Notes under the pieces: generated by a model
What the model was told of the DNA's origin: nothing
Databases searched by the model: none
What the model saw: the letters and a program-made list of their open reading frames with translations, nothing else
DNA from: Cytophagales bacterium
GTDB taxonomy: Bacteria > Bacteroidota > Bacteroidia > Cytophagales > Cyclobacteriaceae
Length of the DNA stretch: 64,000 nt
Assembly: GCA_017303795.1 (NCBI GenBank)
Contig: JAFLBR010000016.1
Span: 42,413-106,412 of the forward strand
Reading direction: 5' to 3'
Shown: piece by piece, positions 1-64,000 of the stretch
Layout of the letters: every line of letters starts with the position of its first letter
Numbering within the stretch: the first letter of the stretch is position 1
Program-made: the position numbers and the translations under genes

Positions 1-767
1 TCGCGCGTAGTGCCCGGTATGTCCGATACAATGGCCCGCTCTTCGTTTAACAGTGCATTTAATAAGGTGGACTTGCCAGCGTTTGGTTTACCGGCAATTA
101 CCGTGGGGATTCCATTTTTGATTACGTTGCCTTGTTCGAACGAACTGATTAACCGCGCGAGGTAGCTTTGAATTTTCAGAATCAGATTTCTTAAATCGCT
201 GCGCCCGGCAAACTCTACATCTTCTTCACCAAAGTCCAGCTCAAGTTCTATCAATGAAGCAAAGTGAATCAACTCTTCGCGCAGGTGTTTAATTTCTTTT
301 GAAAACCCACCGCGCATCTGGTTAAGTGCAGCTTGCCGTGCATTATCCGTTTCGGCATGAATCAGATCGGCAACGGCTTCGGCCTGCGCCAAATCAAACC
401 GACCATTTAAAAATGCGCGTCTGGTAAACTCACCCGGCTCAGCCAAACGTACACCTTGCTGCAAGAAGAGTTTTATGATTTCACGTACAATAACAGGCGA
501 ACCGTGACAAGAAATTTCTATTGAATTCTCTTTGGTGAAAGAGTTAGGTTCTTTAAACACCGTAACCAATACTTCATCTATCGGGTTATCAATTCCAATG
601 GTGCCGAAGTGTACGGTATGGGTAGGTTGGGTCTCCAGTTTTTTTCCAACAAATACTTTATCAGTGATTTTGATTGCATCAACTCCCGAAAGCCGGATTA
701 CTGCCAAGGCGCTTACACCCTGGGGAGTGGTAAGGGCGATAATGGTATCATTTACTGTTGTAAGCAT
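1..767 (-). CDS. mnmE: tRNA uridine-5-carboxymethylaminomethyl modification GTPase MnmE (partial)
   Basis: MnmE acts with MnmG to modify the wobble uridine (U34) of certain tRNAs. The reverse strand starts at ATG 767 with [17 protein letters not shown], the usual MnmE N-terminal folate-binding domain, followed by the helical domain. The G domain begins near residue 220 and shows the P-loop GKPNAGKST and the switch segment SDIPGTTR. The window edge cuts the gene inside the G domain, so the rest of the G domain and the C-terminal Cys motif are not visible. It runs in the same direction as mntH and mntR but is separated from mntH by a hairpin. Family assignment is secure; only the first 255 or so residues are present. 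Confidence 0.95.
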
Positions 768-805
768 CCGCGAAAATAGGTCTTTCGGCTTCAAGCCTCA
801 AGTTG

Positions 806-833
806 CTGGCTACAAAAGCAGGCTTGTAGCCAG
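806..833. terminator. 10-bp hairpin between mntH and mnmE
   Basis: A perfect 10-bp inverted repeat (CTGGCTACAA at 806-815, its complement at 824-833) has an 8-nt loop and lies just past the mntH stop. There is no long U-run on the mntH strand, so a terminator or processing role is inferred. Confidence 0.35.
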
Positions 834-845
834 TTTAATTACAAA

Positions 846-2753
846 TCAATTATCCCTTACAATAAGAACGGGCACTTTCACGCGATGGCGTACCGTATCA
901 ACCGTTGTTCCGAAGATAAGATCCTTAAACCAGTTATGGCCATGCGCGCCCATCACTAACAGGTCGGCATCAAATTGCTTCACCATTTCGGGTATAATTT
1001 GTTTAGGATTTCCAAAACCAATTTTCATCTCAACCTGGTAGCCGAGATTTTTTAGCTGATCGACATATTCATTAAGTGCGCGTGTATCTTCATCCGATTC
1101 GTGGTCGGCAATCTGACTGCCATACCACATGGCTCCGGCAGTTTCAACAATGTGTATTAACAGGTAGCGCGCTTCTTTGCCGCCTTGTGCTGTTGCACTG
1201 CGAATGGCAAGCGCATCAGCCGAACTAAAATCGATGGTTACAGTAATGTTGCGATAGGGTATAGGTTTCAGGTTTACCAGTTCGGCCGCGCTACCGTGTG
1301 GTGCGTGCGATTTCTTTTCTCTGCGTTTACGATCTAATGTGGGTTTAAACGTAATATACAATAGCAACACTCCAGCAAATACACAAACCGGCAATGCACT
1401 AATCCATACTACCCATGCACGCGATCCGGCATCGGCAATCCAGCCGGTAATTTCATTTATAACCAATTGTACATTAAGCGAAACAATTATGATGGCAATT
1501 GCCCACGCAGCAAGTTTTACAATAGGTTTAATTGCAAACACGCCCATCTTTTCTTTATCGCTGGTAAAGTGAATAAGTGGAATGATAGCAAACCCCAGTT
1601 GAAGACTCAGCACTACCTGACTAAATACAAGCAACTCGCCTGTGCGCCCTTCTCCGTATAAAAGAATAACAATGTATGCCGGTATAATGGCAATAAGCCG
1701 CGTGATGAGTCTGCGAAGCCACGGTGCAATGCGCAGATTCAGATAACCTTCCATTACAATCTGGCCCGATAACGTTCCGGTAATGGTTGAGCTTTGTCCG
1801 GCAGCAATCAGTGCTACACCAAACATAATAGAAGCCCACTCGTTACCGAGCATAGGCGATAAGAACTTATACGCATCCTGTATTTCAGATACCTCGTACA
1901 TGCCTGCACGAAAAAATGTGGAAGCGGCCAGAATCAGAATAGCGGCATTTACAAAGAAGGCCGCATTCAATGCGATAGTAGAATCGATCAGGTTATATTT
2001 AATCGCGCTCCAGATTCCTTTTTCGCTGGTATCAATTCTTCGGGTTTGTACCAGCGAGGAGTGGAGGTAAAGATTGTGTGGCATAACCGTAGCACCAATA
2101 ATCCCAATGGCGATATACAAGGCTGTCTCATTCGGGATAGAGGGAATAAACCCTTTCACCAACTCACCCATATCGGGTTTGGCCCAGATCATCTCCAACA
2201 GAAATGCAGCACCAATGGTTGCAACCAATGCAATGATAAAGGCTTCGATTTTGCGCATGCCATAGCTTTGCAGAATGAGCAGCAGCAATGTATCTAACAC
2301 AGTAAGCGATACGCCCCATATTAAGGGTATCCCAAATAAGAGTTGAAGCCCGATAGCCATACCCAGTACTTCAGCCAGATCAGTCGCGGCAATGGCAATC
2401 TCGGCCAAAACCCACAAACTGAAATTCACAACCGGATGATAGGCATTACGCGAGGCTTGTGCCAGATCGAGTTGCCGCACAATACCTAATCGTGCACTTA
2501 GCGATTGTAACAACAGTGCCATCAGGTTCGACATGAGCAAAACCCAGATTAACGTATAACCAAATTGGCTACCACCGGCAATATCGGTAGCCCAGTTGCC
2601 CGGATCCATGTAGCCCACGCTTACCAGATAGGCGGGCCCCAGGAATGCAAAGAGTTTGCGCCAGCCTTTGCGTTTGGTTACATCAACCGAAGCATGTACT
2701 TCGCTTAGCGATTTACGTTGTTCGTTATTTCCATTGCCTTTCATATCAGCCAA
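846..2753 (-). CDS. mntH: Nramp-family Mn2+/Fe2+ transporter fused to a UspA domain
   Basis: Proton-coupled divalent metal (Mn2+/Fe2+) importer of the inner membrane. Residues about 35-465 are an Nramp core of 11 or so hydrophobic helices with the metal-binding motifs DPGN (50-53) in TM1 and MPHN (224-227) in TM6. Residues about 490-635 form a universal stress protein (UspA) domain ending in GAHGHNWFKD...GTTVDTV, the nucleotide-binding signature of ATP-type Usp proteins. At 635 aa it is much longer than a plain MntH (about 410-450 aa), and the extra length is the Usp domain. It overlaps the 3' end of mntR by 8 bp, so the two are surely co-transcribed and controlled by the operator upstream of mntR. 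Confidence 0.93.
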   Translation of the reverse strand: MADMKGNGNNEQRKSLSEVHASVDVTKRKGWRKLFAFLGPAYLVSVGYMDPGNWATDIAGGSQFGYTLIWVLLMSNLMALLLQSLSARLGIVRQLDLAQASRNAYHPVVNFSLWVLAEIAIAATDLAEVLGMAIGLQLLFGIPLIWGVSLTVLDTLLLLILQSYGMRKIEAFIIALVATIGAAFLLEMIWAKPDMGELVKGFIPSIPNETALYIAIGIIGATVMPHNLYLHSSLVQTRRIDTSEKGIWSAIKYNLIDSTIALNAAFFVNAAILILAASTFFRAGMYEVSEIQDAYKFLSPMLGNEWASIMFGVALIAAGQSSTITGTLSGQIVMEGYLNLRIAPWLRRLITRLIAIIPAYIVILLYGEGRTGELLVFSQVVLSLQLGFAIIPLIHFTSDKEKMGVFAIKPIVKLAAWAIAIIIVSLNVQLVINEITGWIADAGSRAWVVWISALPVCVFAGVLLLYITFKPTLDRKRREKKSHAPHGSAAELVNLKPIPYRNITVTIDFSSADALAIRSATAQGGKEARYLLIHIVETAGAMWYGSQIADHESDEDTRALNEYVDQLKNLGYQVEMKIGFGNPKQIIPEMVKQFDADLLVMGAHGHNWFKDLIFGTTVDTVRHRVKVPVLIVRDN

Positions 2754-3399
2754 CTACTAAAATGTTTTGAGAAACTGCTTTTGAGATAAATACGCGGTGG
2801 TCGTCAATCAGAATCTCCATTGAGTCATCGTACTCTTCTTTACCGAGTACTTTAATTTTTACACCGGGCCGGGCACCAATTTTATCCAGATACTTCAACA
2901 GGTTTGAGTCGGAGTCCTTAACCGCGGCAATCTTGCCCTGATAGCCAATAGCCAGTTGATCGACCGGAACCTGCGGTATTATTTTGATCTTTCCTTTGTG
3001 ATCGGGGATAGGATCGCCATGCGGATCAACTTTAGGATAACCAAGAAATTCATCCAGCTTTTCAATTAAGCGCGGGGAATTAATGTGTTCTAATTGTTCA
3101 GCTACTTCATGTACTTCATCCCACGCAAACCCGAGTTTATCCACCAGAAAAGTTTCCCAAAGCCGGTGTTTCCGGATTACCATCAGGGCTTCGCTTTTGC
3201 CTTGCGCAGTTATGTTTACCCCATAATACTTTTCGTAAGTAATAACTTCCTTAGCGGAAAGCTTTTTGATCATATCGGTAACCGAGGCCGCTTTGGTACT
3301 CATGGCTTCGGCCAGTTCGTTGGTGAGCACCGCTTTAGAGCCGCCATCCGAAAGATGATAGATGGCTTTGAGGTAGTTTTCTTCCGTAAGACTAAGCAT
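2746..3399 (-). CDS. mntR: DtxR/MntR-family metal-dependent repressor
   Basis: Metal-sensing repressor of the DtxR family, expected to shut off the mntR-mntH operon when Mn2+ or Fe2+ is sufficient. Residues 1-60 form a winged helix (MLSLTEENYLKAIYHL start; MSTKAASVTDMIKKL recognition region). Residues 60-140 are the metal-binding and dimerisation domain, with typical ligand-region sequence HRLWETFLVDKLGF, HEVAEQLEH and DPHGDPIP. Residues about 145-217 are an SH3-like FeoA domain, as in DtxR/IdeR and unlike the short Bacillus MntR. It is the first gene of the operon and is preceded by a palindrome closely matching DtxR-type operators. Whether it senses manganese or iron is inferred from the mntH partner. 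Confidence 0.93.
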   Translation of the reverse strand: MLSLTEENYLKAIYHLSDGGSKAVLTNELAEAMSTKAASVTDMIKKLSAKEVITYEKYYGVNITAQGKSEALMVIRKHRLWETFLVDKLGFAWDEVHEVAEQLEHINSPRLIEKLDEFLGYPKVDPHGDPIPDHKGKIKIIPQVPVDQLAIGYQGKIAAVKDSDSNLLKYLDKIGARPGVKIKVLGKEEYDDSMEILIDDHRVFISKAVSQNILVVG

Positions 3400-3421
3400 T
3401 GACTTTCGTGAGTTGACATCA

Positions 3422-3451
3422 CAAAAGTATATTTTTAGATTAGTCTAAAAA
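3422..3451 (-). promoter_or_regulatory. mntRH promoter -7 box and DtxR-type operator
   Basis: On the reverse strand TACTTTTG (3429 to 3422) matches the Bacteroidota -7 box TAnnTTTG, 22 bp before the mntR ATG. Directly upstream, 3432-3451 is a palindrome with 8-bp arms (TTTTTAGA / TCTAAAAA) around TTAG. Its core TTAGATTAGTCTAA differs from the classic DtxR core TTAGGTTAGCCTAA by one transition in each half. A repressor bound here would cover the -7/-33 spacer, giving autorepression of mntRH. Confidence 0.8.
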
Positions 3452-3456
3452 ATAAT

Positions 3457-4560
3457 TTAGATTAAAAATTTACGAACCTGTTCCAGAAACCGGGCTTCTT
3501 CATCCCGCCAGGTAACGTTTAACGGCTGTGATGTGTAGAACGAATCATTCAGCTGAACCAGAATTTTGGGAAGATCAGGATTGTCGAAATCGACCGCTAT
3601 GGCTGCGTGGTGCGGTTCACAAAGCTCGATCCATGCTGGTTCGGGCTGAAGCAGAATTGGAAGTTGGCAGGCAAGGTATTCGTAGAGTTTGGTTGGCACT
3701 TTGTCCAGGATGTGCGGGGCAGGTGGGTAGCAGATAATACCAAAACTTGCGGTGCGGATGGCTTCCAGAATTTCAGTGTGTGGCACCAGTTGGTTGCCTC
3801 CGATAAGTTTTATAAAAGAACATCCGGCTATAGCCGATTTGATTTTTTGCAACGTGGCTGGAACAGCACAGTACCCGATAATCTCCAACTCAACTTTCGG
3901 GTTAAGTGGATGCAACTTTAGGGCAAGGTTGATGGCCTGAAAAACTCCGGTGCTTTCGGCCAGTGTTCCAGTAAACACCAGTTTGATTTTATTGGCCGGA
4001 GGTTGACGGATAAAGTTGGCTGGAACCACCGCTTTGTTCTCTAGCACCAAACTTTTTGAGCGTACAAATGGCAACTCATTTGCGTAGCATTTTTCGGCTA
4101 ACAACACCCCATGAAAGAGGGGAGTGAGCAGCATTTCTTTAAGCCGAACCCAGCCTGCCAACAGAGGTTTTAAAGGCCAGGCAAAACCGGTAGTATGGAG
4201 GATGTTTCGCGCGTAATTTTCCTGAATATCGTACACAATTTTAGTCCCAAATAAAATTCTGTTTATGATACTAACCATCAATAATTCATGGGTATTAACT
4301 ATCAATAGCTCAGGTTTTACTTGAATACACTTTTTGAGCACAGTCAACGGTGCCAATAGTCGCCCGATGCTGATTCTCTTGAAGGATTTCAGTGTGATTC
4401 TGGTGATGGAATCGGCAGGTGTTTTGGTTCGGGATGGATAGCCAATCACGTACACTTCATAGTCCCCAAGCCTGGTCAGCGAGGCAGCAAGTTTTTCACT
4501 CATCCGGGTATCATCTACCGGTTTCAAAATTGAGGCAAGGACTATTCTTCGTTTTTTCAT
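3457..4560 (-). CDS. Glycosyltransferase family 4-like protein
   Basis: A 367-aa GT-B type glycosyltransferase. The N-terminal half starts MKKRRIVLASILKPVDDTRM, where the DTRM segment is common in GT4 proteins that take nucleotide-sugar donors. The C-terminal half contains IKLVFTGTLAESTGVFQAI (the start of the donor-binding Rossmann fold) and KLYEYLACQLPIL, the usual PxKlxEYla motif near the nucleotide-sugar site. Substrate is unknown; cell-surface polysaccharide or glycoprotein synthesis is likely. Its stop codon lies a few bases from the mntR operator. It is divergent from dapD, 31 bp away, and no other sugar genes are nearby. Confidence 0.8.
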   Translation of the reverse strand: MKKRRIVLASILKPVDDTRMSEKLAASLTRLGDYEVYVIGYPSRTKTPADSITRITLKSFKRISIGRLLAPLTVLKKCIQVKPELLIVNTHELLMVSIINRILFGTKIVYDIQENYARNILHTTGFAWPLKPLLAGWVRLKEMLLTPLFHGVLLAEKCYANELPFVRSKSLVLENKAVVPANFIRQPPANKIKLVFTGTLAESTGVFQAINLALKLHPLNPKVELEIIGYCAVPATLQKIKSAIAGCSFIKLIGGNQLVPHTEILEAIRTASFGIICYPPAPHILDKVPTKLYEYLACQLPILLQPEPAWIELCEPHHAAIAVDFDNPDLPKILVQLNDSFYTSQPLNVTWRDEEARFLEQVRKFLI

Positions 4561-4591
4561 TTATTGCGGCCCGGTTTAAAATTAAGCATAA

Positions 4592-5404
4592 ATGCAACTA
4601 CAGGAATTGATTGAAAAGGCGTGGGCCGATCGTGAGTTATTAAAAACGGTAGAAACCCAACAGGCAGTGCGCGAAGTGGTGTCCTTGTTAGATACAGGAA
4701 AGCTGCGGGTGGCCGAGCCTGCCGGTGATGTTTGGAAAGTAAACGAGTGGGTAAAAAAGGCGGTAATCCTCTACTTCCCTATCCAGCAAATGGAGGTGAT
4801 AGAAGTGGGGCCGTTTGAGTTTCACGACAAAATCGCACTAAAAAAGAACTATAAAGAACTGGGTGTACGGGTGGTGCCGCATGCCGTTGCACGCCACGGT
4901 TCGTTTGTGAGCAAGGGTGTAATTATGATGCCCTCGTACGTAAACATTGGCGCGTATGTGGACGAAGGCACCATGGTAGATACCTGGGCCACCGTTGGTA
5001 GCTGTGCGCAGGTTGGCAAGAATGTGCACTTAAGTGGTGGCGTTGGTTTGGGTGGTGTGCTGGAACCTGTACAGGCTGCTCCGGTAATTATTGAAGACAA
5101 CGTGTTTGTTGGGTCGCGCTGTATTGTGGTAGAAGGCGTGCGTGTGGGCCGCGAAGCAGTTTTGGGTGCGAATGTAGTATTAACAGCCAGCTCTAAGATT
5201 ATAGATGTAACTGGTTCTAAACCTGTGGATTATAAAGGATTTGTACCACCACGTTCGGTGGTCATTCCCGGCACTATTCCCAAGCAGTTTCCGGCTGGTG
5301 AGTATCAGGTGCCATGTGCGCTGATTATTGGTACCCGTAAAGAGAGTACCGATAAGAAGACCTCGCTTAACGATGCTTTGCGCGATAATAGCGTGTCGGT
5401 TTAG
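4592..5404 (+). CDS. dapD: 2,3,4,5-tetrahydropyridine-2,6-dicarboxylate N-succinyltransferase
   Basis: Transfers a succinyl group from succinyl-CoA to tetrahydrodipicolinate in the succinylase branch of lysine and meso-diaminopimelate synthesis. The 270-aa length is normal. The N-terminal helical part (MQLQELIEKAWADRELLK) is followed by hexapeptide repeats of a left-handed beta helix, including YVNIGAYVDEGTMVDTWATVGSCAQVG, then HLSGGVGLGGVLEP. The C-terminus ends DALRDNSVSV. The last 49 bp are repeated 46 bp downstream with only synonymous changes (see 5451-5499). It stands alone, divergent from the glycosyltransferase. Confidence 0.97.
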   Translation: MQLQELIEKAWADRELLKTVETQQAVREVVSLLDTGKLRVAEPAGDVWKVNEWVKKAVILYFPIQQMEVIEVGPFEFHDKIALKKNYKELGVRVVPHAVARHGSFVSKGVIMMPSYVNIGAYVDEGTMVDTWATVGSCAQVGKNVHLSGGVGLGGVLEPVQAAPVIIEDNVFVGSRCIVVEGVRVGREAVLGANVVLTASSKIIDVTGSKPVDYKGFVPPRSVVIPGTIPKQFPAGEYQVPCALIIGTRKESTDKKTSLNDALRDNSVSV

Positions 5405-5417
5405 ATTGATGAGGGTG

Positions 5418-5441
5418 GTGGTTCGTGGGGACACGAACCAC
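5418..5441. repeat. Perfect palindrome between the two dapD 3' ends
   Basis: GTGGTTCGTG (5418-5427) and its exact complement (5432-5441) flank a GGGA loop. The 24-bp palindrome sits in the 46 bp between the real dapD end and its duplicated end. There is no U-run after it, so an interspersed REP-like palindrome is at least as likely as a terminator. Confidence 0.55.
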
Positions 5442-5450
5442 GGCATTCAG

Positions 5451-5499
5451 GAAGACTTCGCTTAACGATGCTTTACGCGATAATAGCGTATCGGTTTAA
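5451..5499 (+). pseudogene. Remnant of a second dapD 3' end
   Basis: 49 bp repeat the last 49 bp of dapD (5356-5404) with four differences. Read in the dapD frame all four are third-position silent changes (ACC/ACT, TTG/TTA, GTG/GTA, TAG/TAA), so both copies encode TSLNDALRDNSVSV and a stop. This points to a remnant of a diverged dapD allele that evolved as coding sequence, not a recent slippage copy. Confidence 0.8.
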
Positions 5500-5737
5500 A
5501 ATTTGGTGATGTAAGCAGCTGCTTCAAAAATACCCAAGTACTTGGTCATTTTTGTTATGCAGTTGCACATGTACTTGTGCAAAATCTGGCTTTTTAAGAT
5601 TTTCTAAAAAATTTATCGCAGTAGCAATGATGAGTCTCCTTGCGCACCACCAACCCCCTGACTTTAAACCTTCTACTCGTTATCCGGGTCTAACGGTTAC
5701 CTGATTTGGCATACATGGCATATCCTTTGTCATTAGA
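5500..5737. other. Non-coding stretch with two palindromes
   Basis: From dapD to the DUF3108 gene (5405-5737, 333 bp) no gene is seen. Besides the dapD remnant it holds the perfect palindrome CCAAGTACTTGG (5534-5545) and a hairpin with TTGCACA / TGTGCAA arms (5563-5582). TATCCTTTG at about 5720 resembles a -7 box with one extra base and could start the next gene. Confidence 0.5.
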
Positions 5738-5761
5738 ATGGTTAAGATTAACTTTATAGCC

Positions 5762-6577
5762 ATGAAATCGCTACTAAAAAGCGTTGCATTGATTCTGCTT
5801 CTCAGCGCATTTACCATGCCTGGCGATAGCGAATTTGTTACCCTAAAGAATACCAGTTTTGGTAAAGGTGAGGTATTAACCTATCGAGTAAACTTTGGAT
5901 TCTTTACTGTAGGTAAAGCCTCTACAGTAATTGATAATAAGGTGTTTATGATGAACGGACGCCCCAGCTATAAGGTAGATGCTTTTGGCGAAACATCAGG
6001 CATGGTATCGTGGGTAACCAAGGTAAACGACCAGTGGGGTGCTTACATCGATACCGCTGCGTTGGTCACCCATGTATCCTATCGCAAAATCCGCGAAGGC
6101 AACTATCGCAAAGATGAAATGGTAACTTACGATCACGAAAAGAATCAGGCCGAAGTAAAAGTATTGGACAAAAAGACCAACATTTATGGTGACCCGAAAT
6201 ACTACCAAACTCCGGAAAACGTGCGCGATATGGTGGCCGGTTTTCTGTATATGCGGGTAATCGATTTCAACAAACACAAAAAAGGCGATACCGTTTCCAT
6301 CTCTGGATTTTTTGAAGACACCGCTTACAATCTGAAAATCATTTATGCCGGCAAAGACAAGGTTAACACCAAAATCGGCAAAATCCCCTGCCATAAACTG
6401 GTGCCCGTAATGCCCGATAACAAACTGTTTGATGGCGAAAATTCTGTTACCTGTTGGATTTCGGATGATGGCAACCGCATACCCGTAAAAATTCAGGCCA
6501 AGATGTTTATTGGTAGCACTGGCATTGAGTTAACAGGCATAAGAGGTTTGCGTAACCAACTTCGCGTGTTGCAATAA
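5762..6577 (+). CDS. DUF3108 domain-containing exported protein
   Basis: A 271-aa secreted or periplasmic protein of unknown function. I chose ATG 5762 because it gives a clean signal peptide (MKSLLKSVALILLLSAFTM); an ATG eight codons upstream only adds MVKINFIA. The mature part begins with FGKGEVLTYRVNFGFFTVGKAS, the hallmark of DUF3108, a beta-rich fold found across Bacteroidota and Proteobacteria. Later segments such as GFLYMRVIDFNKHKKGDTV and the closing VPVKIQAK-like stretch (RIPVKIQAKMFIGS) fit the same family. Monocistronic between dapD and mscL. Confidence 0.85.
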   Translation: MKSLLKSVALILLLSAFTMPGDSEFVTLKNTSFGKGEVLTYRVNFGFFTVGKASTVIDNKVFMMNGRPSYKVDAFGETSGMVSWVTKVNDQWGAYIDTAALVTHVSYRKIREGNYRKDEMVTYDHEKNQAEVKVLDKKTNIYGDPKYYQTPENVRDMVAGFLYMRVIDFNKHKKGDTVSISGFFEDTAYNLKIIYAGKDKVNTKIGKIPCHKLVPVMPDNKLFDGENSVTCWISDDGNRIPVKIQAKMFIGSTGIELTGIRGLRNQLRVLQ

Positions 6578-6657
6578 AATCGCCTGTCTGCCGAATTGAA
6601 ATGGAAGTAATTTCTAAGAGTTTCTTAATTTCGGGCATTACCTAAATCTAAACTTTT

Positions 6658-7032
6658 ATGTTGAAGGAATTTAAAGCTTTTGCCATGCGGGGCAATGTTA
6701 TCGACCTCGCTATTGGGGTGATTATCGGTGGCGCCTTTGGTGCTATTGTTAGCTCGCTGATCAATGATGTTATCACACCACTTGTATTGAAACCAGCGCT
6801 TGATGCTGCGCAACTTAGTCAATTGGAAGATTTAACTGTTATGGGTGCTGTTAAGTACGGTAAGTTTCTGGCTGCTACTATTAACTTTATTATCATAGCA
6901 TTTGTACTCTTCTTGATTGTGAAGGGAATTAACTCAGCCAAGAAGAAAGAAGAAGCTGCACCGGCCGCTCCGGCAGCACCGCCTGCTGATATTCAGTTGC
7001 TAACTGAAATAAGAGATTTGCTGAAGAAGTAA
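6658..7032 (+). CDS. mscL: Large-conductance mechanosensitive channel MscL
   Basis: Homopentameric inner-membrane channel that opens under membrane tension to release solutes during osmotic downshock. The N-terminus MLKEFKAFAMRGNVIDLAIGV is the S1 helix leading into TM1 (GVIIGGAFGAIVSSLINDVI). A short periplasmic loop follows, then TM2 (FLAATINFIIIAFVLFLIVKGINS) and a charged cytoplasmic helix ending LLTEIRDLLKK. At 124 aa it is slightly shorter than the E. coli protein (136 aa), with an Ala/Pro-rich linker before the C-terminal helix. It is followed by a strong bidirectional terminator. Confidence 0.97.
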   Translation: MLKEFKAFAMRGNVIDLAIGVIIGGAFGAIVSSLINDVITPLVLKPALDAAQLSQLEDLTVMGAVKYGKFLAATINFIIIAFVLFLIVKGINSAKKKEEAAPAAPAAPPADIQLLTEIRDLLKK

Positions 7033-7053
7033 ACCTTATAAGCTGTAAGCTAA

Positions 7054-7086
7054 AACAAAAGCCACGCGTTTCGCGTGGCTTTTGTT
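7054..7086. terminator. Bidirectional terminator between mscL and the convergent gene
   Basis: A 15-bp perfect stem (core AAAAGCCACGCG / CGCGTGGCTTTT) with a TTT loop. It has A-runs on the left and T-runs on the right, so it can end transcripts from both sides. The right edge overlaps the stop codon of the convergent gene. Confidence 0.9.
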
Positions 7087-7369
7087 ATTCCTGATGCTGA
7101 CTTTTTAGTTTCTGATAGCGCTTCTCCTGCGTTTGCCATTGAATCAATCCAAAGGAAAGTAGCCCTAGAATAGACCAGATCAATACACCAACTGCAATCC
7201 GTGAAAGCGATAATTCATAATCGGTGCGCGTAAAGTACCGGAACATTTCCACGCCCGTGTAAACTGGCAAAGCAAACATGACTACCCCGTGTTTAAAGGC
7301 ATACTTCCATTTGCCCACCTTGCGTTTTTCTTCCCACCAGGTAATAAAACGTTCGTCTATTTCGGTCAT
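7085..7369 (-). CDS. Small membrane protein of unknown function
   Basis: A 94-aa protein with an N-terminal basic region (RFITWWEEKRKVGKWKYAFKHG) and two hydrophobic segments, about residues 28-45 and 58-78. The second contains AVGVLIWSILGLLSFGLI. The charged C-terminus ends QKLKSQHQE. It overlaps the end of the 3-hydroxybutyryl-CoA dehydrogenase gene by 4 bp, so the two are probably translationally coupled. I do not recognise a named family. Confidence 0.7.
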   Translation of the reverse strand: MTEIDERFITWWEEKRKVGKWKYAFKHGVVMFALPVYTGVEMFRYFTRTDYELSLSRIAVGVLIWSILGLLSFGLIQWQTQEKRYQKLKSQHQE

Positions 7370-8256
7370 TTCTTAAATCGTTCTGCTAAAACAAGTTCTT
7401 TACTACCAGCTTTGTATTGATAAAAACCGCTGCCACTCTTTACGCCTTTGTGTCCGGCCTGCACCATATTTACCAACAGAGGGCAAGGGGCATATTTCGG
7501 ATTCCCGAATCCCATGTACAACACGTTCAAAATAGATAGGCAAACATCCAAGCCGATAAAGTCGGCTAATTGAAGTGGCCCCATGGGGTGGGCCATACCC
7601 AGTTTCATTACGGTATCAATTTCTTCTACGCCCGCCACGCCTTCATACAAAGTATAGATGGCTTCGTTTATCATGGGCATGAGTATGCGGTTAGCCACAA
7701 AGCCGGGGTAATCGTTTACTTCTACTGGTACCTTTTCCAGCTTACGCGATAAGTCCATAATCTGGTTGGTTACCGCATCGCTGGTGCGATACCCACGAAT
7801 TACTTCTACCAACTTCATTACCGGAACCGGATTCATAAAGTGCATACCAATTACCAGATCCGGACTTTTGGTTACCGAAGCAATTTTAGTAATAGAGATT
7901 GAAGAAGTGTTGGAGGCGAGAATAGTACCCGGCTTGGTGCACTCGTCAACTTCTTTAAAGATTTTTAGTTTCAGATCCAGGTTTTCAGTTGCGGCTTCCA
8001 CTACCAGGTCGGCATCTTTTACACCTTCTTTTAAAAAAGTGGTAGTTGTTAAATTGGCGAGCGTTTTTTTCTTTCCATCTTCAGTTAGAATTCCTTTCTC
8101 TACCTGGCGCCCAAGATTTTTTTCGATGGTGGCTACGGCTTTTTTCAGAGCGTCTTCTGAGATGTCGATCAGGCTAACCGAATAGCCATATTGTGCAAAC
8201 ACGTGAGCAATACCGTTGCCCATTGTACCGGAACCAATTACTGCAATATTTTTCAT
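7366..8256 (-). CDS. 3-hydroxybutyryl-CoA dehydrogenase
   Basis: NAD(P)-dependent oxidation/reduction between 3-hydroxybutyryl-CoA and acetoacetyl-CoA in fatty-acid or butanoate metabolism. The N-terminal Rossmann fold opens with IAVIGSGTMGNGIAHVFAQ. The catalytic His sits in GMHFMNPVPVMKLVEVI, and the C-terminal helical domain includes PGFVANRILMPMINEAI and MAHPMGPLQLADFIGLD. The 296-aa length matches Hbd/PaaH-type enzymes rather than the large multifunctional FadB. First gene of a two-gene unit. Confidence 0.93.
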   Translation of the reverse strand: MKNIAVIGSGTMGNGIAHVFAQYGYSVSLIDISEDALKKAVATIEKNLGRQVEKGILTEDGKKKTLANLTTTTFLKEGVKDADLVVEAATENLDLKLKIFKEVDECTKPGTILASNTSSISITKIASVTKSPDLVIGMHFMNPVPVMKLVEVIRGYRTSDAVTNQIMDLSRKLEKVPVEVNDYPGFVANRILMPMINEAIYTLYEGVAGVEEIDTVMKLGMAHPMGPLQLADFIGLDVCLSILNVLYMGFGNPKYAPCPLLVNMVQAGHKGVKSGSGFYQYKAGSKELVLAERFKK

Positions 8257-8296
8257 TATAGATAGGTATATTTAAAGTGAAGTTAACGTAAAGATA

Positions 8297-8803
8297 ATGG
8301 CTATAACGCAAAGTAAACGCATCAAAAGTTTGTCAACCCGGTATCTGGGGTTTTATAAGATGAGCGTACTTTTTGTCTTACTTATTGTGATGGCTTTCCT
8401 TGTTTGGGGTTCTTATATATCGTATCAAAAATCAGGACGATGGTTTATGAACATTTACACCACAATCTATATAAGTTTTATTGCCTGGGGCTGGGTTCGA
8501 ATTAACCGAAACGTACACCAGGTTGAGTTTGATGACGACTTCCTGTACGTAATCCTGAAAGGGCAGGATATTATTATTCCATTAGAGAACATTAAAGACG
8601 TGGATATTAAAACGCTTGGTGGAGTTTACGAAGTGGAATTGTTTCAGGGGGAGCAGTTGGGTAAAAAATTCTATTTTAAACCATCGTTATTTTATCCATT
8701 CAATTTTAAGAAGAAAGACGAGCTGGTGAATGTGTTACGCAGAAATATAAACCGGGCCTATCAAAAGAAACAAGTCTGGCAAACAAATGCGTTGCATAGT
8801 TGA
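8297..8803 (+). CDS. Membrane protein with PH-like C-terminal domain (unknown function)
   Basis: A 168-aa protein with two hydrophobic helices (about 24-45 and 54-70). A soluble segment follows (VEFDDDFLYVILKGQDIIIPLENIKDVDI) whose alternating pattern resembles bacterial PH-like membrane-anchored domains. The basic C-terminus ends RRNINRAYQKK. Divergent from the dehydrogenase gene, 40 bp away. No specific function is known to me; the domain assignment is an inference from pattern only. Confidence 0.65.
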   Translation: MAITQSKRIKSLSTRYLGFYKMSVLFVLLIVMAFLVWGSYISYQKSGRWFMNIYTTIYISFIAWGWVRINRNVHQVEFDDDFLYVILKGQDIIIPLENIKDVDIKTLGGVYEVELFQGEQLGKKFYFKPSLFYPFNFKKKDELVNVLRRNINRAYQKKQVWQTNALHS

Positions 8804-8835
8804 AGGTTAACCGCAAAGACGCTGAGCCGCAAAGG
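8804..8835 (+). repeat. Degenerate 8-bp repeats after a stop codon
   Basis: Directly after the TGA ending at 8803 come four in-phase 8-bp units, among them cgcaaaga and cgcaaagg. Same behaviour as the 7-bp arrays elsewhere: the array starts at the stop codon. Confidence 0.55.
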
Positions 8836-8860
8836 ATCGAATGCTGTAATGATGGGACGT

Positions 8861-8955
8861 CTAAAGCAATTCTACCGTAACCTCCTTTGCCAAACCCATC
8901 GCGTTAAAGCGTAATACTAATTGCTGATTTTCTACGATTGAATCTGCGTGAGCAA
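8861..8955 (-). pseudogene. Remnant of the 3' end of the lipoprotein gene at 9875-10237
   Basis: 8870-8948 aligns without gaps to 9884-9962, the 3' end of the intact lipoprotein gene, with 73 of 79 bases identical. All six differences are silent third-position changes, so the peptide ADSIVENQQLVLRFNAMG and the following LAKEVTVE are kept. The copy then ends in its own TAG. Homology stops abruptly at 8949, toward the Fic gene. It is the tail of a diverged allele separated from the intact gene by fic. Confidence 0.85.
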
Positions 8956-8995
8956 ATCAAGAATTTCCACCATGGTTAAGTACTTAACTTGATTT
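8954..8995. terminator. Nested inverted repeats after fic
   Basis: AAATCAAG (8954-8961) and CTTGATTT (8988-8995) enclose a region ending in the perfect 14-bp palindrome GTTAAGTACTTAAC (8975-8988). It lies just past the Fic stop and could terminate that transcript. The AAGTACTT core recurs in the palindrome at 5534. Confidence 0.4.
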
Positions 8996-9020
8996 AGCAG
9001 GTAGATGGAGATTTCTATTT

Positions 9021-9848
9021 TTATTGTAAAAAGAATAACGAGAAGGCGGGCCCTGAACCAGAACGCTTATTTATTTGCGGTTGTTTCATAGCGGCTTCAT
9101 ACTTAACCTGAAGTTCTTTTAACCAATTTATATGCTGAGCACCTAAAAACGCTACGATGGCATCGAGGTTCCGATCATCTGTACTTTTTTGCAAGGCTTC
9201 AAAATAAGCAATCTTATATTCAGCTCTCACTACTGTTAGCGGCTGATTATGGTAAGCTTGAATAAAGTTCATTAGTAGTCTGCTAACCCGCCCATTCCCA
9301 TCACTAAACGGGTGTATATTTACAAGATCATAGTGCGCAGCAAATGCAAGCGCGTGAATATCTTCTACTGTACTGGCTATGGTTATCCGCTCCTGAAGCG
9401 ATTCGGCTAATGCATTAACTGAACCTGGTACTTTGTCAAAATTCATAAAGTAGGCCTTTCCGGCAGTAACCATTACCTTTCTGTAATCTCCCTTAGTTTC
9501 ATCCGTATTTCCCGAAACGGAATTCACGATTATCCCGGTACGGTGCATTACTTTGGCTGCTATTTCTTTAATAAAATCAGGTGTAATCTTTCGTTTCGCT
9601 TTAGCGGCAGACAGCACGAATGTTAGGGCTTCATGATGGTCTAATACCATATCATGGTGAGAATGCTTTTTCCCGCCTGTGCTAAAGCCGTTATCAATTA
9701 AATTTTTTGCTTCGTCCAGAGTTAACGTTGAGCCTTCAATCTGTGTGCTGTGCGCTGTGATGGCAATATGATTAAAGTCATCAATATTAAGGGCAGCACC
9801 GGCTGTCTTAATATACAGGTCGTTCACTTTCGTAAATTCTTCCCACAT
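9021..9848 (-). CDS. Fic-domain AMP transferase, class II
   Basis: Fic enzymes transfer AMP (or related groups) from a nucleotide to protein hydroxyls. The catalytic loop HPFSDGNGR (residues 179-187) matches the HxFx(D/E)GNGR consensus, with His179 catalytic. An N-terminal inhibitory helix STQIEG (34-39, Glu38) matches [S/T]xxxE[G/N]; its position before the Fic core defines a class II, self-inhibited Fic protein. No membrane segment. It lies between the intact lipoprotein gene and a remnant of the same gene's 3' end, which suggests it arrived by recombination. No partner antitoxin gene is seen. The target is unknown. Confidence 0.93.
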   Translation of the reverse strand: MWEEFTKVNDLYIKTAGAALNIDDFNHIAITAHSTQIEGSTLTLDEAKNLIDNGFSTGGKKHSHHDMVLDHHEALTFVLSAAKAKRKITPDFIKEIAAKVMHRTGIIVNSVSGNTDETKGDYRKVMVTAGKAYFMNFDKVPGSVNALAESLQERITIASTVEDIHALAFAAHYDLVNIHPFSDGNGRVSRLLMNFIQAYHNQPLTVVRAEYKIAYFEALQKSTDDRNLDAIVAFLGAQHINWLKELQVKYEAAMKQPQINKRSGSGPAFSLFFLQ

Positions 9849-9874
9849 AAAATTTAACTTTAAAAACCCTGAAT

Positions 9875-10237
9875 TTACAACTTTTCAACCGTAACCTCTT
9901 TGGCCAAACCCATCGCGTTAAAGCGTAACACCAATTGCTGATTTTCTACTATTGAATCTGCGCAAACCTTGCCGGGATCAACATCGTAATAATAAAACTT
10001 CTGATTGCGTTTGTAAAGTTCGTTGCGGTCGGGGCGGCCCAACAGTTCGATAACATCTTTTTCGGATAAGCCTTTCAGTTCTTCCAATTGATTAATCAAA
10101 TGCGAAATATTTTGTTCGCGGAAACGCTGGCAGCCGTTCTTATCTTCTTTCCACTGCACTAAATCAAGAGGCGATAAATCGGGCATGGGCTTACCACATG
10201 CAATTAACACCACACTAAGAAACAACCACTTTTTCAT
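9875..10237 (-). CDS. Small lipoprotein with SmpA/BamE-like region
   Basis: An exported lipoprotein of 120 aa (starting at MKKW, 10237; an ATG two codons upstream at 10243 is also possible). The signal peptide ends with a lipobox VLIACGKP. The segment LEELKGLSEKDVIELLGRPD followed by KFYYYDVDPG resembles the BamE/SmpA fold, where a helix and the LLGxP turn precede beta strands; this is an inference. The start lies within the end of the desaturase gene, so they form one transcript. The 3' end exists as a second, silent-diverged copy at 8861-8955. Confidence 0.75.
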   Translation of the reverse strand: MKKWLFLSVVLIACGKPMPDLSPLDLVQWKEDKNGCQRFREQNISHLINQLEELKGLSEKDVIELLGRPDRNELYKRNQKFYYYDVDPGKVCADSIVENQQLVLRFNAMGLAKEVTVEKL

Positions 10238-11444
10238 TTCCATCAGATAAAGAGTAAAACCAAATTGCAGAGAGCAGTGCGTAAAGCGCGGCTACTATGT
10301 AAGCGTAAACCGGTAAAAGCCAGGCATACGTTAGAGCCACAGCAATTGCGGTAAACAAAATTATTCTCAGCCACTCTGCTATACGTACCCATTGCTTTTG
10401 TTCAAACAACACTCCGCAGTTAACAACCCACATAGAAATTAATGTGGCTGCAATTGCTTTCTCGCCCATGCTATAGTTTTTCTGTGTAAACAAAAAGAAC
10501 GCGGTAACCGCCAGGCAAATGATGTACTGAAACAACACATAATAATTTAAGCGCACCGGGTAGGAGGGATTGTATTTTTTGTAATCCTTTTGCACTTCGG
10601 GTGCTGCGCGATAACCACCCAACGATTTCGGCAACCAACCGGGCTTCTTAAACAAGTATTTTAATTTATCGCTCCAGTCTGGTATCAGCTTCAATTCTTT
10701 CGACATCTCAGCATAATGGCTGAAGTTAGCCCAAACGGGGTTCAAACTATTAAGCGGTTTTGTAATGCCATACGTGGGGCGTTCTTCTTCGGCTTGAAAC
10801 GTACCAAACATTTTATCCCATATAATTAACGAGCCCGCATGATTCTTATCTATGTATTTTGGATTGCGCCCATGATGCACCCGGTGGTGTGAAGGCGTGT
10901 TAAAAATATATTCGAACCAGCCCATCTTGTTAATGGTTTCGGTGTGAATCCAGAATTGATACAACGTATTCAAAGCCGAGATCAACGCAAAGTGCAGGGT
11001 ATCAAATCCCAGCAAGGCAATAGGTAAACTAAATCCAAATGTCCAGATAACCTGAAAGCTGCTTTGCCGCAGTGCCACCGATAAATTATATTCTTCACTT
11101 TGGTGATGTACCACATGGCCGCCCCAAAACAAATTTATTTCGTGGCTCATACGATGCGCCCAGTAATAGGCCAGATCCACCAACAGAAAAAGAACTAACC
11201 AGTAAATCCAGTTTTTATTTTCCCACGTAAAAAGCGCGAAATTATTATACAGCAACTCGTACACTCCAATCGCGAACACGCGCATAAACAAACCCGACAG
11301 CTGCGAGGTTATACCACAACTCAGGTTGGCGATGGCATCGGGCATGCGATACAGTTTTTTGTGCGAAAGCCGTTCTACCACCAGTTCAATTCCTATCAGG
11401 ATGAAAAAGATGGGAATGGATAAAACGATCGGGTTGAGATTCAA
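10215..11444 (-). CDS. Sterol desaturase/fatty acid hydroxylase family membrane protein, AGMO-like
   Basis: Di-iron membrane oxygenase family. The eight-histidine signature is visible as HRMSH (97-101), HVVHH (110-114) and HHRVHH (186-191), in a protein with several hydrophobic helices. The stretch HQSEEYNLSVALRQS resembles alkylglycerol monooxygenase (AGMO) proteins more than C-5 sterol desaturases, so cleavage or hydroxylation of ether or other lipids is a plausible role. The C-terminal third (300-409) is an additional multi-helix membrane region. Its 3' end overlaps the lipoprotein gene by about 23-29 bp. Confidence 0.85.
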   Translation of the reverse strand: MNLNPIVLSIPIFFILIGIELVVERLSHKKLYRMPDAIANLSCGITSQLSGLFMRVFAIGVYELLYNNFALFTWENKNWIYWLVLFLLVDLAYYWAHRMSHEINLFWGGHVVHHQSEEYNLSVALRQSSFQVIWTFGFSLPIALLGFDTLHFALISALNTLYQFWIHTETINKMGWFEYIFNTPSHHRVHHGRNPKYIDKNHAGSLIIWDKMFGTFQAEEERPTYGITKPLNSLNPVWANFSHYAEMSKELKLIPDWSDKLKYLFKKPGWLPKSLGGYRAAPEVQKDYKKYNPSYPVRLNYYVLFQYIICLAVTAFFLFTQKNYSMGEKAIAATLISMWVVNCGVLFEQKQWVRIAEWLRIILFTAIAVALTYAWLLPVYAYIVAALYALLSAIWFYSLSDGNEKVVVS

Positions 11445-11462
11445 GCGGAAACGTTAGTTTTG
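11434..11462 (+). promoter_or_regulatory. Bacteroidota-type promoter
   Basis: TTG (11434-11436), 18 bp, then TAGTTTTG (11455-11462), an exact TAnnTTTG -7 box, 18 bp before the ATG at 11480. It overlaps the 5' end of the divergent desaturase gene. Confidence 0.6.
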
Positions 11463-11479
11463 CGATCAAATTTAAGCAG

Positions 11480-11908
11480 ATGACATTAAAGATTTTAAAA
11501 GGCGTTTGGTTCTTTTCGGTGTTGGGCCTGTTGGGAATGTTTTTTTATGTGTATGCTGGTCTGCCTGAGTTGGTTACCCTTTGGGATGGCCCCGAACCGA
11601 TTACCATTACACGGAACGGCCTTTTCTATACGCTCATTCTTACTATTGGTTTATTGAACGCAACCGTTTATCTGGTGCGCCAACTCTTGGCAAATAATCC
11701 GGGTTTTGTTGCCTGGTTTTATGGTATGATGGCCACCATTAATTTGTTCATCATAGCGGTGCTGGGTTTTGTGCATGTGTTTAACGGTGGCGATCGTTAC
11801 GATTACACCCGCATGGCACCGGCTATTTACGGAAGCCTGATTCTGGCAGGTGTGTGGCTGATCAGTTGGCCAGTGATTAAAATCTTTCAAAAATTTTCGA
11901 CCAAATAA
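11480..11908 (+). CDS. Four-helix membrane protein of unknown function
   Basis: A 142-aa protein with four hydrophobic segments (about residues 8-30, 46-66, 78-102 and 115-136). Between helices are short charged loops such as LWDGPEPITITRN and NGGDRYDYTRM. No catalytic motif is apparent and I do not recognise the family. It stands alone with its own promoter-like box and is followed by a 260-bp gap before parE. Confidence 0.65.
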   Translation: MTLKILKGVWFFSVLGLLGMFFYVYAGLPELVTLWDGPEPITITRNGLFYTLILTIGLLNATVYLVRQLLANNPGFVAWFYGMMATINLFIIAVLGFVHVFNGGDRYDYTRMAPAIYGSLILAGVWLISWPVIKIFQKFSTK

Positions 11909-12084
11909 TCGGTTAGAAATTCTCACTTCCATTTGCTGAAAATCAGAATCTTAACATTCGGCAATTAATGTGATCTGACAAGGGTGCTTGCTAACCTCGC
12001 ACTTGATGTAAATCTATTTTTGCTGTTACTTAGAACTGATTTGAGATCGGTTAAAATTTTTTAAATCACTTTCAAATCAGTGTG

Positions 12085-12131
12085 TTGAATCAGAATTGAC
12101 ATTTCTCAATAGAGATTCTGATCAATTTTTT
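12085..12131 (+). terminator. Hairpin followed by T-run, upstream of parE
   Basis: TTGAATCAGAAT (12085-12096) pairs with ATTCTGATCAA (12115-12125), with one bulged A and an 18-nt loop, followed by six T. It may terminate the upstream gene or act as a leader structure for parE. TAATCTTTG just after it (12131-12139) resembles a -7 box with one extra base. Confidence 0.45.
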
Positions 12132-12168
12132 AATCTTTGCGCGACTTTAAAAAAAGAGGTTTTACATC

Positions 12169-14049
12169 ATGGCTAAAGAAATGGAGTACAACGAATCCAG
12201 TATTCGTTCGCTTGATTGGCGTGAGCACATCCGGCTGCGTCCGGGTATGTACATTGGTAAGTTGGGCGATGGTTCCGCTAAGGACGATGGTATTTATGTG
12301 TTGGTGAAAGAGGTAATCGATAACTCTATTGATGAACACATGATGGGTTATGGAAAAGTGATTGAGGTTACCATTACCGAACAGAAAGTTACTGTGCGCG
12401 ATTATGGCCGCGGCATTCCGTTAGGCAAAGTGGTGGATGTAGTTTCTAAAATCAACACCGGTGCCAAATACGATTCCGGTGCTTTTCAAAAGTCGGTAGG
12501 GTTAAATGGTGTGGGTACCAAAGCAGTAAATGCACTGTCCAACTATTTTAAGGTACAGGCTTTTCGCGATGGTAAAACCAAAGTGGCTGAGTTTAAGAAA
12601 GGGGTACTGACCACCGATGCGAAAGAAACTAAAACCACCGATAAGAACGGAACCTATGTTGAGTTTGAACCGGATAATACCATGTTCAAGCATTATCATT
12701 TCATTCCGGAGTACCTGGATGATCTGATGTGGAACTACGCTTTCCTCAATGCGGGACTTACCATTAATTACAATGGCAGAAAGTTTTATTCCAAAGAAGG
12801 CTTGCTCGATTTATTGAAACAGAAGTCAGATGCAGAAGACATCCGCTACCCGATCATTCACTTTAAAGGCGATGATATAGAAGTTGCGCTTACTCACGGC
12901 AGTCAGTATGGTGAAGAATACTACTCGTTTGTAAATGGCCAGAATACCACACAAGGCGGCACACACTTAGCCGCTTTTCGCGAAGGTGTAGTGCGTGGAG
13001 TACGCGATTTTTACAAGAAAGATTTTGATGCAGCCGATATCCGCGCCAGCATTATTGCTTCTATTGCCGTACGAGTGCAAGAGCCCGTTTTCGAATCGCA
13101 GACTAAAACCAAACTGGGTTCGCTTAACATGGCACCCGATGGAGCAACGGTAAAAAATTTCGTGGGCGATTTCGTAGCCAAAGAATTAGAAATCTACCTG
13201 CATAAAAATTCGGCTGTAGCCGAGGCTATGCTGAAACGCATTCTGCAATCGGAACGCGAGCGCAAAGAAATTGCCGGTATTAAAAAACTGGCGAACGAAA
13301 GAGCCAAGAAAGCAAACCTGCATAATAAAAAACTACGCGACTGCCGGTTTCATTTCGATGATGAGAAAGGAGAGAAGGGTGCTGAGTCGATGATCTTTAT
13401 TACCGAGGGTGATTCTGCTTCGGGTTCTATTACCAAATCACGCAATGTAGAAACGCAGGCGGTGTTCAGCTTACGCGGAAAGCCATTGAACAGTTTTGGC
13501 CTCACCAAAAAAGTGGTTTACGAAAACGAAGAGTTTAACTTATTGCAGCACGCGCTCAATATAGAAGATGGCCTGGATGGCTTGCGTTATAATAAAGTGA
13601 TTGTAGCTACCGATGCCGATGTGGATGGTATGCACATTCGGTTATTGTTAATGACATTCTTCCTGCAATTCTTCCCCGACCTGGTAAAATCGGGGCATGT
13701 GTACATTCTGGAAACACCGTTGTTCCGCGTACGCAATAAAAAAGAAACCATCTATTGTTATAGCGAAGAAGAGAAGCAAGCAGCTGTAAGTAAGTTGGGT
13801 AGCAAACCAGAGATTACGCGCTTCAAAGGACTGGGAGAAATTTCGCCCGATGAATTTGGAACGTTTATAGGAGAGGATATTCGCCTGCAACCCGTTAACA
13901 TCGACAAAGAAAAACACCTTCAAAAAACACTTGAGTTCTACATGGGCAAAAACACACCCGATAGACAAGAGTTTATTATTGAAAATCTGCGCATTGAATT
14001 AGATGCCGTGGAGGCAAAGGCTGAGTTGGTGGAGAGTGAGGGGGAATAG
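12169..14049 (+). CDS. parE: DNA topoisomerase IV subunit B
   Basis: ATPase subunit of topoisomerase IV, which decatenates daughter chromosomes with ParC. GHKL ATPase domain: [37 protein letters not shown] and [14 protein letters not shown]. The transducer domain ends with the conserved QTKTKLG. The TOPRIM domain has [16 protein letters not shown] and [12 protein letters not shown], and the C-terminal segment has [13 protein letters not shown]. 626 aa is normal for ParE/GyrB without insertion. It is ParE rather than GyrB because it precedes parC, and a separate gyrB lies at 31.8 kb. Its stop codon directly abuts the heptamer repeat element. Confidence 0.96.
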
Positions 14050-14253
14050 GCGTTAGTAGTTAGTATTTAGTCCTTAGTCCTTAGTCCTTAGTATTGAGGA
14101 AGTAGCAATAAGAAGTTAGTAAGTGGTAATCAGTAAGAAGTTAACGGTAATCGGTTGGCAGTAATCAGTAGGCTGTAGTCCGGTATTATTTGTTAAGGGC
14201 CAAACAAATTGAGTAACCAGAAACAAGCAACCAGCAACAAGAACTAAGCAATG
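14050..14253 (+). repeat. Heptamer dyad element filling the parE-parC gap
   Basis: From the base after the parE stop, 19 consecutive 7-bp units run in phase to 14182; nearly all end in AG or GG (for example tccttag three times, taatcag twice). After a 29-bp spacer a right arm of six units from 14212 carries AC (agcaacc, agcaaca) and runs into the parC start codon. The arms are G/T-rich and A/C-rich respectively, giving loose dyad symmetry. See findings. Confidence 0.85.
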
Positions 14254-17127
14254 AGTAAGAAAAAAGTAAAGATTGTTAAAGACGAAAATGGCGAATCAAT
14301 CCACGAACTGGAGTCGCTGGATGGTTTGTATCAAAACTGGTTTTTGGATTATGCCTCGTATGTAATTCTGGAGCGGGCCGTGCCGCGCATTGAAGATGGC
14401 TTAAAACCAGTGCAGCGTAGAATTGCGCATTCATTAAAGGAGATGGACGATGGTCGTTTTAACAAAGTGGCCAACGTAATTGGTAGTACCATGCAATATC
14501 ACCCGCATGGCGATGCTGCCATTGGCGAAGCGATTGTAAACATCGGCCAGAAAGATTTATTGTTAGATACACAAGGTAACTGGGGCGATGTGCGCACAGG
14601 CGACAGCGCAGCGGCTCCACGTTATATAGAAGCACGCCTTTCCAAATTTGCGCTTGATGTAGTCTATAATGCACAAACTACAGAGTGGCAATTGAGTTAT
14701 GATGGCCGCAAGAAAGAACCCGTTACGCTGCCGGTAAAATTTCCGTTGTTGCTGGCGCAAGGGGTAGAAGGTATTGCCGTTGGTCTATCAACCAAAATTC
14801 TTCCGCACAACTTTGTAGAGTTAATCAAAGCTTCGATTGATGTACTGAAAGGCAAGAACCCTAAAATCTATCCTGACTTTTTAACGGGTGGTATTGCTGA
14901 TTTTACAGAGTACGATCAGGGCTTTCGTGGTGGTAAAATTAAAGTACGCGCCAAAATTGAAATCGTAGACAAGAAGACACTGGCCATCAAAGAAATTCCG
15001 TTCAGCACTACTACCAGTTCGCTGATGGATTCGATTGTGAAGGCGAGCGAGAAAGGTAAGATCAAAGTAAAACAGGTTGTTGATAACACCGCTAAAGATG
15101 TTGAGATTCAGGTGCACCTGCAATCGGGTATTTCGCCTGAAGTTGCGATAGATGCGCTGTATGCCTTTACGGATTGCGAGATTTCTATTTCACCTAATGC
15201 CTGCGTAATTGTGGAAGACAAGCCACAGTTTATGAAGGTAAACGACATTCTGAAATACAACACCGAACAAACTGTTCAGTTGTTGAAGCAGGAGTTGGAG
15301 ATCAGGAAGAATGAACTGATGGAGAAAATTCTCTTTTCTTCATTAGAAAAAATCTTCATCGAAAAACGCATTTACCGAACAATTGAAGAAATAGAAACAT
15401 TTGAAGCGGTAATTGAAACAGTTGATAAAGGTCTTAAGCCTTACAAAAAACAATTCTACCGCGAGATTACCCGCGATGATATTTTGCGTTTGCTCGAAAT
15501 CCGCATCAAGCGTATTTCCAAATACGATTCGTTTAAGGCCGATGAGTTGCTGAAAGATTTGGAGAATGAGTTGAAGCAAACATTACATCACCTTAAACAT
15601 CTTACCGACTACGCCATTGCCTATTACCAAAACCTGTTGGATAAATATGGTAAAGGCCGCGAACGCAAAACTGAAATCAAGAGTTTCCAGTCCGTAACGG
15701 CTACCGAAGTAATTGCCAACAATCAGAAACTATATGTAAACCGCGAAGATGGTTTTGTAGGGTGGGGCTTGCGCAAAGATGAATTCATTGCGGATTGTTC
15801 TGAACTGGACGACATCATCGTAATCCGTAAAGACGGCAAAGCGTTGGTAAGCCGCATTGGCGAACGTAAGTTTATGGGTAAAGATATTCTGCACATTGGC
15901 GTGTGGAAGAAAGGCGATGAGCGCATGGTGTACAACCTGATTTATAGCGATGGTAAAAGCGGCACCACATTCGCCAAGCGATTTAACATGCCCGCGATTA
16001 TTCGCGATAAAGAATATAACCTCGATCAAGGCAACCCGAACAGTAAAGTACATTACCTGAGCGCCAACCCGAATGGTGAAGCTGAAGTAGTGGAAGTGAA
16101 ACTGAGCCAGAGCAGCACCGCTCGCAAAAAGATTTTCGAGTTCGATTTTTCTGAACTGGAAATTAAAGGTCGTGGGGCGCGTGGTAACACCATTACCAAA
16201 TACCCCGTGCGCAAAGTTGATTTTAAAGAAGCGAAAGGTTCTACCTTAAGCGGATTGAAACTGTGGTTCGATCAGGCTAGTGGCCGGTTAAACAAAGACG
16301 AGCGCGGCAAGTATGTAAATAAGTTTGATGGCGATGATAAAATTCTGGCAGTTACAACCAGTGGTAATTATAAGATCACCAGCTTTGAACTCACCAATCG
16401 CTACGAGCCGGAGAAAACAATTCTGGTAGAGAAGTTTAATCCGAATAAAATAATCTCGGCTGTGTATTGGGATGGCGAGAGCAAACAACATTTTGTAAAA
16501 CGCTTTCTGATTGAGACCAACACATTCGATAAAGAGTTCAACTTTATTAGTGAAGGCATTGGTTCGCGGTTAGAGTTTGCAACCACCAGCGATACGCCTG
16601 AAGTTGAAATTGAATTGGTGAAGGGTAAGGGTAAGGATAAAGAAACCGAAGTAGTAAACCTGGAAGACCTGATAGATGTGAAAGGGTGGAAGTCGGTGGG
16701 CAACAGACTTTCGCAATACAAAGTAACGAAGGTACGGCCGCTGGAAGAGCCCGAAGACAGCGGGGCAGAGGAAGATGATGACGAAGCTGCAAAGGCGACC
16801 GGTACCGGAAAGGGTGGCGAGTCGCCAAAAAAAAAATCAGGCAACGATGAAAGCGATGAAGGGGAAACCTTCAACGAAAACTCAGAAGTCAGCGAGCCCA
16901 TCGTTGAAGACGATGGTCAAACAGCCCTCTTTGGCGAAAAAAAATCCCCCTACGCAGAAGCTTCGGGGGACAGGGAAAAGCCAAAAGGTAAAGTCAAGCC
17001 CAAAGAAGCAAAGCAAGCCGACCTCTTCGGGGAAGAAAAAAAAGAAGTAAAGAAAGAAACGGATGGGGGTGATGATAAGGAAGGCAAAACGTTTACTCCA
17101 GGTGATTCGATAGAGTTGGACTTGTGA
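14251..17127 (+). CDS. parC: DNA topoisomerase IV subunit A with charged C-terminal tail
   Basis: DNA-cleaving subunit of topoisomerase IV. The winged-helix region shows ERAVPRIEDGLKPVQRRI and YHPHGDAAIGEAIV. The active-site tyrosine is Tyr125 in AAAPRYIEARL. A tower and coiled-coil region follow, then a C-terminal region of beta-pinwheel type (about 490-790). Residues after about 800 are a low-complexity Lys/Glu tail not needed for catalysis. At 16945-16970 this tail carries a palindromic repeat that encodes SPYAEASGD. 958 aa is longer than E. coli ParC (752 aa), due mainly to the tail. The start codon lies inside the last repeat unit of the preceding element. Confidence 0.95.
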   Translation: MSKKKVKIVKDENGESIHELESLDGLYQNWFLDYASYVILERAVPRIEDGLKPVQRRIAHSLKEMDDGRFNKVANVIGSTMQYHPHGDAAIGEAIVNIGQKDLLLDTQGNWGDVRTGDSAAAPRYIEARLSKFALDVVYNAQTTEWQLSYDGRKKEPVTLPVKFPLLLAQGVEGIAVGLSTKILPHNFVELIKASIDVLKGKNPKIYPDFLTGGIADFTEYDQGFRGGKIKVRAKIEIVDKKTLAIKEIPFSTTTSSLMDSIVKASEKGKIKVKQVVDNTAKDVEIQVHLQSGISPEVAIDALYAFTDCEISISPNACVIVEDKPQFMKVNDILKYNTEQTVQLLKQELEIRKNELMEKILFSSLEKIFIEKRIYRTIEEIETFEAVIETVDKGLKPYKKQFYREITRDDILRLLEIRIKRISKYDSFKADELLKDLENELKQTLHHLKHLTDYAIAYYQNLLDKYGKGRERKTEIKSFQSVTATEVIANNQKLYVNREDGFVGWGLRKDEFIADCSELDDIIVIRKDGKALVSRIGERKFMGKDILHIGVWKKGDERMVYNLIYSDGKSGTTFAKRFNMPAIIRDKEYNLDQGNPNSKVHYLSANPNGEAEVVEVKLSQSSTARKKIFEFDFSELEIKGRGARGNTITKYPVRKVDFKEAKGSTLSGLKLWFDQASGRLNKDERGKYVNKFDGDDKILAVTTSGNYKITSFELTNRYEPEKTILVEKFNPNKIISAVYWDGESKQHFVKRFLIETNTFDKEFNFISEGIGSRLEFATTSDTPEVEIELVKGKGKDKETEVVNLEDLIDVKGWKSVGNRLSQYKVTKVRPLEEPEDSGAEEDDDEAAKATGTGKGGESPKKKSGNDESDEGETFNENSEVSEPIVEDDGQTALFGEKKSPYAEASGDREKPKGKVKPKEAKQADLFGEEKKEVKKETDGGDDKEGKTFTPGDSIELDL
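16945..16970. repeat. Palindromic repeat inside the parC tail
   Basis: TCCCCC (16945-16950) and GGGGGA (16965-16970) flank a 14-bp middle that contains the palindrome GAAGCTTC. It is read through in frame as SPYAEASGD. The composition differs from the surrounding Lys/Glu tail, suggesting an interspersed palindrome tolerated in a disordered region. Confidence 0.55.
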
Positions 17128-17170
17128 TTACAGAAGTTGTAATGATTTTGGCTTGATATTCGTAAGTGAA

Positions 17171-17554
17171 ATGAATAAGCGAAATCCTTATTCTCGACTC
17201 CATTTAGTAACTATCTCATTAGGGTGGTCAATAATGATTTTTAGCTTGTCTGAACTTGGAATACTATTATTAAAGTCCTGGGTATTTCTGCTAATTACTT
17301 TTTTTTCGACAGGCTTGTTTGTACTATACTCAAAATTTGGATTATATAGGGTAAAACATCACTGGACCTATAAAAAATTTGTTATTGTGACAGCTTCATT
17401 TCTTGTAGTGATAGCGATTTTATTTAATAAAATCATATTAATTACGTCCAGCTATTTCTATGAGATAGCATACACTTGTGAAGTTGTAATATTCCTTTTG
17501 TTCAGCATTTCAATTGCTTACCTAAAAAAGGAAAAAAAAGATGGCGCTTTATAA
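17171..17554 (+). CDS. Small membrane protein, unknown function
   Basis: A 127-aa protein with four hydrophobic helices and a basic C-terminus (YLKKEKKDGAL). I prefer ATG 17171 (MNKRNPYSRLHL) over a TTG six codons upstream. Codon use and base composition are clearly more AT-rich than parC. It overlaps the next gene by 14 bp, so the pair is likely translationally coupled. No family recognised. Confidence 0.6.
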   Translation: MNKRNPYSRLHLVTISLGWSIMIFSLSELGILLLKSWVFLLITFFSTGLFVLYSKFGLYRVKHHWTYKKFVIVTASFLVVIAILFNKIILITSSYFYEIAYTCEVVIFLLFSISIAYLKKEKKDGAL

Positions 17555-18242
17555 AATACTATTAACAATCATTGCATCAACCACAATACTTACAATTGGG
17601 TATGATATATATGAATGGAGAAAAGCACCACCTTATGATGAAGGTGTAGCCATTGATGAGTGGATCCCATCTCCTGCAGTAACCATATGGCTTATAACAG
17701 TCGGAGTTTGTCTGTTTTTATTGGCCACTTGTTATCATGTAAATATTTTTGATTACTCTTCTCCAATAGAACACAAGAATGTTTCTTTTGTAACATTGAA
17801 GGATTTTAAAGGTGTAAAATTGCCTAACAGAACTTTAGAAGGAAGCAAGGAGTTTGCTTATATAGTGACAACATTGTTTATTAATAGGAAACCCGATGAA
17901 ATTGTAGTAAAGTCTCATTTTCATCCTTCAAGATCATATGTCTTTAATAGATTGACAGCAGATCGCCTTTTACTAGATCACGAGCTATACCATTTTCATA
18001 TAACTGAATTTTGTGCCCGAAAAATGAGAAAGGATTTAAGAGAATTAACATCCGTACCATCTGATGCAGAAGTCAGTTTTGTTTTGGATAAAACGCAGAG
18101 AGAGATATCTAGCTTACAATCACAGTATGATTACGATACGCATCACGGTTATATTTTAAAACAGCAAAAATTTTGGAAGAATAAGGTTGATAGTTTATTA
18201 TTTTTGTACAAGGAATATGAAGACACATCCATAAGATTTTGA
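17541..18242 (+). CDS. Membrane-anchored HExxH protein, possible DUF922-type metallopeptidase
   Basis: A 233-aa protein with two N-terminal transmembrane helices (about 4-22 and 46-66) and a soluble C-terminal domain. The soluble part contains LLLDHELYHFHITEFCARKMRKDL. HELYH (HExxH) followed by a conserved TExxARKxRK stretch resembles the zinc-binding core of DUF922-type proteins of Bacteroidota. The catalytic role is inferred from the motif only. It is AT-rich like its neighbours, overlaps the previous gene, and is 4 bp from the next; the three form one accessory operon. Confidence 0.65.
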   Translation: MALYKILLTIIASTTILTIGYDIYEWRKAPPYDEGVAIDEWIPSPAVTIWLITVGVCLFLLATCYHVNIFDYSSPIEHKNVSFVTLKDFKGVKLPNRTLEGSKEFAYIVTTLFINRKPDEIVVKSHFHPSRSYVFNRLTADRLLLDHELYHFHITEFCARKMRKDLRELTSVPSDAEVSFVLDKTQREISSLQSQYDYDTHHGYILKQQKFWKNKVDSLLFLYKEYEDTSIRF

Positions 18243-18246
18243 ATAT

Positions 18247-18987
18247 ATGAAAGCAAATTCAATATTATTATTTATTTTTTTAGTGTTGGTCTGTGCGAGT
18301 TGTTCAAAAGAGAGTCGATTCCCAACTGATAAGAGGTATTGGGATTCAAAGGACTATGGTGATGTTATTCTTAAGATAGGTTATGGAACTCCTGATGGCG
18401 AAGAATTTCCAAGATTCTCTAATCCTGAAACTGGTATTGTTATCAGAAAGCTTTTGGATGCTGAGAATTATAGAGTTATTATTGAAGACCCAGAGTTGGG
18501 ATTAAATTACCGAAACGAGGAGGCTGAAAAATTCTTCAATCACTATCGTGATTTAGCCAAAACATATTCAATAATGGATGTTCAAGATAAATTTGTTTAT
18601 GCCGAAGAATTAGCGGAGATACTTAAATTCGGTCTGCATTTGCAAATAGTATACTTCAAGTTAGGTAATGAAAGAATTGTAGCTCAATCTGATTCTCCAG
18701 ATTCTAAAAGAATTCAAGACATAGTTAGGTCTAATGAAACTACAGCAGTTAAAAACTTTAACGTTTTCCTAGATCAAGTGAATAATGAAAAGTCTTATGG
18801 TGAATATGCTTCTCTTCTTGCAGACGGAATAAATGAAGTTTTTCCTAAGTTGATTAGCAACTTTCCAAAAGCTAATTATTCCTCAATGAAGTCTAAGGCT
18901 GAGCTTATGTTAAATAAATCACAAAATGAAAAAGTTAAGACTGCCCTTACCTCACTTATTGAACGATTAAAGGGATTATCAGATTAG
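18247..18987 (+). CDS. Lipoprotein of unknown function
   Basis: A 246-aa exported protein with signal peptide and lipobox (FLVLVCASCSKES). The mature part is charged and mostly helical, with KVKTALTSLIERLKGLSD at the end. No domain recognised. It is the third gene of the AT-rich unit that starts at 17171; a joint envelope role with the HExxH membrane protein is plausible but inferred. Confidence 0.65.
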   Translation: MKANSILLFIFLVLVCASCSKESRFPTDKRYWDSKDYGDVILKIGYGTPDGEEFPRFSNPETGIVIRKLLDAENYRVIIEDPELGLNYRNEEAEKFFNHYRDLAKTYSIMDVQDKFVYAEELAEILKFGLHLQIVYFKLGNERIVAQSDSPDSKRIQDIVRSNETTAVKNFNVFLDQVNNEKSYGEYASLLADGINEVFPKLISNFPKANYSSMKSKAELMLNKSQNEKVKTALTSLIERLKGLSD

Positions 18988-19160
18988 GTATCGAAGTGAG
19001 TAGCATTTTCTAAGCCCTTGTTGGAGTTCTTATCCACCAAAACTCTTTATTTCTGATTGACCTATGCACTTCTTTCAGTTCTCCTCAAGCAATTTTGGTA
19101 AGTTTGCTAGTGAGATTCATATCTGATTAAGTTGGAAGGATACGATTTTTTTAAGTCACA

Positions 19161-20306
19161 TTAACCCACCTCAATATCCAGCAGCTTCACAACTTGTTTT
19201 TCGTTTACCGAGGCAGGCATTAACCGCAACGCACAGTTACGCAGTTTGGCAAGCAACTGGTTTTCCCATTGCGCCACCTTACCCAGCTGGTAGCTGGTAT
19301 TCACAATGTAATGTGTACGCGGCAGCCGTTGCGTTTCAAATAGATTAAATGCAGTTTCGGTTTGTGTGTGTTGATGCAATAGGCGGGCAATCAACCATGC
19401 ATCTTCAATACCCATGCACGCGCCTTGCCCCATGTTGGGTGTAGTAGCGTGTGCGGCATCGCCTAACAACACCGCCTTGCCAAACGCATACTTCGAAATG
19501 GGTTTTAAATCTATGATATCACTCCAGATAAGTTCGGAGGCTGGCGTTTGCGAAATGATTTCGGGAATAGGGTGGAAGTACTTACTGAAGTTATCGGCTA
19601 ATTGTTTTATGGTCATGCGTTGCATAGCCTCGCTTTTGGCGGGTGCATTCTTACAGGCAAACCAATAAATTTTATTTCCGCCTACCGGCACGTAGCCAAA
19701 CCGTCCCGCTGGGCCCCAGGTTTCGTACGCTGCGTTTTCAATGCCCCACGTGTTGGTAACAATGCCGCGCCAGCAAGTATAGCCCGAATACCGAATCTGC
19801 GCCAGCGGTAAAAGTTTTTTACGGATTACAGAATGAATACCATCGGCTACCAACGCACATGCTGCTGAAACCCGGTTGCCATTTTGCAAAACAATTTCTA
19901 CATGAGTTGGATATTCTTGGATGTCGATTGCTTTGTGTTGGGTAAGAATTTTTTCGGGTGGCAGGGCCTGCACTAAAATCTGGTGCAAGGCTCCGCGGTG
20001 TATAGCTACGTTGTCTAACCCATGTTCGCGACTAAGTTTACCGGCATCCATCACCGAAATGGTTTTGCCATTTTCATCTTGTATAACCATAGCCGAAATA
20101 GGGTGACCTTCGGCTTTGATTGTTTCTGCCAAACCAAGTTGGTGCATTACGCGCATGGCATTACCGGCCAGACTAATTCCGGCACCCACACCTTTAATTT
20201 CGGGTACAGCTTCCAACACCCGGAAATCAATTTTGAAATGTTGTAAGGCAACTGCTGTGGTTAATCCGGCAATACCACCACCAATTATTAAGACGGGGAG
20301 AGTCAT
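19161..20306 (-). CDS. FAD-dependent monooxygenase
   Basis: Flavoprotein hydroxylase of the aromatic-ring monooxygenase (PHBH) superfamily. Three signatures are visible: the GxGxxG dinucleotide motif VLIIGGGIAGLTTAVAL at the N-terminus, the DG motif ALVADGIHSVIRKKL, and the GD motif VLLGDAAHATTPNMGQGA followed by IEDAWLIARLL. 381 aa is normal. The substrate cannot be told. It lies 163 bp downstream of a Crp/Fnr regulator on the same strand, which might control it. Confidence 0.87.
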   Translation of the reverse strand: MTLPVLIIGGGIAGLTTAVALQHFKIDFRVLEAVPEIKGVGAGISLAGNAMRVMHQLGLAETIKAEGHPISAMVIQDENGKTISVMDAGKLSREHGLDNVAIHRGALHQILVQALPPEKILTQHKAIDIQEYPTHVEIVLQNGNRVSAACALVADGIHSVIRKKLLPLAQIRYSGYTCWRGIVTNTWGIENAAYETWGPAGRFGYVPVGGNKIYWFACKNAPAKSEAMQRMTIKQLADNFSKYFHPIPEIISQTPASELIWSDIIDLKPISKYAFGKAVLLGDAAHATTPNMGQGACMGIEDAWLIARLLHQHTQTETAFNLFETQRLPRTHYIVNTSYQLGKVAQWENQLLAKLRNCALRLMPASVNEKQVVKLLDIEVG

Positions 20307-20468
20307 GGGTTTATTTTTTGGTTATCGAAACGGAAATTCTCACCGGTTGGACTTAACATATGTTAAATTGGAAAGCAAGTTACGCAGCAAATGCGTTCAG
20401 CATAAAGAAGACTTTTAATTTAATGGAATAGCCAGTGGCCTCCATTCAATCAGTAATCTCTTTAAGAA

Positions 20469-21035
20469 TTATTGTTTACCCGCGCGGATGCGGCTAATGC
20501 TTACCTGCGTAGTGCCAAGATAACTCGCAATGTGTTTTAGCGGTGCACGGTTAGTAATACCCGGATATAACTTTTCCAGTTCGTGATAGCGTTCTTTTGC
20601 AGAAAGAAACCGAATACTTTCAATGCGTTGCTGACCTTGCAGCATACCCAACACGGCTTGCTTGCGGGCAATATACTCCAATGCATGATGTTGTGTACAC
20701 AACTGTTCAAAAGCCGGATATGAAAAGTAGTAAATATCTGAATCTTCCAACGTTTCAATGGCCTTGTGCGAAGGCTGTCCGTTGAACAGGGACGGGACAG
20801 CACCAATAAATTGCTGGTCGATAGCAAAGTAATCGGTAATGTCTTTACCGTTACGTTTGTAGAACACGCGGGCAAGCCCGCGATTAAGAAAATAGAAATA
20901 CTCAGCCTTTTGGCCGATGCGCAGTAGCAGTTGGCCTTTGGCTATAGGTTTATGCTTGATTAAATCATCCAATGCAATGATAATCTTATCTGATAGGGGT
21001 TGTAAGTATTGCAATTGCTGGATAATGGGATTCAT
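20469..21035 (-). CDS. Crp/Fnr-family transcriptional regulator
   Basis: A 188-aa regulator. Residues 1-120 form a cyclic-nucleotide-binding-like beta roll (KHKPIAKGQLLLRIGQKAEYFYFLNRGLARVFY). The C-terminal helix-turn-helix is LKHIASYLGTTQVSISRIR. It belongs to the short Bacteroidota Crp/Fnr group that often lacks a complete cAMP pocket, so the ligand is unknown. No Fe-S cysteines of the Fnr type are visible. Genes under its control are not known; the nearby monooxygenase is a candidate. Confidence 0.87.
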   Translation of the reverse strand: MNPIIQQLQYLQPLSDKIIIALDDLIKHKPIAKGQLLLRIGQKAEYFYFLNRGLARVFYKRNGKDITDYFAIDQQFIGAVPSLFNGQPSHKAIETLEDSDIYYFSYPAFEQLCTQHHALEYIARKQAVLGMLQGQQRIESIRFLSAKERYHELEKLYPGITNRAPLKHIASYLGTTQVSISRIRAGKQ

Positions 21036-21131
21036 TTTTTTGAATTCTCTTTTTTCGCGATTTCATTTTGCAATTAAGCTTAATAAAGATACTTGATTGA
21101 TTTTTTTAAATCTTGTGTTTGTCCAGAACGT

Positions 21132-21674
21132 TTATTTAGGATCGTAACCGCTATTGAAAAACATTATATGCCTGTATAGCGTATCAGAACGCCAGCTACA
21201 AGCTATTTCCGCAAAGTGAATATTGCCCGTCTGATCACGCAAATTAATACTTTGGCCATCTTCAGCGTTGTTCAACTCTATGGGATCAGCTTTATAAATG
21301 ACAAGTTTTTCCTTAAGAAGGGATAATTCAAGCGGATTTGTCAGATGAACTTTTCTGGCAAATACTTCAGGATGTACGGAGGGCGGAATGGGTACTTTGT
21401 CAACTAATAGATCAAATCCTTTCGCACAAATTTCAAAGTTCTCTGGGAATAGTTGATAATACTCTCCGGTGTAACGATTGGTCAGGTTTATATTACCAGA
21501 CGCAATAAGTATAGAATCATAATCAGCACTTTTAAAGTTGCGATGTAGGGTTAGGTTGTTACTAAAGGCATCAAATTCTTTATCGGTTAATTGAATGCAG
21601 CCGAAGAGAAGAAGACCGGTAGTTAATAGCAATGGTAATTTCCGATAGTAATATTTAATTCGAATTGGAGCCAT
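21132..21674 (-). CDS. Lipoprotein of unknown function
   Basis: A 180-aa exported protein. A basic N-terminus and hydrophobic helix end in a lipobox (LTTGLLLFGCIQL). The mature part has no recognised domain; it includes an LELSLLKEKLVIYKADPIEL segment and closes with WRSDTLYRHIMFFNSGYDPK. It stands between the Crp-like regulator and an AT-rich membrane protein gene on the same strand. Confidence 0.6.
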   Translation of the reverse strand: MAPIRIKYYYRKLPLLLTTGLLLFGCIQLTDKEFDAFSNNLTLHRNFKSADYDSILIASGNINLTNRYTGEYYQLFPENFEICAKGFDLLVDKVPIPPSVHPEVFARKVHLTNPLELSLLKEKLVIYKADPIELNNAEDGQSINLRDQTGNIHFAEIACSWRSDTLYRHIMFFNSGYDPK

Positions 21675-21741
21675 ACCTTTTGCTTATTGTTTCAAATCGC
21701 GGAGTCCGAAACGAGACTCCGCTTGGAATAGAGAGTCAATC

Positions 21742-22431
21742 TTACATTAGATTGTCAACTATCTTATCTTTCGTTGTTTTAGGTAATTTTGAGAGTTTTA
21801 ATCTTATATCTCTAATTATTTTTGTAAAGATTCCTTTGTCGTCTTTTGTTTCTAGATCGTTGAGGAAATTGTTTATGTCAATGTTATCTGAGATACTTAA
21901 ATCATTTATTTCTTCCATGCTTAATTTTGGTAAGCAACTGTCTTGGATAACTTGAAGCACCGATTGTAAATTTTTAAAGTCTTCACAAATTAAAAACTCT
22001 TCCGCTGATACAATGAAATCAGCTAATGCTTTTGGATATAATTTAGAGTTAAATAGACTTCTGGCTTGCAAGTGAAATGCTTTGGCGTTAATAGAAGCAT
22101 TCATTTTTACAATTTTCTTATCGAATGATTCAATCTTATTGTCAATGGCTTTGGATACTTCAGAAAGTACTTCTGACTTCAAAATTAATATCTGACCCTC
22201 TAAATATTTTTTCAAGAGTTCCTCGTTAATCTTTAGATTTTTTTTCTGATACCATTGAATTACAAATGGAACTAATATACCAATGACACCGAATGCAACA
22301 GAGCCAACAATAATTAATTTGTCCCAAGCTGAATTATAAAAAGAATCGACTTTATTTATTAGGTCTATCCCATCATTAACGGATGCTCTTTCAATAGCTT
22401 GGTTAACAGTTTTAATGGTATCAATCATCAT
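21742..22431 (-). CDS. Membrane-anchored coiled-coil protein, unknown function
   Basis: A protein of about 229 aa from MMIDTIKTVNQAIERA (22431); an upstream ATG at 22485 would add an unlikely basic extension. One transmembrane helix (WDKLIIVGSVAFGVIGILVPFVI) is followed by a long helical region with coiled-coil character (EELLKKYLEGQILILKSEVL). A possible TPR-like segment follows (AKAFHLQARSLFNSKLYPKAL). The gene is markedly AT-rich, a sign of recent acquisition. No known family. Confidence 0.6.
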   Translation of the reverse strand: MMIDTIKTVNQAIERASVNDGIDLINKVDSFYNSAWDKLIIVGSVAFGVIGILVPFVIQWYQKKNLKINEELLKKYLEGQILILKSEVLSEVSKAIDNKIESFDKKIVKMNASINAKAFHLQARSLFNSKLYPKALADFIVSAEEFLICEDFKNLQSVLQVIQDSCLPKLSMEEINDLSISDNIDINNFLNDLETKDDKGIFTKIIRDIRLKLSKLPKTTKDKIVDNLM

Positions 22432-22564
22432 TTTTCTCTTTTTGGTATGCCTGGCATTATGATTCAATATATCTGGATTTGGCAAATCTTACAAGTCGTT
22501 TAAGGATGTAAATTTTACAAGTCTGCTCATCTTCTTATTTAACTTATATTCCTACCTTGTTCGC

Positions 22565-24601
22565 ATGAAAAAATTAGTGATTGTCCTCTTCCTGTTTTCC
22601 ATAACAGCCTCAGCCCAAACGCTGGAGCAGTTTATGAGTCACCCCATCGAGAGCAACTTTGCCGCCTCAGCCGATGGAAAGAACATTGCCTGGGTACTTA
22701 ACGATCATGGCAAGCGCAACATCGTAGTAAAAACTGGTATTGATCTGCCGCGCCTGCTTACCGATTATCAGCAAGACGATGGTCAGGAAATTTCGCAGCT
22801 TACATTTTCACCCAATGGCACCAAATTGTTGTATGTGCGCGGTGGTGGTGGCAATCGCAACGGACAAAATCCAAATCCTGCCAGTCTGCCGGAAGGCACA
22901 GAGCAGGCTATCTATTACAAAGAGATTGCTTCTAAAAGTGCACCAGCAAAAATTACGGTCGGTACAAGTCCGGTGTTTTATAAGGATGGCGTGAAATTTT
23001 TATTCAGCAGAGGTGGCCAGATTTATGAATCAGGCATGGATATAAATGTAGTGCCGAAGTTATTGTTCAGTGCGCGCGGCCACAATCACAGTCCACGTTT
23101 TTCGCCCGATGGTAATGAAGTGTTGTTTATCAGCGATCGGGGCGATCATAGTTTTGTAGGCGTGTATAGTTTAACGCGAAGAGTTATCCGCTGGATTGCC
23201 CCCGATGTAAGCACCGATGAATTTGCCGTGTGGTCGCCCGATGGAAAACAAATTGCTTTCATTCGCACACCCGGCACCAAAATAGGTGAGTTGAGTAATC
23301 TTACTGGCGGAACAAAATTTTCGGTGTGGGTGGCCGATGCACAAAGTGGTATGGCCAAACCCATTTGGAAATCGCCAGCCGATGATGGTGGCTTTGTACA
23401 CAATTATGTAAACACTCCGCTGGCATGGTTGGCCTCGGGTCGCATTTTATTTTTCTCTGAACATACGGGTTGGAATCATATTTACTCCATCACCGAAACC
23501 GGCAGCGACTTAAAAGACATTACACCGGGCGATGGTGAAGTGGAAAGTTTTGTTGCCGATGCCATCGGTAGGTTTATTTACTTCGATGGCAATCGTGAAG
23601 ATATAAATCGCAGGCACATCTGGAAAGCAGATGTAACAACCGGAACGCCAACAGCCGTAACCACAGGCGAAGGCATTGAAATGTACCCGGCCCTTGCGGG
23701 AAATGTGTTGTATGCATTTCGATCTACGGCTAATACTTCTAAAACTTTAGTGCGTATTGATGAAGTTAGCAAAGCCACAGCACCTGTGTATACACAAAAG
23801 TTAACTACGTTTTCAAGCGCAGTATTTGTAAAGCCTGAAGCGGTGTTGTTGAAAGCAACTGATGGTACAACGGTACATGCGCAGTTGTTTATCAATCGCA
23901 ACAGCAGCGGCAAGCGACCGGGCATTGTGTTTATGCACGGTGGCCCCATACGACAAATGTTGTTGGGTTTTCACTACAGCGATTATTACATCCACGCGTA
24001 TGCGTTTAATCAATACCTCGCCAGTCAGGGGTATGCTGTGTTGTCGGTAAATTTTCGGTCGGGCACGGGTTATGGTCGCGATTTTCGCAGAGCAAAAAAC
24101 CAAGGACCGCGTGGTGCGAATGAATATCAGGATGTAGTGGCCGCAGCCAAACATCTGCAAACATTGGCTGAAGTAGATGCGAATCAAATTGGATTGTGGG
24201 GCGGATCGTACGGTGGGTATTTAACGGCCATGGGTTTGGTGCGCAATCCGGAAATTTTTAAAGCCGGTGTAGATGTGCATGGTGTACACGATTGGTCGTT
24301 CAACGGTCAGGATGCAACCAACTCGTGGGGTTTGCAACGGGCCGAAGCCGAGCTCGCTTTAAAGTCATCGCCTGTTGCAGACTTATCGAAGTGGACTGCA
24401 CCGGTTTTGTTTGTGCATGGCGATGACGATCGTAATGTAAACTTTCAGCAGAGTATTGACCTTGCCGAAAAACTTCGCGATAAAAATGTGCCGGTAGAAG
24501 TGCTGGTGCTACCCGATGAAGTACACGGCTTTTTGCGTTATGATAGCTGGAAGCAGGTGTTTGAAAGAGCGAAAGATTTTTTTGATAGAAGATTAAAATA
24601 G
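22565..24601 (+). CDS. S9-family prolyl oligopeptidase-type peptidase
   Basis: Exported serine peptidase of 678 aa. The signal peptide (MKKLVIVLFLFSITASAQ) is followed by a beta-propeller formed of WD40-like PD40 repeats (SPNGTKLLYVRGGG, SPDGNEVLFISDRG, SPDGKQIAFIRTPG). The C-terminal alpha/beta hydrolase domain has the catalytic Ser in WGGSYGGY (about residue 547), Asp in HGDDDRNV (about 620) and His in DEVHGFLR (about 652). Probably degrades peptides in the periplasm. Its stop codon is the first base of a heptamer array leading to the sirtuin gene. Confidence 0.93.
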   Translation: MKKLVIVLFLFSITASAQTLEQFMSHPIESNFAASADGKNIAWVLNDHGKRNIVVKTGIDLPRLLTDYQQDDGQEISQLTFSPNGTKLLYVRGGGGNRNGQNPNPASLPEGTEQAIYYKEIASKSAPAKITVGTSPVFYKDGVKFLFSRGGQIYESGMDINVVPKLLFSARGHNHSPRFSPDGNEVLFISDRGDHSFVGVYSLTRRVIRWIAPDVSTDEFAVWSPDGKQIAFIRTPGTKIGELSNLTGGTKFSVWVADAQSGMAKPIWKSPADDGGFVHNYVNTPLAWLASGRILFFSEHTGWNHIYSITETGSDLKDITPGDGEVESFVADAIGRFIYFDGNREDINRRHIWKADVTTGTPTAVTTGEGIEMYPALAGNVLYAFRSTANTSKTLVRIDEVSKATAPVYTQKLTTFSSAVFVKPEAVLLKATDGTTVHAQLFINRNSSGKRPGIVFMHGGPIRQMLLGFHYSDYYIHAYAFNQYLASQGYAVLSVNFRSGTGYGRDFRRAKNQGPRGANEYQDVVAAAKHLQTLAEVDANQIGLWGGSYGGYLTAMGLVRNPEIFKAGVDVHGVHDWSFNGQDATNSWGLQRAEAELALKSSPVADLSKWTAPVLFVHGDDDRNVNFQQSIDLAEKLRDKNVPVEVLVLPDEVHGFLRYDSWKQVFERAKDFFDRRLK

Positions 24602-24656
24602 TTACCAGTTCCCAGTTACTGGTTACCGGAAACAGGCAACTGGCAACGTTAAGCAG
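24601..24656 (+). repeat. Heptamer array filling the S9 peptidase-sirtuin gap
   Basis: Eight 7-bp units in strict phase begin with the last base of the TAG stop and end 2 bp before the next ATG. The first four are GTT-type (gttacca, gttactg), the next are AAC-type (gcaactg), giving a small dyad. Confidence 0.8.
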
Positions 24657-24658
24657 TT

Positions 24659-25342
24659 ATGAAAAAATTAGTAGTCCTTACGGGAGCAGGCATTAGTGCC
24701 GAGAGTGGCATTGCCACCTTTCGGGATGCGGGTGGTTTGTGGGAAGGATATAAGATTGAAGATGTAGCTACTCCTGAAGCGTGGTATAAAAATCCAACAC
24801 TTGTATTGGATTTTTATAATCAGCGCAGGCGCAAGGCTCATGAAGTAAAACCAAATCGCGGCCATGAAATTTTAGTGGAGCTGGAAAAACAGTTTGATGT
24901 AACCATCATTACACAAAATGTAGATGACTTGCACGAGCGTGCGGGCTCCTCGCGCGTCATTCATTTACATGGAAGTCTGTTTGAATCGCGCAGCACCAAA
25001 AACCCGGCTTTGGTTTATAAAATAAAAGGCACTGAACTTAACATGGGCGATGTGTGCGAATTAGGTTCGCAATTGCGACCCAACATTGTTTGGTTTGGTG
25101 AGGCAGTACCCATGATTGAAGTAGCTGCCGATATTGCTTCCGGTGCCGATGTATTTCTGGTAGTGGGTACTTCTATGGTTGTTTATCCGGCTGCAGGTTT
25201 AATTGATTACGTTCCCGATCATGTTCCTAAATACGTAGTCGATCCTAAAAAGCCGGAGATACTACATGTACCTAACCTTGAGTTTATTTTGGATAAAGCA
25301 AGTACGGGAATGGAGCGCGTGAGGAAGATGTTGTTGGCTTGA
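24659..25342 (+). CDS. cobB: SIR2-family NAD-dependent protein deacylase
   Basis: Removes acyl groups from protein lysines using NAD+. Signatures: GAGISAESGIATFRD (9-23), TQNVDDLHERAG (85-96), catalytic His104 in HLHG, and VVGTSMVVYPAAG. Tyr53 and Arg56 in FYNQRR match the YxxR pair of class III sirtuins (SIRT5/CobB type), which prefer succinyl or other acidic acyl lysines. The zinc ribbon is missing: only one cysteine (Cys133) occurs in the region where four would bind zinc. The gene follows the S9 peptidase in the same direction, separated only by repeats. Confidence 0.93.
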   Translation: MKKLVVLTGAGISAESGIATFRDAGGLWEGYKIEDVATPEAWYKNPTLVLDFYNQRRRKAHEVKPNRGHEILVELEKQFDVTIITQNVDDLHERAGSSRVIHLHGSLFESRSTKNPALVYKIKGTELNMGDVCELGSQLRPNIVWFGEAVPMIEVAADIASGADVFLVVGTSMVVYPAAGLIDYVPDHVPKYVVDPKKPEILHVPNLEFILDKASTGMERVRKMLLA

Positions 25343-25493
25343 ATGGTTACCAGTTGCAAGTTACCGGTAAGCTTGACTACAATTCGGTGCAGATCATGGA
25401 CTATATAGCCCTGACTACCCGATTACCAAAGCCTGATTAACAAATCAAAGCCCAAAATACTGGCAACAAGGAACAGGTAACCGGTAACTTTAC
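25343..25493. repeat. Heptamer dyad element between convergent genes
   Basis: Begins at the base after the sirtuin stop with five left-arm units carrying GTT/GTA (25343-25377). The right arm from 25413 is in 7-bp phase and ends in units ggcaaca, aggaaca, ggtaacc, ggtaact, overlapping the stop codon of the DUF1080 gene. The 35-bp middle shows no clear period. Confidence 0.75.
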
Positions 25494-26260
25494 TTAAGCT
25501 CCCTCAACTTCACCTTCCTGAAATTAATCGGCTGGCCTTCGCTTTGTAACGCAATGTATCCCGACTTCAATGCTGTTCCCGGTTTCCAGATGGCGCTATC
25601 GAAACCATTTACAATACCGCCACCCATAGTAGGTTTGGAATATTGCAACACGGTATCGCCATTAATAATTTGTGTAATGAGTGAATCGGCCAGCACAATC
25701 AGTTCAGCTTGTACCCATTCATCTTTACCATACGTTTTTGAAGTTGAATTTAAGCAATGACCATCATAAACTTTTCCTTCATATTCAATGTCAGTGCCCG
25801 GTGAACACATGTTGCCAGTAGGTCGTGGTTTGCCATCATCTAATCCGGCCAGAAATTGCATCTCTACCGAGATGGGCCAGTTCTGTTCTTTCAGCATGGT
25901 GCGTGGGTCTTGCGAATGAAACATTACACCGCTATTAAGAATGGTATATTCGGGTGCACCTTGTTGTAGTTCGCCCGTAAACTGGTATTCTAATTTTAAA
26001 TGGAATTTTGAAAATGGTTTGTTGTAGTAGAGATGTGCAAACTGATCGTTAAAATCTCCGTACTGATCGTATCGTACCTGAATCATATCATCCACTATCC
26101 GAAATGTATTTCCAAAATTTTCGCCAACCTCGTGGTGATGGATTTTAACTGTCCAGTCGTTAATGTCTTTTCCATTGAAGAGATCAACCCACACTTCGGG
26201 TTTTTCTTTGGGCGAGCAGGAGAGGAGAAGGATAAAAACAACCGGGATTAACTTTTTCAT
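25490..26260 (-). CDS. DUF1080 (3-keto-disaccharide hydrolase-like) lipoprotein
   Basis: A 256-aa exported lipoprotein (VVFILLLSCSPKEK). The DUF1080 fold, a concanavalin-like beta sandwich, is recognised by VDLFNGKDINDWTVKIHHHE near the N-terminus, FHLKLEYQFTGE and NSGVMFHSQ in the middle, and GYIALQSEGQPINFRKVKLREL at the end. Members hydrolyse 3-keto-glycosides in Bacteroidota; the substrate here is unknown. It is convergent with the sirtuin gene and its stop codon overlaps the last repeat unit between them. Confidence 0.9.
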   Translation of the reverse strand: MKKLIPVVFILLLSCSPKEKPEVWVDLFNGKDINDWTVKIHHHEVGENFGNTFRIVDDMIQVRYDQYGDFNDQFAHLYYNKPFSKFHLKLEYQFTGELQQGAPEYTILNSGVMFHSQDPRTMLKEQNWPISVEMQFLAGLDDGKPRPTGNMCSPGTDIEYEGKVYDGHCLNSTSKTYGKDEWVQAELIVLADSLITQIINGDTVLQYSKPTMGGGIVNGFDSAIWKPGTALKSGYIALQSEGQPINFRKVKLRELK

Positions 26261-26303
26261 AATGCAACTTATTCTCGAAAGGTAAGAAATGATTGCGTTT
26301 TGT

Positions 26304-26311
26304 TATCTTTG
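26304..26311 (+). promoter_or_regulatory. -7 box of the toxin-antitoxin operon
   Basis: TATCTTTG is an exact TAnnTTTG box, 18 bp before the antitoxin ATG. No clear -33 TTG is seen at the usual distance. Confidence 0.5.
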
Positions 26312-26329
26312 ACTTAAATCGAAATTAAT

Positions 26330-26554
26330 ATGAGTACACTTGAATTAAAATCTGATTTGTATAAAATTTTGGATAAAATTGATAATGAGGAGTTGCTCAG
26401 GACTATTTATGATTTTTTAAAGCAACCAGATGACTCCAAATCTTTCTGGAGTAGTCTAACAGAAGCCCAAAGACAAGAGGTTTATTTATCCTATCAAGAA
26501 TCTGAAAATGATGCTAATCTCATTAGTTGGGATGATCTGAAGAAAAAGTATTAA
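26330..26554 (+). CDS. Antitoxin-like protein of a RelE/ParE-type module
   Basis: A 74-aa acidic, helical protein (MSTLELKSDLYKILDKIDNE...SWDDLKKKY) of the kind found directly upstream of RelE/ParE toxins in Bacteroidota. No DNA-binding motif is obvious. It overlaps the toxin start by one base in the arrangement TAATG, indicating translational coupling. The antitoxin role is inferred from position, size and charge. Confidence 0.75.
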   Translation: MSTLELKSDLYKILDKIDNEELLRTIYDFLKQPDDSKSFWSSLTEAQRQEVYLSYQESENDANLISWDDLKKKY

Positions 26555-26837
26555 TGCAAGTTTATGTTACTCCACGAGCCGAAAAAAACTTCGATCAGAT
26601 TGTCGATTATTTGACTACGAAATGGGGAGAAACTACAGCAAAGCAGTTTATCAAGAAAACTGATTCAGTAATTAAATTATTGAAAGATTATCCATCCATG
26701 GGGCCAGTTGAATCGGGAGAGATTCGGGGGTTTCAACTTTCAAACAAACCAGGATTTTATATAGAGTTAAAAAAAAGCAGCTTATTATTTTAGCATTCTT
26801 TGATGTAAGACAGAATCCAGAAAAGAAGTTCTCTTAA
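26554..26837 (+). pseudogene. RelE/ParE-family toxin with a frameshift at an A8 run
   Basis: The N-terminal 70 or so residues (MQVYVTPRAEKNFDQIVDYL start, then FIKKTDSVIKLLKDYPSMG) are a typical RelE/ParE toxin. At 26769-26776 a run of eight A is followed by an early stop at 26793 in the current frame. In the neighbouring frame the expected C-terminus ILAFFDVRQNPEKKFS continues to a stop at 26837. With nine (or six) A the gene would be intact. It may be a real inactivation, a sequencing error, or a site of transcriptional slippage that restores some full toxin. Confidence 0.8.
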
Positions 26838-26885
26838 GTTATTGATGCGAACAATATTTAAACATTTTCTTTGCAGAAATTATTG

Positions 26886-27662
26886 ATGTACACCCTTCGC
26901 CACGTAAACATTACCCGATACATCACACCCTTGCGGGAAGGTGGTTCGTTGCCGGCTTTGGTTGAAGCAGACGATCAGTTTATGTATGTACTGAAGTTTC
27001 GCGGGGCTGGGCAGGGGCGCAAAGCATTAATTGCTGAATTGATTGGTGGCGAAGTTGCCCGAACGCTTGGCTTACGGGTTCCGGAAATTGTGTTTGCAAA
27101 TTTAGATGTGGCCTTTGGTCGTATTGAAGGCGATGAAGAAATTCAGGATTTGTTAAAAGCCAGCGTGGGTTTAAATCTGGCCGTGCATTATTTATCGGGT
27201 GCGGTTACGTTCGATCCATTGGTTACAAAAGTGGATTCCACATTGGCTTCAAAAATTGTGTGGTTAGATGGCTTGTTGTTTAATGTCGATCGCACCGCCC
27301 GTAATACCAATATGTTGTATTGGCACAAGGAGTTATGGTTAATTGATCATGGGGCAGCATTGTACTTGCATCACACCTGGACTGATTGGCAAAATCCAGA
27401 AAAACCTTTTCCGAAATTGAAGGATCATGTGTTGTTGCCACAGGCTACGCAGTTAAAAGAAGTGAGCGCAGAATTATGTGCATTGCTTACCACCGAAAAA
27501 CTACAAGCCATTGTAAATCTGATACCAGAGGAATGGCTTGCCGATGATCCGGCATTCGAATCAGCAGCTGAACATCGCAAAGCTTACCTGCAAGTATTAA
27601 CTTTGCGTGTGGCCCACGCAGATTTTTTTGTTAACGAAGCTCTATATGCCCAACGTTTTTGA
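26886..27662 (+). CDS. HipA-like kinase (HipA_2 type)
   Basis: A 258-aa protein of the HipA-like kinase family usually paired with DUF3037 proteins. Start at ATG 26886 (MYTLRHVNITRYITPLREGG) rather than a TTG five codons earlier. The nucleotide-binding half contains YVLKFRGAGQGRKALIAELIGGEVAR. The catalytic region has WLDGLLFNVDRTARNTN and LWLIDHGAALY, which hold the Asp and Asn residues of HipA-type kinases. It overlaps the DUF3037 gene by 17 bp. Its biological target is unknown; a link to the toxin-antitoxin pair upstream is only positional. Confidence 0.88.
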   Translation: MYTLRHVNITRYITPLREGGSLPALVEADDQFMYVLKFRGAGQGRKALIAELIGGEVARTLGLRVPEIVFANLDVAFGRIEGDEEIQDLLKASVGLNLAVHYLSGAVTFDPLVTKVDSTLASKIVWLDGLLFNVDRTARNTNMLYWHKELWLIDHGAALYLHHTWTDWQNPEKPFPKLKDHVLLPQATQLKEVSAELCALLTTEKLQAIVNLIPEEWLADDPAFESAAEHRKAYLQVLTLRVAHADFFVNEALYAQRF

Positions 27663-28023
27663 ATATGCCATCATAAGGGTTGTGCCCAAAGTGGAGCGCG
27701 AAGAATTCGTGAACGTGGGTGTTATACTCTATTGTGGCCCATTAAAATTTCTGAAAACAAAAATTGAAATCAATACAACACGCATTACCGCATTTTGCAA
27801 AGACATTGAGTTGCCCGAAGTACAACAATACATTCAAACGTTCGAGCAGATAAGTGCCGGAGGCAAGGGCAGTGGTCCTATTGGCGAACTTCCCATGGCC
27901 GAACGCTTTCGTTGGCTTACCGCTACACGCAGTTCTATCATTCAAACTTCAAAAGTACATCCCGGCATTACCGATAATCCGCAGCAAGTGTTGGAGCGAT
28001 TGTTTGAGCAACATGTGTTATAG
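27646..28023 (+). CDS. DUF3037 domain protein
   Basis: A 125-aa protein beginning MPNVFEYAIIRVVPKVEREEF, then VNVGVILYC, the hallmark of DUF3037. Start chosen at ATG 27646, which overlaps the HipA-like kinase gene by 17 bp; the longer frame upstream lacks family similarity. DUF3037 and HipA-like kinases form a conserved gene pair in many bacteria. Function unknown; a partner or substrate of the kinase is a reasonable inference. The TAG stop is the first triplet of a heptamer element. Confidence 0.88.
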   Translation: MPNVFEYAIIRVVPKVEREEFVNVGVILYCGPLKFLKTKIEINTTRITAFCKDIELPEVQQYIQTFEQISAGGKGSGPIGELPMAERFRWLTATRSSIIQTSKVHPGITDNPQQVLERLFEQHVL

Positions 28024-28194
28024 TTTCCGGTTACCAGTTACCTGTTGCTAGTTTCTCGCTTCTGGTTTATAGTAACTGTTAATACACGGCAAAACAAAAC
28101 TAACCGACCACTGATTACCGAATACTGATTACAGGATCACCAATTAGCAAAACCAAACGACTGGAAACCGGAAACTGGTAACTGGTCACAGAAT
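28021..28194. repeat. Heptamer dyad element between convergent genes
   Basis: Nine left-arm units in phase from the TAG stop of the DUF3037 gene (tagtttc, cggttac, cagttac) to 28083. A right arm of about twelve units from 28110, with one 1-nt slip at 28138, ends in actggaa, accggaa, actggta, actggtc and reaches the opposite stop codon at 28194. The arms are roughly complementary and could form a long imperfect hairpin. Confidence 0.82.
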
Positions 28195-28691
28195 TACTCC
28201 TTCGGATACACCGCTATCGCGCCCACGCAGGCAATACGCCACTTGCCGTCTTTGCCTTTTTCAAGAATGCGGATTTGAGAAGTTTCATCGCGATCGATAT
28301 CATCTTTTACACGTTGCGTGTATCGCGCGTAAGCGCCATTACCATAAACGCGGATGCTTACCCAGGTGCGATCAATTTTTACAGTACCTTTTTGATGGGC
28401 CACATCTATCTGGCGGCTGGCTACTTGCGTACGAAAATAATCATCAAACGATTTACGAATGCCTTCCCAGCCTTCAATAAAACTGGTTCCGGTAGAATCG
28501 GAATATGACCAGTATGCATATGAGCTTTGCAACCACGAGTCTTCCCAATCTTTTCGTTTCAGGTTAAAGAAAGAGTCGGTTTCTTTTTCGATTACTGCCT
28601 TAATAGCGGCAGTTTCCTTGGAGTCTTGAGCGCTGGCTACTGAGCCCACCAGGCACAGTAACCCGATAAGAAGTTGATAGGGTTTTTTCAT
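28194..28691 (-). CDS. Exported SnoaL/NTF2-like (DUF4440-type) protein
   Basis: A 165-aa protein with signal peptide (MKKPYQLLIGLLCLVGSVASA) and an NTF2-like cone fold (ETAAIKAVIEKETDSFFNLKRKDWEDSW at the start, WRIACVGAIAVYP at the end). It is about half identical by eye to the next gene (28769-29260), sharing the WEDSW/WAETW, SYAYWSYSD/PHAYWAYTD and FIEGWEGIRKSF/FLEGWDAMKTSL blocks, so the two are a tandem duplication. Such proteins may be enzymes or binding modules; no catalytic residues can be named. Confidence 0.8.
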   Translation of the reverse strand: MKKPYQLLIGLLCLVGSVASAQDSKETAAIKAVIEKETDSFFNLKRKDWEDSWLQSSYAYWSYSDSTGTSFIEGWEGIRKSFDDYFRTQVASRQIDVAHQKGTVKIDRTWVSIRVYGNGAYARYTQRVKDDIDRDETSQIRILEKGKDGKWRIACVGAIAVYPKE

Positions 28692-28768
28692 GGCAGGTAG
28701 ATTTAATGGTTATAAGTTAACCAATAGCCATGCAATAATTAAAGCTTTGTACTAAATTTAATTGGAGC

Positions 28769-29260
28769 CTAATGCGTTGGGGTGCGATCAGTTGCCTGCA
28801 TACATACTACCCGCCATTGGCCGTCTTTTTTTTCTAACACCCGTATCTGGGTGGTTTCTGTCCGGTCAGTTCCGTCTGTTACCATTTGTGTAAAGCGAAC
28901 ATAGGCCCCGGTTTCATACACGCGCACTTCCAGCCAATGGTTAGTAATTTCACCCGATGAAGGTTGAGCTGATTTGAAGTAGCCCGCCAGCGAGGTTTTC
29001 ATAGCATCCCAGCCTTCCAGAAAGCGCGTTCCTGAAATATCGGTGTAGGCCCAATAGGCGTGGGGTGCCTGCACCCAGGTTTCGGCCCAGGTTTTATAAT
29101 CCACATTCAGGTACGCGGTGCTTTCTTTTTCAATTACGCGCTTAATGGCCTCCTCATCGCTTTGGCCAACCAGTGGCGAGCTGATAAAAATCAGAAAGAG
29201 AATACCGATATAGTTGCTACGCAGTTTCAATCCTGCAAAGAAACAACATTTGCGGTGCAT
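28769..29260 (-). CDS. Exported SnoaL/NTF2-like protein, tandem paralogue
   Basis: A 163-aa paralogue of the preceding protein, with the same order of conserved blocks and C-terminus WRVVCMQATDRTP. The start is uncertain. ATG 29260 gives a cysteine-rich prefix before the signal peptide, and that prefix contains the promoter-like string TTTCTTTGCA. A TTG at 29230 (reading KLRSNYIGILFLIF) is a good alternative that leaves a cleaner signal sequence. Function unknown. Confidence 0.75.
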   Translation of the reverse strand: MHRKCCFFAGLKLRSNYIGILFLIFISSPLVGQSDEEAIKRVIEKESTAYLNVDYKTWAETWVQAPHAYWAYTDISGTRFLEGWDAMKTSLAGYFKSAQPSSGEITNHWLEVRVYETGAYVRFTQMVTDGTDRTETTQIRVLEKKDGQWRVVCMQATDRTPTH

Positions 29261-29359
29261 CCATATTTCTTTTCGGTGTAGCGTTTAAAAAAAGTGATGG
29301 AAATCATAGGTGGTAATCTGCGGCTTTCAGTAGCTTAGTGAAAACTAAAATCTGTTCAC

Positions 29360-30292
29360 ATGCTCACCGATGAAAAACTGATTCAACTAAAGAAGCTGAT
29401 GGTTAAGCCTGGCAAAACCATTAGCCTGAAAGACTTCGATACGGAATACAAAGGAAAAACCCTAAACAAAGCCGAAGCCGAAAAGCTACTGGATGAAGGC
29501 CGTAAGCATCTTGCTGAAGTTCAGGATGAATTGTATGCACACAACCGATATAGTGTGCTGATTATTTTTCAGGCGATGGATGCAGCCGGAAAAGATGGCG
29601 CGGTAAAACATATTATGTCGGGGTTCAACCCGTTGGGTGTGAAGGTTTCGAGTTTTAAAGCACCAAACTCTACCGAGTTAGATCACGATTATTTCTGGCG
29701 GCATCAATTAGCGTTGCCGGCACGGGGCGAGATTGCCATCCACAATCGCTCGCATTATGAAAACGTGTTGGTAACAAAAGTTCACCCCGAATGGATTTTG
29801 AACGAACACATTCCGGGCATTGACACTGTAAAAGATATTGATGATAAATTCTGGCAACAACGCTACAAGCAGATCAGGCGTTTCGAAAAAAACCTGACCG
29901 ATAACGGCACTATCATTTTGAAATTCTTTCTACATGTATCGAAGAAAGAACAGAAGAAACGTTTTCTGGAACGCATTGACGATCCCAGCAAGAACTGGAA
30001 GTTCTCGTTATCCGATTTAAAAGAGCGTGGTTTCTGGGATGATTATCAGAAAGCGTATGAAGAAGCGCTTAGTGCCACCTCAACCGAATTTGCCCCATGG
30101 TTTGTAGTGCCAGCCGATGATAAATGGTATGCACGTTTGGCTATTGCTGCAATCATTACACGGCAGTTTGCCAAACTGGAAATTAATTACCCGGTTGTAT
30201 CGCAAGCGCAGAAAGAAGAATTGCAAAAAGCAAAACTGCAATTAATGAGCGAGAAGGATGGTAAGGAAAAGAAAGCCGATAAGAATAAATAA
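29360..30292 (+). CDS. ppk2: Polyphosphate kinase 2 family protein
   Basis: PPK2 enzymes transfer phosphate between polyphosphate and nucleotides (ADP/ATP, GDP/GTP or AMP). The P-loop-like motif FQAMDAAGKDGAVKHIM lies at about residues 69-85. Later signatures are HYENVLVTKVHPEW and FFLHVSKKEQKKRFLERIDDP, with the arginine-rich lid. 310 aa fits single-domain PPK2 (class I/III). Which nucleotide it uses cannot be read directly. It is the first of three polyphosphate genes in 8 kb. Its stop abuts a short heptamer repeat. Confidence 0.92.
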   Translation: MLTDEKLIQLKKLMVKPGKTISLKDFDTEYKGKTLNKAEAEKLLDEGRKHLAEVQDELYAHNRYSVLIIFQAMDAAGKDGAVKHIMSGFNPLGVKVSSFKAPNSTELDHDYFWRHQLALPARGEIAIHNRSHYENVLVTKVHPEWILNEHIPGIDTVKDIDDKFWQQRYKQIRRFEKNLTDNGTIILKFFLHVSKKEQKKRFLERIDDPSKNWKFSLSDLKERGFWDDYQKAYEEALSATSTEFAPWFVVPADDKWYARLAIAAIITRQFAKLEINYPVVSQAQKEELQKAKLQLMSEKDGKEKKADKNK

Positions 30293-30313
30293 CCCCAATA
30301 CCCAATACCTAAT
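30293..30313. repeat. Three heptamers filling the PPK2-LRR gap
   Basis: Units ccccaat, acccaat, acctaat occupy the gap between two convergent genes and overlap the stop codon of the LRR gene. The same unit, ACCCAAT, reappears in the large array at 36.1 kb. Confidence 0.65.
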
Positions 30314-31682
30314 TCTCTAACGCTTCTTCCACATGCACCACCACTGCTTTGTTACGCAGTGTACGGATGAGGGTTGGTATCTGGTTGCGACTGAGTTCGT
30401 CCCACGGGTTATTAACCATTACCAGAATTTTTAATTGGGGTAGGTTATCCAAACCAGTAGGTAGTTCGCTGATTTGATTACCGGAGATGTCGAGATTTTC
30501 CAGTAGCACAAAATTTGTTAGAGAATCAGGCGTTTGTAGCAAGCGGTTATTATTCGCGCGCAGTACTCTCAGGTTGTGTAATTGATTTACAGTAACTGGT
30601 AATTCCAATAATTTATTATCCGATAAATAAAGTTCCTGCAAGTTGTTCAGGTTGCCCAAAGTCATTGGCAAACTCAAAATTTTGTTGTGCGATAAGTATA
30701 AGATTTCCAGTTTTTTTAATTGGGAAACTTGTTCGGTTACGCGTTCAATCTCATTGTGATATAAATCTATCTCGCGCAAAGCGGGTAACTTATAAACTCC
30801 TTCGGGTATGGCTGTAAGCTTGTTTTGATAAAAAGAAAGTTGTTCCAGCTTCTCTAAGTTGGCAATAGCCGGATCAACCGATTTAATGGCATTGTAATTC
30901 AACGTAAGTTGTTTCAGGCTGCTCAGGTTGCGGATAGATTCAGGAATAGCTTCAATCTTATTGCGGGTTAATTCAAGTTTTTCAAGTTGAGGCAGTTCAG
31001 GTATTTCCAATTTGGTAATAGCGTTGTTATTCAGAATAAGTTGTTTCAGGTTTTTGTTTTTAGTTAATCCTGTTGGGAAAGCGGTAATAGTATTGGCAGC
31101 CAGATCCAATCGTTCTAATGCAGCCAAAGGTGCGAACGATCGCGGCAACGCGGGTAAATCGCTACGCATTACCAACGTGCGCACGGTTTTGTTTTTACTA
31201 AGGGTAAGGCGGCCTTTAGGTTTGTTATTCAACAGGTATAATCCCGTTAGGGCCGGAAGCTTTTTCAACTGCTTTACATTTTTAATGCGGGTATTTACCA
31301 ACTCAAGTTCTTGCAGGTTTTTACAGGCATAAACCTCGGCTGGTAGTTTTTTAGGTTTCCAGTTAGTAATACTCAAAAGTTTTACCTGCGATTTATCGGT
31401 CATTTTCTGAAGACTATCAATTGTTACAAATCCGGCTGAGGATTTATACTGCCTGCGATAGCTTGTAATGCGAGTTCGCATTTGCCCGAATTCTTTAATC
31501 AGACTATCGGGTAAAATGTCTTTTTGCTCCATAGCCTTTCTAATGGCTTGATTGATCTGTACATAGCGCAGCGAGTCGCCCGCAGTGCTGAACACAGGTT
31601 CTTCCGAGGCCGAAAACACCCTTTGTGCGCTAGCCGAAATGCTAACTGTTAGTAAGGCCAAAATCACCACTATATTTTTCAT
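30309..31682 (-). CDS. Exported leucine-rich repeat protein
   Basis: A 457-aa protein with signal peptide (MKNIVVILALLTVSISASAQ) and about fourteen leucine-rich repeats of the short bacterial type. Examples are LERLDLAANTITAFPTGL, LKQLTLNYNAIKSVDP, LEILYLSHNKILSLPMTL and LQELYLSDNKLLELPVTV. These form a solenoid typical of protein-binding surface or periplasmic proteins. No membrane anchor is apparent after the signal peptide. It is divergent from gyrB and convergent with PPK2. The binding partner is unknown. Confidence 0.88.
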   Translation of the reverse strand: MKNIVVILALLTVSISASAQRVFSASEEPVFSTAGDSLRYVQINQAIRKAMEQKDILPDSLIKEFGQMRTRITSYRRQYKSSAGFVTIDSLQKMTDKSQVKLLSITNWKPKKLPAEVYACKNLQELELVNTRIKNVKQLKKLPALTGLYLLNNKPKGRLTLSKNKTVRTLVMRSDLPALPRSFAPLAALERLDLAANTITAFPTGLTKNKNLKQLILNNNAITKLEIPELPQLEKLELTRNKIEAIPESIRNLSSLKQLTLNYNAIKSVDPAIANLEKLEQLSFYQNKLTAIPEGVYKLPALREIDLYHNEIERVTEQVSQLKKLEILYLSHNKILSLPMTLGNLNNLQELYLSDNKLLELPVTVNQLHNLRVLRANNNRLLQTPDSLTNFVLLENLDISGNQISELPTGLDNLPQLKILVMVNNPWDELSRNQIPTLIRTLRNKAVVVHVEEALEN

Positions 31683-31814
31683 AAAAGCAGGCTTAATAAA
31701 CTAAAACTAAGTATTTAGTTAATGATTGCCAACCTGGTTTTTCAAGTCCAAAAAATTATCGAAAAATACTTATTCTAATCGCTGTGAAAATGCGGAAAAC
31801 GCTATCGAAAACCT

Positions 31815-31822
31815 TATTTTTG
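31815..31822 (+). promoter_or_regulatory. -7 box for gyrB
   Basis: TATTTTTG matches TAnnTTTG exactly and lies 20 bp before the gyrB ATG. No TTG is found at the usual -33 distance. Confidence 0.5.
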
Positions 31823-31833
31823 ATGGTTTATAA

Positions 31834-33804
<1,971 letters not shown>

Positions 33805-33810
33805 CCTTCC

Positions 33811-35946
33811 ATGCAGGAGAATATTCCAATATATGCCGATGAACTGGCAAACCGACAGATCAGCGAAAGCAATTATATAAGTCGCGATTTAAGCTGGTTG
33901 CAGTTTAATGCACGTGTATTGGATCAGGTTAAAAAACCGGGCCGGAATATTTTCGACCGGCTTAAGTTTTTGGCCATCACGTCTTCAAACCTCGATGAGT
34001 TTTGTACTATACGCCTCGGTAGTTTGTACAACTACCTGGATTATAACAAGCAACGTTTTGATTACAGCGGGCTACGCGAAGAACCATTTCGCAAAATGCT
34101 ATTGTCGGGCATCAGGCAATTTGTAGTAGATCAGAACGACTATTACCTCTCTAACCTGAAGCCTCGCTTTGATGAAAGTGGTTTTAAAATAACCGACTAC
34201 GAACATCTATCGCCAACCGATGCAGACAAGGCCAATCAGTATTTTGACCGGACGGTTTATCCGATGCTTACACCCATGGTGTTTGATGGCTATCATTCAT
34301 TTCCGGCATTAAGAAATAACCGATTACTGTGTGGAGTAGTTACCAAAGCCGAAGTGGATGGCAACCAACCTAACTTCAAGGCAAGTTTTATTCAAGTGCC
34401 AAGCAACATTCCGCGCTTCTACGAGATAAAACAACCCGATGGGTTTGTGCTGTTTGTGCCACTGGAAGAAATCATTCGCAAGAATATTCATCAGCTCTTT
34501 AGAAACATTGAGATTGTTAGTGTAAACCTGTTTCGCATTAATCGCAATGGCGATTTTACTTTGGATGAGAGCGAAGATATAGAGTCCAATTTTCTGGAAG
34601 AGTTAAGACGCAAACTTCAAACCCGCAGAAGGGGTAGGGTAGTTCGCATTGAAGTGTTGCAAGGATTTGATCCGTGGTTGTTGCGATTACTTAAAATTCA
34701 GTGGGACCTGGACGAAGCCAACTTCATGGTTATTCCGCAGGAAAGTATGATTGATTTTGCGGGCTTAAATCAGATTATCGGTCATAAAGATTTTAAAGAC
34801 AAACGTACTCCGCTGCATCCACACCGCAGGCCCGTTTCGTTTCCTGAGTTTGGTACCCGCGATATTTTTGAAGTGTTAAAAGAACGCGATGTACTTTTGC
34901 ATCATCCGTACGATTCTATGGATCCGGTGCTGGAGTTGCTGGAGAAAGCCGCGGAAGATGATAAAGTACTCTCGATAAAGATTACCATTTATCGCGTAGC
35001 AAAAGACTCGCGAATTACCGCAGCCTTATTGCGCGCTGCCGAAAATGGTAAGCACGTTTCGGTATTGTTTGAAGTTAAAGCCCGGTTTGATGAAGAGAAT
35101 AACTTGCGTGAGGCCTTGCGCCTGCGGCAAGCCGGTTGTTTTGTGATTTATGGTGTAAGTAGTTTAAAAACACACACCAAACTTTTGCTGATTGTACGGC
35201 AGGAAGAAGACCGGGTTTATCGCTACGTACATTTGGCCAGTGGTAACTACAACGAAGTTACTTCGCGCTTATATACCGATGTGGGCTTGTTAACTACCAA
35301 CGAAACCTACGGCAGCGATGTGTCTGAGTTCTTTAATGTAATTACGGGCCACTCGCAGCCAACGGCCTACCGTAATCTTATTACATCACCGCGCGATATG
35401 CGCATTCAATTAATTAACCTTGTTTTGCGCGAAGCCGATAACGCCCGCAACGGACTTCCATCGGGTGTGGTAATCAAGTTTAACTCGATGCAGGATAAGG
35501 AATTTATTGATGCACTGTATGAAGCCTCGCGCGCGGGCGTACCGGTTAAGTTGATTGTACGTGGCATCTGTTGCCTGCGCCCCGGCAGAAAAGGGTTGAG
35601 TGAAAACATTGAAGTTATTTCGATAGTGGGAGAATACCTGGAGCACTCGCGCATTTATTATTTCCATAACAATGGCGATCCAAAAGTTTATATTGGTAGT
35701 GCCGATGCCATGGTGCGCAGTTTTGATCGCAGAATAGAATCACTTTTCCTGTTGGAACAAGACATGCTGCGCAAGCAAGCCATGAATATACTTCGGTATA
35801 ACCTGAAGGACAATGTGAACTCGTACGTTATGCAGGAGGATGGAAGCTATGTAGCTAAGCAACATAATGGCGAAGCTCCTTTTAGCGTACACAAAGAATT
35901 TTTTGACGTTACCCGCGATATTATCAGCGATGTGAAGTTGTTTTAA
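33811..35946 (+). CDS. ppk1: Polyphosphate kinase 1
   Basis: Makes polyphosphate reversibly from ATP at the membrane. 711 aa is typical. The N domain has YISRDLSWLQFNARVL and SSNLDEFCTIR, followed by the head domain. The two catalytic phospholipase-D-like domains carry LKTHTKLLLI (His about 453, the autophosphorylated residue equivalent to E. coli His435) and LEHSRIYYFHNNGD (about 610, equivalent to His592), with YVHLASGNYNEVTSRLYTD between. It starts 6 bp after gyrB and faces ppx, which degrades the product. Confidence 0.96.
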   Translation: MQENIPIYADELANRQISESNYISRDLSWLQFNARVLDQVKKPGRNIFDRLKFLAITSSNLDEFCTIRLGSLYNYLDYNKQRFDYSGLREEPFRKMLLSGIRQFVVDQNDYYLSNLKPRFDESGFKITDYEHLSPTDADKANQYFDRTVYPMLTPMVFDGYHSFPALRNNRLLCGVVTKAEVDGNQPNFKASFIQVPSNIPRFYEIKQPDGFVLFVPLEEIIRKNIHQLFRNIEIVSVNLFRINRNGDFTLDESEDIESNFLEELRRKLQTRRRGRVVRIEVLQGFDPWLLRLLKIQWDLDEANFMVIPQESMIDFAGLNQIIGHKDFKDKRTPLHPHRRPVSFPEFGTRDIFEVLKERDVLLHHPYDSMDPVLELLEKAAEDDKVLSIKITIYRVAKDSRITAALLRAAENGKHVSVLFEVKARFDEENNLREALRLRQAGCFVIYGVSSLKTHTKLLLIVRQEEDRVYRYVHLASGNYNEVTSRLYTDVGLLTTNETYGSDVSEFFNVITGHSQPTAYRNLITSPRDMRIQLINLVLREADNARNGLPSGVVIKFNSMQDKEFIDALYEASRAGVPVKLIVRGICCLRPGRKGLSENIEVISIVGEYLEHSRIYYFHNNGDPKVYIGSADAMVRSFDRRIESLFLLEQDMLRKQAMNILRYNLKDNVNSYVMQEDGSYVAKQHNGEAPFSVHKEFFDVTRDIISDVKLF

Positions 35947-35947
35947 G

Positions 35948-36238
35948 GTGCTGGCTATTCGTTGCTGGTTTCTGGTCGCTGGTTTCTGGCTAGGTTATTC
36001 ATCCACAAATCAATATCAACTACTTCTTACCGAAAACCGATTACCATTTACCATTTACTCAATACTCAATACTCAATACTCAATACTCAATACTCAATAC
36101 TCAATACTCAATACTCAATACTCAATACTCAATACTCAATACTCAATACTCAATACTCAATACCCAATACTCAATACCCAATACTCAATACTCAATACTA
36201 AAGACTAAGGACTAAAGACTAACAACTAACGACTAATC
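35948..36238. repeat. Large heptamer array between ppk1 and ppx
   Basis: The left arm (35948-35989) has six 7-bp units ending mostly in TGG (ttgctgg, tttctgg twice, tcgctgg). The right arm runs in unbroken 7-bp phase from about 36015 to 36238. It contains 20 adjacent ACTCAAT-type units at 36057-36196 (18 ACTCAAT, 2 ACCCAAT), preceded by degenerate units (accattt, accgatt) and followed by six ACTAnnn units (actaaag, actaacg). It spans the whole gap from the ppk1 stop to the ppx stop. Open frames inside it are artefacts. Confidence 0.92.
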
Positions 36239-37184
36239 ACCGTTTCCCCACCACCTGCGTTTTACTTCCTTTCGATTGATCCTCTTTGTTTACAAACTCA
36301 ACTTTGGCTTGTTTGCTGTTGCGTTCAAAGAGGTGTAGCATCATTCCGTCTTTTAAACCTACTTCGGGCACAAACATGTATTTGGCTTTAGCCCATTCCA
36401 TAGTACGCATATAGATTGAACTTGCCGGAATAATTACATCGGCCCGGTCGGGGTTCATTTGCAATTTGTAAATACGATCTTCTAAAGAATGCTCTTGAAT
36501 CATGTCTCGCACTTCACCCATCTTCTTTAGCGACATTAGCCGGTGTGGCTTAAGCTTCGCCAGCTCATAGATTTTACTGATGTTACCACCCGTACCCACA
36601 GCGGTAACTTTACCCATTTCAGATTTTACATTTTCTTTTACCCAGTGTTCCATATCGCTCCATACTGCGGGCAGGTCATGGTTTTCAAGAATGCGAACGG
36701 AACCTACTTTGAATGAACGGGTTTTGATTTTCTTACCACCAAAGTAAATGTTTAACTCGGTACTACCACCACCCACATCAATATGCAAATAAGCCTGGTT
36801 GCCTAAATAAGATCGAATGGCCGTATTAATAAGTTCGGCTTCGCGCTGGCCACCAATAATCTCTATGTTCAAACCAATTTCCTTTTTTACGGCATCGGCT
36901 AATTCCTGCCCATTCTCCGATTCGCGCATAGCCGAAGTAGCACAAAGCATAAAGTCATCAACTTCATACAAATCCAGCAACAGCTTAAAGGCTTGCATTA
37001 GCTTTTTAAACTTTACAATGCTTTTATCGCTTATGCGATTGGTAGTAAATACATCGTGGCCCAGGCGCAACGGAAAGCGCACATATTCCATCTTCTTAAA
37101 CAATACCTGGTCTTTACTTTCCAACACAGACGATACCTGAAAACGGATAGCGTTGGAACCAATGTCAATAGCTGCGAGCTTCAA
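36237..37184 (-). CDS. ppx: Ppx/GppA family exopolyphosphatase
   Basis: Hydrolyses terminal phosphates of polyphosphate, or pppGpp to ppGpp. The ASKHA fold is seen from LAAIDIGSNAIRFQVS (phosphate-1 loop), FMLCATSAMRESENG, IIGGQREAELI, YLHIDVGGGSTELNIY (phosphate-2) and VGTGGNISKI. 315 aa is the short single-module form without the HD domain of E. coli Ppx. The C-terminus is basic (SKGSKTQVVGKR). It is convergent with ppk1 across the heptamer array, and divergent from the SAM riboswitch/metH operon. Confidence 0.92.
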   Translation of the reverse strand: MKLAAIDIGSNAIRFQVSSVLESKDQVLFKKMEYVRFPLRLGHDVFTTNRISDKSIVKFKKLMQAFKLLLDLYEVDDFMLCATSAMRESENGQELADAVKKEIGLNIEIIGGQREAELINTAIRSYLGNQAYLHIDVGGGSTELNIYFGGKKIKTRSFKVGSVRILENHDLPAVWSDMEHWVKENVKSEMGKVTAVGTGGNISKIYELAKLKPHRLMSLKKMGEVRDMIQEHSLEDRIYKLQMNPDRADVIIPASSIYMRTMEWAKAKYMFVPEVGLKDGMMLHLFERNSKQAKVEFVNKEDQSKGSKTQVVGKR

Positions 37185-37265
37185 ATCTTTAAGGGTCTAT
37201 TAGGTGGTGTAAATTTACGCTATCCTTATTTTATTATTATTACCTAATTATGTTTCTTTGCATCA

Positions 37266-37428
37266 CTTATCCAGAAAGACTGAGGGACAGGGCCCGATGA
37301 TGTCTTAGCAACCTGGCTGATAACCTGGTGCTAATTCCCTTCTTCATCGTTTCAAACGAATGCAGAGAAGATAAGCAAGCCAATCTAACAAGGCTCTTTC
37401 TGGATAAAAAACTAACGAGCAGAAAGAG
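37266..37428 (+). promoter_or_regulatory. SAM-I riboswitch with translational expression platform
   Basis: Aptamer 37266-37375: P1 CTTATC / GATAAG, P2 AAGAC / GTCTT, and the conserved strings GAGGGAC, GGGCCCGATGA, TTAGCAACCT and GGTGCTAATTCC of the S-box. Expression platform: 37395-37407 is a perfect 13-nt complement of 37267-37279 (P1/P2 5' strand). The overlapping 37394-37402 (CTCTTTCTG) is a perfect complement of 37420-37428 just before and into the GTG start. So with SAM the start region is sequestered; without SAM it is released. TATGTTTC at 37249-37256 is a plausible -7 box. Confidence 0.95.
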
Positions 37429-38438
37429 TGAAAATTGAAGACATTTTAAAGGAACGCATTCTCATTCTGGATGGGGCTATGGGTACTATGATCCAGCGTC
37501 ATAAACTAGAGGAAGCCGATTTTCGGGGTGAGATTCTGAAGGATCATCCACATCCGCTAAAAGGCAACAACGATTTGTTAAGCCTTACCCGTCCTGATAT
37601 CATTAAGGATATACATAGGCAATATTTTGAAGCAGGGTCTGATATTATAGAAACCAACACGTTTGGAAGTACCAGTGTAGCGCAGGCCGATTATCACCTC
37701 GAACACCTGGTGTATGAAATCAATTACCAGTCGGCTAAGATTGCCAAAGAAGTAGCGGCTGAGTTTACTGCGAAGGAACCAAACAAACCACGTTTTGTGG
37801 CCGGCTCCATGGGGCCTACTACAAAACTTGCCTCTATGTCGCCCGATGTAAACAATCCGGGTTACCGGGCCATTACATTCGATCAACTAGTAGTGGCATT
37901 TAAAGAACAAGCCAAAGGTTTGTTGGATGGTGGTGCTGATTTACTCTTACCCGAAACCATTACCGATACCTTAAATGTAAAAGCAGCGTTGTTCGCCATT
38001 CAGGAATTGTTTGAAGAAAGAGGAACCTCTGTACCTGTAATGGTTTCCGGAACGATTACCGATGCCAGTGGTAGAATTTTATCCGGCCAAACCGCGGAAG
38101 CATTTTTGATTTCAGTATCGCATGTGCCGTTGCTTAGTATTGGTTTAAACTGTGCTATGGGTGCATCCGCTTTGCGACCGTATTTAAAAGTGTTAAGCGA
38201 TAAAGCCCCATTCTTTATCAGTGCCTATCCGAATGCTGGCTTGCCGAATGAGTTCGGTCAATACGATCAAACTGCAAACGAAATGGCTGCTGAGGTGGAA
38301 GACTATTTAAAAGAAGGTCTGATTAATATTCTGGGTGGATGCTGCGGCTCAACTCCCGACCACATTCGAAGGATTGCTGAGATAGCGAAGAAGTATAAGC
38401 CAAGAGTTGTCAATAGTCTTTTAGTCGATAGTCAATAG
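37428..38438 (+). CDS. metH: Methionine synthase, homocysteine S-methyltransferase module
   Basis: The N-terminal part of a split cobalamin-dependent methionine synthase. It starts at GTG 37428 within the riboswitch platform. Family signatures are [33 protein letters not shown] and GLNCAMGA. The zinc ligands are the Cys of GLNCAMGA and the Cys pair in [12 protein letters not shown]. 336 aa covers the Hcy-binding barrel only; the remaining domains are in the gene at 38811. The last ten residues ([10 protein letters not shown]) are encoded by heptamer repeats, so this tail is not part of the fold. Controlled by the SAM-I riboswitch. Confidence 0.95.
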
Positions 38439-38453
38439 TTTAAACTCGGTAAA
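38410..38453 (+). repeat. Left heptamer arm at the end of metH1
   Basis: tagtc-type units with starts spaced 8, 7 and 7 bp run through the metH1 stop codon into the 16-bp gap before the four-helix-bundle gene. Orientation matches left arms (AGT) elsewhere. Confidence 0.6.
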
Positions 38454-38454
38454 C

Positions 38455-38808
38455 ATGGCTTTCAAGTTTGAGAATTTAAAGGTATGGCAGAGTGCGGTAG
38501 AACTATCGGGTCAAGTCTATGAATTGACCGAGACATTCCCCAAAAAGGAAATGTTTGTTTTAACATCGCAGATACAAAGGGCATCCGATTCAGTTGCTCT
38601 AAACATTGCCGAAGGCTCAACGGGTCAAACCAATCCTGAGTTCAGACGCTTTTTAGGTTTTTCTCTGAGATCTGCCATTGAGGTTGTTAGTTGTTTACAC
38701 TTAGCAAGAAGGCGTAAACTTATTGATCAGGTTCAGTTTGACCATTTTTATAATTATTTGACAGAGCTGATTAAGAGTATTCAAGCTTTCGGGAACACGA
38801 TAAAATAG
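38455..38808 (+). CDS. Four-helix-bundle protein (S23 / 23S rRNA intervening sequence family)
   Basis: A 117-aa helical protein of the TIGR02436/S23 family: [56 protein letters not shown] and [15 protein letters not shown]. Members occur in 23S rRNA intervening sequences and as free-standing genes; a relative, Avd, is an RNA/DNA-binding accessory factor of diversity-generating retroelements. Here it interrupts the metH operon and lies between the left and right arms of a heptamer element. It is 2 bp from metH2. Its role is unknown; cargo or partner of the repeats is an inference. Confidence 0.9.
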
Positions 38809-38810
38809 AT

Positions 38811-41501
38811 ATGAGCCAACCATCGACCATTGACCATCGACCATTATTGCTGAGTGGCTTAGAAGCTGTGCAGATAACCAGAAGTTCGAATTTTGTCAAC
38901 ATCGGTGAGCGAACTAACGTTACCGGTTCGGCCAAATTCTTAAAACTCATTAAAGAAGATAAGTTTGATGAAGCACTGGAGGTAGCCCTCGACCAGGTGC
39001 GGGGAGGCGCGCAGGTAATTGATGTGAACATGGATGAAGGTATGCTCGACTCAAAAGCAGCCATGGTCAAGTATCTCAACCTGATGGCCTCTGAACCTGA
39101 AATTGCTGCCATCCCGGTTATGGTCGATTCATCCAAGTGGGAAGTGATCGAAGCCGGATTAAAATGTTTGCAAGGCAAAGGCATCGTAAACTCCATCAGT
39201 ATGAAAGGTGGAGTAGAAGAATTTATCCGGCAGGCGAAGTTAGTGAAACGCTATGGTGCGGCTGCAGTAGTAATGGCCTTTGATGAAGTAGGGCAGGCCG
39301 ATACCTATCAACGCAGAATTGACATTTGTAAACGCGCATATGACATTCTGGTAAACGAGGTTAAGTTTCCGGCTGAAGATATTATTTTCGATCCCAACAT
39401 CTTTCCGGTGGCAACCGGTATTGATGAACATCGAAACTATGCATTGGATTTTTTCAAAGCCACCAAATGGATTCGTGAGAATCTGCCGGGAGCGCATGTG
39501 AGTGGAGGAGTTAGTAATGTTTCGTTCAGCTTCCGTGGAAACCAAAAAGTACGTGAAGCCATGCACTCGGCTTTTCTGTACCATGCTATCCAACATGGAA
39601 TGGACATGGGCATTGTAAACCCAACCATGCTGGAAGTGTATGATGAGATTCCCAAAGATTTATTAGAACGTGTTGAAGATGTATTGCTCAACAGGCGCGA
39701 TGACGCGACTGAACGCTTGCTGGAATTTGCTGAAACCGTAAAAGGATCGGCTAAGAAAAAAGAACAAGACGATGAATGGCGTCAAGGCACAATCGAAGAA
39801 CGCATTACGCATTCCCTTGTAAAAGGTATTATTGATTTTATCGATGCCGACACCGAAGAGGCTCGGCAAAAGTATGGCAAACCCTTGCATGTAATCGAAG
39901 GGCCGCTCATGCGTGGAATGAATGTGGTGGGCGATTTGTTTGGTGCTGGTAAAATGTTTTTGCCGCAAGTAGTGAAGAGCGCACGTGTTATGAAAAAATC
40001 CGTGGCATATTTAACTCCGTACCTTGAAGAAGAAAAACGATTAAGTGGTAATGCAGGGCAGGCTGCTGCCAAGATTTTATTAGCTACCGTGAAAGGCGAT
40101 GTACACGACATCGGTAAAAACATTGTGGGCGTTGTGTTGGCTTGTAATAATTATGATGTGGTGGATCTGGGTGTGATGGTTCCACCCGAAAAAATTATTG
40201 AAGCGGCCAAGCGCGAAAAGGTGGATGTAGTTGGATTAAGTGGGTTGATTACACCTTCCTTGGATGAGATGGTGTATGTAGCCAAAGAAATGCAGCGCGA
40301 GAAAATGGACTTGCCGTTGTTGATTGGTGGGGCAACTACTTCACGTATTCACACGGCTGTAAAAATTGATCCGGTTTATGACGGCCCGGTGGTATATGTA
40401 TTGGATGCCTCACGTTCAGTACCGGTTGCGAGTGAGTTGATTAGCAAGAATACTCGTAAAAGTTTTCAGGATAAAATGAAAGCTGAATATCAGGCGTTGC
40501 GTGTAGATCATGAGAATCGTAAGCAAACGAAGAACTATATTCCGTTAGTGGAAGCACGTGCTAACGAAACAAAAATTGATTGGGCAAGTACCATATTCAC
40601 AAAGCCTCAGTTTATTGGAAGAAAAGAGTTTGTAAAATATCCGCTGGAGGAAATTCGCAAGTACATCGACTGGACACCGTTCTTCCAGACGTGGATGTTG
40701 GCCGGTCGTTTTCCGGTAATATTAAAAGATGAAGTAGTAGGGGCAGAGGCAACCAAGTTATATAACGATGCCAACAAGATGCTCGATGAAATTATCAAGA
40801 GTCGGGCGTTGCAAGCCAATGGGGTAGTGGCCTTTTATCCGGCCAAGCGTGAAGGCGATGATGTGAATTTGTATCGTAAAGATCAAGATGAATCGTTTGC
40901 CACATTTCACTTCCTGCGGCAGCAGAATAAGAAGGCACAAAACCTGCCGAACTTTTGCCTGGCGGATTTCATTGCACCGGATAAGGGAAAGGACTACTTC
41001 GGCATGTTTGCCGTTACAGCAGGCATCGGGTTAGAAAAACTCGTTGAGAAACACAAAGCCAATCAGGACGACTATTCGGAGATTATGGCGAAAGCTTTGG
41101 CCGATCGTTTAGCCGAAGCCTTTGCTGAGTGTTTACATAAACGTGTGCGCAAAGAATTATGGGGCTATGCAAAAAATGAAACCTTAACCGAAGAAGAGTT
41201 GATTGATGAAAAGTATGAAGGCATACGGCCAGCACCGGGTTATCCAGCTTGCCCGGATCATACCGAAAAGAAATTGTTGTTCGAATTACTGGAAGGCAAC
41301 AAGGTAGGAATTACGTTAACGGAATCGTATGCCATGTATCCTGGAGCAGCCGTCAGCGGATTTTATTTCTCTAATCCAAACTCGAAATATTTTGGTTTGG
41401 GTAAGATTGAGAAAGATCAGGTAGTAGATTATGCGAAGCGTAAAAATATGAGTGTGGAAGAAATTGAGAAGTGGTTAGCACCTAATTTATCTTATGTATA
41501 A
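38811..41501 (+). CDS. metH: Methionine synthase, folate-, cobalamin- and SAM-binding modules
   Basis: Second part of the split methionine synthase, 896 aa. Pterin-binding domain: [17 protein letters not shown] and [13 protein letters not shown]. Cobalamin cap and Rossmann domains: the cobalt-ligating DxHxxG motif is in [16 protein letters not shown], then [11 protein letters not shown] and [15 protein letters not shown]. The reactivation domain binds [25 protein letters not shown] and [16 protein letters not shown]. The first 15 or so residues ([14 protein letters not shown]) are encoded by heptamer repeats and precede the conserved fold. Together with 37428-38438 it makes a complete MetH. 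Confidence 0.96.
38819..38846 (+). repeat. Right heptamer arm in the metH2 5' coding end
   Basis: Four in-phase units (accatcg, accattg, accatcg, accatta) lie inside the first codons of metH2, in the AC-type orientation of right arms. Confidence 0.75.
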
Positions 41502-41640
41502 TGAATTTGAAAATTAGTGAATTTGAAAATTTGAAAATGGGGTTTGAGTGTTATCAAGAAATGAGTTCATTTTTTAAATTGTCGAATTAATAAATTTTCA
41601 AATTAACGAATTTTTAAATTTTCAAATTGACTAATGAAAG
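41502..41640. repeat. Octamer dyad element between metH2 and metF
   Basis: Starts at the base after the metH2 stop: 8-bp units tgaatttg, aaaattag, aaaatttg in phase to 41541. The right arm from 41585 has units aattttca (twice), aattaacg, aattttta and aattgact in 8-bp phase. The final unit contains the metF ATG (41634). Left and right units are reverse complements in core (TTGAAAAT / ATTTTCAA). Confidence 0.82.
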
Positions 41641-42590
41641 TAACTGAACACCTGAAACGCGCCAACGGAAAAACATTATTTACCTTAGAAATTCTGCCTC
41701 CGTTAAAGGGCGAGAACATAAAAAATCTGTTTAACAACATCGATCCGTTGATGGAGTTTAAACCTCCGTTTATTGATGTAACGTATCACCGCGAGGAGTA
41801 TGTGTTTAAAAAGAAAGACGGTGGGTTGCTTGAAAAAATCACTACTCGCAAACGCCCAGGTACGGTGGGCATTTGCGCAGCCATTCAAAATCATTATAAG
41901 ATTGATACGGTTCCCCACATAATTTGTGGTGGATTTAGTCGCGAGGAAACCGAAAACGCACTCATCGACCTTAACTTTTTAGGCGTTGATAACGTGTTGG
42001 TGCTGCAGGGTGATGCTATTAAAACCGAATCGAAGTTTATACCTGAAAAAGATGGGTTTGCCTATGCCTCTGAATTACTGGAGCACGTGGTAAACATGAA
42101 TAAAGGTCAGTATCTGGATGAAGAACTGCACGACCCTTCACCCACTAATTTTTGTATTGGCGTGGCCGGTTATCCTGAGAAACATTTCAACGCTCCTAAT
42201 CTTAAAACAGATTTAAAGTATCTCAAAAACAAAGTAGATAAGGGTGCTGAGTACATCGTAACCCAGATGTTTTTTGATAACAATAAGTATTTTGAGTTTG
42301 TAGATAAGTGTCGCGAGGCCGGTATTACTGTACCGATTATTCCAGGCATCAAGCCGTTAACGACCAAATCACAATTAACCATACTGCCTCAGATTTTTCA
42401 CATTGATTTGCCTGAAGAACTGAGTGATGAAGCAGAGAAGTGTAAAGACAATGCCTCAGTAAAACAATTGGGTATTGAGTGGACTATACAACAATCAAAG
42501 GAACTGATTGTTAAAGGAGCGCCTACTATTCATTTCTATTCCATGGGTAAATCAGACCCGATTTATAAGATAGCCAAGGAGCTGTTTTGA
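41634..42590 (+). CDS. metF: 5,10-methylenetetrahydrofolate reductase
   Basis: Flavoprotein that reduces methylene-THF to methyl-THF, the methyl donor for MetH. 318 aa, a single TIM-barrel catalytic domain. Signatures: LFTLEILPPLKGENI, PFIDVTYHREEYVFKK, RPGTVGICAAIQNHYKIDTVPHI, CIGVAGYPEKHF, ITQMFF-type YIVTQMFFDNNKYF and VPIIPGIKPLTTK. It is the last gene of the SAM-riboswitch operon, and its start codon is embedded in the last repeat unit of the preceding element. It is followed by a terminator. Confidence 0.96.
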   Translation: MKVTEHLKRANGKTLFTLEILPPLKGENIKNLFNNIDPLMEFKPPFIDVTYHREEYVFKKKDGGLLEKITTRKRPGTVGICAAIQNHYKIDTVPHIICGGFSREETENALIDLNFLGVDNVLVLQGDAIKTESKFIPEKDGFAYASELLEHVVNMNKGQYLDEELHDPSPTNFCIGVAGYPEKHFNAPNLKTDLKYLKNKVDKGAEYIVTQMFFDNNKYFEFVDKCREAGITVPIIPGIKPLTTKSQLTILPQIFHIDLPEELSDEAEKCKDNASVKQLGIEWTIQQSKELIVKGAPTIHFYSMGKSDPIYKIAKELF

Positions 42591-42628
42591 ACTAAACCAA
42601 TCAATATTGCTGAGCTATTCATGAACAA

Positions 42629-42668
42629 AAGAAAAGGCCACCGAATTAGGGTAGCCTCTTCTTTTTTG
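42629..42668. terminator. Bidirectional terminator after metF
   Basis: AAGAAAAGGCCACC (42629-42642) pairs with GGTAGCCTCTTCTT (42650-42663) at 12 of 14 positions, with a 7-nt loop, followed by TTTT. The reverse strand also ends in a T-rich run, so it can serve the convergent lipoprotein gene. Confidence 0.8.
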
Positions 42669-42682
42669 TAGATTCTATATTA

Positions 42683-44290
42683 CTAATAACTGTTGGTCGG
42701 AGATATTGGTGTTCTATTTCCTGAGTAATCAGTTATTTTTGCCTTGGGTATCGTTGTTGAAAATTTACTATTTATGGCATCGATAAAAATGTTTGCCAAG
42801 AAAGCATAACCTCTACCATTTGGGTGTACTGCATCCTCAGAAAATCCCGCGTAAGGTGGCGTAATGCTTGGTGTAAGTAGCATGCCATCAACGACTGCAC
42901 CTTTTGTTGCAACAAAACTTGTAAAAGCTGCATTAACATCAGCTAAAGCTAAACGGTTATTGCTACCGGCAACTGCAGCCGCTATTGCTGTATTGAATTC
43001 TGCAGTTCGGGTTAGTATCTCTTGAGTTTCAGATGGTATAAGAACTAAGTTATCTCCTAATGGAAAACTTATACCGTTTAGTACTGTTGGACTTCCTCCC
43101 ACGCAGGTACCTAACACTCCACCCGCGGGAAGAGTAATGAGGTCGGTAGCGGTAGTTTGCCTTGCCCTTGCATAAGGCAGTAATCCAGCTGCTGGTCCTG
43201 TCATGAAAGGAGTAAGATCAGTTAGAGTTTCATCTGATATGAGAATCGGGTTATTAGACTTTGCTGCAAATGTCAATGTTCGTTTCTGTGCTTCTTCTGC
43301 AGTGATTACGCCTCCAGCTACAAGGCTTTGTAGAAAACCATTGTAAGGAGTGGCCAGACTTGTAGTAGCACCAGCGGCTTGTTCTGCAGTTAAAGGAATT
43401 GCATTCCACGGTACAGTAAAGAAATATGGAATTGAAGTAACATTAGGAATGTTTGCCACTACCCCTGATGCAGCACTATTTGTTAAAATAGTTCCAATTA
43501 CAGCATTGATTCGGGTAGTAAAATCTGTGGAGGAGGTTAAAAGCGAAGGGGTAGAGGCACCACCAGTTGCATAACCAAGAATATCATTATTACCAATTTC
43601 AACTAATATAAAGGTAGGCCCAACAGCGAGTGCGTCCCCTAATATAGTTGAGGTGCCCGGGTTACTAGCAAAGCGGGATGTGTAATAAGTTGCATGCGCT
43701 GGATTTGGAGAAGTAGGAACTAGTAGTTCGCCAACTGTAATGCCAGGCACACCAAAATTGTTTAAGAGTGCCTTATTGCCTGTATACGCCCATCCTGCTG
43801 CCAACGGACTGCTTGCTGTATTATAAGGAGCTGGCATTGCTGGAGTACTAACCGCACTAGGGCATGTTGTTTCCCGAGCAGGTGTGGCGGAGGCTGATGG
43901 GCTTGCTCCTCGTGGGCCAACTCCATCTGGATCGTATAGTACCAACTTGCCCAAAGGTGTGGTCGTTGTTGGAATAAAACCAGAGAAACCATTTTCTGAA
44001 TTTATATCCGGTTGGTTAAAAACAACAGGAGCACCAGTATAAGACACTTGTTTAGCAATGATTTTTCCAATCGATTCGTTTTGACCTTCAGTGTATAACG
44101 CATTAGATCGGAAACCTGCAACCAATGAATTTCCAATAGTTACAAACTTAGTGAAGTTGAGTGTACCCCTTGAGCCGGTAGGTGTCTCTGGTGTTACTAC
44201 TTCAGGTGGGGTCAATTCATTTAGTTCCTGAGCGCAACCAGTTATCAACAGCGTTGCAAAGACTAATGTATGAATTTTATAATTTTTCAT
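42683..44290 (-). CDS. SGNH/GDSL-type hydrolase lipoprotein
   Basis: A 535-aa lipoprotein (TLLITGCAQELNE). SGNH blocks: nucleophile Ser55 in VTIGNSLVAGF (GNSL instead of GDSL), the Asn block in ILVEIGNNDILGYA, and Asp486/His489 in SEDAVHPNGRGY. Large inserts, rich in Thr, Ala and Pro, separate these blocks. It probably acts as an esterase or deacetylase at the outer membrane surface. It lies 14 bp downstream of the TonB-dependent receptor gene, a recurring Bacteroidota pairing that suggests a joint role in acquiring a lipid or acylated substrate. Confidence 0.87.
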   Translation of the reverse strand: MKNYKIHTLVFATLLITGCAQELNELTPPEVVTPETPTGSRGTLNFTKFVTIGNSLVAGFRSNALYTEGQNESIGKIIAKQVSYTGAPVVFNQPDINSENGFSGFIPTTTTPLGKLVLYDPDGVGPRGASPSASATPARETTCPSAVSTPAMPAPYNTASSPLAAGWAYTGNKALLNNFGVPGITVGELLVPTSPNPAHATYYTSRFASNPGTSTILGDALAVGPTFILVEIGNNDILGYATGGASTPSLLTSSTDFTTRINAVIGTILTNSAASGVVANIPNVTSIPYFFTVPWNAIPLTAEQAAGATTSLATPYNGFLQSLVAGGVITAEEAQKRTLTFAAKSNNPILISDETLTDLTPFMTGPAAGLLPYARARQTTATDLITLPAGGVLGTCVGGSPTVLNGISFPLGDNLVLIPSETQEILTRTAEFNTAIAAAVAGSNNRLALADVNAAFTSFVATKGAVVDGMLLTPSITPPYAGFSEDAVHPNGRGYAFLANIFIDAINSKFSTTIPKAKITDYSGNRTPISPTNSY

Positions 44291-44304
44291 AATGACTTAG
44301 TTTT

Positions 44305-47046
44305 TTATTTAAAGAACTGATCAAATGTGATCGAAACATAATACATCTGCCCGACAAATGGACCTCCAAGATTTGTTCTGTAATCTTTACCACCCAGATT
44401 AGTGCCACCAATCTTGATGATTGATTTGATTGGAGCCGCTTTATACGTTACAGCTGCATCTAAAAGTCCAAACTCGGGTACTTCCCATGATCCATATGAA
44501 GAAAACCAATCAAATCCTTCTTGCCAACGGAAATTAATATTGAATCCTAAATTTTCTGTAAGTTTTCTATTTCCAAACCCAATATTGAATTTATTATTTG
44601 GAGTGTTGAATCCTGCATTAAATACACGACCTTCAACCTCATCTACAGAAAAATCAGCGTAGTTATAATTTGCATTGAAGCTGTATCCTTTTGGTAAGTT
44701 ATATGTGAATCCTAATCCAATTCCATAAGAAGTAATTTGTTCTGGAGAGTTCGAGTATAAACTAAAAATTGTGCCCGGTGCAAGCGTGGTGCCTTGGTGG
44801 GTTGCTGGTAGTTTACTGGCAACAAAATCTGTGCCTATGAAATCATTGTAAATGTTATAGTAAGCATTTAAATCAACTAAAACATTCTTATTAAATAAGC
44901 CTTTATAACCGATCTCCATCGCCTGCAGTTGCTCAGGCTGAACGTAAGGAACATCTGTGTCTACTAACAAGCTTGTATTGCCACCCGTTGGAGTTCCAGT
45001 TGTTGGATCAAGTAAACCACCAGAAGCTTGGTAAGCTCTATATGAATCTCTGGTATATGAGCCACCATTATGTACTCCATATCTTCCAGCATTTGCTTCT
45101 GTGCTACCCAAAAGAATAGCATCTGCGCCAGGGAAGTAAATAAACTGAGATTGTGTGGCAGGATTTCTAAATCCTGTTTGGAAGGAACCTCTTATATTAT
45201 GATTCTCTGAAAATGTATATACACCGGAAATTCTTGGTGTTAGTTGTCCTTCAAAATTTTCGTTTTTATCGAATCTTATTGATCCAGTCAATTTTAGACC
45301 TCCGAACGCTTTTGCTATCTGAGTGTAACCACCAAACTCATTAATTTTAATCCTCTCAAAGTTTGCTTCTGGACGAGAGGTTGCAGTTGGATCTTCATTT
45401 AAGATTGTTCCGTCTGTAAATAAATCATATTGTCGGATATTTCCACCGATCATAATTTCAGCGAACTTAATTTGATTCTTAAAATTATAGTTAAACTCAC
45501 CATGCCGTAATCTGGATTGATCTTTGAATTTTGCTCCAGGAGGACTTCCTTGGAAGAAGGAATTTCTAACATCTTCCACCAATGAATTAAAAGCAGGGGT
45601 GCCGACAGCAGGCCTATTTCTATCAGCCCATGCACGAGCTGCATTATGATCATTTGGTGTTACGCCTGGTGCAGCACCAAAGAACGCATTTAGATAATCG
45701 GGTACCCAAACGCTTTGAGATGGAGCGTATCGCTCGTTCATGAAAGTTCCTAATGCTAGTAAGTTATAAGAATCACCTGCATCAGTCGAAGTTTGGTATC
45801 CACGAACAAAAAAATTATCAGCTTTTGCTTCAAGTTTGTAGAATTCCTGTGTAAAACCTCTCAAAGCGTATTTGGCATCACCCTGATAAATGGCATCGCC
45901 TGATCCATATCTGTAGTTAGCTAATAGTTCAATTTTATCAGTTAAACGATAATGCAAAGCAACATCTCCTTTGATGCTTTTTGCGGAATAATCATCAATA
46001 ATATCTTCTTCTCTGAAACCTGTTCTTCTCAATGTAGTTGGGAAAAAGGGTATTGAAATTACAGCCTCATCCCCATAGCTATTTACGGCATCGAAGTCGG
46101 GTGTACCTGATAAATCTACTTCTGATAACGATCGTACTCGATCTTGTTTATAATCATTAGCTGACCAATCGGTAGCATCTAAATATGAGAAGTTAACCTT
46201 AAAAGCAAATTTGTTGTTAAATGCTTTTGCATACCTAACGCCAAAATTATAGTAAGGATTGGCTTCCCCTTGTGCTTCAGAATTGGTTACGCCAGTTTTA
46301 ACTTGTGCACTTAAACCTTGAAACTCAAAGGGACTCTTACTTTTTTGAATCATGATCCCATTAAATGCATTGGGGCCGTAAAGCGCTGAGGCCGCACCGG
46401 GAATCAACTCAATACTTTCTGCATCTAGTTCGCCAATACCTACAATGTTACCAGTCGGAAAATTAAGAATTGGTGCTGCTCCATCAATGCCATCTATCCA
46501 TTGTACAAATCGCTCGTTTGCAATGGTAGCGAAACCGCGTGTGTTAATGGCTGGAAAGTTTAAACTACTGGAAGTTACTTGTACACCTTTTACATTGGCC
46601 AAAGCATCAAAGTACTCTGGTGCCGTTGACTGTTGAATGGAAATTAGATCTAACTTCTCAATAGTAACCGGCGACTGCAAAATACTTTCTTCCATCCGCG
46701 AGGCAGATACAACAACTTCTTGCCCAAGCAAAGTTTGTTCGGACAGGCTCACATCAATAGTGGCTGTGGCTTCTTTCACTTCTATTTCCTGTGTGGCAAA
46801 GCCAATAAAAGAAAATACAAGTGTGAAGGGTGGGGCCTGATTTACTTTAAGATTGTATTGGCCATCGGTGTTGGATATGGTCCCGATCACGCGACCTTTT
46901 ACCACAATGTTAACACCGGCTAGCGGGTCGTTATTACTACCGTCTTTCACCGTTCCGGAAATGGTAGTGGTTTGCGCCATCAGCGTAACTGACCCGCAGA
47001 GCAAAAAGAGCACGGGAAGCAACGCCTTTCTGTAGAATTTGTTCAT
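44305..47046 (-). CDS. TonB-dependent receptor with CarboxypepD_reg-like domain
   Basis: Outer-membrane active transporter. Start chosen at 47046 (MNKFYRKALLPVLFLL), giving a signal peptide; the upstream ATG at 47091 would put the promoter inside the gene. An N-terminal carboxypeptidase-regulatory-like domain follows (TISGTVKDGSNNDPLAGVNIVVKG). Then the plug (EEVVVSAS-like QEVVVSASRMEESILQSPV; INTRGFATIANERFVQWIDG; YGPNAFNGIMIQKSK) and a 22-strand barrel ending in MYYVSITFDQFFK with a terminal aromatic. Substrate unknown. Paired with the SGNH lipoprotein gene downstream. Confidence 0.92.
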   Translation of the reverse strand: MNKFYRKALLPVLFLLCGSVTLMAQTTTISGTVKDGSNNDPLAGVNIVVKGRVIGTISNTDGQYNLKVNQAPPFTLVFSFIGFATQEIEVKEATATIDVSLSEQTLLGQEVVVSASRMEESILQSPVTIEKLDLISIQQSTAPEYFDALANVKGVQVTSSSLNFPAINTRGFATIANERFVQWIDGIDGAAPILNFPTGNIVGIGELDAESIELIPGAASALYGPNAFNGIMIQKSKSPFEFQGLSAQVKTGVTNSEAQGEANPYYNFGVRYAKAFNNKFAFKVNFSYLDATDWSANDYKQDRVRSLSEVDLSGTPDFDAVNSYGDEAVISIPFFPTTLRRTGFREEDIIDDYSAKSIKGDVALHYRLTDKIELLANYRYGSGDAIYQGDAKYALRGFTQEFYKLEAKADNFFVRGYQTSTDAGDSYNLLALGTFMNERYAPSQSVWVPDYLNAFFGAAPGVTPNDHNAARAWADRNRPAVGTPAFNSLVEDVRNSFFQGSPPGAKFKDQSRLRHGEFNYNFKNQIKFAEIMIGGNIRQYDLFTDGTILNEDPTATSRPEANFERIKINEFGGYTQIAKAFGGLKLTGSIRFDKNENFEGQLTPRISGVYTFSENHNIRGSFQTGFRNPATQSQFIYFPGADAILLGSTEANAGRYGVHNGGSYTRDSYRAYQASGGLLDPTTGTPTGGNTSLLVDTDVPYVQPEQLQAMEIGYKGLFNKNVLVDLNAYYNIYNDFIGTDFVASKLPATHQGTTLAPGTIFSLYSNSPEQITSYGIGLGFTYNLPKGYSFNANYNYADFSVDEVEGRVFNAGFNTPNNKFNIGFGNRKLTENLGFNINFRWQEGFDWFSSYGSWEVPEFGLLDAAVTYKAAPIKSIIKIGGTNLGGKDYRTNLGGPFVGQMYYVSITFDQFFK

Positions 47047-47067
47047 AAGAATTATGGGTTTAATCCT

Positions 47068-47098
47068 TAAATCTACAAGGAAAAAGCCCAATTACAAA
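47068..47098 (-). promoter_or_regulatory. Promoter of the TonB receptor gene
   Basis: On the reverse strand TTTG (47098-47095), 19 bp, then TAGATTTA (47075-47068). This matches the Bacteroidota consensus TTTG-N19-TAnnTTTG at all but the last base, 22 bp before ATG 47046. It also decides the start codon. Confidence 0.72.
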
Positions 47099-47145
47099 CG
47101 ATTGAAAGGCAGTTTTTTGAAGCCTGAATTTTTCGTGAACGAATC

Positions 47146-47475
47146 TTATTTCTGGGTGCGCACCAGTTCTACCAGCCGGTCGCACAAGGCGTTGATTTCG
47201 TTTGCCATTTGTTCATCGCCCGTAGCGGTAAGCACACTTTGCGCGATGCCCCCAATGTTTTCGATGTAGAATCGTTTCATTTCATCCACCGGCATGTCTT
47301 TGGTCCACAGATCGATACGCATGGTGTTTTTCTGCTTATCGTCCCAAAGCGAAACGGAAATGGATTTGGTTTGGGCCGGAGTGTCTGCGGGTTTATCGGT
47401 TGCGTCCCAGGTAATGCGTTCGGGCACATTATTATCGTCCAACAGGATGGAAAACTCTATGGCTGATTTCTTCAT
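47146..47475 (-). CDS. gldC: Gliding motility protein GldC
   Basis: A 109-aa protein matching GldC: KKSAIEFSILLDDNNVPERITWDA, SISVSLWDDKQKNTMRIDLWTKDMPVDEMKRFYIE and GIAQSVLTATGDEQMANEI. GldC is needed for full gliding and spreading in Flavobacterium and is widespread in Bacteroidota; its molecular action is not settled. It stands alone in its own transcript. Its promoter region carries TTTCTTTGC about 25 bp upstream of the start. Confidence 0.9.
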   Translation of the reverse strand: MKKSAIEFSILLDDNNVPERITWDATDKPADTPAQTKSISVSLWDDKQKNTMRIDLWTKDMPVDEMKRFYIENIGGIAQSVLTATGDEQMANEINALCDRLVELVRTQK

Positions 47476-47624
47476 GGAATTAAATTTTGAGCCTGCAAAG
47501 AAACGATATTTTTATAAACTGATGTTACACCAAAACTTAAACAAGTAGAGGCGTCTGGACGGCTATTTACTTTAGGCTATAGCCGTCATGACGCATGATA
47601 TCGCCATTGATTCGGAACATCAGT

Positions 47625-48281
47625 TTATAACTGCATTTCAGGAATGTTACCCTCAATCTCTAATCTTCCTTCGGTAGCGTTTTTGATTTGCTCAACCGAA
47701 ACTCCGGGGGCTCGCTCCAGCAATTTAAACCCGCCTTGTGGCAGCACATCCAGCACCGCCATGTCGCTCACAATTCGTTTCACACATTTTATACCGGTAA
47801 TGGGTAACGTACATTTTTTCAAGAGTTTAGATGCGCCTTCCTTACTGCAATGCTGCATGGCCACAATAATATGTTTGGCTGAGGCTACCAGATCCATAGC
47901 GCCACCCATTCCCTTCACCATTTTTCCGGGTACTTTCCAGTTGGCAATGTCGCCCTGCTCTGAAACTTCCATTGCACCTAGAATAGTAAGGTCAACATGA
48001 CCACCGCGTATCATAGCAAAACTTTCGGCTGAGTTGAACAAGGCTGAGCCGGGCATCATGGTAATAGTTTGCTTGCCGGCATTTATCAGATCAGGATCGA
48101 TTTCACTTTCTTTTGGGAATGGCCCGATACCCAACAATCCGTTTTCGGATTGTAATACTACGCTTAGTTGTGGTGGGATGTAGTTGGCCACTAACGTGGG
48201 AATACCAATTCCGAGGTTAATGTACATACCGTCTTTAACTTCCTTAGCAATTCGTTTCGCGATTCCGATCTTATCGAGCAT
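47625..48281 (-). CDS. scoB: 3-oxoacid CoA-transferase subunit B
   Basis: Beta subunit of the CoA-transferase that moves CoA from succinyl-CoA to acetoacetate (or related acids). 218 aa. Signatures: AKRIAKEVKDGMYINLGIGIPTLVANYIP, the catalytic-Glu loop LQSENGLLGIGPFP, and GAMEVSEQGDIANWKVPGK followed by GMGGAMDLV. Same strand as the A subunit, 109 bp downstream; the gap is filled by heptamer repeats. Role: ketone-body or branched-chain acid use, probably together with the 3-hydroxybutyryl-CoA dehydrogenase at 7.4 kb. Confidence 0.94.
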   Translation of the reverse strand: MLDKIGIAKRIAKEVKDGMYINLGIGIPTLVANYIPPQLSVVLQSENGLLGIGPFPKESEIDPDLINAGKQTITMMPGSALFNSAESFAMIRGGHVDLTILGAMEVSEQGDIANWKVPGKMVKGMGGAMDLVASAKHIIVAMQHCSKEGASKLLKKCTLPITGIKCVKRIVSDMAVLDVLPQGGFKLLERAPGVSVEQIKNATEGRLEIEGNIPEMQL

Positions 48282-48300
48282 AGTTTTGAAGATTAATATT

Positions 48301-48398
48301 TAGTCCTGAGTCTTGAGTAATTAGTCCTGAGTAATTAGTCCTGAGTCTTTAGTTACTAAGGACTCAGGACTAATGACTATTTACTATTTACTATTTAC
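48301..48398. repeat. Heptamer dyad element between scoA and scoB
   Basis: Fourteen adjacent 7-bp units in perfect phase: left units tagtcct, gagtctt, gagtaat; right units taaggac, tcaggac, taatgac, then tatttac three times. Left and right halves are reverse complements in core (AGTCCTGAGT / ACTCAGGACT). The last units overlap the scoA stop codon and its final codons. Confidence 0.87.
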
Positions 48399-49083
48399 TT
48401 ACTGTCCGTTGCTCAATTCTTTTCTCATAATTCTTCCCTTGAAATATTCTTTGAACATAAATTCCCGGAGTGTGGATTTGATTAGGATCTAATGCACCCA
48501 ACGGAACTAGTTCTTCTACTTCGGCAATGGTAATCTTTCCGGCTGCGGCCATCATCGGGTTAAAGTTGCGGGCAGTGCCTTTGTAAATCAGGTTTCCGGC
48601 AGTATCACCTCTCCACGCTTTTACAATTGCAAAATCTGCGCGAAGCCAGTGTTCTAATAAATATTTTTTCCCTTCAAACTCACGCACTTCTTTACCAGTT
48701 GCTACTTCCGTTCCAACTCCTGCCGGTGTAAAGAATGCTGGAATACCGGCACCGCCAGCACGCACCCGCTCGGCTAATGTTCCTTGCGGGATAAGTTCTA
48801 CTTCTAATTCTCCAGATAATAGTTGTCGCTCAAACTCGGCATTTTCACCCACATACGATGAAATCATTTTTTTTACTTGACGGGTTTTTAACAGCAAGCC
48901 GATCCCAAAATCATCAACACCCGCATTATTCGAAATACAGGTAAGACCTTTGGTTCCTTTTTTTAGAATAGCTGAAATACAATTTTCAGGAATGCCACTT
49001 AATCCAAATCCGCCAAGCATAAGCGTAGCATTTTCAAAAACATCTGCTACGGCCTCATCGGGTCCGGCAACTACTTTGTTCAT
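48391..49083 (-). CDS. scoA: 3-oxoacid CoA-transferase subunit A
   Basis: Alpha subunit of the succinyl-CoA:3-ketoacid CoA-transferase. Start at [12 protein letters not shown] (49083); three further codons upstream are possible. The family glycine loop is [18 protein letters not shown]; later blocks are [53 protein letters not shown] and [11 protein letters not shown]. 230 aa is normal. The final codons, QRTVSK, run into heptamer repeats. Forms a complex with the B subunit downstream. Confidence 0.94.
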
Positions 49084-49136
49084 CATAAAGTGCAATTTGA
49101 AACAAATCTCACTTTAGTTACCGCAAAATGCAAATG

Positions 49137-50072
49137 TTAAAGTATGGCTTCCAGCGCTTGTAAGGCTGCAACCTTATCTTTTTCAAGTTGCTTCTTCAAC
49201 GATTCGAGATCGCTGAACTTTGAATCGGAGCGAAGCAGTTTTTGAAAACTTAGCTTTAAAGTTTCACCATAGATTTCTTTATCGAAGTTAAAGATGTTTA
49301 CTTCGATAGAACGTTTTGAGCCATCTACTGTCGGGCGATTGCCAATGTATAACATGCCACCATAAGTAGAGTTTTCGTGCGTTACGGTTACGGCATAAAT
49401 TCCTTCGGCTGGGACTAACTTATCATGCGAATCAAGATCAATATTAGCAGTAGGATAGCCCAACACCCGGCCCAGTTTATCGCCTTTAATAACACGACCG
49501 GAAAGAGGATAAGGTTCGCCTAAAAAATGATTGGCGGTATCAATGTCTCCGCTTTCCAAAGCCTGGCGAATTTTAGTTGAGCTTACGCCAACATGATCAA
49601 TATCCTGTCGCGAAATTTCCTCTACATCAAACCCGAATGCAGGGCCGTTGAGTTTCAGTTGCTCAAAACTTCCTTCGCGGTTTTTACCAAAACGATGATC
49701 GTAACCTATAACCAGTTTGCGCGTGCCAATGCGATCAACCAGAATCTGAGTAATAAAATCTACGGAAGTAACTTGCGAAAATTCTTTCGTGAAAGGAATT
49801 CGAATCAAGTGTTGTACCCCAAACTTCCGAAGCAGGTCGGCCTTTTCTTCGAATGTATTTAGAAGTTTCAGACTTGGTTCGTTTGGTTTTAGAATTGTTC
49901 GTGGATGTGGCCAGAATGTAATCACCACGGTTTCGCCCGAATTCTTTTCAGCAATTTCCTTTAGTCGAAGTAAAATTTTTTGATGACCTACGTGCACACC
50001 ATCAAAAGTGCCACTGGTTACTACGCCAAACGGCAAACGTGAAAAGTCTTCCAGCGAATGATAGATTTTCAT
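49137..50072 (-). CDS. ribF: Bifunctional riboflavin kinase/FAD synthetase
   Basis: Makes FMN from riboflavin and FAD from FMN. The FAD synthetase domain (1-185) has the nucleotidyl-transferase motif VTSGTFDGVHVGHQKIL, VITFWPHPRTIL, IGYDHRFGKNREG and VSSTKIRQALESGDI. The riboflavin kinase domain (185-311) has GRVIKGDKLGRVLGYPTANI, EGIYAVTVT and the closing LRSDSKFSDLESLKKQLEKD. 311 aa is standard. It overlaps truB by 4 bp (ATGA), so it belongs to the ftsX-DUF3098-uppP-truB-ribF operon. Confidence 0.96.
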   Translation of the reverse strand: MKIYHSLEDFSRLPFGVVTSGTFDGVHVGHQKILLRLKEIAEKNSGETVVITFWPHPRTILKPNEPSLKLLNTFEEKADLLRKFGVQHLIRIPFTKEFSQVTSVDFITQILVDRIGTRKLVIGYDHRFGKNREGSFEQLKLNGPAFGFDVEEISRQDIDHVGVSSTKIRQALESGDIDTANHFLGEPYPLSGRVIKGDKLGRVLGYPTANIDLDSHDKLVPAEGIYAVTVTHENSTYGGMLYIGNRPTVDGSKRSIEVNIFNFDKEIYGETLKLSFQKLLRSDSKFSDLESLKKQLEKDKVAALQALEAIL

Positions 50073-50728
50073 TTTGCTTCCAGATTTATCTGCTCTAACT
50101 CTTGCGCGTCTGTCAGTTTAAATTCGCCAATACGCGTGCGACAAAGTTCTGCAAGATAGGCTCCGGTTCCTAATTCGGTTCCAAAATCACGGGCCAGGCT
50201 TCTGATGTAAGTTCCTTTGGAACAAACTATTCTAAACCGCACGTTTGGTTTTGCTATTTCGGTGATTTCAAAAGTTGATACCAAAACTTCTCTGGGTTTT
50301 AGAATTACTGCTTCTCCTTTTCGCGCAAGCGCATAGGCACGTTTGCCATCTACCTTAATAGCAGAGTGTGCGGGCGGGATTTGCTGAATAGTTCCGGTAA
50401 ACTTTTGTGCAGTCTGTTTAATCAGATCATCCGTAATGTGCCCGATTTCGTTAGGCGCGGAGACTTCCGTTTCAAGATCGTACGATGGAGTTGTTTGACC
50501 GATAACAAAAGTACCGGTGTATTCTTTTTCCTGCGCTTGATATTCGTCAATGCGCTTAGTCATTTTTCCGGTACACAAAATCAGTAAGCCGGTTGCCAAT
50601 GGATCTAACGTACCAGCGTGTCCAATCTTTTTTATTTTTAATTTATTGCGGAGTTTGTTCACCACATCAAACGAAGTCCATTCGAGTGGTTTGTTGATCA
50701 ACAGCACACGATCAAGATATTCGCTCAT
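50069..50728 (-). CDS. truB: tRNA pseudouridine(55) synthase TruB
   Basis: Forms pseudouridine 55 in the T loop of tRNAs. Start at [10 protein letters not shown] (50728), which overlaps the uppP stop as ATGA; a longer frame upstream is unlikely. Motifs: [18 protein letters not shown], the catalytic [14 protein letters not shown] (Asp in GTLDPLA), [21 protein letters not shown] and [17 protein letters not shown]-type [16 protein letters not shown]. 219 aa, a short form without a full PUA domain. Part of the ftsX-to-ribF operon. Confidence 0.96.
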
Positions 50729-51519
50729 ACTATTTGCAGATCGATACCGAACCAATACATCAATAATATAATTGCCCCCAATATAATTCGATAATATCCA
50801 AATATCTTGAAGCCATGCTTGGTTAAGTAGGTAATGAACGATTTAATAGCTAAGAAGGCAACGATAAAGGCTGCTACATTGCCAAACACAAGAATTGAAA
50901 TCTGTTCGTTGCCAAAAGTATTACCCTCCAAATAATAGGTAAGTAGTTTATATCCGGTAGCCGCCAACATGGTTGGTATAGCTAACAGAAAAGAGAATTC
51001 GGCAGCCGTTTGTTTAGTTAATCTTTGTGTGATACCTCCAATAATTGTAGCGGCCGATCTGGAAACACCAGGAATCAGGGCAAGAACCTGAAACAATCCA
51101 ACTGTAAATGCCGATTGGTAAGTTACTTGGGTTTGTCCACGCTCCTCGGTTTCATGAAATATTTTATCGATAAACAGAAAGACAACGCCACCAAGGATTA
51201 GCATTATGGCAACCAAATCAATACGCTCAAACAAAAAATCGATTTGTTTACTAAGGAGCAAGCCAGCAACGGCAGCAGGAGTAAAGGCGATCAATAGCTT
51301 GATATAAAAACTTATCGATTGAAAAAAACGCCTCCAATAGATTACCATCACCGAGGCAATAGCACCCAATTGGATTGCCACAGTAAATGTCTTAACGAAG
51401 GGATCTTTTTCAATACCTAGTAAAGCTGAAGCAATAATCATGTGTCCGGTAGAAGATACGGGTAGAAATTCCGTTAGCCCTTCAACTATGGCCAGAATGA
51501 TGGCATCGAAATAAGACAT
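50725..51519 (-). CDS. uppP: Undecaprenyl-diphosphatase UppP/BacA
   Basis: Integral membrane phosphatase that recycles undecaprenyl pyrophosphate to the lipid carrier used for peptidoglycan and other envelope polymers; also gives bacitracin resistance. 264 aa with about eight hydrophobic helices. Catalytic motifs are [19 protein letters not shown] (ExxEFLPISSTGH type) and [13 protein letters not shown]. Same operon as ftsX and truB, with 4-bp overlap to truB. Confidence 0.96.
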
Positions 51520-51530
51520 GGGAAACTAAA

Positions 51531-51737
51531 TCAATCCTTTTGTTTGGGTGTGTATAGGATGGCAAAAATTTCAGTGATGAAACCGGCCAACACTATAATC
51601 GGGCTAAGAGTTAGACCCAGAAATCCAAAGCCATATGGTTCTTTGTCCATTGCCATTATAGCAAAACCTACTACTAACAATACCAATCCTAATATCATAA
51701 GCTGGTAGTTCTTTTTTCCAAATGCAAGTTTGCTCAT
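51531..51737 (-). CDS. DUF3098 two-helix membrane protein
   Basis: A 68-aa membrane protein (MSKLAFGKKNYQLMILGLVL) with two transmembrane helices and a short loop containing KEPYGFGFLGLTLSPIIV. DUF3098 genes sit between ftsX and uppP in many Bacteroidota, as here; a role with cell division or envelope synthesis is inferred from this context. It starts 4 bp downstream of ftsX. Confidence 0.87.
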   Translation of the reverse strand: MSKLAFGKKNYQLMILGLVLLVVGFAIMAMDKEPYGFGFLGLTLSPIIVLAGFITEIFAILYTPKQKD

Positions 51738-51741
51738 TGCG

Positions 51742-52638
51742 TTAATAAAGTTCGTCTAACGATAGTTTTAAGTATTTGCTTACAGCGCGAAAGGTGCTAA
51801 GAAAAGCAACCAACATGCCGAGTATAACCAGAAAGCCCAATAACAAAAGCAATCTATTATTATTTTGAATTAAAGCAAGATCGGCCACACGTTGCGTTGC
51901 AAAACTGATTAACGCAACTAATAAGGCTGAAGCTAATGTACCGGCAATAAATCCGTGCAAGCTTGCGCGAAACAAAAAAGGTTTTTGAATGAACCAGCTG
52001 CGGGCCCCAACCAATTGCATGCTGCGGATAAGGAACCGTTGTGAGAATAATGCAAGTCGCAACGTGTTGTTGATTAAAAGCATCACCACCAAAAGGAGCA
52101 AGGTTACTAAGCCCATTAGAACCAAGCCTATCTTTGTGATATTCTGATTAATCGAGTCGATTACGTTTTCGATATAATGTACCTGAAAAACCCCACCAAT
52201 CTGCTCAATCTCAGTCTTGATTTTTTTTAGATTTTCAGTATCGTGAAATCCTTCTTGAATACGAACCAGGTAGGCATCCTTCAAGGGATTTTCGCCCAGA
52301 AAACTCTTAAAATTTTCTCCCGTTTCTTCAATAAATAATTTGGCGGCTTCCTCTTTGCTTACAAACTGAATGGCATCCTTACCCTTGCCTACATAAGGTT
52401 TGGAAGCGAGGCCTTTTTCAATCTGATTGCGTTGCACATCCGAAACCTGACTGTTCAGATAAACCTGAACTTTTACATTTTCGCGGACAATTCTTTCCAG
52501 CTCTTTTGAATAGATAACAAGCGCCCCAAAAACCCCGATTACAAAAAGGGCAAGGGTAATACTAAGCACCACGCTCAGGTAAGGGTAGGTGCCGAGTTTC
52601 TTCTTCCGGATTTTAAATCGAGTTTCGCCCGCTGACAT
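51742..52638 (-). CDS. ftsX: Cell division protein FtsX-like permease
   Basis: Membrane subunit that works with the ATPase FtsE to activate peptidoglycan hydrolases at the division site. 298 aa. An N-terminal cytoplasmic stretch (RFKIRKKKLGTYPYLSVVLSI) leads to TM1. A periplasmic domain (about 55-165) contains VKVQVYLNSQVSDVQRNQIEKG. The FtsX permease domain with three C-terminal helices closes the protein (FSQRFLIRSMQLVGARSWFIQKPFL). FtsE is not adjacent. First gene of the operon that runs through ribF. Confidence 0.93.
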   Translation of the reverse strand: MSAGETRFKIRKKKLGTYPYLSVVLSITLALFVIGVFGALVIYSKELERIVRENVKVQVYLNSQVSDVQRNQIEKGLASKPYVGKGKDAIQFVSKEEAAKLFIEETGENFKSFLGENPLKDAYLVRIQEGFHDTENLKKIKTEIEQIGGVFQVHYIENVIDSINQNITKIGLVLMGLVTLLLLVVMLLINNTLRLALFSQRFLIRSMQLVGARSWFIQKPFLFRASLHGFIAGTLASALLVALISFATQRVADLALIQNNNRLLLLLGFLVILGMLVAFLSTFRAVSKYLKLSLDELY

Positions 52639-52701
52639 CGGGCAAATATAGCAGTATTGCCCGATTTTTTAATGCAACGGTTGGCTAATGAAGGGCGTGA
52701 A

Positions 52702-53538
52702 TTACTTCTTGCGGTAAGTCTCCAGTTTGGTAATGGTGGCCTTGTCGGTAATTGCCTCCAATGGCGTGATAACCGTAGCTTGTTCAGCAAGCAGGTAATA
52801 CTTGCTTTGATAGTATAAGTAAACCGAGTGTTTACCACCATTCAATTCAATGATTTCGTAAAGGCTGCGATCGAAAGAACCGTACAATACCACCTTGCCT
52901 TCTACAAACTGATAATGGAACTTATATTTTTTGCTGGTGGAATCCACATTCACTTCAAGTGATTTAACTTCTATGGCAGGCGGTGTTGCATGCACCACAC
53001 CATGATTAACAGGCGAAGAAGTACTCTCCACTAATTCAACACTCGGGTCAACTATCTCGATGGTTGGTTTAACCACATCTTTCTTAGCTGCTGTTGTTGC
53101 TTTGGTATCTACCTTAGCCTCAGGTTTTACTTCTGCTTCGGTTGTTTGTTCAGATGTGTTTGTCAATTCCTCATCTTCGGAGGCTGGCGTAAATTCGTTC
53201 TCTGTAACAATACTGATCGAATCCTTAGGTTCCGCAATTATAGGTTGCTCTTCACCGTTTCCAAACCAATAAACTGAACCAATTAATAAGGCACCACCTA
53301 CAATACCCGCAGCAACTTTCAAGGTAGTAAACTCTTTGGCGGCACCGATTGGTACATTGTTCAGCATGGATTTCAGTTCAGCCATGCGTGCGTTTTTCAC
53401 GCTTTCAATTACCTGCCGTTGAAATTCTACATCAGCCTTTAGGGTAGGGTCCGCAGCCACTTGCTGTTCAAACGTTTCCCGCTGAGCATCGCTTAACTTA
53501 TTGGTTAGGTAGTCGTCTATTAATTCAATGTTGTTCAT
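52702..53538 (-). CDS. Putative anti-sigma factor, single-pass membrane protein
   Basis: A 278-aa protein. The cytoplasmic N-terminus NNIELIDDYLTNKLSDAQRETFEQQVAADPTL has the helical pattern of Bacteroidota anti-sigma factors (no zinc-finger HCxxC). One transmembrane helix at about 70-90 (VAAGIVGGALLIGSVYWF) is followed by a periplasmic region rich in Glu, Thr and Lys (100-190) and a C-terminal beta-rich domain. It starts 11 bp after the ECF sigma gene, so the two are a regulator pair. The role is inferred from order and topology. Confidence 0.8.
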   Translation of the reverse strand: MNNIELIDDYLTNKLSDAQRETFEQQVAADPTLKADVEFQRQVIESVKNARMAELKSMLNNVPIGAAKEFTTLKVAAGIVGGALLIGSVYWFGNGEEQPIIAEPKDSISIVTENEFTPASEDEELTNTSEQTTEAEVKPEAKVDTKATTAAKKDVVKPTIEIVDPSVELVESTSSPVNHGVVHATPPAIEVKSLEVNVDSTSKKYKFHYQFVEGKVVLYGSFDRSLYEIIELNGGKHSVYLYYQSKYYLLAEQATVITPLEAITDKATITKLETYRKK

Positions 53539-53548
53539 GTCTATTCCT

Positions 53549-54121
53549 TTAGTCTAAAAAATCGTGCTCAGAATACTGTGTCTTCACTAATTCATCCAAC
53601 TTCTGTTTGCACTTATACTTTTTTGTTTTGGCGGTGTCGGTGTTCGCGAAGCCTAACTTTTCGGCTATCTCTTGCATCGACATGTCGTCAAAATAATAAT
53701 ACATCAAAACCTTGCGGCACGTGTCGCCCAATTGATCCAGGCATTTCGCAATTATTTTCTCGCGTTCCGGGCTATCCAAATCCATCGATTGGGCAGCATC
53801 TTTTTCTTCGTGCGAGAGTCGCTTTTTCCTGTCGAGTTCTTTCCGCCACAGATTTTGGCAAATGCTGTAGATGTAAGTACTCATTTTGGCTGTCATTACC
53901 AGGTTGCCCGATCTGGCCTTCTGCCAGAAAACAATCAATGCGTCCTGATAAATGTCTCGTGCCTCTTCTTCTGTACCACTGTTGGTGATAACCAGTTTGG
54001 TCATCATTCTGTAGTACTTCTTATAAATTAACTCTAAGGCTTTCTCGTCTCCGTTTTGGATCCGCTCGAAAATCTCCTTTTCGTCTATTTGCAAGTTGCT
54101 TTTGAATACTCGTAGCGCCAC
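53549..54121 (-). CDS. ECF-type RNA polymerase sigma factor
   Basis: A 190-aa sigma-70 family protein of the ECF type, with only regions 2 and 4. Region 2: LELIYKKYYRMMTKLVITNSG, ARDIYQDALIVFWQKA and TYIYSICQNLWRKELDRKKR. Region 4: CRKVLMYYYFDDMSMQEIAEKLGFANTDTAKTKKYKCKQKL, the DNA-binding helix-turn-helix. Held inactive, in all likelihood, by the membrane protein encoded next. Target genes are not known. Confidence 0.93.
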   Translation of the reverse strand: MALRVFKSNLQIDEKEIFERIQNGDEKALELIYKKYYRMMTKLVITNSGTEEEARDIYQDALIVFWQKARSGNLVMTAKMSTYIYSICQNLWRKELDRKKRLSHEEKDAAQSMDLDSPEREKIIAKCLDQLGDTCRKVLMYYYFDDMSMQEIAEKLGFANTDTAKTKKYKCKQKLDELVKTQYSEHDFLD

Positions 54122-54196
54122 GTTTGGTAACCTTTACTATATGATAAACGGAACTAATCGGGGATTAATGTCGGTATTTTTCCGATAGGATGATAA

Positions 54197-54625
54197 CTAC
54201 CGCTCTGGTAGCCACGTTTGGGTGCGGAAGAAGGGACCAAGGTAGCCGCGGAGTTTAAGATTATTTCCTTCCAGCCAGACCTTGCACCGGTATATTTTGC
54301 CATTGTTAGGATCTATGATAGTTCCTCCTGCAAATTCATCGTCATCCCTACTAAGGTTTCTAAGAATTTCCATTCCGATAATCTTCTTTTTATAGCGATC
54401 ATCATCGGTTGGGCATTCATTACAAACAGGATCTTGCTCTTCATCAGGGCCGCGAAACAGTTGGGTAACTTTACCATAGAACTTGCCATTTCGCTCTACA
54501 ATTTCTACGATGGATTTGGGTTTCCCGGTTTCGTCATCGATTGTTTTCCACTTACCGACAATAGTTTGCGCCTGTCCACTAAACGAACAACAAACCAGCA
54601 CGGCAAGAATTACTACTCTAACCAT
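54197..54625 (-). CDS. DUF2147 exported protein
   Basis: A 142-aa exported protein with signal peptide (VVILAVLVCCSFSGQA). DUF2147 features: IVGKWKTIDDETGKPKSIVEI, YGKVTQLFRGP, and DPNNGKIYRCKVWLEGNNLKLRGYLGPFFRTQTW at the end, a lipocalin-like beta barrel typical of the family. Two cysteines (VCNEC) in a loop may form a disulfide. Function unknown. It lies between the sigma factor gene and the pyrophosphatase. Confidence 0.9.
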   Translation of the reverse strand: MVRVVILAVLVCCSFSGQAQTIVGKWKTIDDETGKPKSIVEIVERNGKFYGKVTQLFRGPDEEQDPVCNECPTDDDRYKKKIIGMEILRNLSRDDDEFAGGTIIDPNNGKIYRCKVWLEGNNLKLRGYLGPFFRTQTWLPER

Positions 54626-54661
54626 AAATTTAACCTTGGGTGTTTAGGCCTAAAGATAAAA

Positions 54662-54693
54662 AAAAGAGCGGTGTTTTCAGGCACCGCTCTTTT
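54662..54693 (-). terminator. Terminator of hppA
   Basis: 12-bp perfect stem (AAAAGAGCGGTG / CACCGCTCTTTT) with an 8-nt loop. On the reverse strand it is followed by a long T-run. Confidence 0.92.
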
Positions 54694-54713
54694 CGTTGAG
54701 TTTAAGAGAAAAG

Positions 54714-56993
54714 TTACTTCACCTCAGCATCCTGATTAGCCGTAACCACGATCTCCACTTTTTCCTTGGTATCTTCAGCCTTTACAGTAGCTACATCATC
54801 CTTCACTAGGAAGGGTGCAAGTACAAGGGCCACAACCGACATAAGTTTTAGTAAAATATTTAGCGAAGGACCAGAAGTGTCTTTAAACGGATCGCCTACA
54901 GTATCACCAACCACAGCAGCTTTGTGCGGCTCGGATTTCTTGTAATACTTCTGGCCGTTAATTTCAACGCCCTCTTCAAAGCTCTTCTTGGCATTATCCC
55001 ATGCACCACCTGCATTTGATTGGAAGATTGCCATTAACACACCCGATACAGTTACACCAGCCAGCATACCACCTAAAGACTCTACGCCAAATCCTGGTAA
55101 GAATGCAATAACTACAGGAACAATAACTGCCATTAAACCCGGGATAACCATTTCGCGAATAGCCGCCTTGGTAGAAATTTCCACACACTTTCCATACTCT
55201 GCTTTCCCATCGGCTTCGTGGAAGATTTTCTGATCGTCAGCAGACCACTCACTTACCTCTTTATCACCATTTCTCTTCATAGCAGCAAGGGCAGCCTTCA
55301 AGGCAGGAATATCATTAAACTGTCTGCGGACTTCTTCAATCATGGCCATGGCCGCACGACCTACAGCACCCATTGCAAGGGCTGAGAATACAAACGGAAG
55401 CATACCGCCAATGAACAATCCAGCCATTACATTAGCTTTCGATACATCGATGGTTCTTAAGTGTGCGGTTGTCATAAAGGCACCAAACAAAGCAAGAGCA
55501 GTAAGCGCAGCTGATGCAATAGCGAAACCTTTACCAATAGCGGCAGTTGTGTTACCCACAGCATCCAACTTATCGGTGCGTGAACGAACATCTTTAGGAA
55601 GTTCTGACATTTCGGCTATACCACCGGCATTATCCGAAATAGGGCCGTACGCATCAACCGCTAATTGAATACCCAGGTTTGAAAGCATACCTACCGCAGC
55701 AATAGCAATACCATACAATCCACCAAAGTGGAATGCACCGATAATAGAAAGAGCGATGATAATGACAGGCCATAGGGTGGACATCATACCCACGCCTAAA
55801 CCTGCGATAATATTAGTAGCCGCACCAGTTGAAGATTGTCTAACAATTGAAAGCACCGGTTTTTTGCCCATGCCTGTATAATATTCTGTAATCAAACCAA
55901 TAACAACACCGGCCACAAGACCGATTACAGTTGCAAAGAAAATTCCGGTTGAAGTATAAGTAGTGTATTCACCTGCAGTATTATAAAGCGGATCGCTATA
56001 CTGCCAGGTTTCGGGCAACATGGCTTTGATAATAAACCATGAAGCAGCAATCATTATTACAGACGAAACAATCTCGCCCATGTTTAGTGCAGTTTGGGGG
56101 TTACCACCTTCTTTAACACGCACGAAGAAAGTACCAAGAAAAGACATGATAATACCAACACCAGCCAACGCCAATGGCAACAACACTGGTGATAAACCAT
56201 TTCCAAAAGTTTCTGAGGCAAATTCAGGTAATGCAAAGAATGCAGCACCCAGTACCATAGTTCCGACAATAGAACCTACATACGATTCAAAAAGATCGGC
56301 TCCCATACCGGCTACATCGCCTACGTTATCGCCTACGTTATCGGCAATAGTAGCGGGGTTAAGCGGATGGTCTTCGGGAATACCAGCTTCTACTTTTCCA
56401 ACAAGGTCAGCGCCCACATCAGCAGCTTTGGTATAAATACCACCGCCTACACGTGCAAACAATGCAATAGAGGAAGCACCAAAAGAAAAACCAGTTAACA
56501 CCGTAATCACCTGGGTGATTTCGGTGAACATGCTTTTATAAACAATAAATAATACGCTCAAACCTAGTACACCCAATCCAACTACACCCATGCCCATTAC
56601 AGAACCGCCTGTGAAGGCCACCTCAAGGGCTTTACCCAGACTGGTGCGAGCTGCGTTTGTAGTTCTAACATTGGCTTTGGTTGCAACGCGCATTCCAATA
56701 AATCCGGCAAGGGCAGAACAAAAAGCACCCAGCACAAAAGATAAACCTACTAATGGTGAGGATGTTTCGCTACTGGCAGTAAAGGCCAGCAACAGCGCCA
56801 CACAAACCACAAATACACTCAGAATTTTGTATTCGGCTTTAAGAAAGGCCATTGCGCCTTCTGCGATGTGGTTCGCAATCTTTTTCATTTTGTCAGTACC
56901 AGCATCTTGTTTAGATACCCAGGCACTTTTCCAGACTACGTAGATGAGCCCCAAAACGCCTAATAGGGGCAGAGCGTAAAGTAAATTTTGCAT
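54714..56993 (-). CDS. hppA: Membrane-bound ion-translocating pyrophosphatase
   Basis: Couples PPi hydrolysis to pumping of H+ or Na+ across the inner membrane. 759 aa with about 16 transmembrane helices. Substrate-binding motifs: [22 protein letters not shown] and [27 protein letters not shown], and near the end [22 protein letters not shown]. The segment [10 protein letters not shown] has Ala at the position where K+-independent enzymes have Lys, so a K+-dependent type is indicated; Na+ or H+ specificity cannot be read safely. The C-terminal 25 residues are charged and extend past the core. Own terminator. Confidence 0.96.
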
Positions 56994-57096
56994 ACAGATT
57001 TATTTGTTAAACAACCCAACCAAAAACCGAAAGGCAGGGGCCTTTTTAAAAGCACCGCAAAGATATAAGAAGCCTCAAATAATTAAAATCGGGGTT

Positions 57097-57474
57097 TTAA
57101 AGCGAAAAAAGCTGTTTAAGTGCAGCCCAGAGTTTTTTGCGGGCTATGTCGTTGGTCAGTAGCTGATCCAGATCTTCCGAGGCCACCAGAGCTACACCCT
57201 GTGTTTCAATGTATTCATAATGTGTAAGGCCTGCGGGCAAAGGTCCGAAGTAGATTACCCTTTCCGGTTTAATAATTAAAGCGGCAAGATCTAACTTAGG
57301 TTGATGGAGTACAGTTACCCGCTCCAGCGATAGTTTTAGTGCTGTGAGTATTTTAGAGAGCTGTTCTCTTTCGGTTGGTTGTACCTCGGCCCACGGTTTT
57401 GTTAAGATTACGGTTGGCTGAGCAGCAATGCTATAGAGTTCTTCCGTATAAATGGCGTTTATTGAATTTGTCAT
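57097..57474 (-). CDS. Protein of unknown function, co-transcribed with thioesterase
   Basis: A 125-aa soluble protein. It has no signal peptide and no transmembrane helix. The pattern (ILTALKLSLERVTVLHQPKLDLAAL, then KPERVIYFGPLP) suggests a small alpha/beta fold. It overlaps the thioesterase gene by 4 bp, so the two are coupled. Conserved families of this context are not known to me. Confidence 0.65.
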   Translation of the reverse strand: MTNSINAIYTEELYSIAAQPTVILTKPWAEVQPTEREQLSKILTALKLSLERVTVLHQPKLDLAALIIKPERVIYFGPLPAGLTHYEYIETQGVALVASEDLDQLLTNDIARKKLWAALKQLFSL

Positions 57475-57995
57475 TCCTTAATATTGAAAATGGACTTTAA
57501 TTCATTTGCTTCATCGGGCTTCATGCGACCACTTAAAATCAGGCGGAGTTGCCTTCTGCGCAACGCACCATTATAGAGTTCTGTTTCTTCAGGAGTCTCC
57601 GGAACAATTTCGGGTATTTCAACCGGATGCCCGTTCTTGTCCACAGCAACAAACGTGAAGTAAGCCGAGTTGCTTTCAATCTTTCTTCCTTCTGGGATGT
57701 TTTCGGCATCTACATCAATGCGGATTTCAACCGAAGAATTAAAGGCACGGGTAGCTCTTGCGCGCAGCGTTACCACATCGCCTAAGCGGATTGGCGAACG
57801 AAACGAGATATTATCAACCGATGCCGTAACCACAATACTACCGCAATGCTTTTGTCCGGCTATAGCCGATACAATATCCATCCAATGCATTAAGCGTCCA
57901 CCCATTAAGTTATTAAGTGTATTGGTGTCGTTTGGTAAAACCAGTTCGGTCATACTTACAAACGATTCGCGTGGGTGTTTCTGCTTCCGATTCAT
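57471..57995 (-). CDS. Acyl-CoA thioesterase, hotdog fold
   Basis: Hydrolyses acyl-CoA to free acid and CoA. The family core is MTELVLPNDTNTLNNLMGGRLMHWMD (residues about 14-40 from the chosen start), with the catalytic region VVTASVDNISFRSPIRLGDVVTLRARA, and a C-terminal helix (RRRQLRLILSGRMKPDEANELK). Start placed at MNRKQKHPRESF (57995). Longer frames reach into the thr leader region and lack family similarity. Divergent from thrABC. Confidence 0.88.
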   Translation of the reverse strand: MNRKQKHPRESFVSMTELVLPNDTNTLNNLMGGRLMHWMDIVSAIAGQKHCGSIVVTASVDNISFRSPIRLGDVVTLRARATRAFNSSVEIRIDVDAENIPEGRKIESNSAYFTFVAVDKNGHPVEIPEIVPETPEETELYNGALRRRQLRLILSGRMKPDEANELKSIFNIKE

Positions 57996-58093
57996 GCGGC
58001 TACTTACTGTTAGTTTGTTTTTAAGTGCTGCAAAAATCATAAAAATATTTTGCAATCCCCGAACCCAATTTGCTTCTTGCATGAAATAAATCG

Positions 58094-58174
58094 TTGCGCG
58101 TGTTACAACACACTCTTTTCTCTTCACACATCATCTCAACTACCATTGAGATTACCACAACGATTACGGGGTAG
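58094..58174 (+). CDS. thrL: Thr/Ile-rich leader peptide of the thr operon
   Basis: A short frame upstream of thrA ends HIISTTIEITTTITG and a TAG at 58172-58174. The tail of 13 residues (IISTTIEITTTIT) holds six Thr and four Ile, the same theme as E. coli ThrL (MKRISTTITTTITITTG). Possible starts are TTG 58094 or GTG 58100; there is no in-frame ATG. Regulation by ribosome stalling on threonine and isoleucine codons is inferred. No strong terminator hairpin is seen before thrA, only an A/T-rich one (58235-58252, CTGAAAA / TTTTCAG), so the read-out may be non-classical. Confidence 0.75.
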   Translation: MRVLQHTLFSSHIISTTIEITTTITG

Positions 58175-58266
58175 CGCCCTACATATTACACAGAACTCCC
58201 GACATACCTTTTCTCATTAATTAAAATTCAAAACCTGAAAATATTTTTTCAGTTGTAATCTCTGCT

Positions 58267-60720
58267 ATGAAAGTTTTAAAGTTTGGTGGCTCCTCAGTAG
58301 GGAAGCCAGAACGAATCCGTTCGGTAATAGAAATTGTTAAACCCTATCTGAAAGATAAACCCGCACTTGTATTCTCGGCATTTGGGGGCGTAACCGATTC
58401 ACTTATCGCGCTAAGCACGGCAGCATTGGCTGGCAGAAGCGAATACAAAGATGAACTAAAACAATTAGAGACCCGCCACCTCGATGCAGTGCGCGAGTTG
58501 ATCGGCATTCAAAAACAAAGCAGCATTATTGCGCAGGTAAAATTTACCTTCAACGAATTAGAAGATGTGTTGCACGGTGTGTTTCTGGTAAAGGAAAGAA
58601 CACCGCGCACGCTGGATTACATTATGAGTTTTGGCGAGCGACTTTCGGCCTACATTATTGCTGAGGCTATGAAAGATCAAGGGATAGAAGCGGAGTTTCT
58701 GGATGCCCGCACAGTAGTGCGCACCGATAATACCTTTGGGTATGCACGCATTGATTTCGAAAAGACGAACGTGTTGATTCAAAACCATTTTAAGACGCAA
58801 TCTAACGTTCAGGTAATTACCGGCTTTATTGGGTCGTCACCTTCCGGTGAAACTACTACCATTGGCAGAAGTGGTTCGGATTATACTGCCGCAATTTTTG
58901 CCGGTGCATTAAAAGCAACCGACCTCGAAATCTGGACCGATGTAGATGGCATGATGACAGCCGATCCACGCAAAGTGAAGAAAGCATTTACGGTAAAAGA
59001 AATGACTTACGAAGAAGCGATGGAACTCTCGCACTTTGGTGCGAAGGTAATTTTTCCGGCTACCATGCAACCCGCTTTATTTAATCGTATTCCTATCTGG
59101 ATTAAGAATACATTCAACCCTTCATTTGAAGGTACTGTAATCAGCGAGAACTCTGGCGCGAAGCATCTGATTATAAAAGGAATTTCTTCCATGGATAAAA
59201 TCAGTTTGCTTAGCGTGCAAGGCAGCGGACTGGTAGGGGTAGTGGGTGTGTCGATGCGGTTGTTCGGTACACTGGCGAAAGAAAGTATAAGTGTTATTTT
59301 AATTAGTCAGGCTTCATCTGAGCATTCAATCTGCTTTGCTGTAGAGAGCAGTAAGGCAACACAAGCCAAATACGCCATCGAAAAAGAATTTCAATATGAA
59401 ATCCGCGGTCGCGAAATGGATGAAGTGAAAGTGGAAGACAGTCTTGCCATTGTAGCTATTGTGGGCGAGAATATGAAGCACAATCCCGGCACCAGTGGAA
59501 GGATGTTTAATGCACTGGGAAAAAGTGGTATTAATATTAACGCGATTGCACAAGGTTCTTCTGAGTTGAATATCTCTGCCGTGATTCATCAACAGGATAT
59601 CGCGAAAGCATTAAACGTATTGCATGAAGCCTTCTTCCTGTCGGATAGAAAAATACTGAATGTGTTTTTAGTGGGCACCGGACTTATTGGAAAATCATTG
59701 CTGGCTATGATGCAAAAACAGTTTAACCAGTTATCCAAGCAAAACCATCTTGAGTTGCACGTAGTAGGTATTGCAAACAGCAAGAAGATGTTGTTTAATG
59801 AAGATGGTTTGCAGTTAGCGGAAGCTGTGGCTCAGATGGCTGATGCTGGTGAAGCTATGAATCTGAATAGCTTTATGGGTACTATGATGAGCATGAATTT
59901 ATCGAACAGTATTTTTGTGGATTGTACTTCGAGTGAAGAAGTAACAGAACATTATGAAGCTATACTTTCGTCTAACATTTCAATTGTTACGCCAAATAAA
60001 AAAGCTAACTCTGGTCCATATGAAAAGTATCAGGTGTTAAAACAATCGGCACAAAAGCGCGGTGTAAAATTTTTATACGAGACCAACGTAGGAGCGGGGT
60101 TGCCCGTAATCAATACCTTAAACGATTTACTTGTTAGTGGCGATACAGTGCTTGGAATTGAAGCCGTATTAAGTGGCACGCTGAATTATATCTTCAGTTC
60201 GTTCAAGCCGGGCGATAAATTCAGCGATGTGGTTAAAGAAGCAAAAGCAAAAGGTTATACCGAGCCCGATCCGCGCGATGATCTAAACGGAATGGATGTA
60301 GCCCGAAAAATTTTAATTCTTTCGCGTGAAGCCGGACTTGCCTTAGAGTTAAGCGATATAAAAGTGGAAAACCTTGTACCTGAAGATTGTCGCGGTGAGA
60401 TGGCTGTTGAAAAATTCTTTGAGCAACTGGCAACACACAACACATATTTTGAAAAGCTTGCACAAGATGCTGCTAACCGAAACGAAAAGTTACGCTATAT
60501 GGCGGTGTTGAAAGATGGCAAGACCAGTATTAAACTCGGATCGGTTAATGCGCAACATCCATTCTACTCGCTATCGGGTAGCGATAATATTATTTTGCTT
60601 ACGACCGAAAGATATAACGAACGCCCAATGGTAATTCGTGGGCCGGGTGCAGGTGCTGAAGTAACCGCTGCCGGAGTGTTTGCAGATATTATTCGTATTG
60701 GTAATTATTCAAATACTTAA
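58267..60720 (+). CDS. thrA: Bifunctional aspartokinase/homoserine dehydrogenase
   Basis: Catalyses the first and third steps of the threonine/methionine branch. 817 aa. Aspartokinase: MKVLKFGGSSVGKPERI, SFGERLSAYIIAEAM, GRSGSDYTAAIFAGALKA and WTDVDGMMTADPR. Two ACT regions lie at about 310-460 (SVQGSGLVGVVGVSMRLF; IVAIVGENMKHNPGTSGRMF). Homoserine dehydrogenase from about 465: NVFLVGTGLIGKSLLAMM, TPNKKANSGPYEKYQ, FLYETNVGAGLPVINTL and GTLNYIFSSF. Likely feedback-inhibited by threonine through the ACT domains. First structural gene of thrABC, behind the leader peptide. Confidence 0.97.
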   Translation: MKVLKFGGSSVGKPERIRSVIEIVKPYLKDKPALVFSAFGGVTDSLIALSTAALAGRSEYKDELKQLETRHLDAVRELIGIQKQSSIIAQVKFTFNELEDVLHGVFLVKERTPRTLDYIMSFGERLSAYIIAEAMKDQGIEAEFLDARTVVRTDNTFGYARIDFEKTNVLIQNHFKTQSNVQVITGFIGSSPSGETTTIGRSGSDYTAAIFAGALKATDLEIWTDVDGMMTADPRKVKKAFTVKEMTYEEAMELSHFGAKVIFPATMQPALFNRIPIWIKNTFNPSFEGTVISENSGAKHLIIKGISSMDKISLLSVQGSGLVGVVGVSMRLFGTLAKESISVILISQASSEHSICFAVESSKATQAKYAIEKEFQYEIRGREMDEVKVEDSLAIVAIVGENMKHNPGTSGRMFNALGKSGININAIAQGSSELNISAVIHQQDIAKALNVLHEAFFLSDRKILNVFLVGTGLIGKSLLAMMQKQFNQLSKQNHLELHVVGIANSKKMLFNEDGLQLAEAVAQMADAGEAMNLNSFMGTMMSMNLSNSIFVDCTSSEEVTEHYEAILSSNISIVTPNKKANSGPYEKYQVLKQSAQKRGVKFLYETNVGAGLPVINTLNDLLVSGDTVLGIEAVLSGTLNYIFSSFKPGDKFSDVVKEAKAKGYTEPDPRDDLNGMDVARKILILSREAGLALELSDIKVENLVPEDCRGEMAVEKFFEQLATHNTYFEKLAQDAANRNEKLRYMAVLKDGKTSIKLGSVNAQHPFYSLSGSDNIILLTTERYNERPMVIRGPGAGAEVTAAGVFADIIRIGNYSNT

Positions 60721-60734
60721 ATCGTAATTCGTAA
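60721..60734 (+). repeat. Two heptamers filling the thrA-thrB gap
   Basis: atcgtaa and ttcgtaa occupy the first 14 of the 16 bp between the thrA stop and the thrB ATG. Confidence 0.5.
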
Positions 60735-60736
60735 AT

Positions 60737-61666
60737 ATGAAATCAATCCGTGCTTTTGCTCCCGCCACCGTTGCCAATGTTTGTTGCGGCTTCGATATAC
60801 TCGGCTTTGCGGTAGATCATCCGGGCGATGAAGTGAAACTCACTTTGCGGGATGATGACCTCGTTAATGTAGTTTCCATTGAAGGCGATGGCGGAAAACT
60901 TCCACGCGAAGCAGAAAAGAATACGGCAAGTGTAGCGGTGATTTCATTTTTAAAAGCGATTGGATCAACACAAGGTGTGGATATTGAACTGGTGAAAAAT
61001 CTTCCGCTCGGAAGTGGCATGGGTTCAAGTGCGGCCAGTGGCGTAGCAGCATTGGTGGCGATAAATGAATTGTTGGGTAATCCGCTTACGCGCGAACAGT
61101 TAGTGCCGCATGCCATGGAAGCAGAACGTATTGCCTGTGGTTCGGCTCATGCCGATAATGTTGCGCCTTCGTTATTGGGTGGTTTTGTGTTGGTGCGCGA
61201 TTATCAACCGCTGGATGTTATTCGCGTGGATGCTACCGAGAATTTATTTTGTACACTCATTCATCCGCACCTGGAGTTAAAAACGGAAGACTCACGAAAA
61301 GTTTTGCGCCATTCAGTTTCGTTAAAAGATACCATCACGCAAAGTGGCAATATTGCAGGCTTAATGTTAGGACTTACCAAGCCCGACTACGCACTGATTG
61401 GCCGTTCGTTGAAAGATGTAATTGCTGAACCAATTCGCGCTGCGTTTATTCCCGGCTTTGATGTAATGCGTACCGTTGCCGTTGATGCGGGTGCGTTGGG
61501 TTTTGGGATTTCTGGTTCGGGGCCTACCGTTTTTGCCTTGAGTGAAACGCTAGATATAGCTAACGCAGTTGCGAAAGCTGTTCAGCAGGAATTTGAAAAA
61601 CGTTTGCTTAAAGCCGATGTGTTTGTATCGAAAGTAAACCAGCGGGGAGCTTATGTTATTAATTGA
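60737..61666 (+). CDS. thrB: Homoserine kinase
   Basis: GHMP kinase that phosphorylates homoserine. 309 aa. Signatures: FAPATVANVCCGFDILGFAV, the ATP-binding loop LPLGSGMGSSAASGVAAL, and AHADNVAPSLLGGFVLV, with the C-terminal GLGFGISGSGPTVFA-type motif ALGFGISGSGPTVFALS. Starts 16 bp after thrA, the gap being two repeat units; followed by thrC. Confidence 0.97.
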   Translation: MKSIRAFAPATVANVCCGFDILGFAVDHPGDEVKLTLRDDDLVNVVSIEGDGGKLPREAEKNTASVAVISFLKAIGSTQGVDIELVKNLPLGSGMGSSAASGVAALVAINELLGNPLTREQLVPHAMEAERIACGSAHADNVAPSLLGGFVLVRDYQPLDVIRVDATENLFCTLIHPHLELKTEDSRKVLRHSVSLKDTITQSGNIAGLMLGLTKPDYALIGRSLKDVIAEPIRAAFIPGFDVMRTVAVDAGALGFGISGSGPTVFALSETLDIANAVAKAVQQEFEKRLLKADVFVSKVNQRGAYVIN

Positions 61667-61715
61667 GCCTCACCCCCGGCCCCTCTCAACAGGAGAGGGG
61701 TGCGAACCGAGTTGG
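61667..61715. repeat. Palindromic REP-like element between thrB and thrC
   Basis: CCCCTCTC (61680-61687) and GAGAGGGG (61693-61700) flank a 5-nt loop inside a segment that begins directly after the thrB stop and reads CCTCACCCCCGG. In frame it would encode LTPGPSQQERG, a peptide that recurs in over-extended Bacteroidota gene models. Inserted between thrB and thrC. Confidence 0.75.
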
Positions 61716-61743
61716 TTTTAAGTTTTTTAATTTTTTATTGAAG

Positions 61744-63036
61744 ATGAAATTTTACAGCACTAACAACAAAAATCATAAAGTCGATTTACGCGAAGCCGTT
61801 ATTCAAGGGCTTGCACCTGATAATGGTTTATACATGCCTGAGGTTATTCCACAACTTCCAGCCACATTTTTAAATGCTTTGCCTGAGTTATCCTTTCAAG
61901 AGATTGGTTTTGAAGTAGCGCGCGCTATGCTGGGTAACGATTTACCAGAAACGCAACTTCAGAAAATTATTGATCACGCGCTGGCATTTGATGCGCCCCT
62001 GGTTGAAGTAGAGCAAAATGTTTTTTCATTAGAATTATTTCACGGCCCCACCTTAGCATTTAAAGATTTTGGTGCGCGGTTTCTGGCGGGTTTGTTAGGG
62101 CACTTTGCCAAAGAACAAAATCGTGAAATCACTATTCTGGTAGCCACCTCAGGCGATACCGGTAGTGCCATAGCTAATGCGTTTTTGAATGTGCCGGGTA
62201 CAAGGGTAGTAGTTTTATATCCTTCCGGAAAAATAAGTGTCGCGCAGGAAATGCAATTCACCACATTGGGTGGCAACATTACTGCCTTAGAAGTAAAAGG
62301 TACATTTGATGATTGTCAACGTTTGGTAAAGCAAGCGTTTTTAGATGCCGAGCTAAAACAAAAATTCTTTCTTACTTCTGCCAACTCCATAAACATTGCG
62401 CGATTAATTCCACAGTCGTTTTATTATTTCCGTGCGTATGCACAACTCAAAGCAAAAACTGATGTGGTGTTTGCAGTTCCCAGTGGAAACTTCGGTAACC
62501 TCACGGCCGGGCTGTTAGCCCAACGAATGGGCTTACCCATTACACAATTTGTGGCGGCTACCAATTCAAACGATGTGGTGCCGGAATACCTCAAGACAAA
62601 AATTTTTCAAGCACGACCTTCTGTCCAAACCATCAGCAATGCGATGGATGTGGGTAATCCCAGCAACTTTGTACGCATGTTGGATTTGTGTGACCACGAT
62701 TTTGATTTATTATCCAAAAGCATAAAAGGTTATTCATTCTCTGATGCCGAAACCCGTAGCGCGATGCAGCAGGTTCACCAACAAAGCGGCTACGTAACCG
62801 ATCCACATGGTGCAGTTGGCTATCTCGGTCTGAAACAATTTTTGAAAACCAATGCGACTTATGAGGGCGTGTTTTTAGAAACTGCCCATCCGGCCAAGTT
62901 TGCTGAGGTAGTAGAAGCTACTTTGCAAACTAAGGTTGAATTACCCGAGCGACTTCTTAAATTTATGATGGGAGAGAAGAAATCGATTGTGATTACTGAT
63001 GGGTTTGATGAGTTTAGGGAATTTCTTTTGAGTTGA
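61744..63036 (+). CDS. thrC: Threonine synthase
   Basis: PLP enzyme that converts O-phosphohomoserine to threonine. Start at ATG 61744 (MKFYSTNNKNHKVDLREAV). The longer frame from 61663 only translates the palindromic repeat. 430 aa. Signatures: ELFHGPTLAFKDFGARFLAG with the PLP lysine in FKD, VATSGDTGSAIANAF, YPSGKISVAQEMQF, SANSINIARLIPQSFYY and VPSGNFGNLTAGLLA. Last gene of the operon. Confidence 0.97.
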   Translation: MKFYSTNNKNHKVDLREAVIQGLAPDNGLYMPEVIPQLPATFLNALPELSFQEIGFEVARAMLGNDLPETQLQKIIDHALAFDAPLVEVEQNVFSLELFHGPTLAFKDFGARFLAGLLGHFAKEQNREITILVATSGDTGSAIANAFLNVPGTRVVVLYPSGKISVAQEMQFTTLGGNITALEVKGTFDDCQRLVKQAFLDAELKQKFFLTSANSINIARLIPQSFYYFRAYAQLKAKTDVVFAVPSGNFGNLTAGLLAQRMGLPITQFVAATNSNDVVPEYLKTKIFQARPSVQTISNAMDVGNPSNFVRMLDLCDHDFDLLSKSIKGYSFSDAETRSAMQQVHQQSGYVTDPHGAVGYLGLKQFLKTNATYEGVFLETAHPAKFAEVVEATLQTKVELPERLLKFMMGEKKSIVITDGFDEFREFLLS

Positions 63037-63191
63037 AGGATAAGAGTTTAAGAATTGATATTGACCTCAGCCACTTCGCAGGTAAAAACTGCCAATTAGA
63101 TTGGTTGGTTGAAGTTAACTATCAATATAGAATGAGTGAGGCTGGTTGGAGATTTGGAGAAAATCAAAAATAAAAGTTTATTTTGAGATCG

Positions 63192-63650
63192 ATGAAATTG
63201 ATTATTCTGTTGTTAGTTTTTTCTGTAATTGGTATAGTTTTAAGCTGTAGCCAAAAACACCCAAATGCGCAAAATAAAAACGAAGAAAGTATCTTTCCAC
63301 AAGAGGAATTAACAAAGAAATTAAATCTCCCCAATGGAAAAGAGTTATTTGTTCGTGCAAAAATTTGGGGGATATCAAGTAATCACGAAGAAATAGTTTT
63401 TTCTGAAAACCCCATAACTATTGCAGATAAAGAGAAAGACTATATTTTTTATACTGATAAAGTGTTTTATAAAATAAATGGTGACACACTAAGTTTATAT
63501 GCTTGTGCTTGTGATACAAGTGAGCCTAAATTCCCTTTCAAAGGAGTTAAGATTATGTTGAATGATTTAAAAACGTCAAGTCAAATAAAAAACTACAGCG
63601 ACAATTATAAAAAATTCGGATTAGAAAAAATGAGTATTTACAAAGAGTAA
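63192..63650 (+). CDS. Lipoprotein of unknown function
   Basis: A 152-aa exported protein with signal peptide and lipobox (VIGIVLSCSQKHP). ATG 63192 is preferred over the TTG three codons upstream. The mature part is short and charged, with a CACDTSEP segment. No family recognised. It is AT-rich relative to thrC. Confidence 0.65.
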   Translation: MKLIILLLVFSVIGIVLSCSQKHPNAQNKNEESIFPQEELTKKLNLPNGKELFVRAKIWGISSNHEEIVFSENPITIADKEKDYIFYTDKVFYKINGDTLSLYACACDTSEPKFPFKGVKIMLNDLKTSSQIKNYSDNYKKFGLEKMSIYKE

Positions 63651-64000
63651 AAGTAAAAATTCCCTGATTGGAATTCGCTCCATTTCTCAGTGGAGTCTGC
63701 AATAGCGGTGGAAAAAGTAGCGGCAGAGTCTCCCCTAAGTTGATGTTGGTCAAATTTTAGTTATTGCTGGTCGCCTGACCAGCAATCTTAATCTTAGGTT
63801 ATTAATTCAATATCAGAATGGGTTTATAGATTGAAAGCTATTCATTAGAGTTTTTTGCAGGCATGCTGATCAGGGGGTCTGTAAAGTAAACTGTGTCAGT
63901 TAATAATTATCGTAATCATATCTGATGTTGGAATGTGGTCAACTACCCTGCAGTTGGCTTGGTGCAATGTTATAAAATTTAGTTGGGAGTTGTCCATCAT
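63651..64000. other. Non-coding tail with a strong hairpin
   Basis: No gene is recognised in the last 350 bp. It holds a 10-bp perfect hairpin (ATTGCTGGTC at 63763-63772, complement at 63777-63786, loop GCCT), a possible terminator for an unseen upstream gene or an interspersed palindrome. A weaker CTCCA / TGGAG pair lies at about 63680. Confidence 0.5.

Follow-up and report, generated by a model that had tools for sequence, protein, structure and literature searches.

The window, a stretch of 64,000 nucleotides from contig JAFLBR010000016.1 of a Cytophagales bacterium, contains a small gene between two repeat arrays at 38409..38845 on the + strand. The 5′ arm (38409..38445), of the GT/AG type, includes the C-terminus and stop codon of a homocysteine methyltransferase gene, and the 3′ arm (38811..38845), made of ACC ATC G units, codes for the MetH N-terminus. 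The gene between them (38455..38808), which occupies the predicted hairpin loop, encodes a protein of 117 residues that matches the PF05635 (23S_rRNA_IVP) profile with 115.8 bits against a curated cut-off of 33.8 (Pfam 1.3e-33). PF05635 is the "23S rRNA intervening sequence protein", a four-helix-bundle family, here called IVP. The IVP gene is the sole gene between the arms, with no transposase there, and its neighbours are mmuM-like and metH genes, i.e. the locus is a protein-gene junction. The IVP gene is present in the relative G009 and absent in the relative G018.

Repeat arrays of the window and their periodicity

TRF finds 7-bp arrays in the window at 14053, 24600, 28017/28160, 35961, 36041-36236, 38409, 38819 and 48302-48399; it places the 8-bp arrays at 41504-41635. 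The features that follow are unstranded. A gene-less pair of heptad arrays (14047..14274), with AGTCCTT words on the left and ACCAGCAAC words on the right, separates the genes of two topoisomerase subunits (GyrB/ParE-like and GyrA/ParC-like). Its left part is nearest to the words of the IVP locus L021 (cosine 0.61), which does not hold for the right part (0.22). Another gene-less pair, at the ppk1/ppx junction (35959..36240), contains a 20-copy CAATACT expansion; the array measures about 60 bp in G009 and there is none in G018. Near-perfect 20-copy runs are found at 36056-36199 in the window and also at locus L221 of G009. The fold test gives no significant hairpin at 14050, nor at ppk-ppx on the + strand.

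Other gene-less arrays are predicted to fold. The hairpin with GTTACCA words at 24600..24658 (z = -2.3) has a longer version in G009. Two hairpins lie between convergent genes, one with GGTTACC words at 25343..25489 (z = -2.8) and one with GGTTACC and GATTACC words at 28023..28191 (z = -3.1). The arms of the former were delimited by lag score on the right (25459-25488, with a cosine of 0.63 to the IVP locus L023) and by eye on the left (about 25343-25368). The TTAGTCC words at 48293..48399, between the genes of two CoA-transferase subunits, form a hairpin with z = -5.2; they have a cosine of 0.80 to L021, and the array is rebuilt in both G009 and G018. A hairpin of the 8-bp class, with AATTTGAA units, occupies the metH/MTHFR gene junction (41504..41635; z = -4.4) and is retained in both relatives. 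A remnant CCCAATA array (30294..30315) has longer, different versions in G009 and G018. Several of the relatives' array versions fold weakly, with z between -2.1 and +1.4 for 7 of the 11 folded.

At a score of at least 14, 446 kb of the source genome contain 13 lag-7 arrays versus 1 and 0 in two shuffles, 4 lag-8 arrays versus 0 and 0, and 10 lag-14 arrays versus 0 and 0. G018 has 5 lag-7 arrays and G009 has 9, versus 0 in the shuffle. In each of these three genomes, intergenic DNA has a higher lag-7 match than its shuffle (z = 7.4, 3.3 and 5.2). Lag 6 is also raised in the three genomes (z = 4.1, 5.1 and 2.4) and exceeds lag 7 in G018, and lag 21 is likewise raised in intergenic DNA. The coding lag-7 match is lower (0.25), the shuffle comparison covering intergenic DNA only.

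The excess over shuffles that the earlier note predicted for lags 7 and 8 is seen in the array counts, accompanied by raised lags 6 and 21. By TRF, lag score and comparison with relatives, most of the 7-bp sites it named are arrays, as is the 8-bp site at 41502; those at 30293 and 60721 are weak, the latter having 2.7 copies and not being seen in G018. The 8-bp array proposed at 8804 was rejected, with no TRF array and no hairpin (z = 0.7). The "strict phase" attributed to the units was overstated, as phase breaks and mixed words are visible by eye, for example at 14050.

IVP genes and their arms across genomes

Heptad arms flank all four IVP genes found in the source genome. In a genus sample of 33 of roughly 120 IVP places, which retains three loci without a usable ORF (L072, L087 and L093), a lag-7 array is present on 26/33 left and 22/33 right flanks, compared to 0-5/33 for other lags. 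The association extends over many phyla: among the closest 80 of 552 GTDB IVP loci, not a random sample, 69 have a lag-7 array and 52 have one on both sides, and 11 have none at the threshold. The corresponding counts for control genes are 27/81 and 8/81, the former because these genomes are rich in arrays. Arms are also present at 13 of 16 plasmid loci, drawn from 38 IVP-bearing plasmid records and including a near-identical pair (L245 and L246). One IVP query against phage records gave no match. The family occurs in 88 of the 109 sampled genomes of the source genome's class. Stretches of IVP-rich genomes contain 26 lag-7 arrays in 328 kb, versus 7 in 300 kb for IVP-free genomes (19 of 20 counted, L311 being all N). 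IVP is under purifying selection, with dN/dS values of 0.08, 0.24 and 0.16 in three pairs; a fourth pair yielded no dS.

IVP genes lie between co-directional genes at 66 of the 80 GTDB loci (66/72 where both neighbours are known), compared to 712/1299 control genes, and at 60 of 62 testable loci the 5′ array begins between -30 and +15 relative to the upstream stop codon. At IVP loci, 5′ arms keep AG in 69/105 arrays and GT in 32/105, and 3′ arms have CT in 63/108 and AC in 34/108. The two arms are reverse complements, with a cosine of 0.42 within a locus versus 0.09 to other loci, and five complete IVP elements fold with z from -2.8 to -9.1 and paired ends. The repeat words follow the IVP clade (r = 0.39, 0/2000 permutations). 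These arm cosines and this correlation are based on 110 of 113 loci, L072, L087 and L093 being excluded. The link also holds beside non-homologous neighbours (r = 0.28, 0/2000 permutations; 76/80 loci), and for cyanobacterial and other words the correlation with protein similarity is weak (r = 0.14).

In cyanobacterial plasmids one junction occurs both filled and empty, as judged by visual comparison, supplemented for groups B and C1 by an exact prefix/suffix match. An exact target duplication, the 5-bp GTAAT, is found in only one group (B). In group C1 a TTCTA duplication is seen by eye and needs a one-base indel (strict test overlap -1), and the flanks of group D are 87% identical. A search for clean target duplications in groups A, C2 and E gave no clear case. 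At a junction that is occupied in L236/L237, L250 has a gene-less array of similar words. Candidate chromosomal empty sites in G018 and G009 were rejected, the sequences being too diverged. One junction shared by the genomes G013 and G024 carries a different IVP and different words in each; the stretches compared there reveal an IVP swap, and an empty site was not found in them.

Stretches of six genomes contain 63 gene-less lag-7 arrays, of which 59 lie at gene junctions and 4 within genes or at a stretch edge. Only 27/63 match the words of a resident IVP better than a worldwide sample (p < 0.05), and 25/63 match them beyond other IVPs of the genus. For the gene-less arrays of G009 and G020, IVPs of other genomes match better than resident ones.

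Proposed interpretation as small mobile elements

We consider it probable that the arrays are the arms of IVS-like elements, mobile and only about 0.4-0.5 kb in size, and that the gene-less arrays are derivatives of these. In a complete element, the 5′ arm would be built of degenerate units, 7 bp and sometimes 8 bp long, that share an AG/GT core; an IVP gene of about 117 aa would follow, and then a reverse-complement 3′ arm. The element would be located where an operon gene ends in its stop codon, oriented with transcription. In the mRNA, pairing of the arms would give a long hairpin whose loop contains the IVP gene. Such pairing would bring the upstream stop and the downstream start next to each other, so that the host operon would be little disturbed. 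Tandem units with one common core could pair in many registers, and gain or loss of units by slippage would therefore spare the hairpin, which presumably forms in vivo. Because each clade has its own words, partly on gene-less copies elsewhere too, IVP appears to recognise its arms, as RNA or DNA, and may thereby help to maintain or spread them, possibly acting in trans on gene-less copies.

We know of no catalytic site in IVP, which is therefore unlikely to be the sole mobiliser. A tentative extension is that each clade of this tiny, non-enzymatic protein reads a degenerate heptad code, with a common AG core and clade-specific positions, and that a borrowed enzyme, for example a reverse transcriptase acting on excised hairpin RNA, spreads the element and its gene-less copies into operon stop codons. 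If this were true, the heptad repeats of diverse bacteria would be accounted for by a protein-programmed system, and the orphan IVP/S23 family would confer specificity on mobile elements of a new class. Heptameric repeats and the IVP/S23 family are separate long-standing bacterial puzzles that such a link would join, and it gives the family a testable function. The element may be a low-cost operon parasite hidden by its looping out of the mRNA, with a 7-nt recognition code possibly legible from sequence alone.

The layout of dyad arms with one dinucleotide per unit, the filling of gene junctions and the rapid turnover reported in the earlier note all stand, the last in that the same junctions carry rebuilt versions in relatives. 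The roles it proposed miss what appear to be IVP-element arms or their gene-less derivatives, and nothing in the data points to one of them, an end-extension repair enzyme. Another role, host-kept bidirectional terminators or stabilisers of mRNA 3′ ends, would fit the stable hairpins at several sites and the enrichment of arrays in convergent junctions (22/59 placed arrays versus 182/1291 junctions). Yet 31 of the 59 separate tandem genes, some within operons (48282, cas6-cas4), and arrays are gained and lost at the same junction, which makes this reading improbable. Bidirectional termination is unlikely to be their principal function, given that arrays sit between tandem genes, such as those of the CoA-transferase subunits at 48282; the co-directional setting of the IVP genes points the same way.

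IVP might instead be a host-useful regulator, with the arms as operator sites on its own mRNA for autoregulation and no mobile element involved. Purifying selection, a sense orientation amid co-directional neighbours and the presence of three IVPs within one fatty-acid operon agree with this, but presence and absence among related plasmids, the different clade at one shared site and the many unrelated operons make it quite unlikely. That heptameric repeats merely grow through slippage over a polymerase footprint, an idea cited in the accessible text of PMC4692102, with IVP hitch-hiking in loose intergenic DNA, is very unlikely. Slippage itself is evident in the near-perfect 20-copy runs, but alone it predicts neither reverse-complement arms around one gene family nor the word-clade link, the filled and empty junctions and the fewer arrays in IVP-free genomes.

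Relation to known systems

The mobile-element reading invites comparison with the 23S rRNA IVS, which lies within a 23S rRNA helix and is excised by RNase III. In Coxiella and Leptospira, too, its complementary ends form a hairpin and S23p/IVP is encoded in the loop, and the elements described here have the same complementary terminal arms around an S23p/IVP ORF. Unlike it, they occupy protein-gene junctions, occur several per genome, have clade-specific heptad words and are accompanied by gene-less copies. A search with three short motifs supported a 23S rRNA location for none of the examined loci; the three that matched a motif (L084, L117 and L163) had no Rfam LSU match and were rejected as rRNA IVSs.

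REP/RAYT elements carry a Y1 HUH-type transposase (RAYT). They and REPINs, the subject of PMC3116915 and PMC2817692, likewise combine a gene between inverted repeats with dispersed extragenic gene-less palindromes. In REP/RAYT the gene-less palindromes share sequence with those beside the gene; the corresponding comparison here is mixed, with 27/63 gene-less arrays matching resident IVP words beyond the worldwide sample and G009 and G020 counting against it. The window element differs in its four-helix-bundle protein and its tandem 7-bp units, compared to the fixed palindrome of REP, and has no RAYT or other transposase between its arms. In diversity-generating retroelements, RT and TR/VR accompany Avd. 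The fold of Avd is a four-helix bundle homologous to that of IVP, according to the part of PMC10053308 available.

Tandem 7-bp units in intergenic DNA, as found here, also define the STRR/SSR heptamers, which likewise occur in gene junctions and vary in length in the available portions of two papers: TAACTGA in Beggiatoaceae, cyanobacteria and Bacteroidetes (PMC4679880) and GGGNATC in Xanthomonas and Nostoc (PMC4692102). Since heptameric repeats were already reported in Bacteroidota, the repeats by themselves are not new. Neither paper mentions S23 or a four-helix protein, and the available portions recognise no dyad, word-clade link or element. GGGAATC heptads are reported (PMC4692102) for the species of XCC0516, an IVP with a solved structure (2GSC). 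The IVP/S23 family receives single mentions in PMC11270868, PMC10910872, PMC11637426, PMC5787105, PMC5524665 and others. Among openly available papers, no title or abstract found connects it with heptads, although earlier notice of the link is possible; the exception is the Coxiella IVS. There, the available text of PMC4990558 places three tandem heptamers (GACAGAT) ahead of the S23p start.

IVP genes between two heptad arms

A gene for a 117-aa protein of the PF05635 family (23S_rRNA_IVP, hereafter IVP; E 1.3e-33) is bracketed by the arrays at 38409 and 38819, and each of the four PF05635 genes found in the host genome has a GT/AG-type array on one side and an AC/CT-type array on the other. 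The element thus delimited consists of a 5' arm, the IVP gene and a reverse-complement 3' arm, with each array built of its own 7-bp words. In a genus sample of 33 IVP loci, out of roughly 120 places, a lag-7 array (self-match at a 7-base offset, score 7 or more) is present in the left flank of 26 and the right flank of 22, and other lags from 4 to 12 are found in 0 to 5 of the 33. The closest 80 of 552 GTDB IVP loci, from named genomes, include Parcubacteria, Nomurabacteria, Omnitrophica, Anaerolineae and others besides Bacteroidota. Lag-7 arrays occur on at least one side of 69 of these 80 loci and on both sides of 52, compared to 27 and 8 of 81 control genes from the same loci; lag 8 appears on both sides in only 3 of the 80. 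On plasmids, 38 records, mostly cyanobacterial, match one IVP query; among 16 sampled, two of them near-identical, lag-7 arrays are found in 13, on both sides in 11, and lag 8 on both sides in 3. No phage record matched the single IVP query used. Of 109 genomes sampled from the class, 88 have PF05635. Three IVP pairs show purifying selection on the gene (dN/dS 0.08, 0.24 and 0.16); a fourth pair gave no dS.

A SAM riboswitch (RF00162) at 37264-37377 (+) precedes the methionine genes interrupted by the IVP element. At 38410-38438 and 38811-38845 the arrays code for the C-terminal end of one enzyme and the N-terminal end of MetH, respectively, and the element ends therefore extend host proteins. 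A fatty-acid oxidation cluster of the relative G018 (L178, G018:C36:116604-122773) has an IVP gene at each of three consecutive junctions, with different words in each, and other genomes of the genus repeatedly have two IVP genes spaced by about 1.6-1.7 kb. CRISPR-Cas clusters of cyanobacterial plasmids (L234, L241, L244) hold IVP genes at cas6/cas4 and cas10/cmr3 junctions.

Insertion sites and complementary arms

The element is present or absent among related cyanobacterial plasmids. In group B, the junction is filled in one plasmid (L246) and empty in two (L254, L255), with flanks about 98% identical; the 5-bp sequence GTAAT, which contains the host stop codon, is duplicated exactly. In a further member, L253, a 5' arm precedes what by eye appears to be a truncated IVP start. 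Group C1 has two filled loci (L256, L257), three empty at that junction (L243, L258, L259) and one with another short ORF (L260); TTCTA stands on either side of the element, and the strict test fails by a one-base difference (overlap -1). TACTAAG stands on either side in group D (87% flanks). Comparison of filled and empty junctions in groups A, C2 and E gave no clear duplication, and in group A one plasmid (L250) has a gene-less array with similar words at the same junction. IVP lies between two co-directional genes in 66 of 80 loci (66 of the 72 with both neighbours known); for control genes taken from stretches of the genus and class, the figure is 712 of 1299 (p=1e-11). In 60 of 62 testable loci, the beginning of the 5' array falls between -30 and +15 relative to the upstream stop codon.

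The 5' arm is much closer to the reverse complement of its partner 3' arm (5-mer cosine 0.42) than to those of other loci (0.09), the partner ranking top among 90 in 34 cases and within the top five in 60. When five whole elements were folded as RNA (z -2.8 to -9.1), their ends paired and the gene lay in the loop. Among gene-less arrays, those at 24600, 25343, 28024, 41502 and 48282 folded with z of -2.3 to -5.2 and the Nostoc array L250 with -7.4; 14050, 30293, 60718 and ppk-ppx (+ strand) gave no comparable hairpin signal. Eleven junctions of relatives gave z of -2.5 to -5.9 in four cases and -2.1 to +1.4 in seven. One conserved dinucleotide per unit, as the earlier note had described, is borne out across 125 loci, with AG/GT in 5' arms and CT/AC in 3' arms: AG is kept in 69 of 105 5' arm arrays vs 6 of 108 3' arm arrays, and CT in 63 of 108 3' arm arrays vs 9 of 105 5' arm arrays, GT and AC being second commonest in the respective arms.

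The anatomy of the element, its statistical links and its presence or absence at given junctions are direct observations. In the mRNA the arms probably pair with the IVP gene looped out, which would bring the upstream stop next to the downstream start; with the stop left beside the start, insertion would be cheap. Units with a shared core would pair in any register, so that slippage would be harmless, and the IVP probably recognizes its own arms. Nucleic-acid binding by IVP fits, without being proved by, the five chains in each of the solved structures 2GSC and 2RLD, the median pI of 8.5 (below 7 in 31 of 123) and the described kinship with the retroelement protein Avd (PMC10053308).

The account of the Coxiella 23S rRNA IVS in PMC4990558 includes heptamers before an S23p gene, in vitro excision by RNase III and an early conjecture of mobility. 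The heptamer papers PMC4679880 and PMC4692102 make no mention of S23 or four-helix proteins, and our literature search, which covered papers naming the family in passing only in part, found no IVP-heptad link outside the Coxiella IVS. The present elements share the plan of the 23S rRNA IVS, but not its defining location. REP/RAYT systems have a similar mode of working, but with a transposase.

Repeat words, IVP clades and gene-less arrays

Word similarity climbs with IVP protein identity (r=0.39, 0/2000 permutations, 106 loci). Words differ between the IVPs of a single genome (11 pairs, mean similarity 0.075; 0.14 for the two pairs at 50% identity or more), and IVPs at least 50% identical across genus genomes have words more alike (64 pairs, mean 0.273). 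The correlation is 0.47 for pairs with homologous neighbours and 0.28 for pairs without a homologous neighbour ORF within 1.8 kb (2296 pairs, 0/2000 permutations), of which seven above 70% identity have a mean word similarity of 0.61. Between cyanobacteria and the rest the link is weak (r=0.14). The genomes G013 and G024 share one junction, with 93-95% identity to each side of it, at which they hold different IVPs accompanied by different words, AAAGTTG and AAAGCTT.

The words of 63 gene-less arrays, from stretches of six genomes, match resident IVPs with a mean of 0.355 vs 0.181 for a worldwide sample (27 of 63 at p<0.05) and 0.278 for other genus IVPs (25 of 63). A trans link between IVPs and gene-less arrays is only partly supported, because G009 (19 arrays; resident 0.238, genus 0.268) and G020 (one array; 0.126, 0.170) favour other genus IVPs. 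Of the 63, 59 fall in junctions, which are tandem for 31, convergent for 22 and divergent for 6; the background is 921, 182 and 188 junctions. Arrays are clearly enriched at convergent junctions (p about 1e-5), and a depletion at divergent ones shows when reckoned by intergenic base (p=0.009) but not by junction (p=0.46). Sampled at one stretch per genome, 20 IVP-rich genomes yielded 26 lag-7 arrays in 328 kb, spread over 9 genomes (shuffles 2), part of them AT-rich low-complexity DNA by eye, vs 7 in 300 kb of 19 IVP-free genomes (3 genomes; shuffles 4). The six of these seven that were inspected are AT-rich, four coming from one genome; one, L310, has words similar to the AATTTTGA class. Lags 6 and 9 at a lower threshold did not separate IVP-rich from IVP-free genomes.

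Periodic arrays and their turnover

Most sites for which the earlier note had proposed 7-bp arrays bear TRF 7-bp arrays, and its 8-bp class is represented by TRF arrays at 41504-41635. The 8-bp array proposed at 8804 is not confirmed, with no TRF array and no significant hairpin on folding there. That at 60721 corresponds to a TRF array at 60718, of only 2.7 copies, and is not seen in G018. The window covers positions 42413-106412 of one contig (C8) of the host genome, which totals 4.87 Mb in 24 contigs. The proposed excess of lag periodicity over shuffled sequence is found in 446 kb of the host genome (self-match score 14 or more, two shuffles): 13 lag-7 arrays vs 1 and 0, 4 lag-8 arrays vs 0 and 0, and 10 lag-14 arrays vs 0 and 0. 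G018 has 5 lag-7 arrays in 175 kb and G009 has 9 in 220 kb, with none in shuffles. The intergenic lag-7 match rate exceeds the shuffle in three genomes (z=7.4, 3.3 and 5.2), as do lag 6 (4.1, 5.1, 2.4) and lag 21 (5.4, 2.3, 5.5); the coding lag-7 rate is below the intergenic one as a raw rate, the shuffle comparison referring to intergenic DNA only.

G009 and G018 are syntenic with the window (aligned blocks 65-84% identical). At junctions 48282, 41502, 28024, 25343, 24602 and 14050, one or both have arrays with altered words and lengths, the dyad mostly retained by eye. The ppk1-ppx junction measures about 290 bp in the window and some 60 bp in G009, with nothing array-like in G018. Since junction arrays differ or are missing in these relatives, they turn over quickly, the outcome the earlier note had sought from its own comparison.

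Near-perfect heptamer runs of about 20 copies at 36056-36199 (CAATACT) and L221:3898-4043 (CATCTTA) look like recent slippage expansions. ORFs 8297-8803 and 28194-28691, adjoining the 8804 and 28024 junctions, gave no hit to Pfam at E 0.001. A large ORF contains 2.3 copies of a perfect 12-bp tandem repeat, ATCGCCTACGTT, at 56316-56343.
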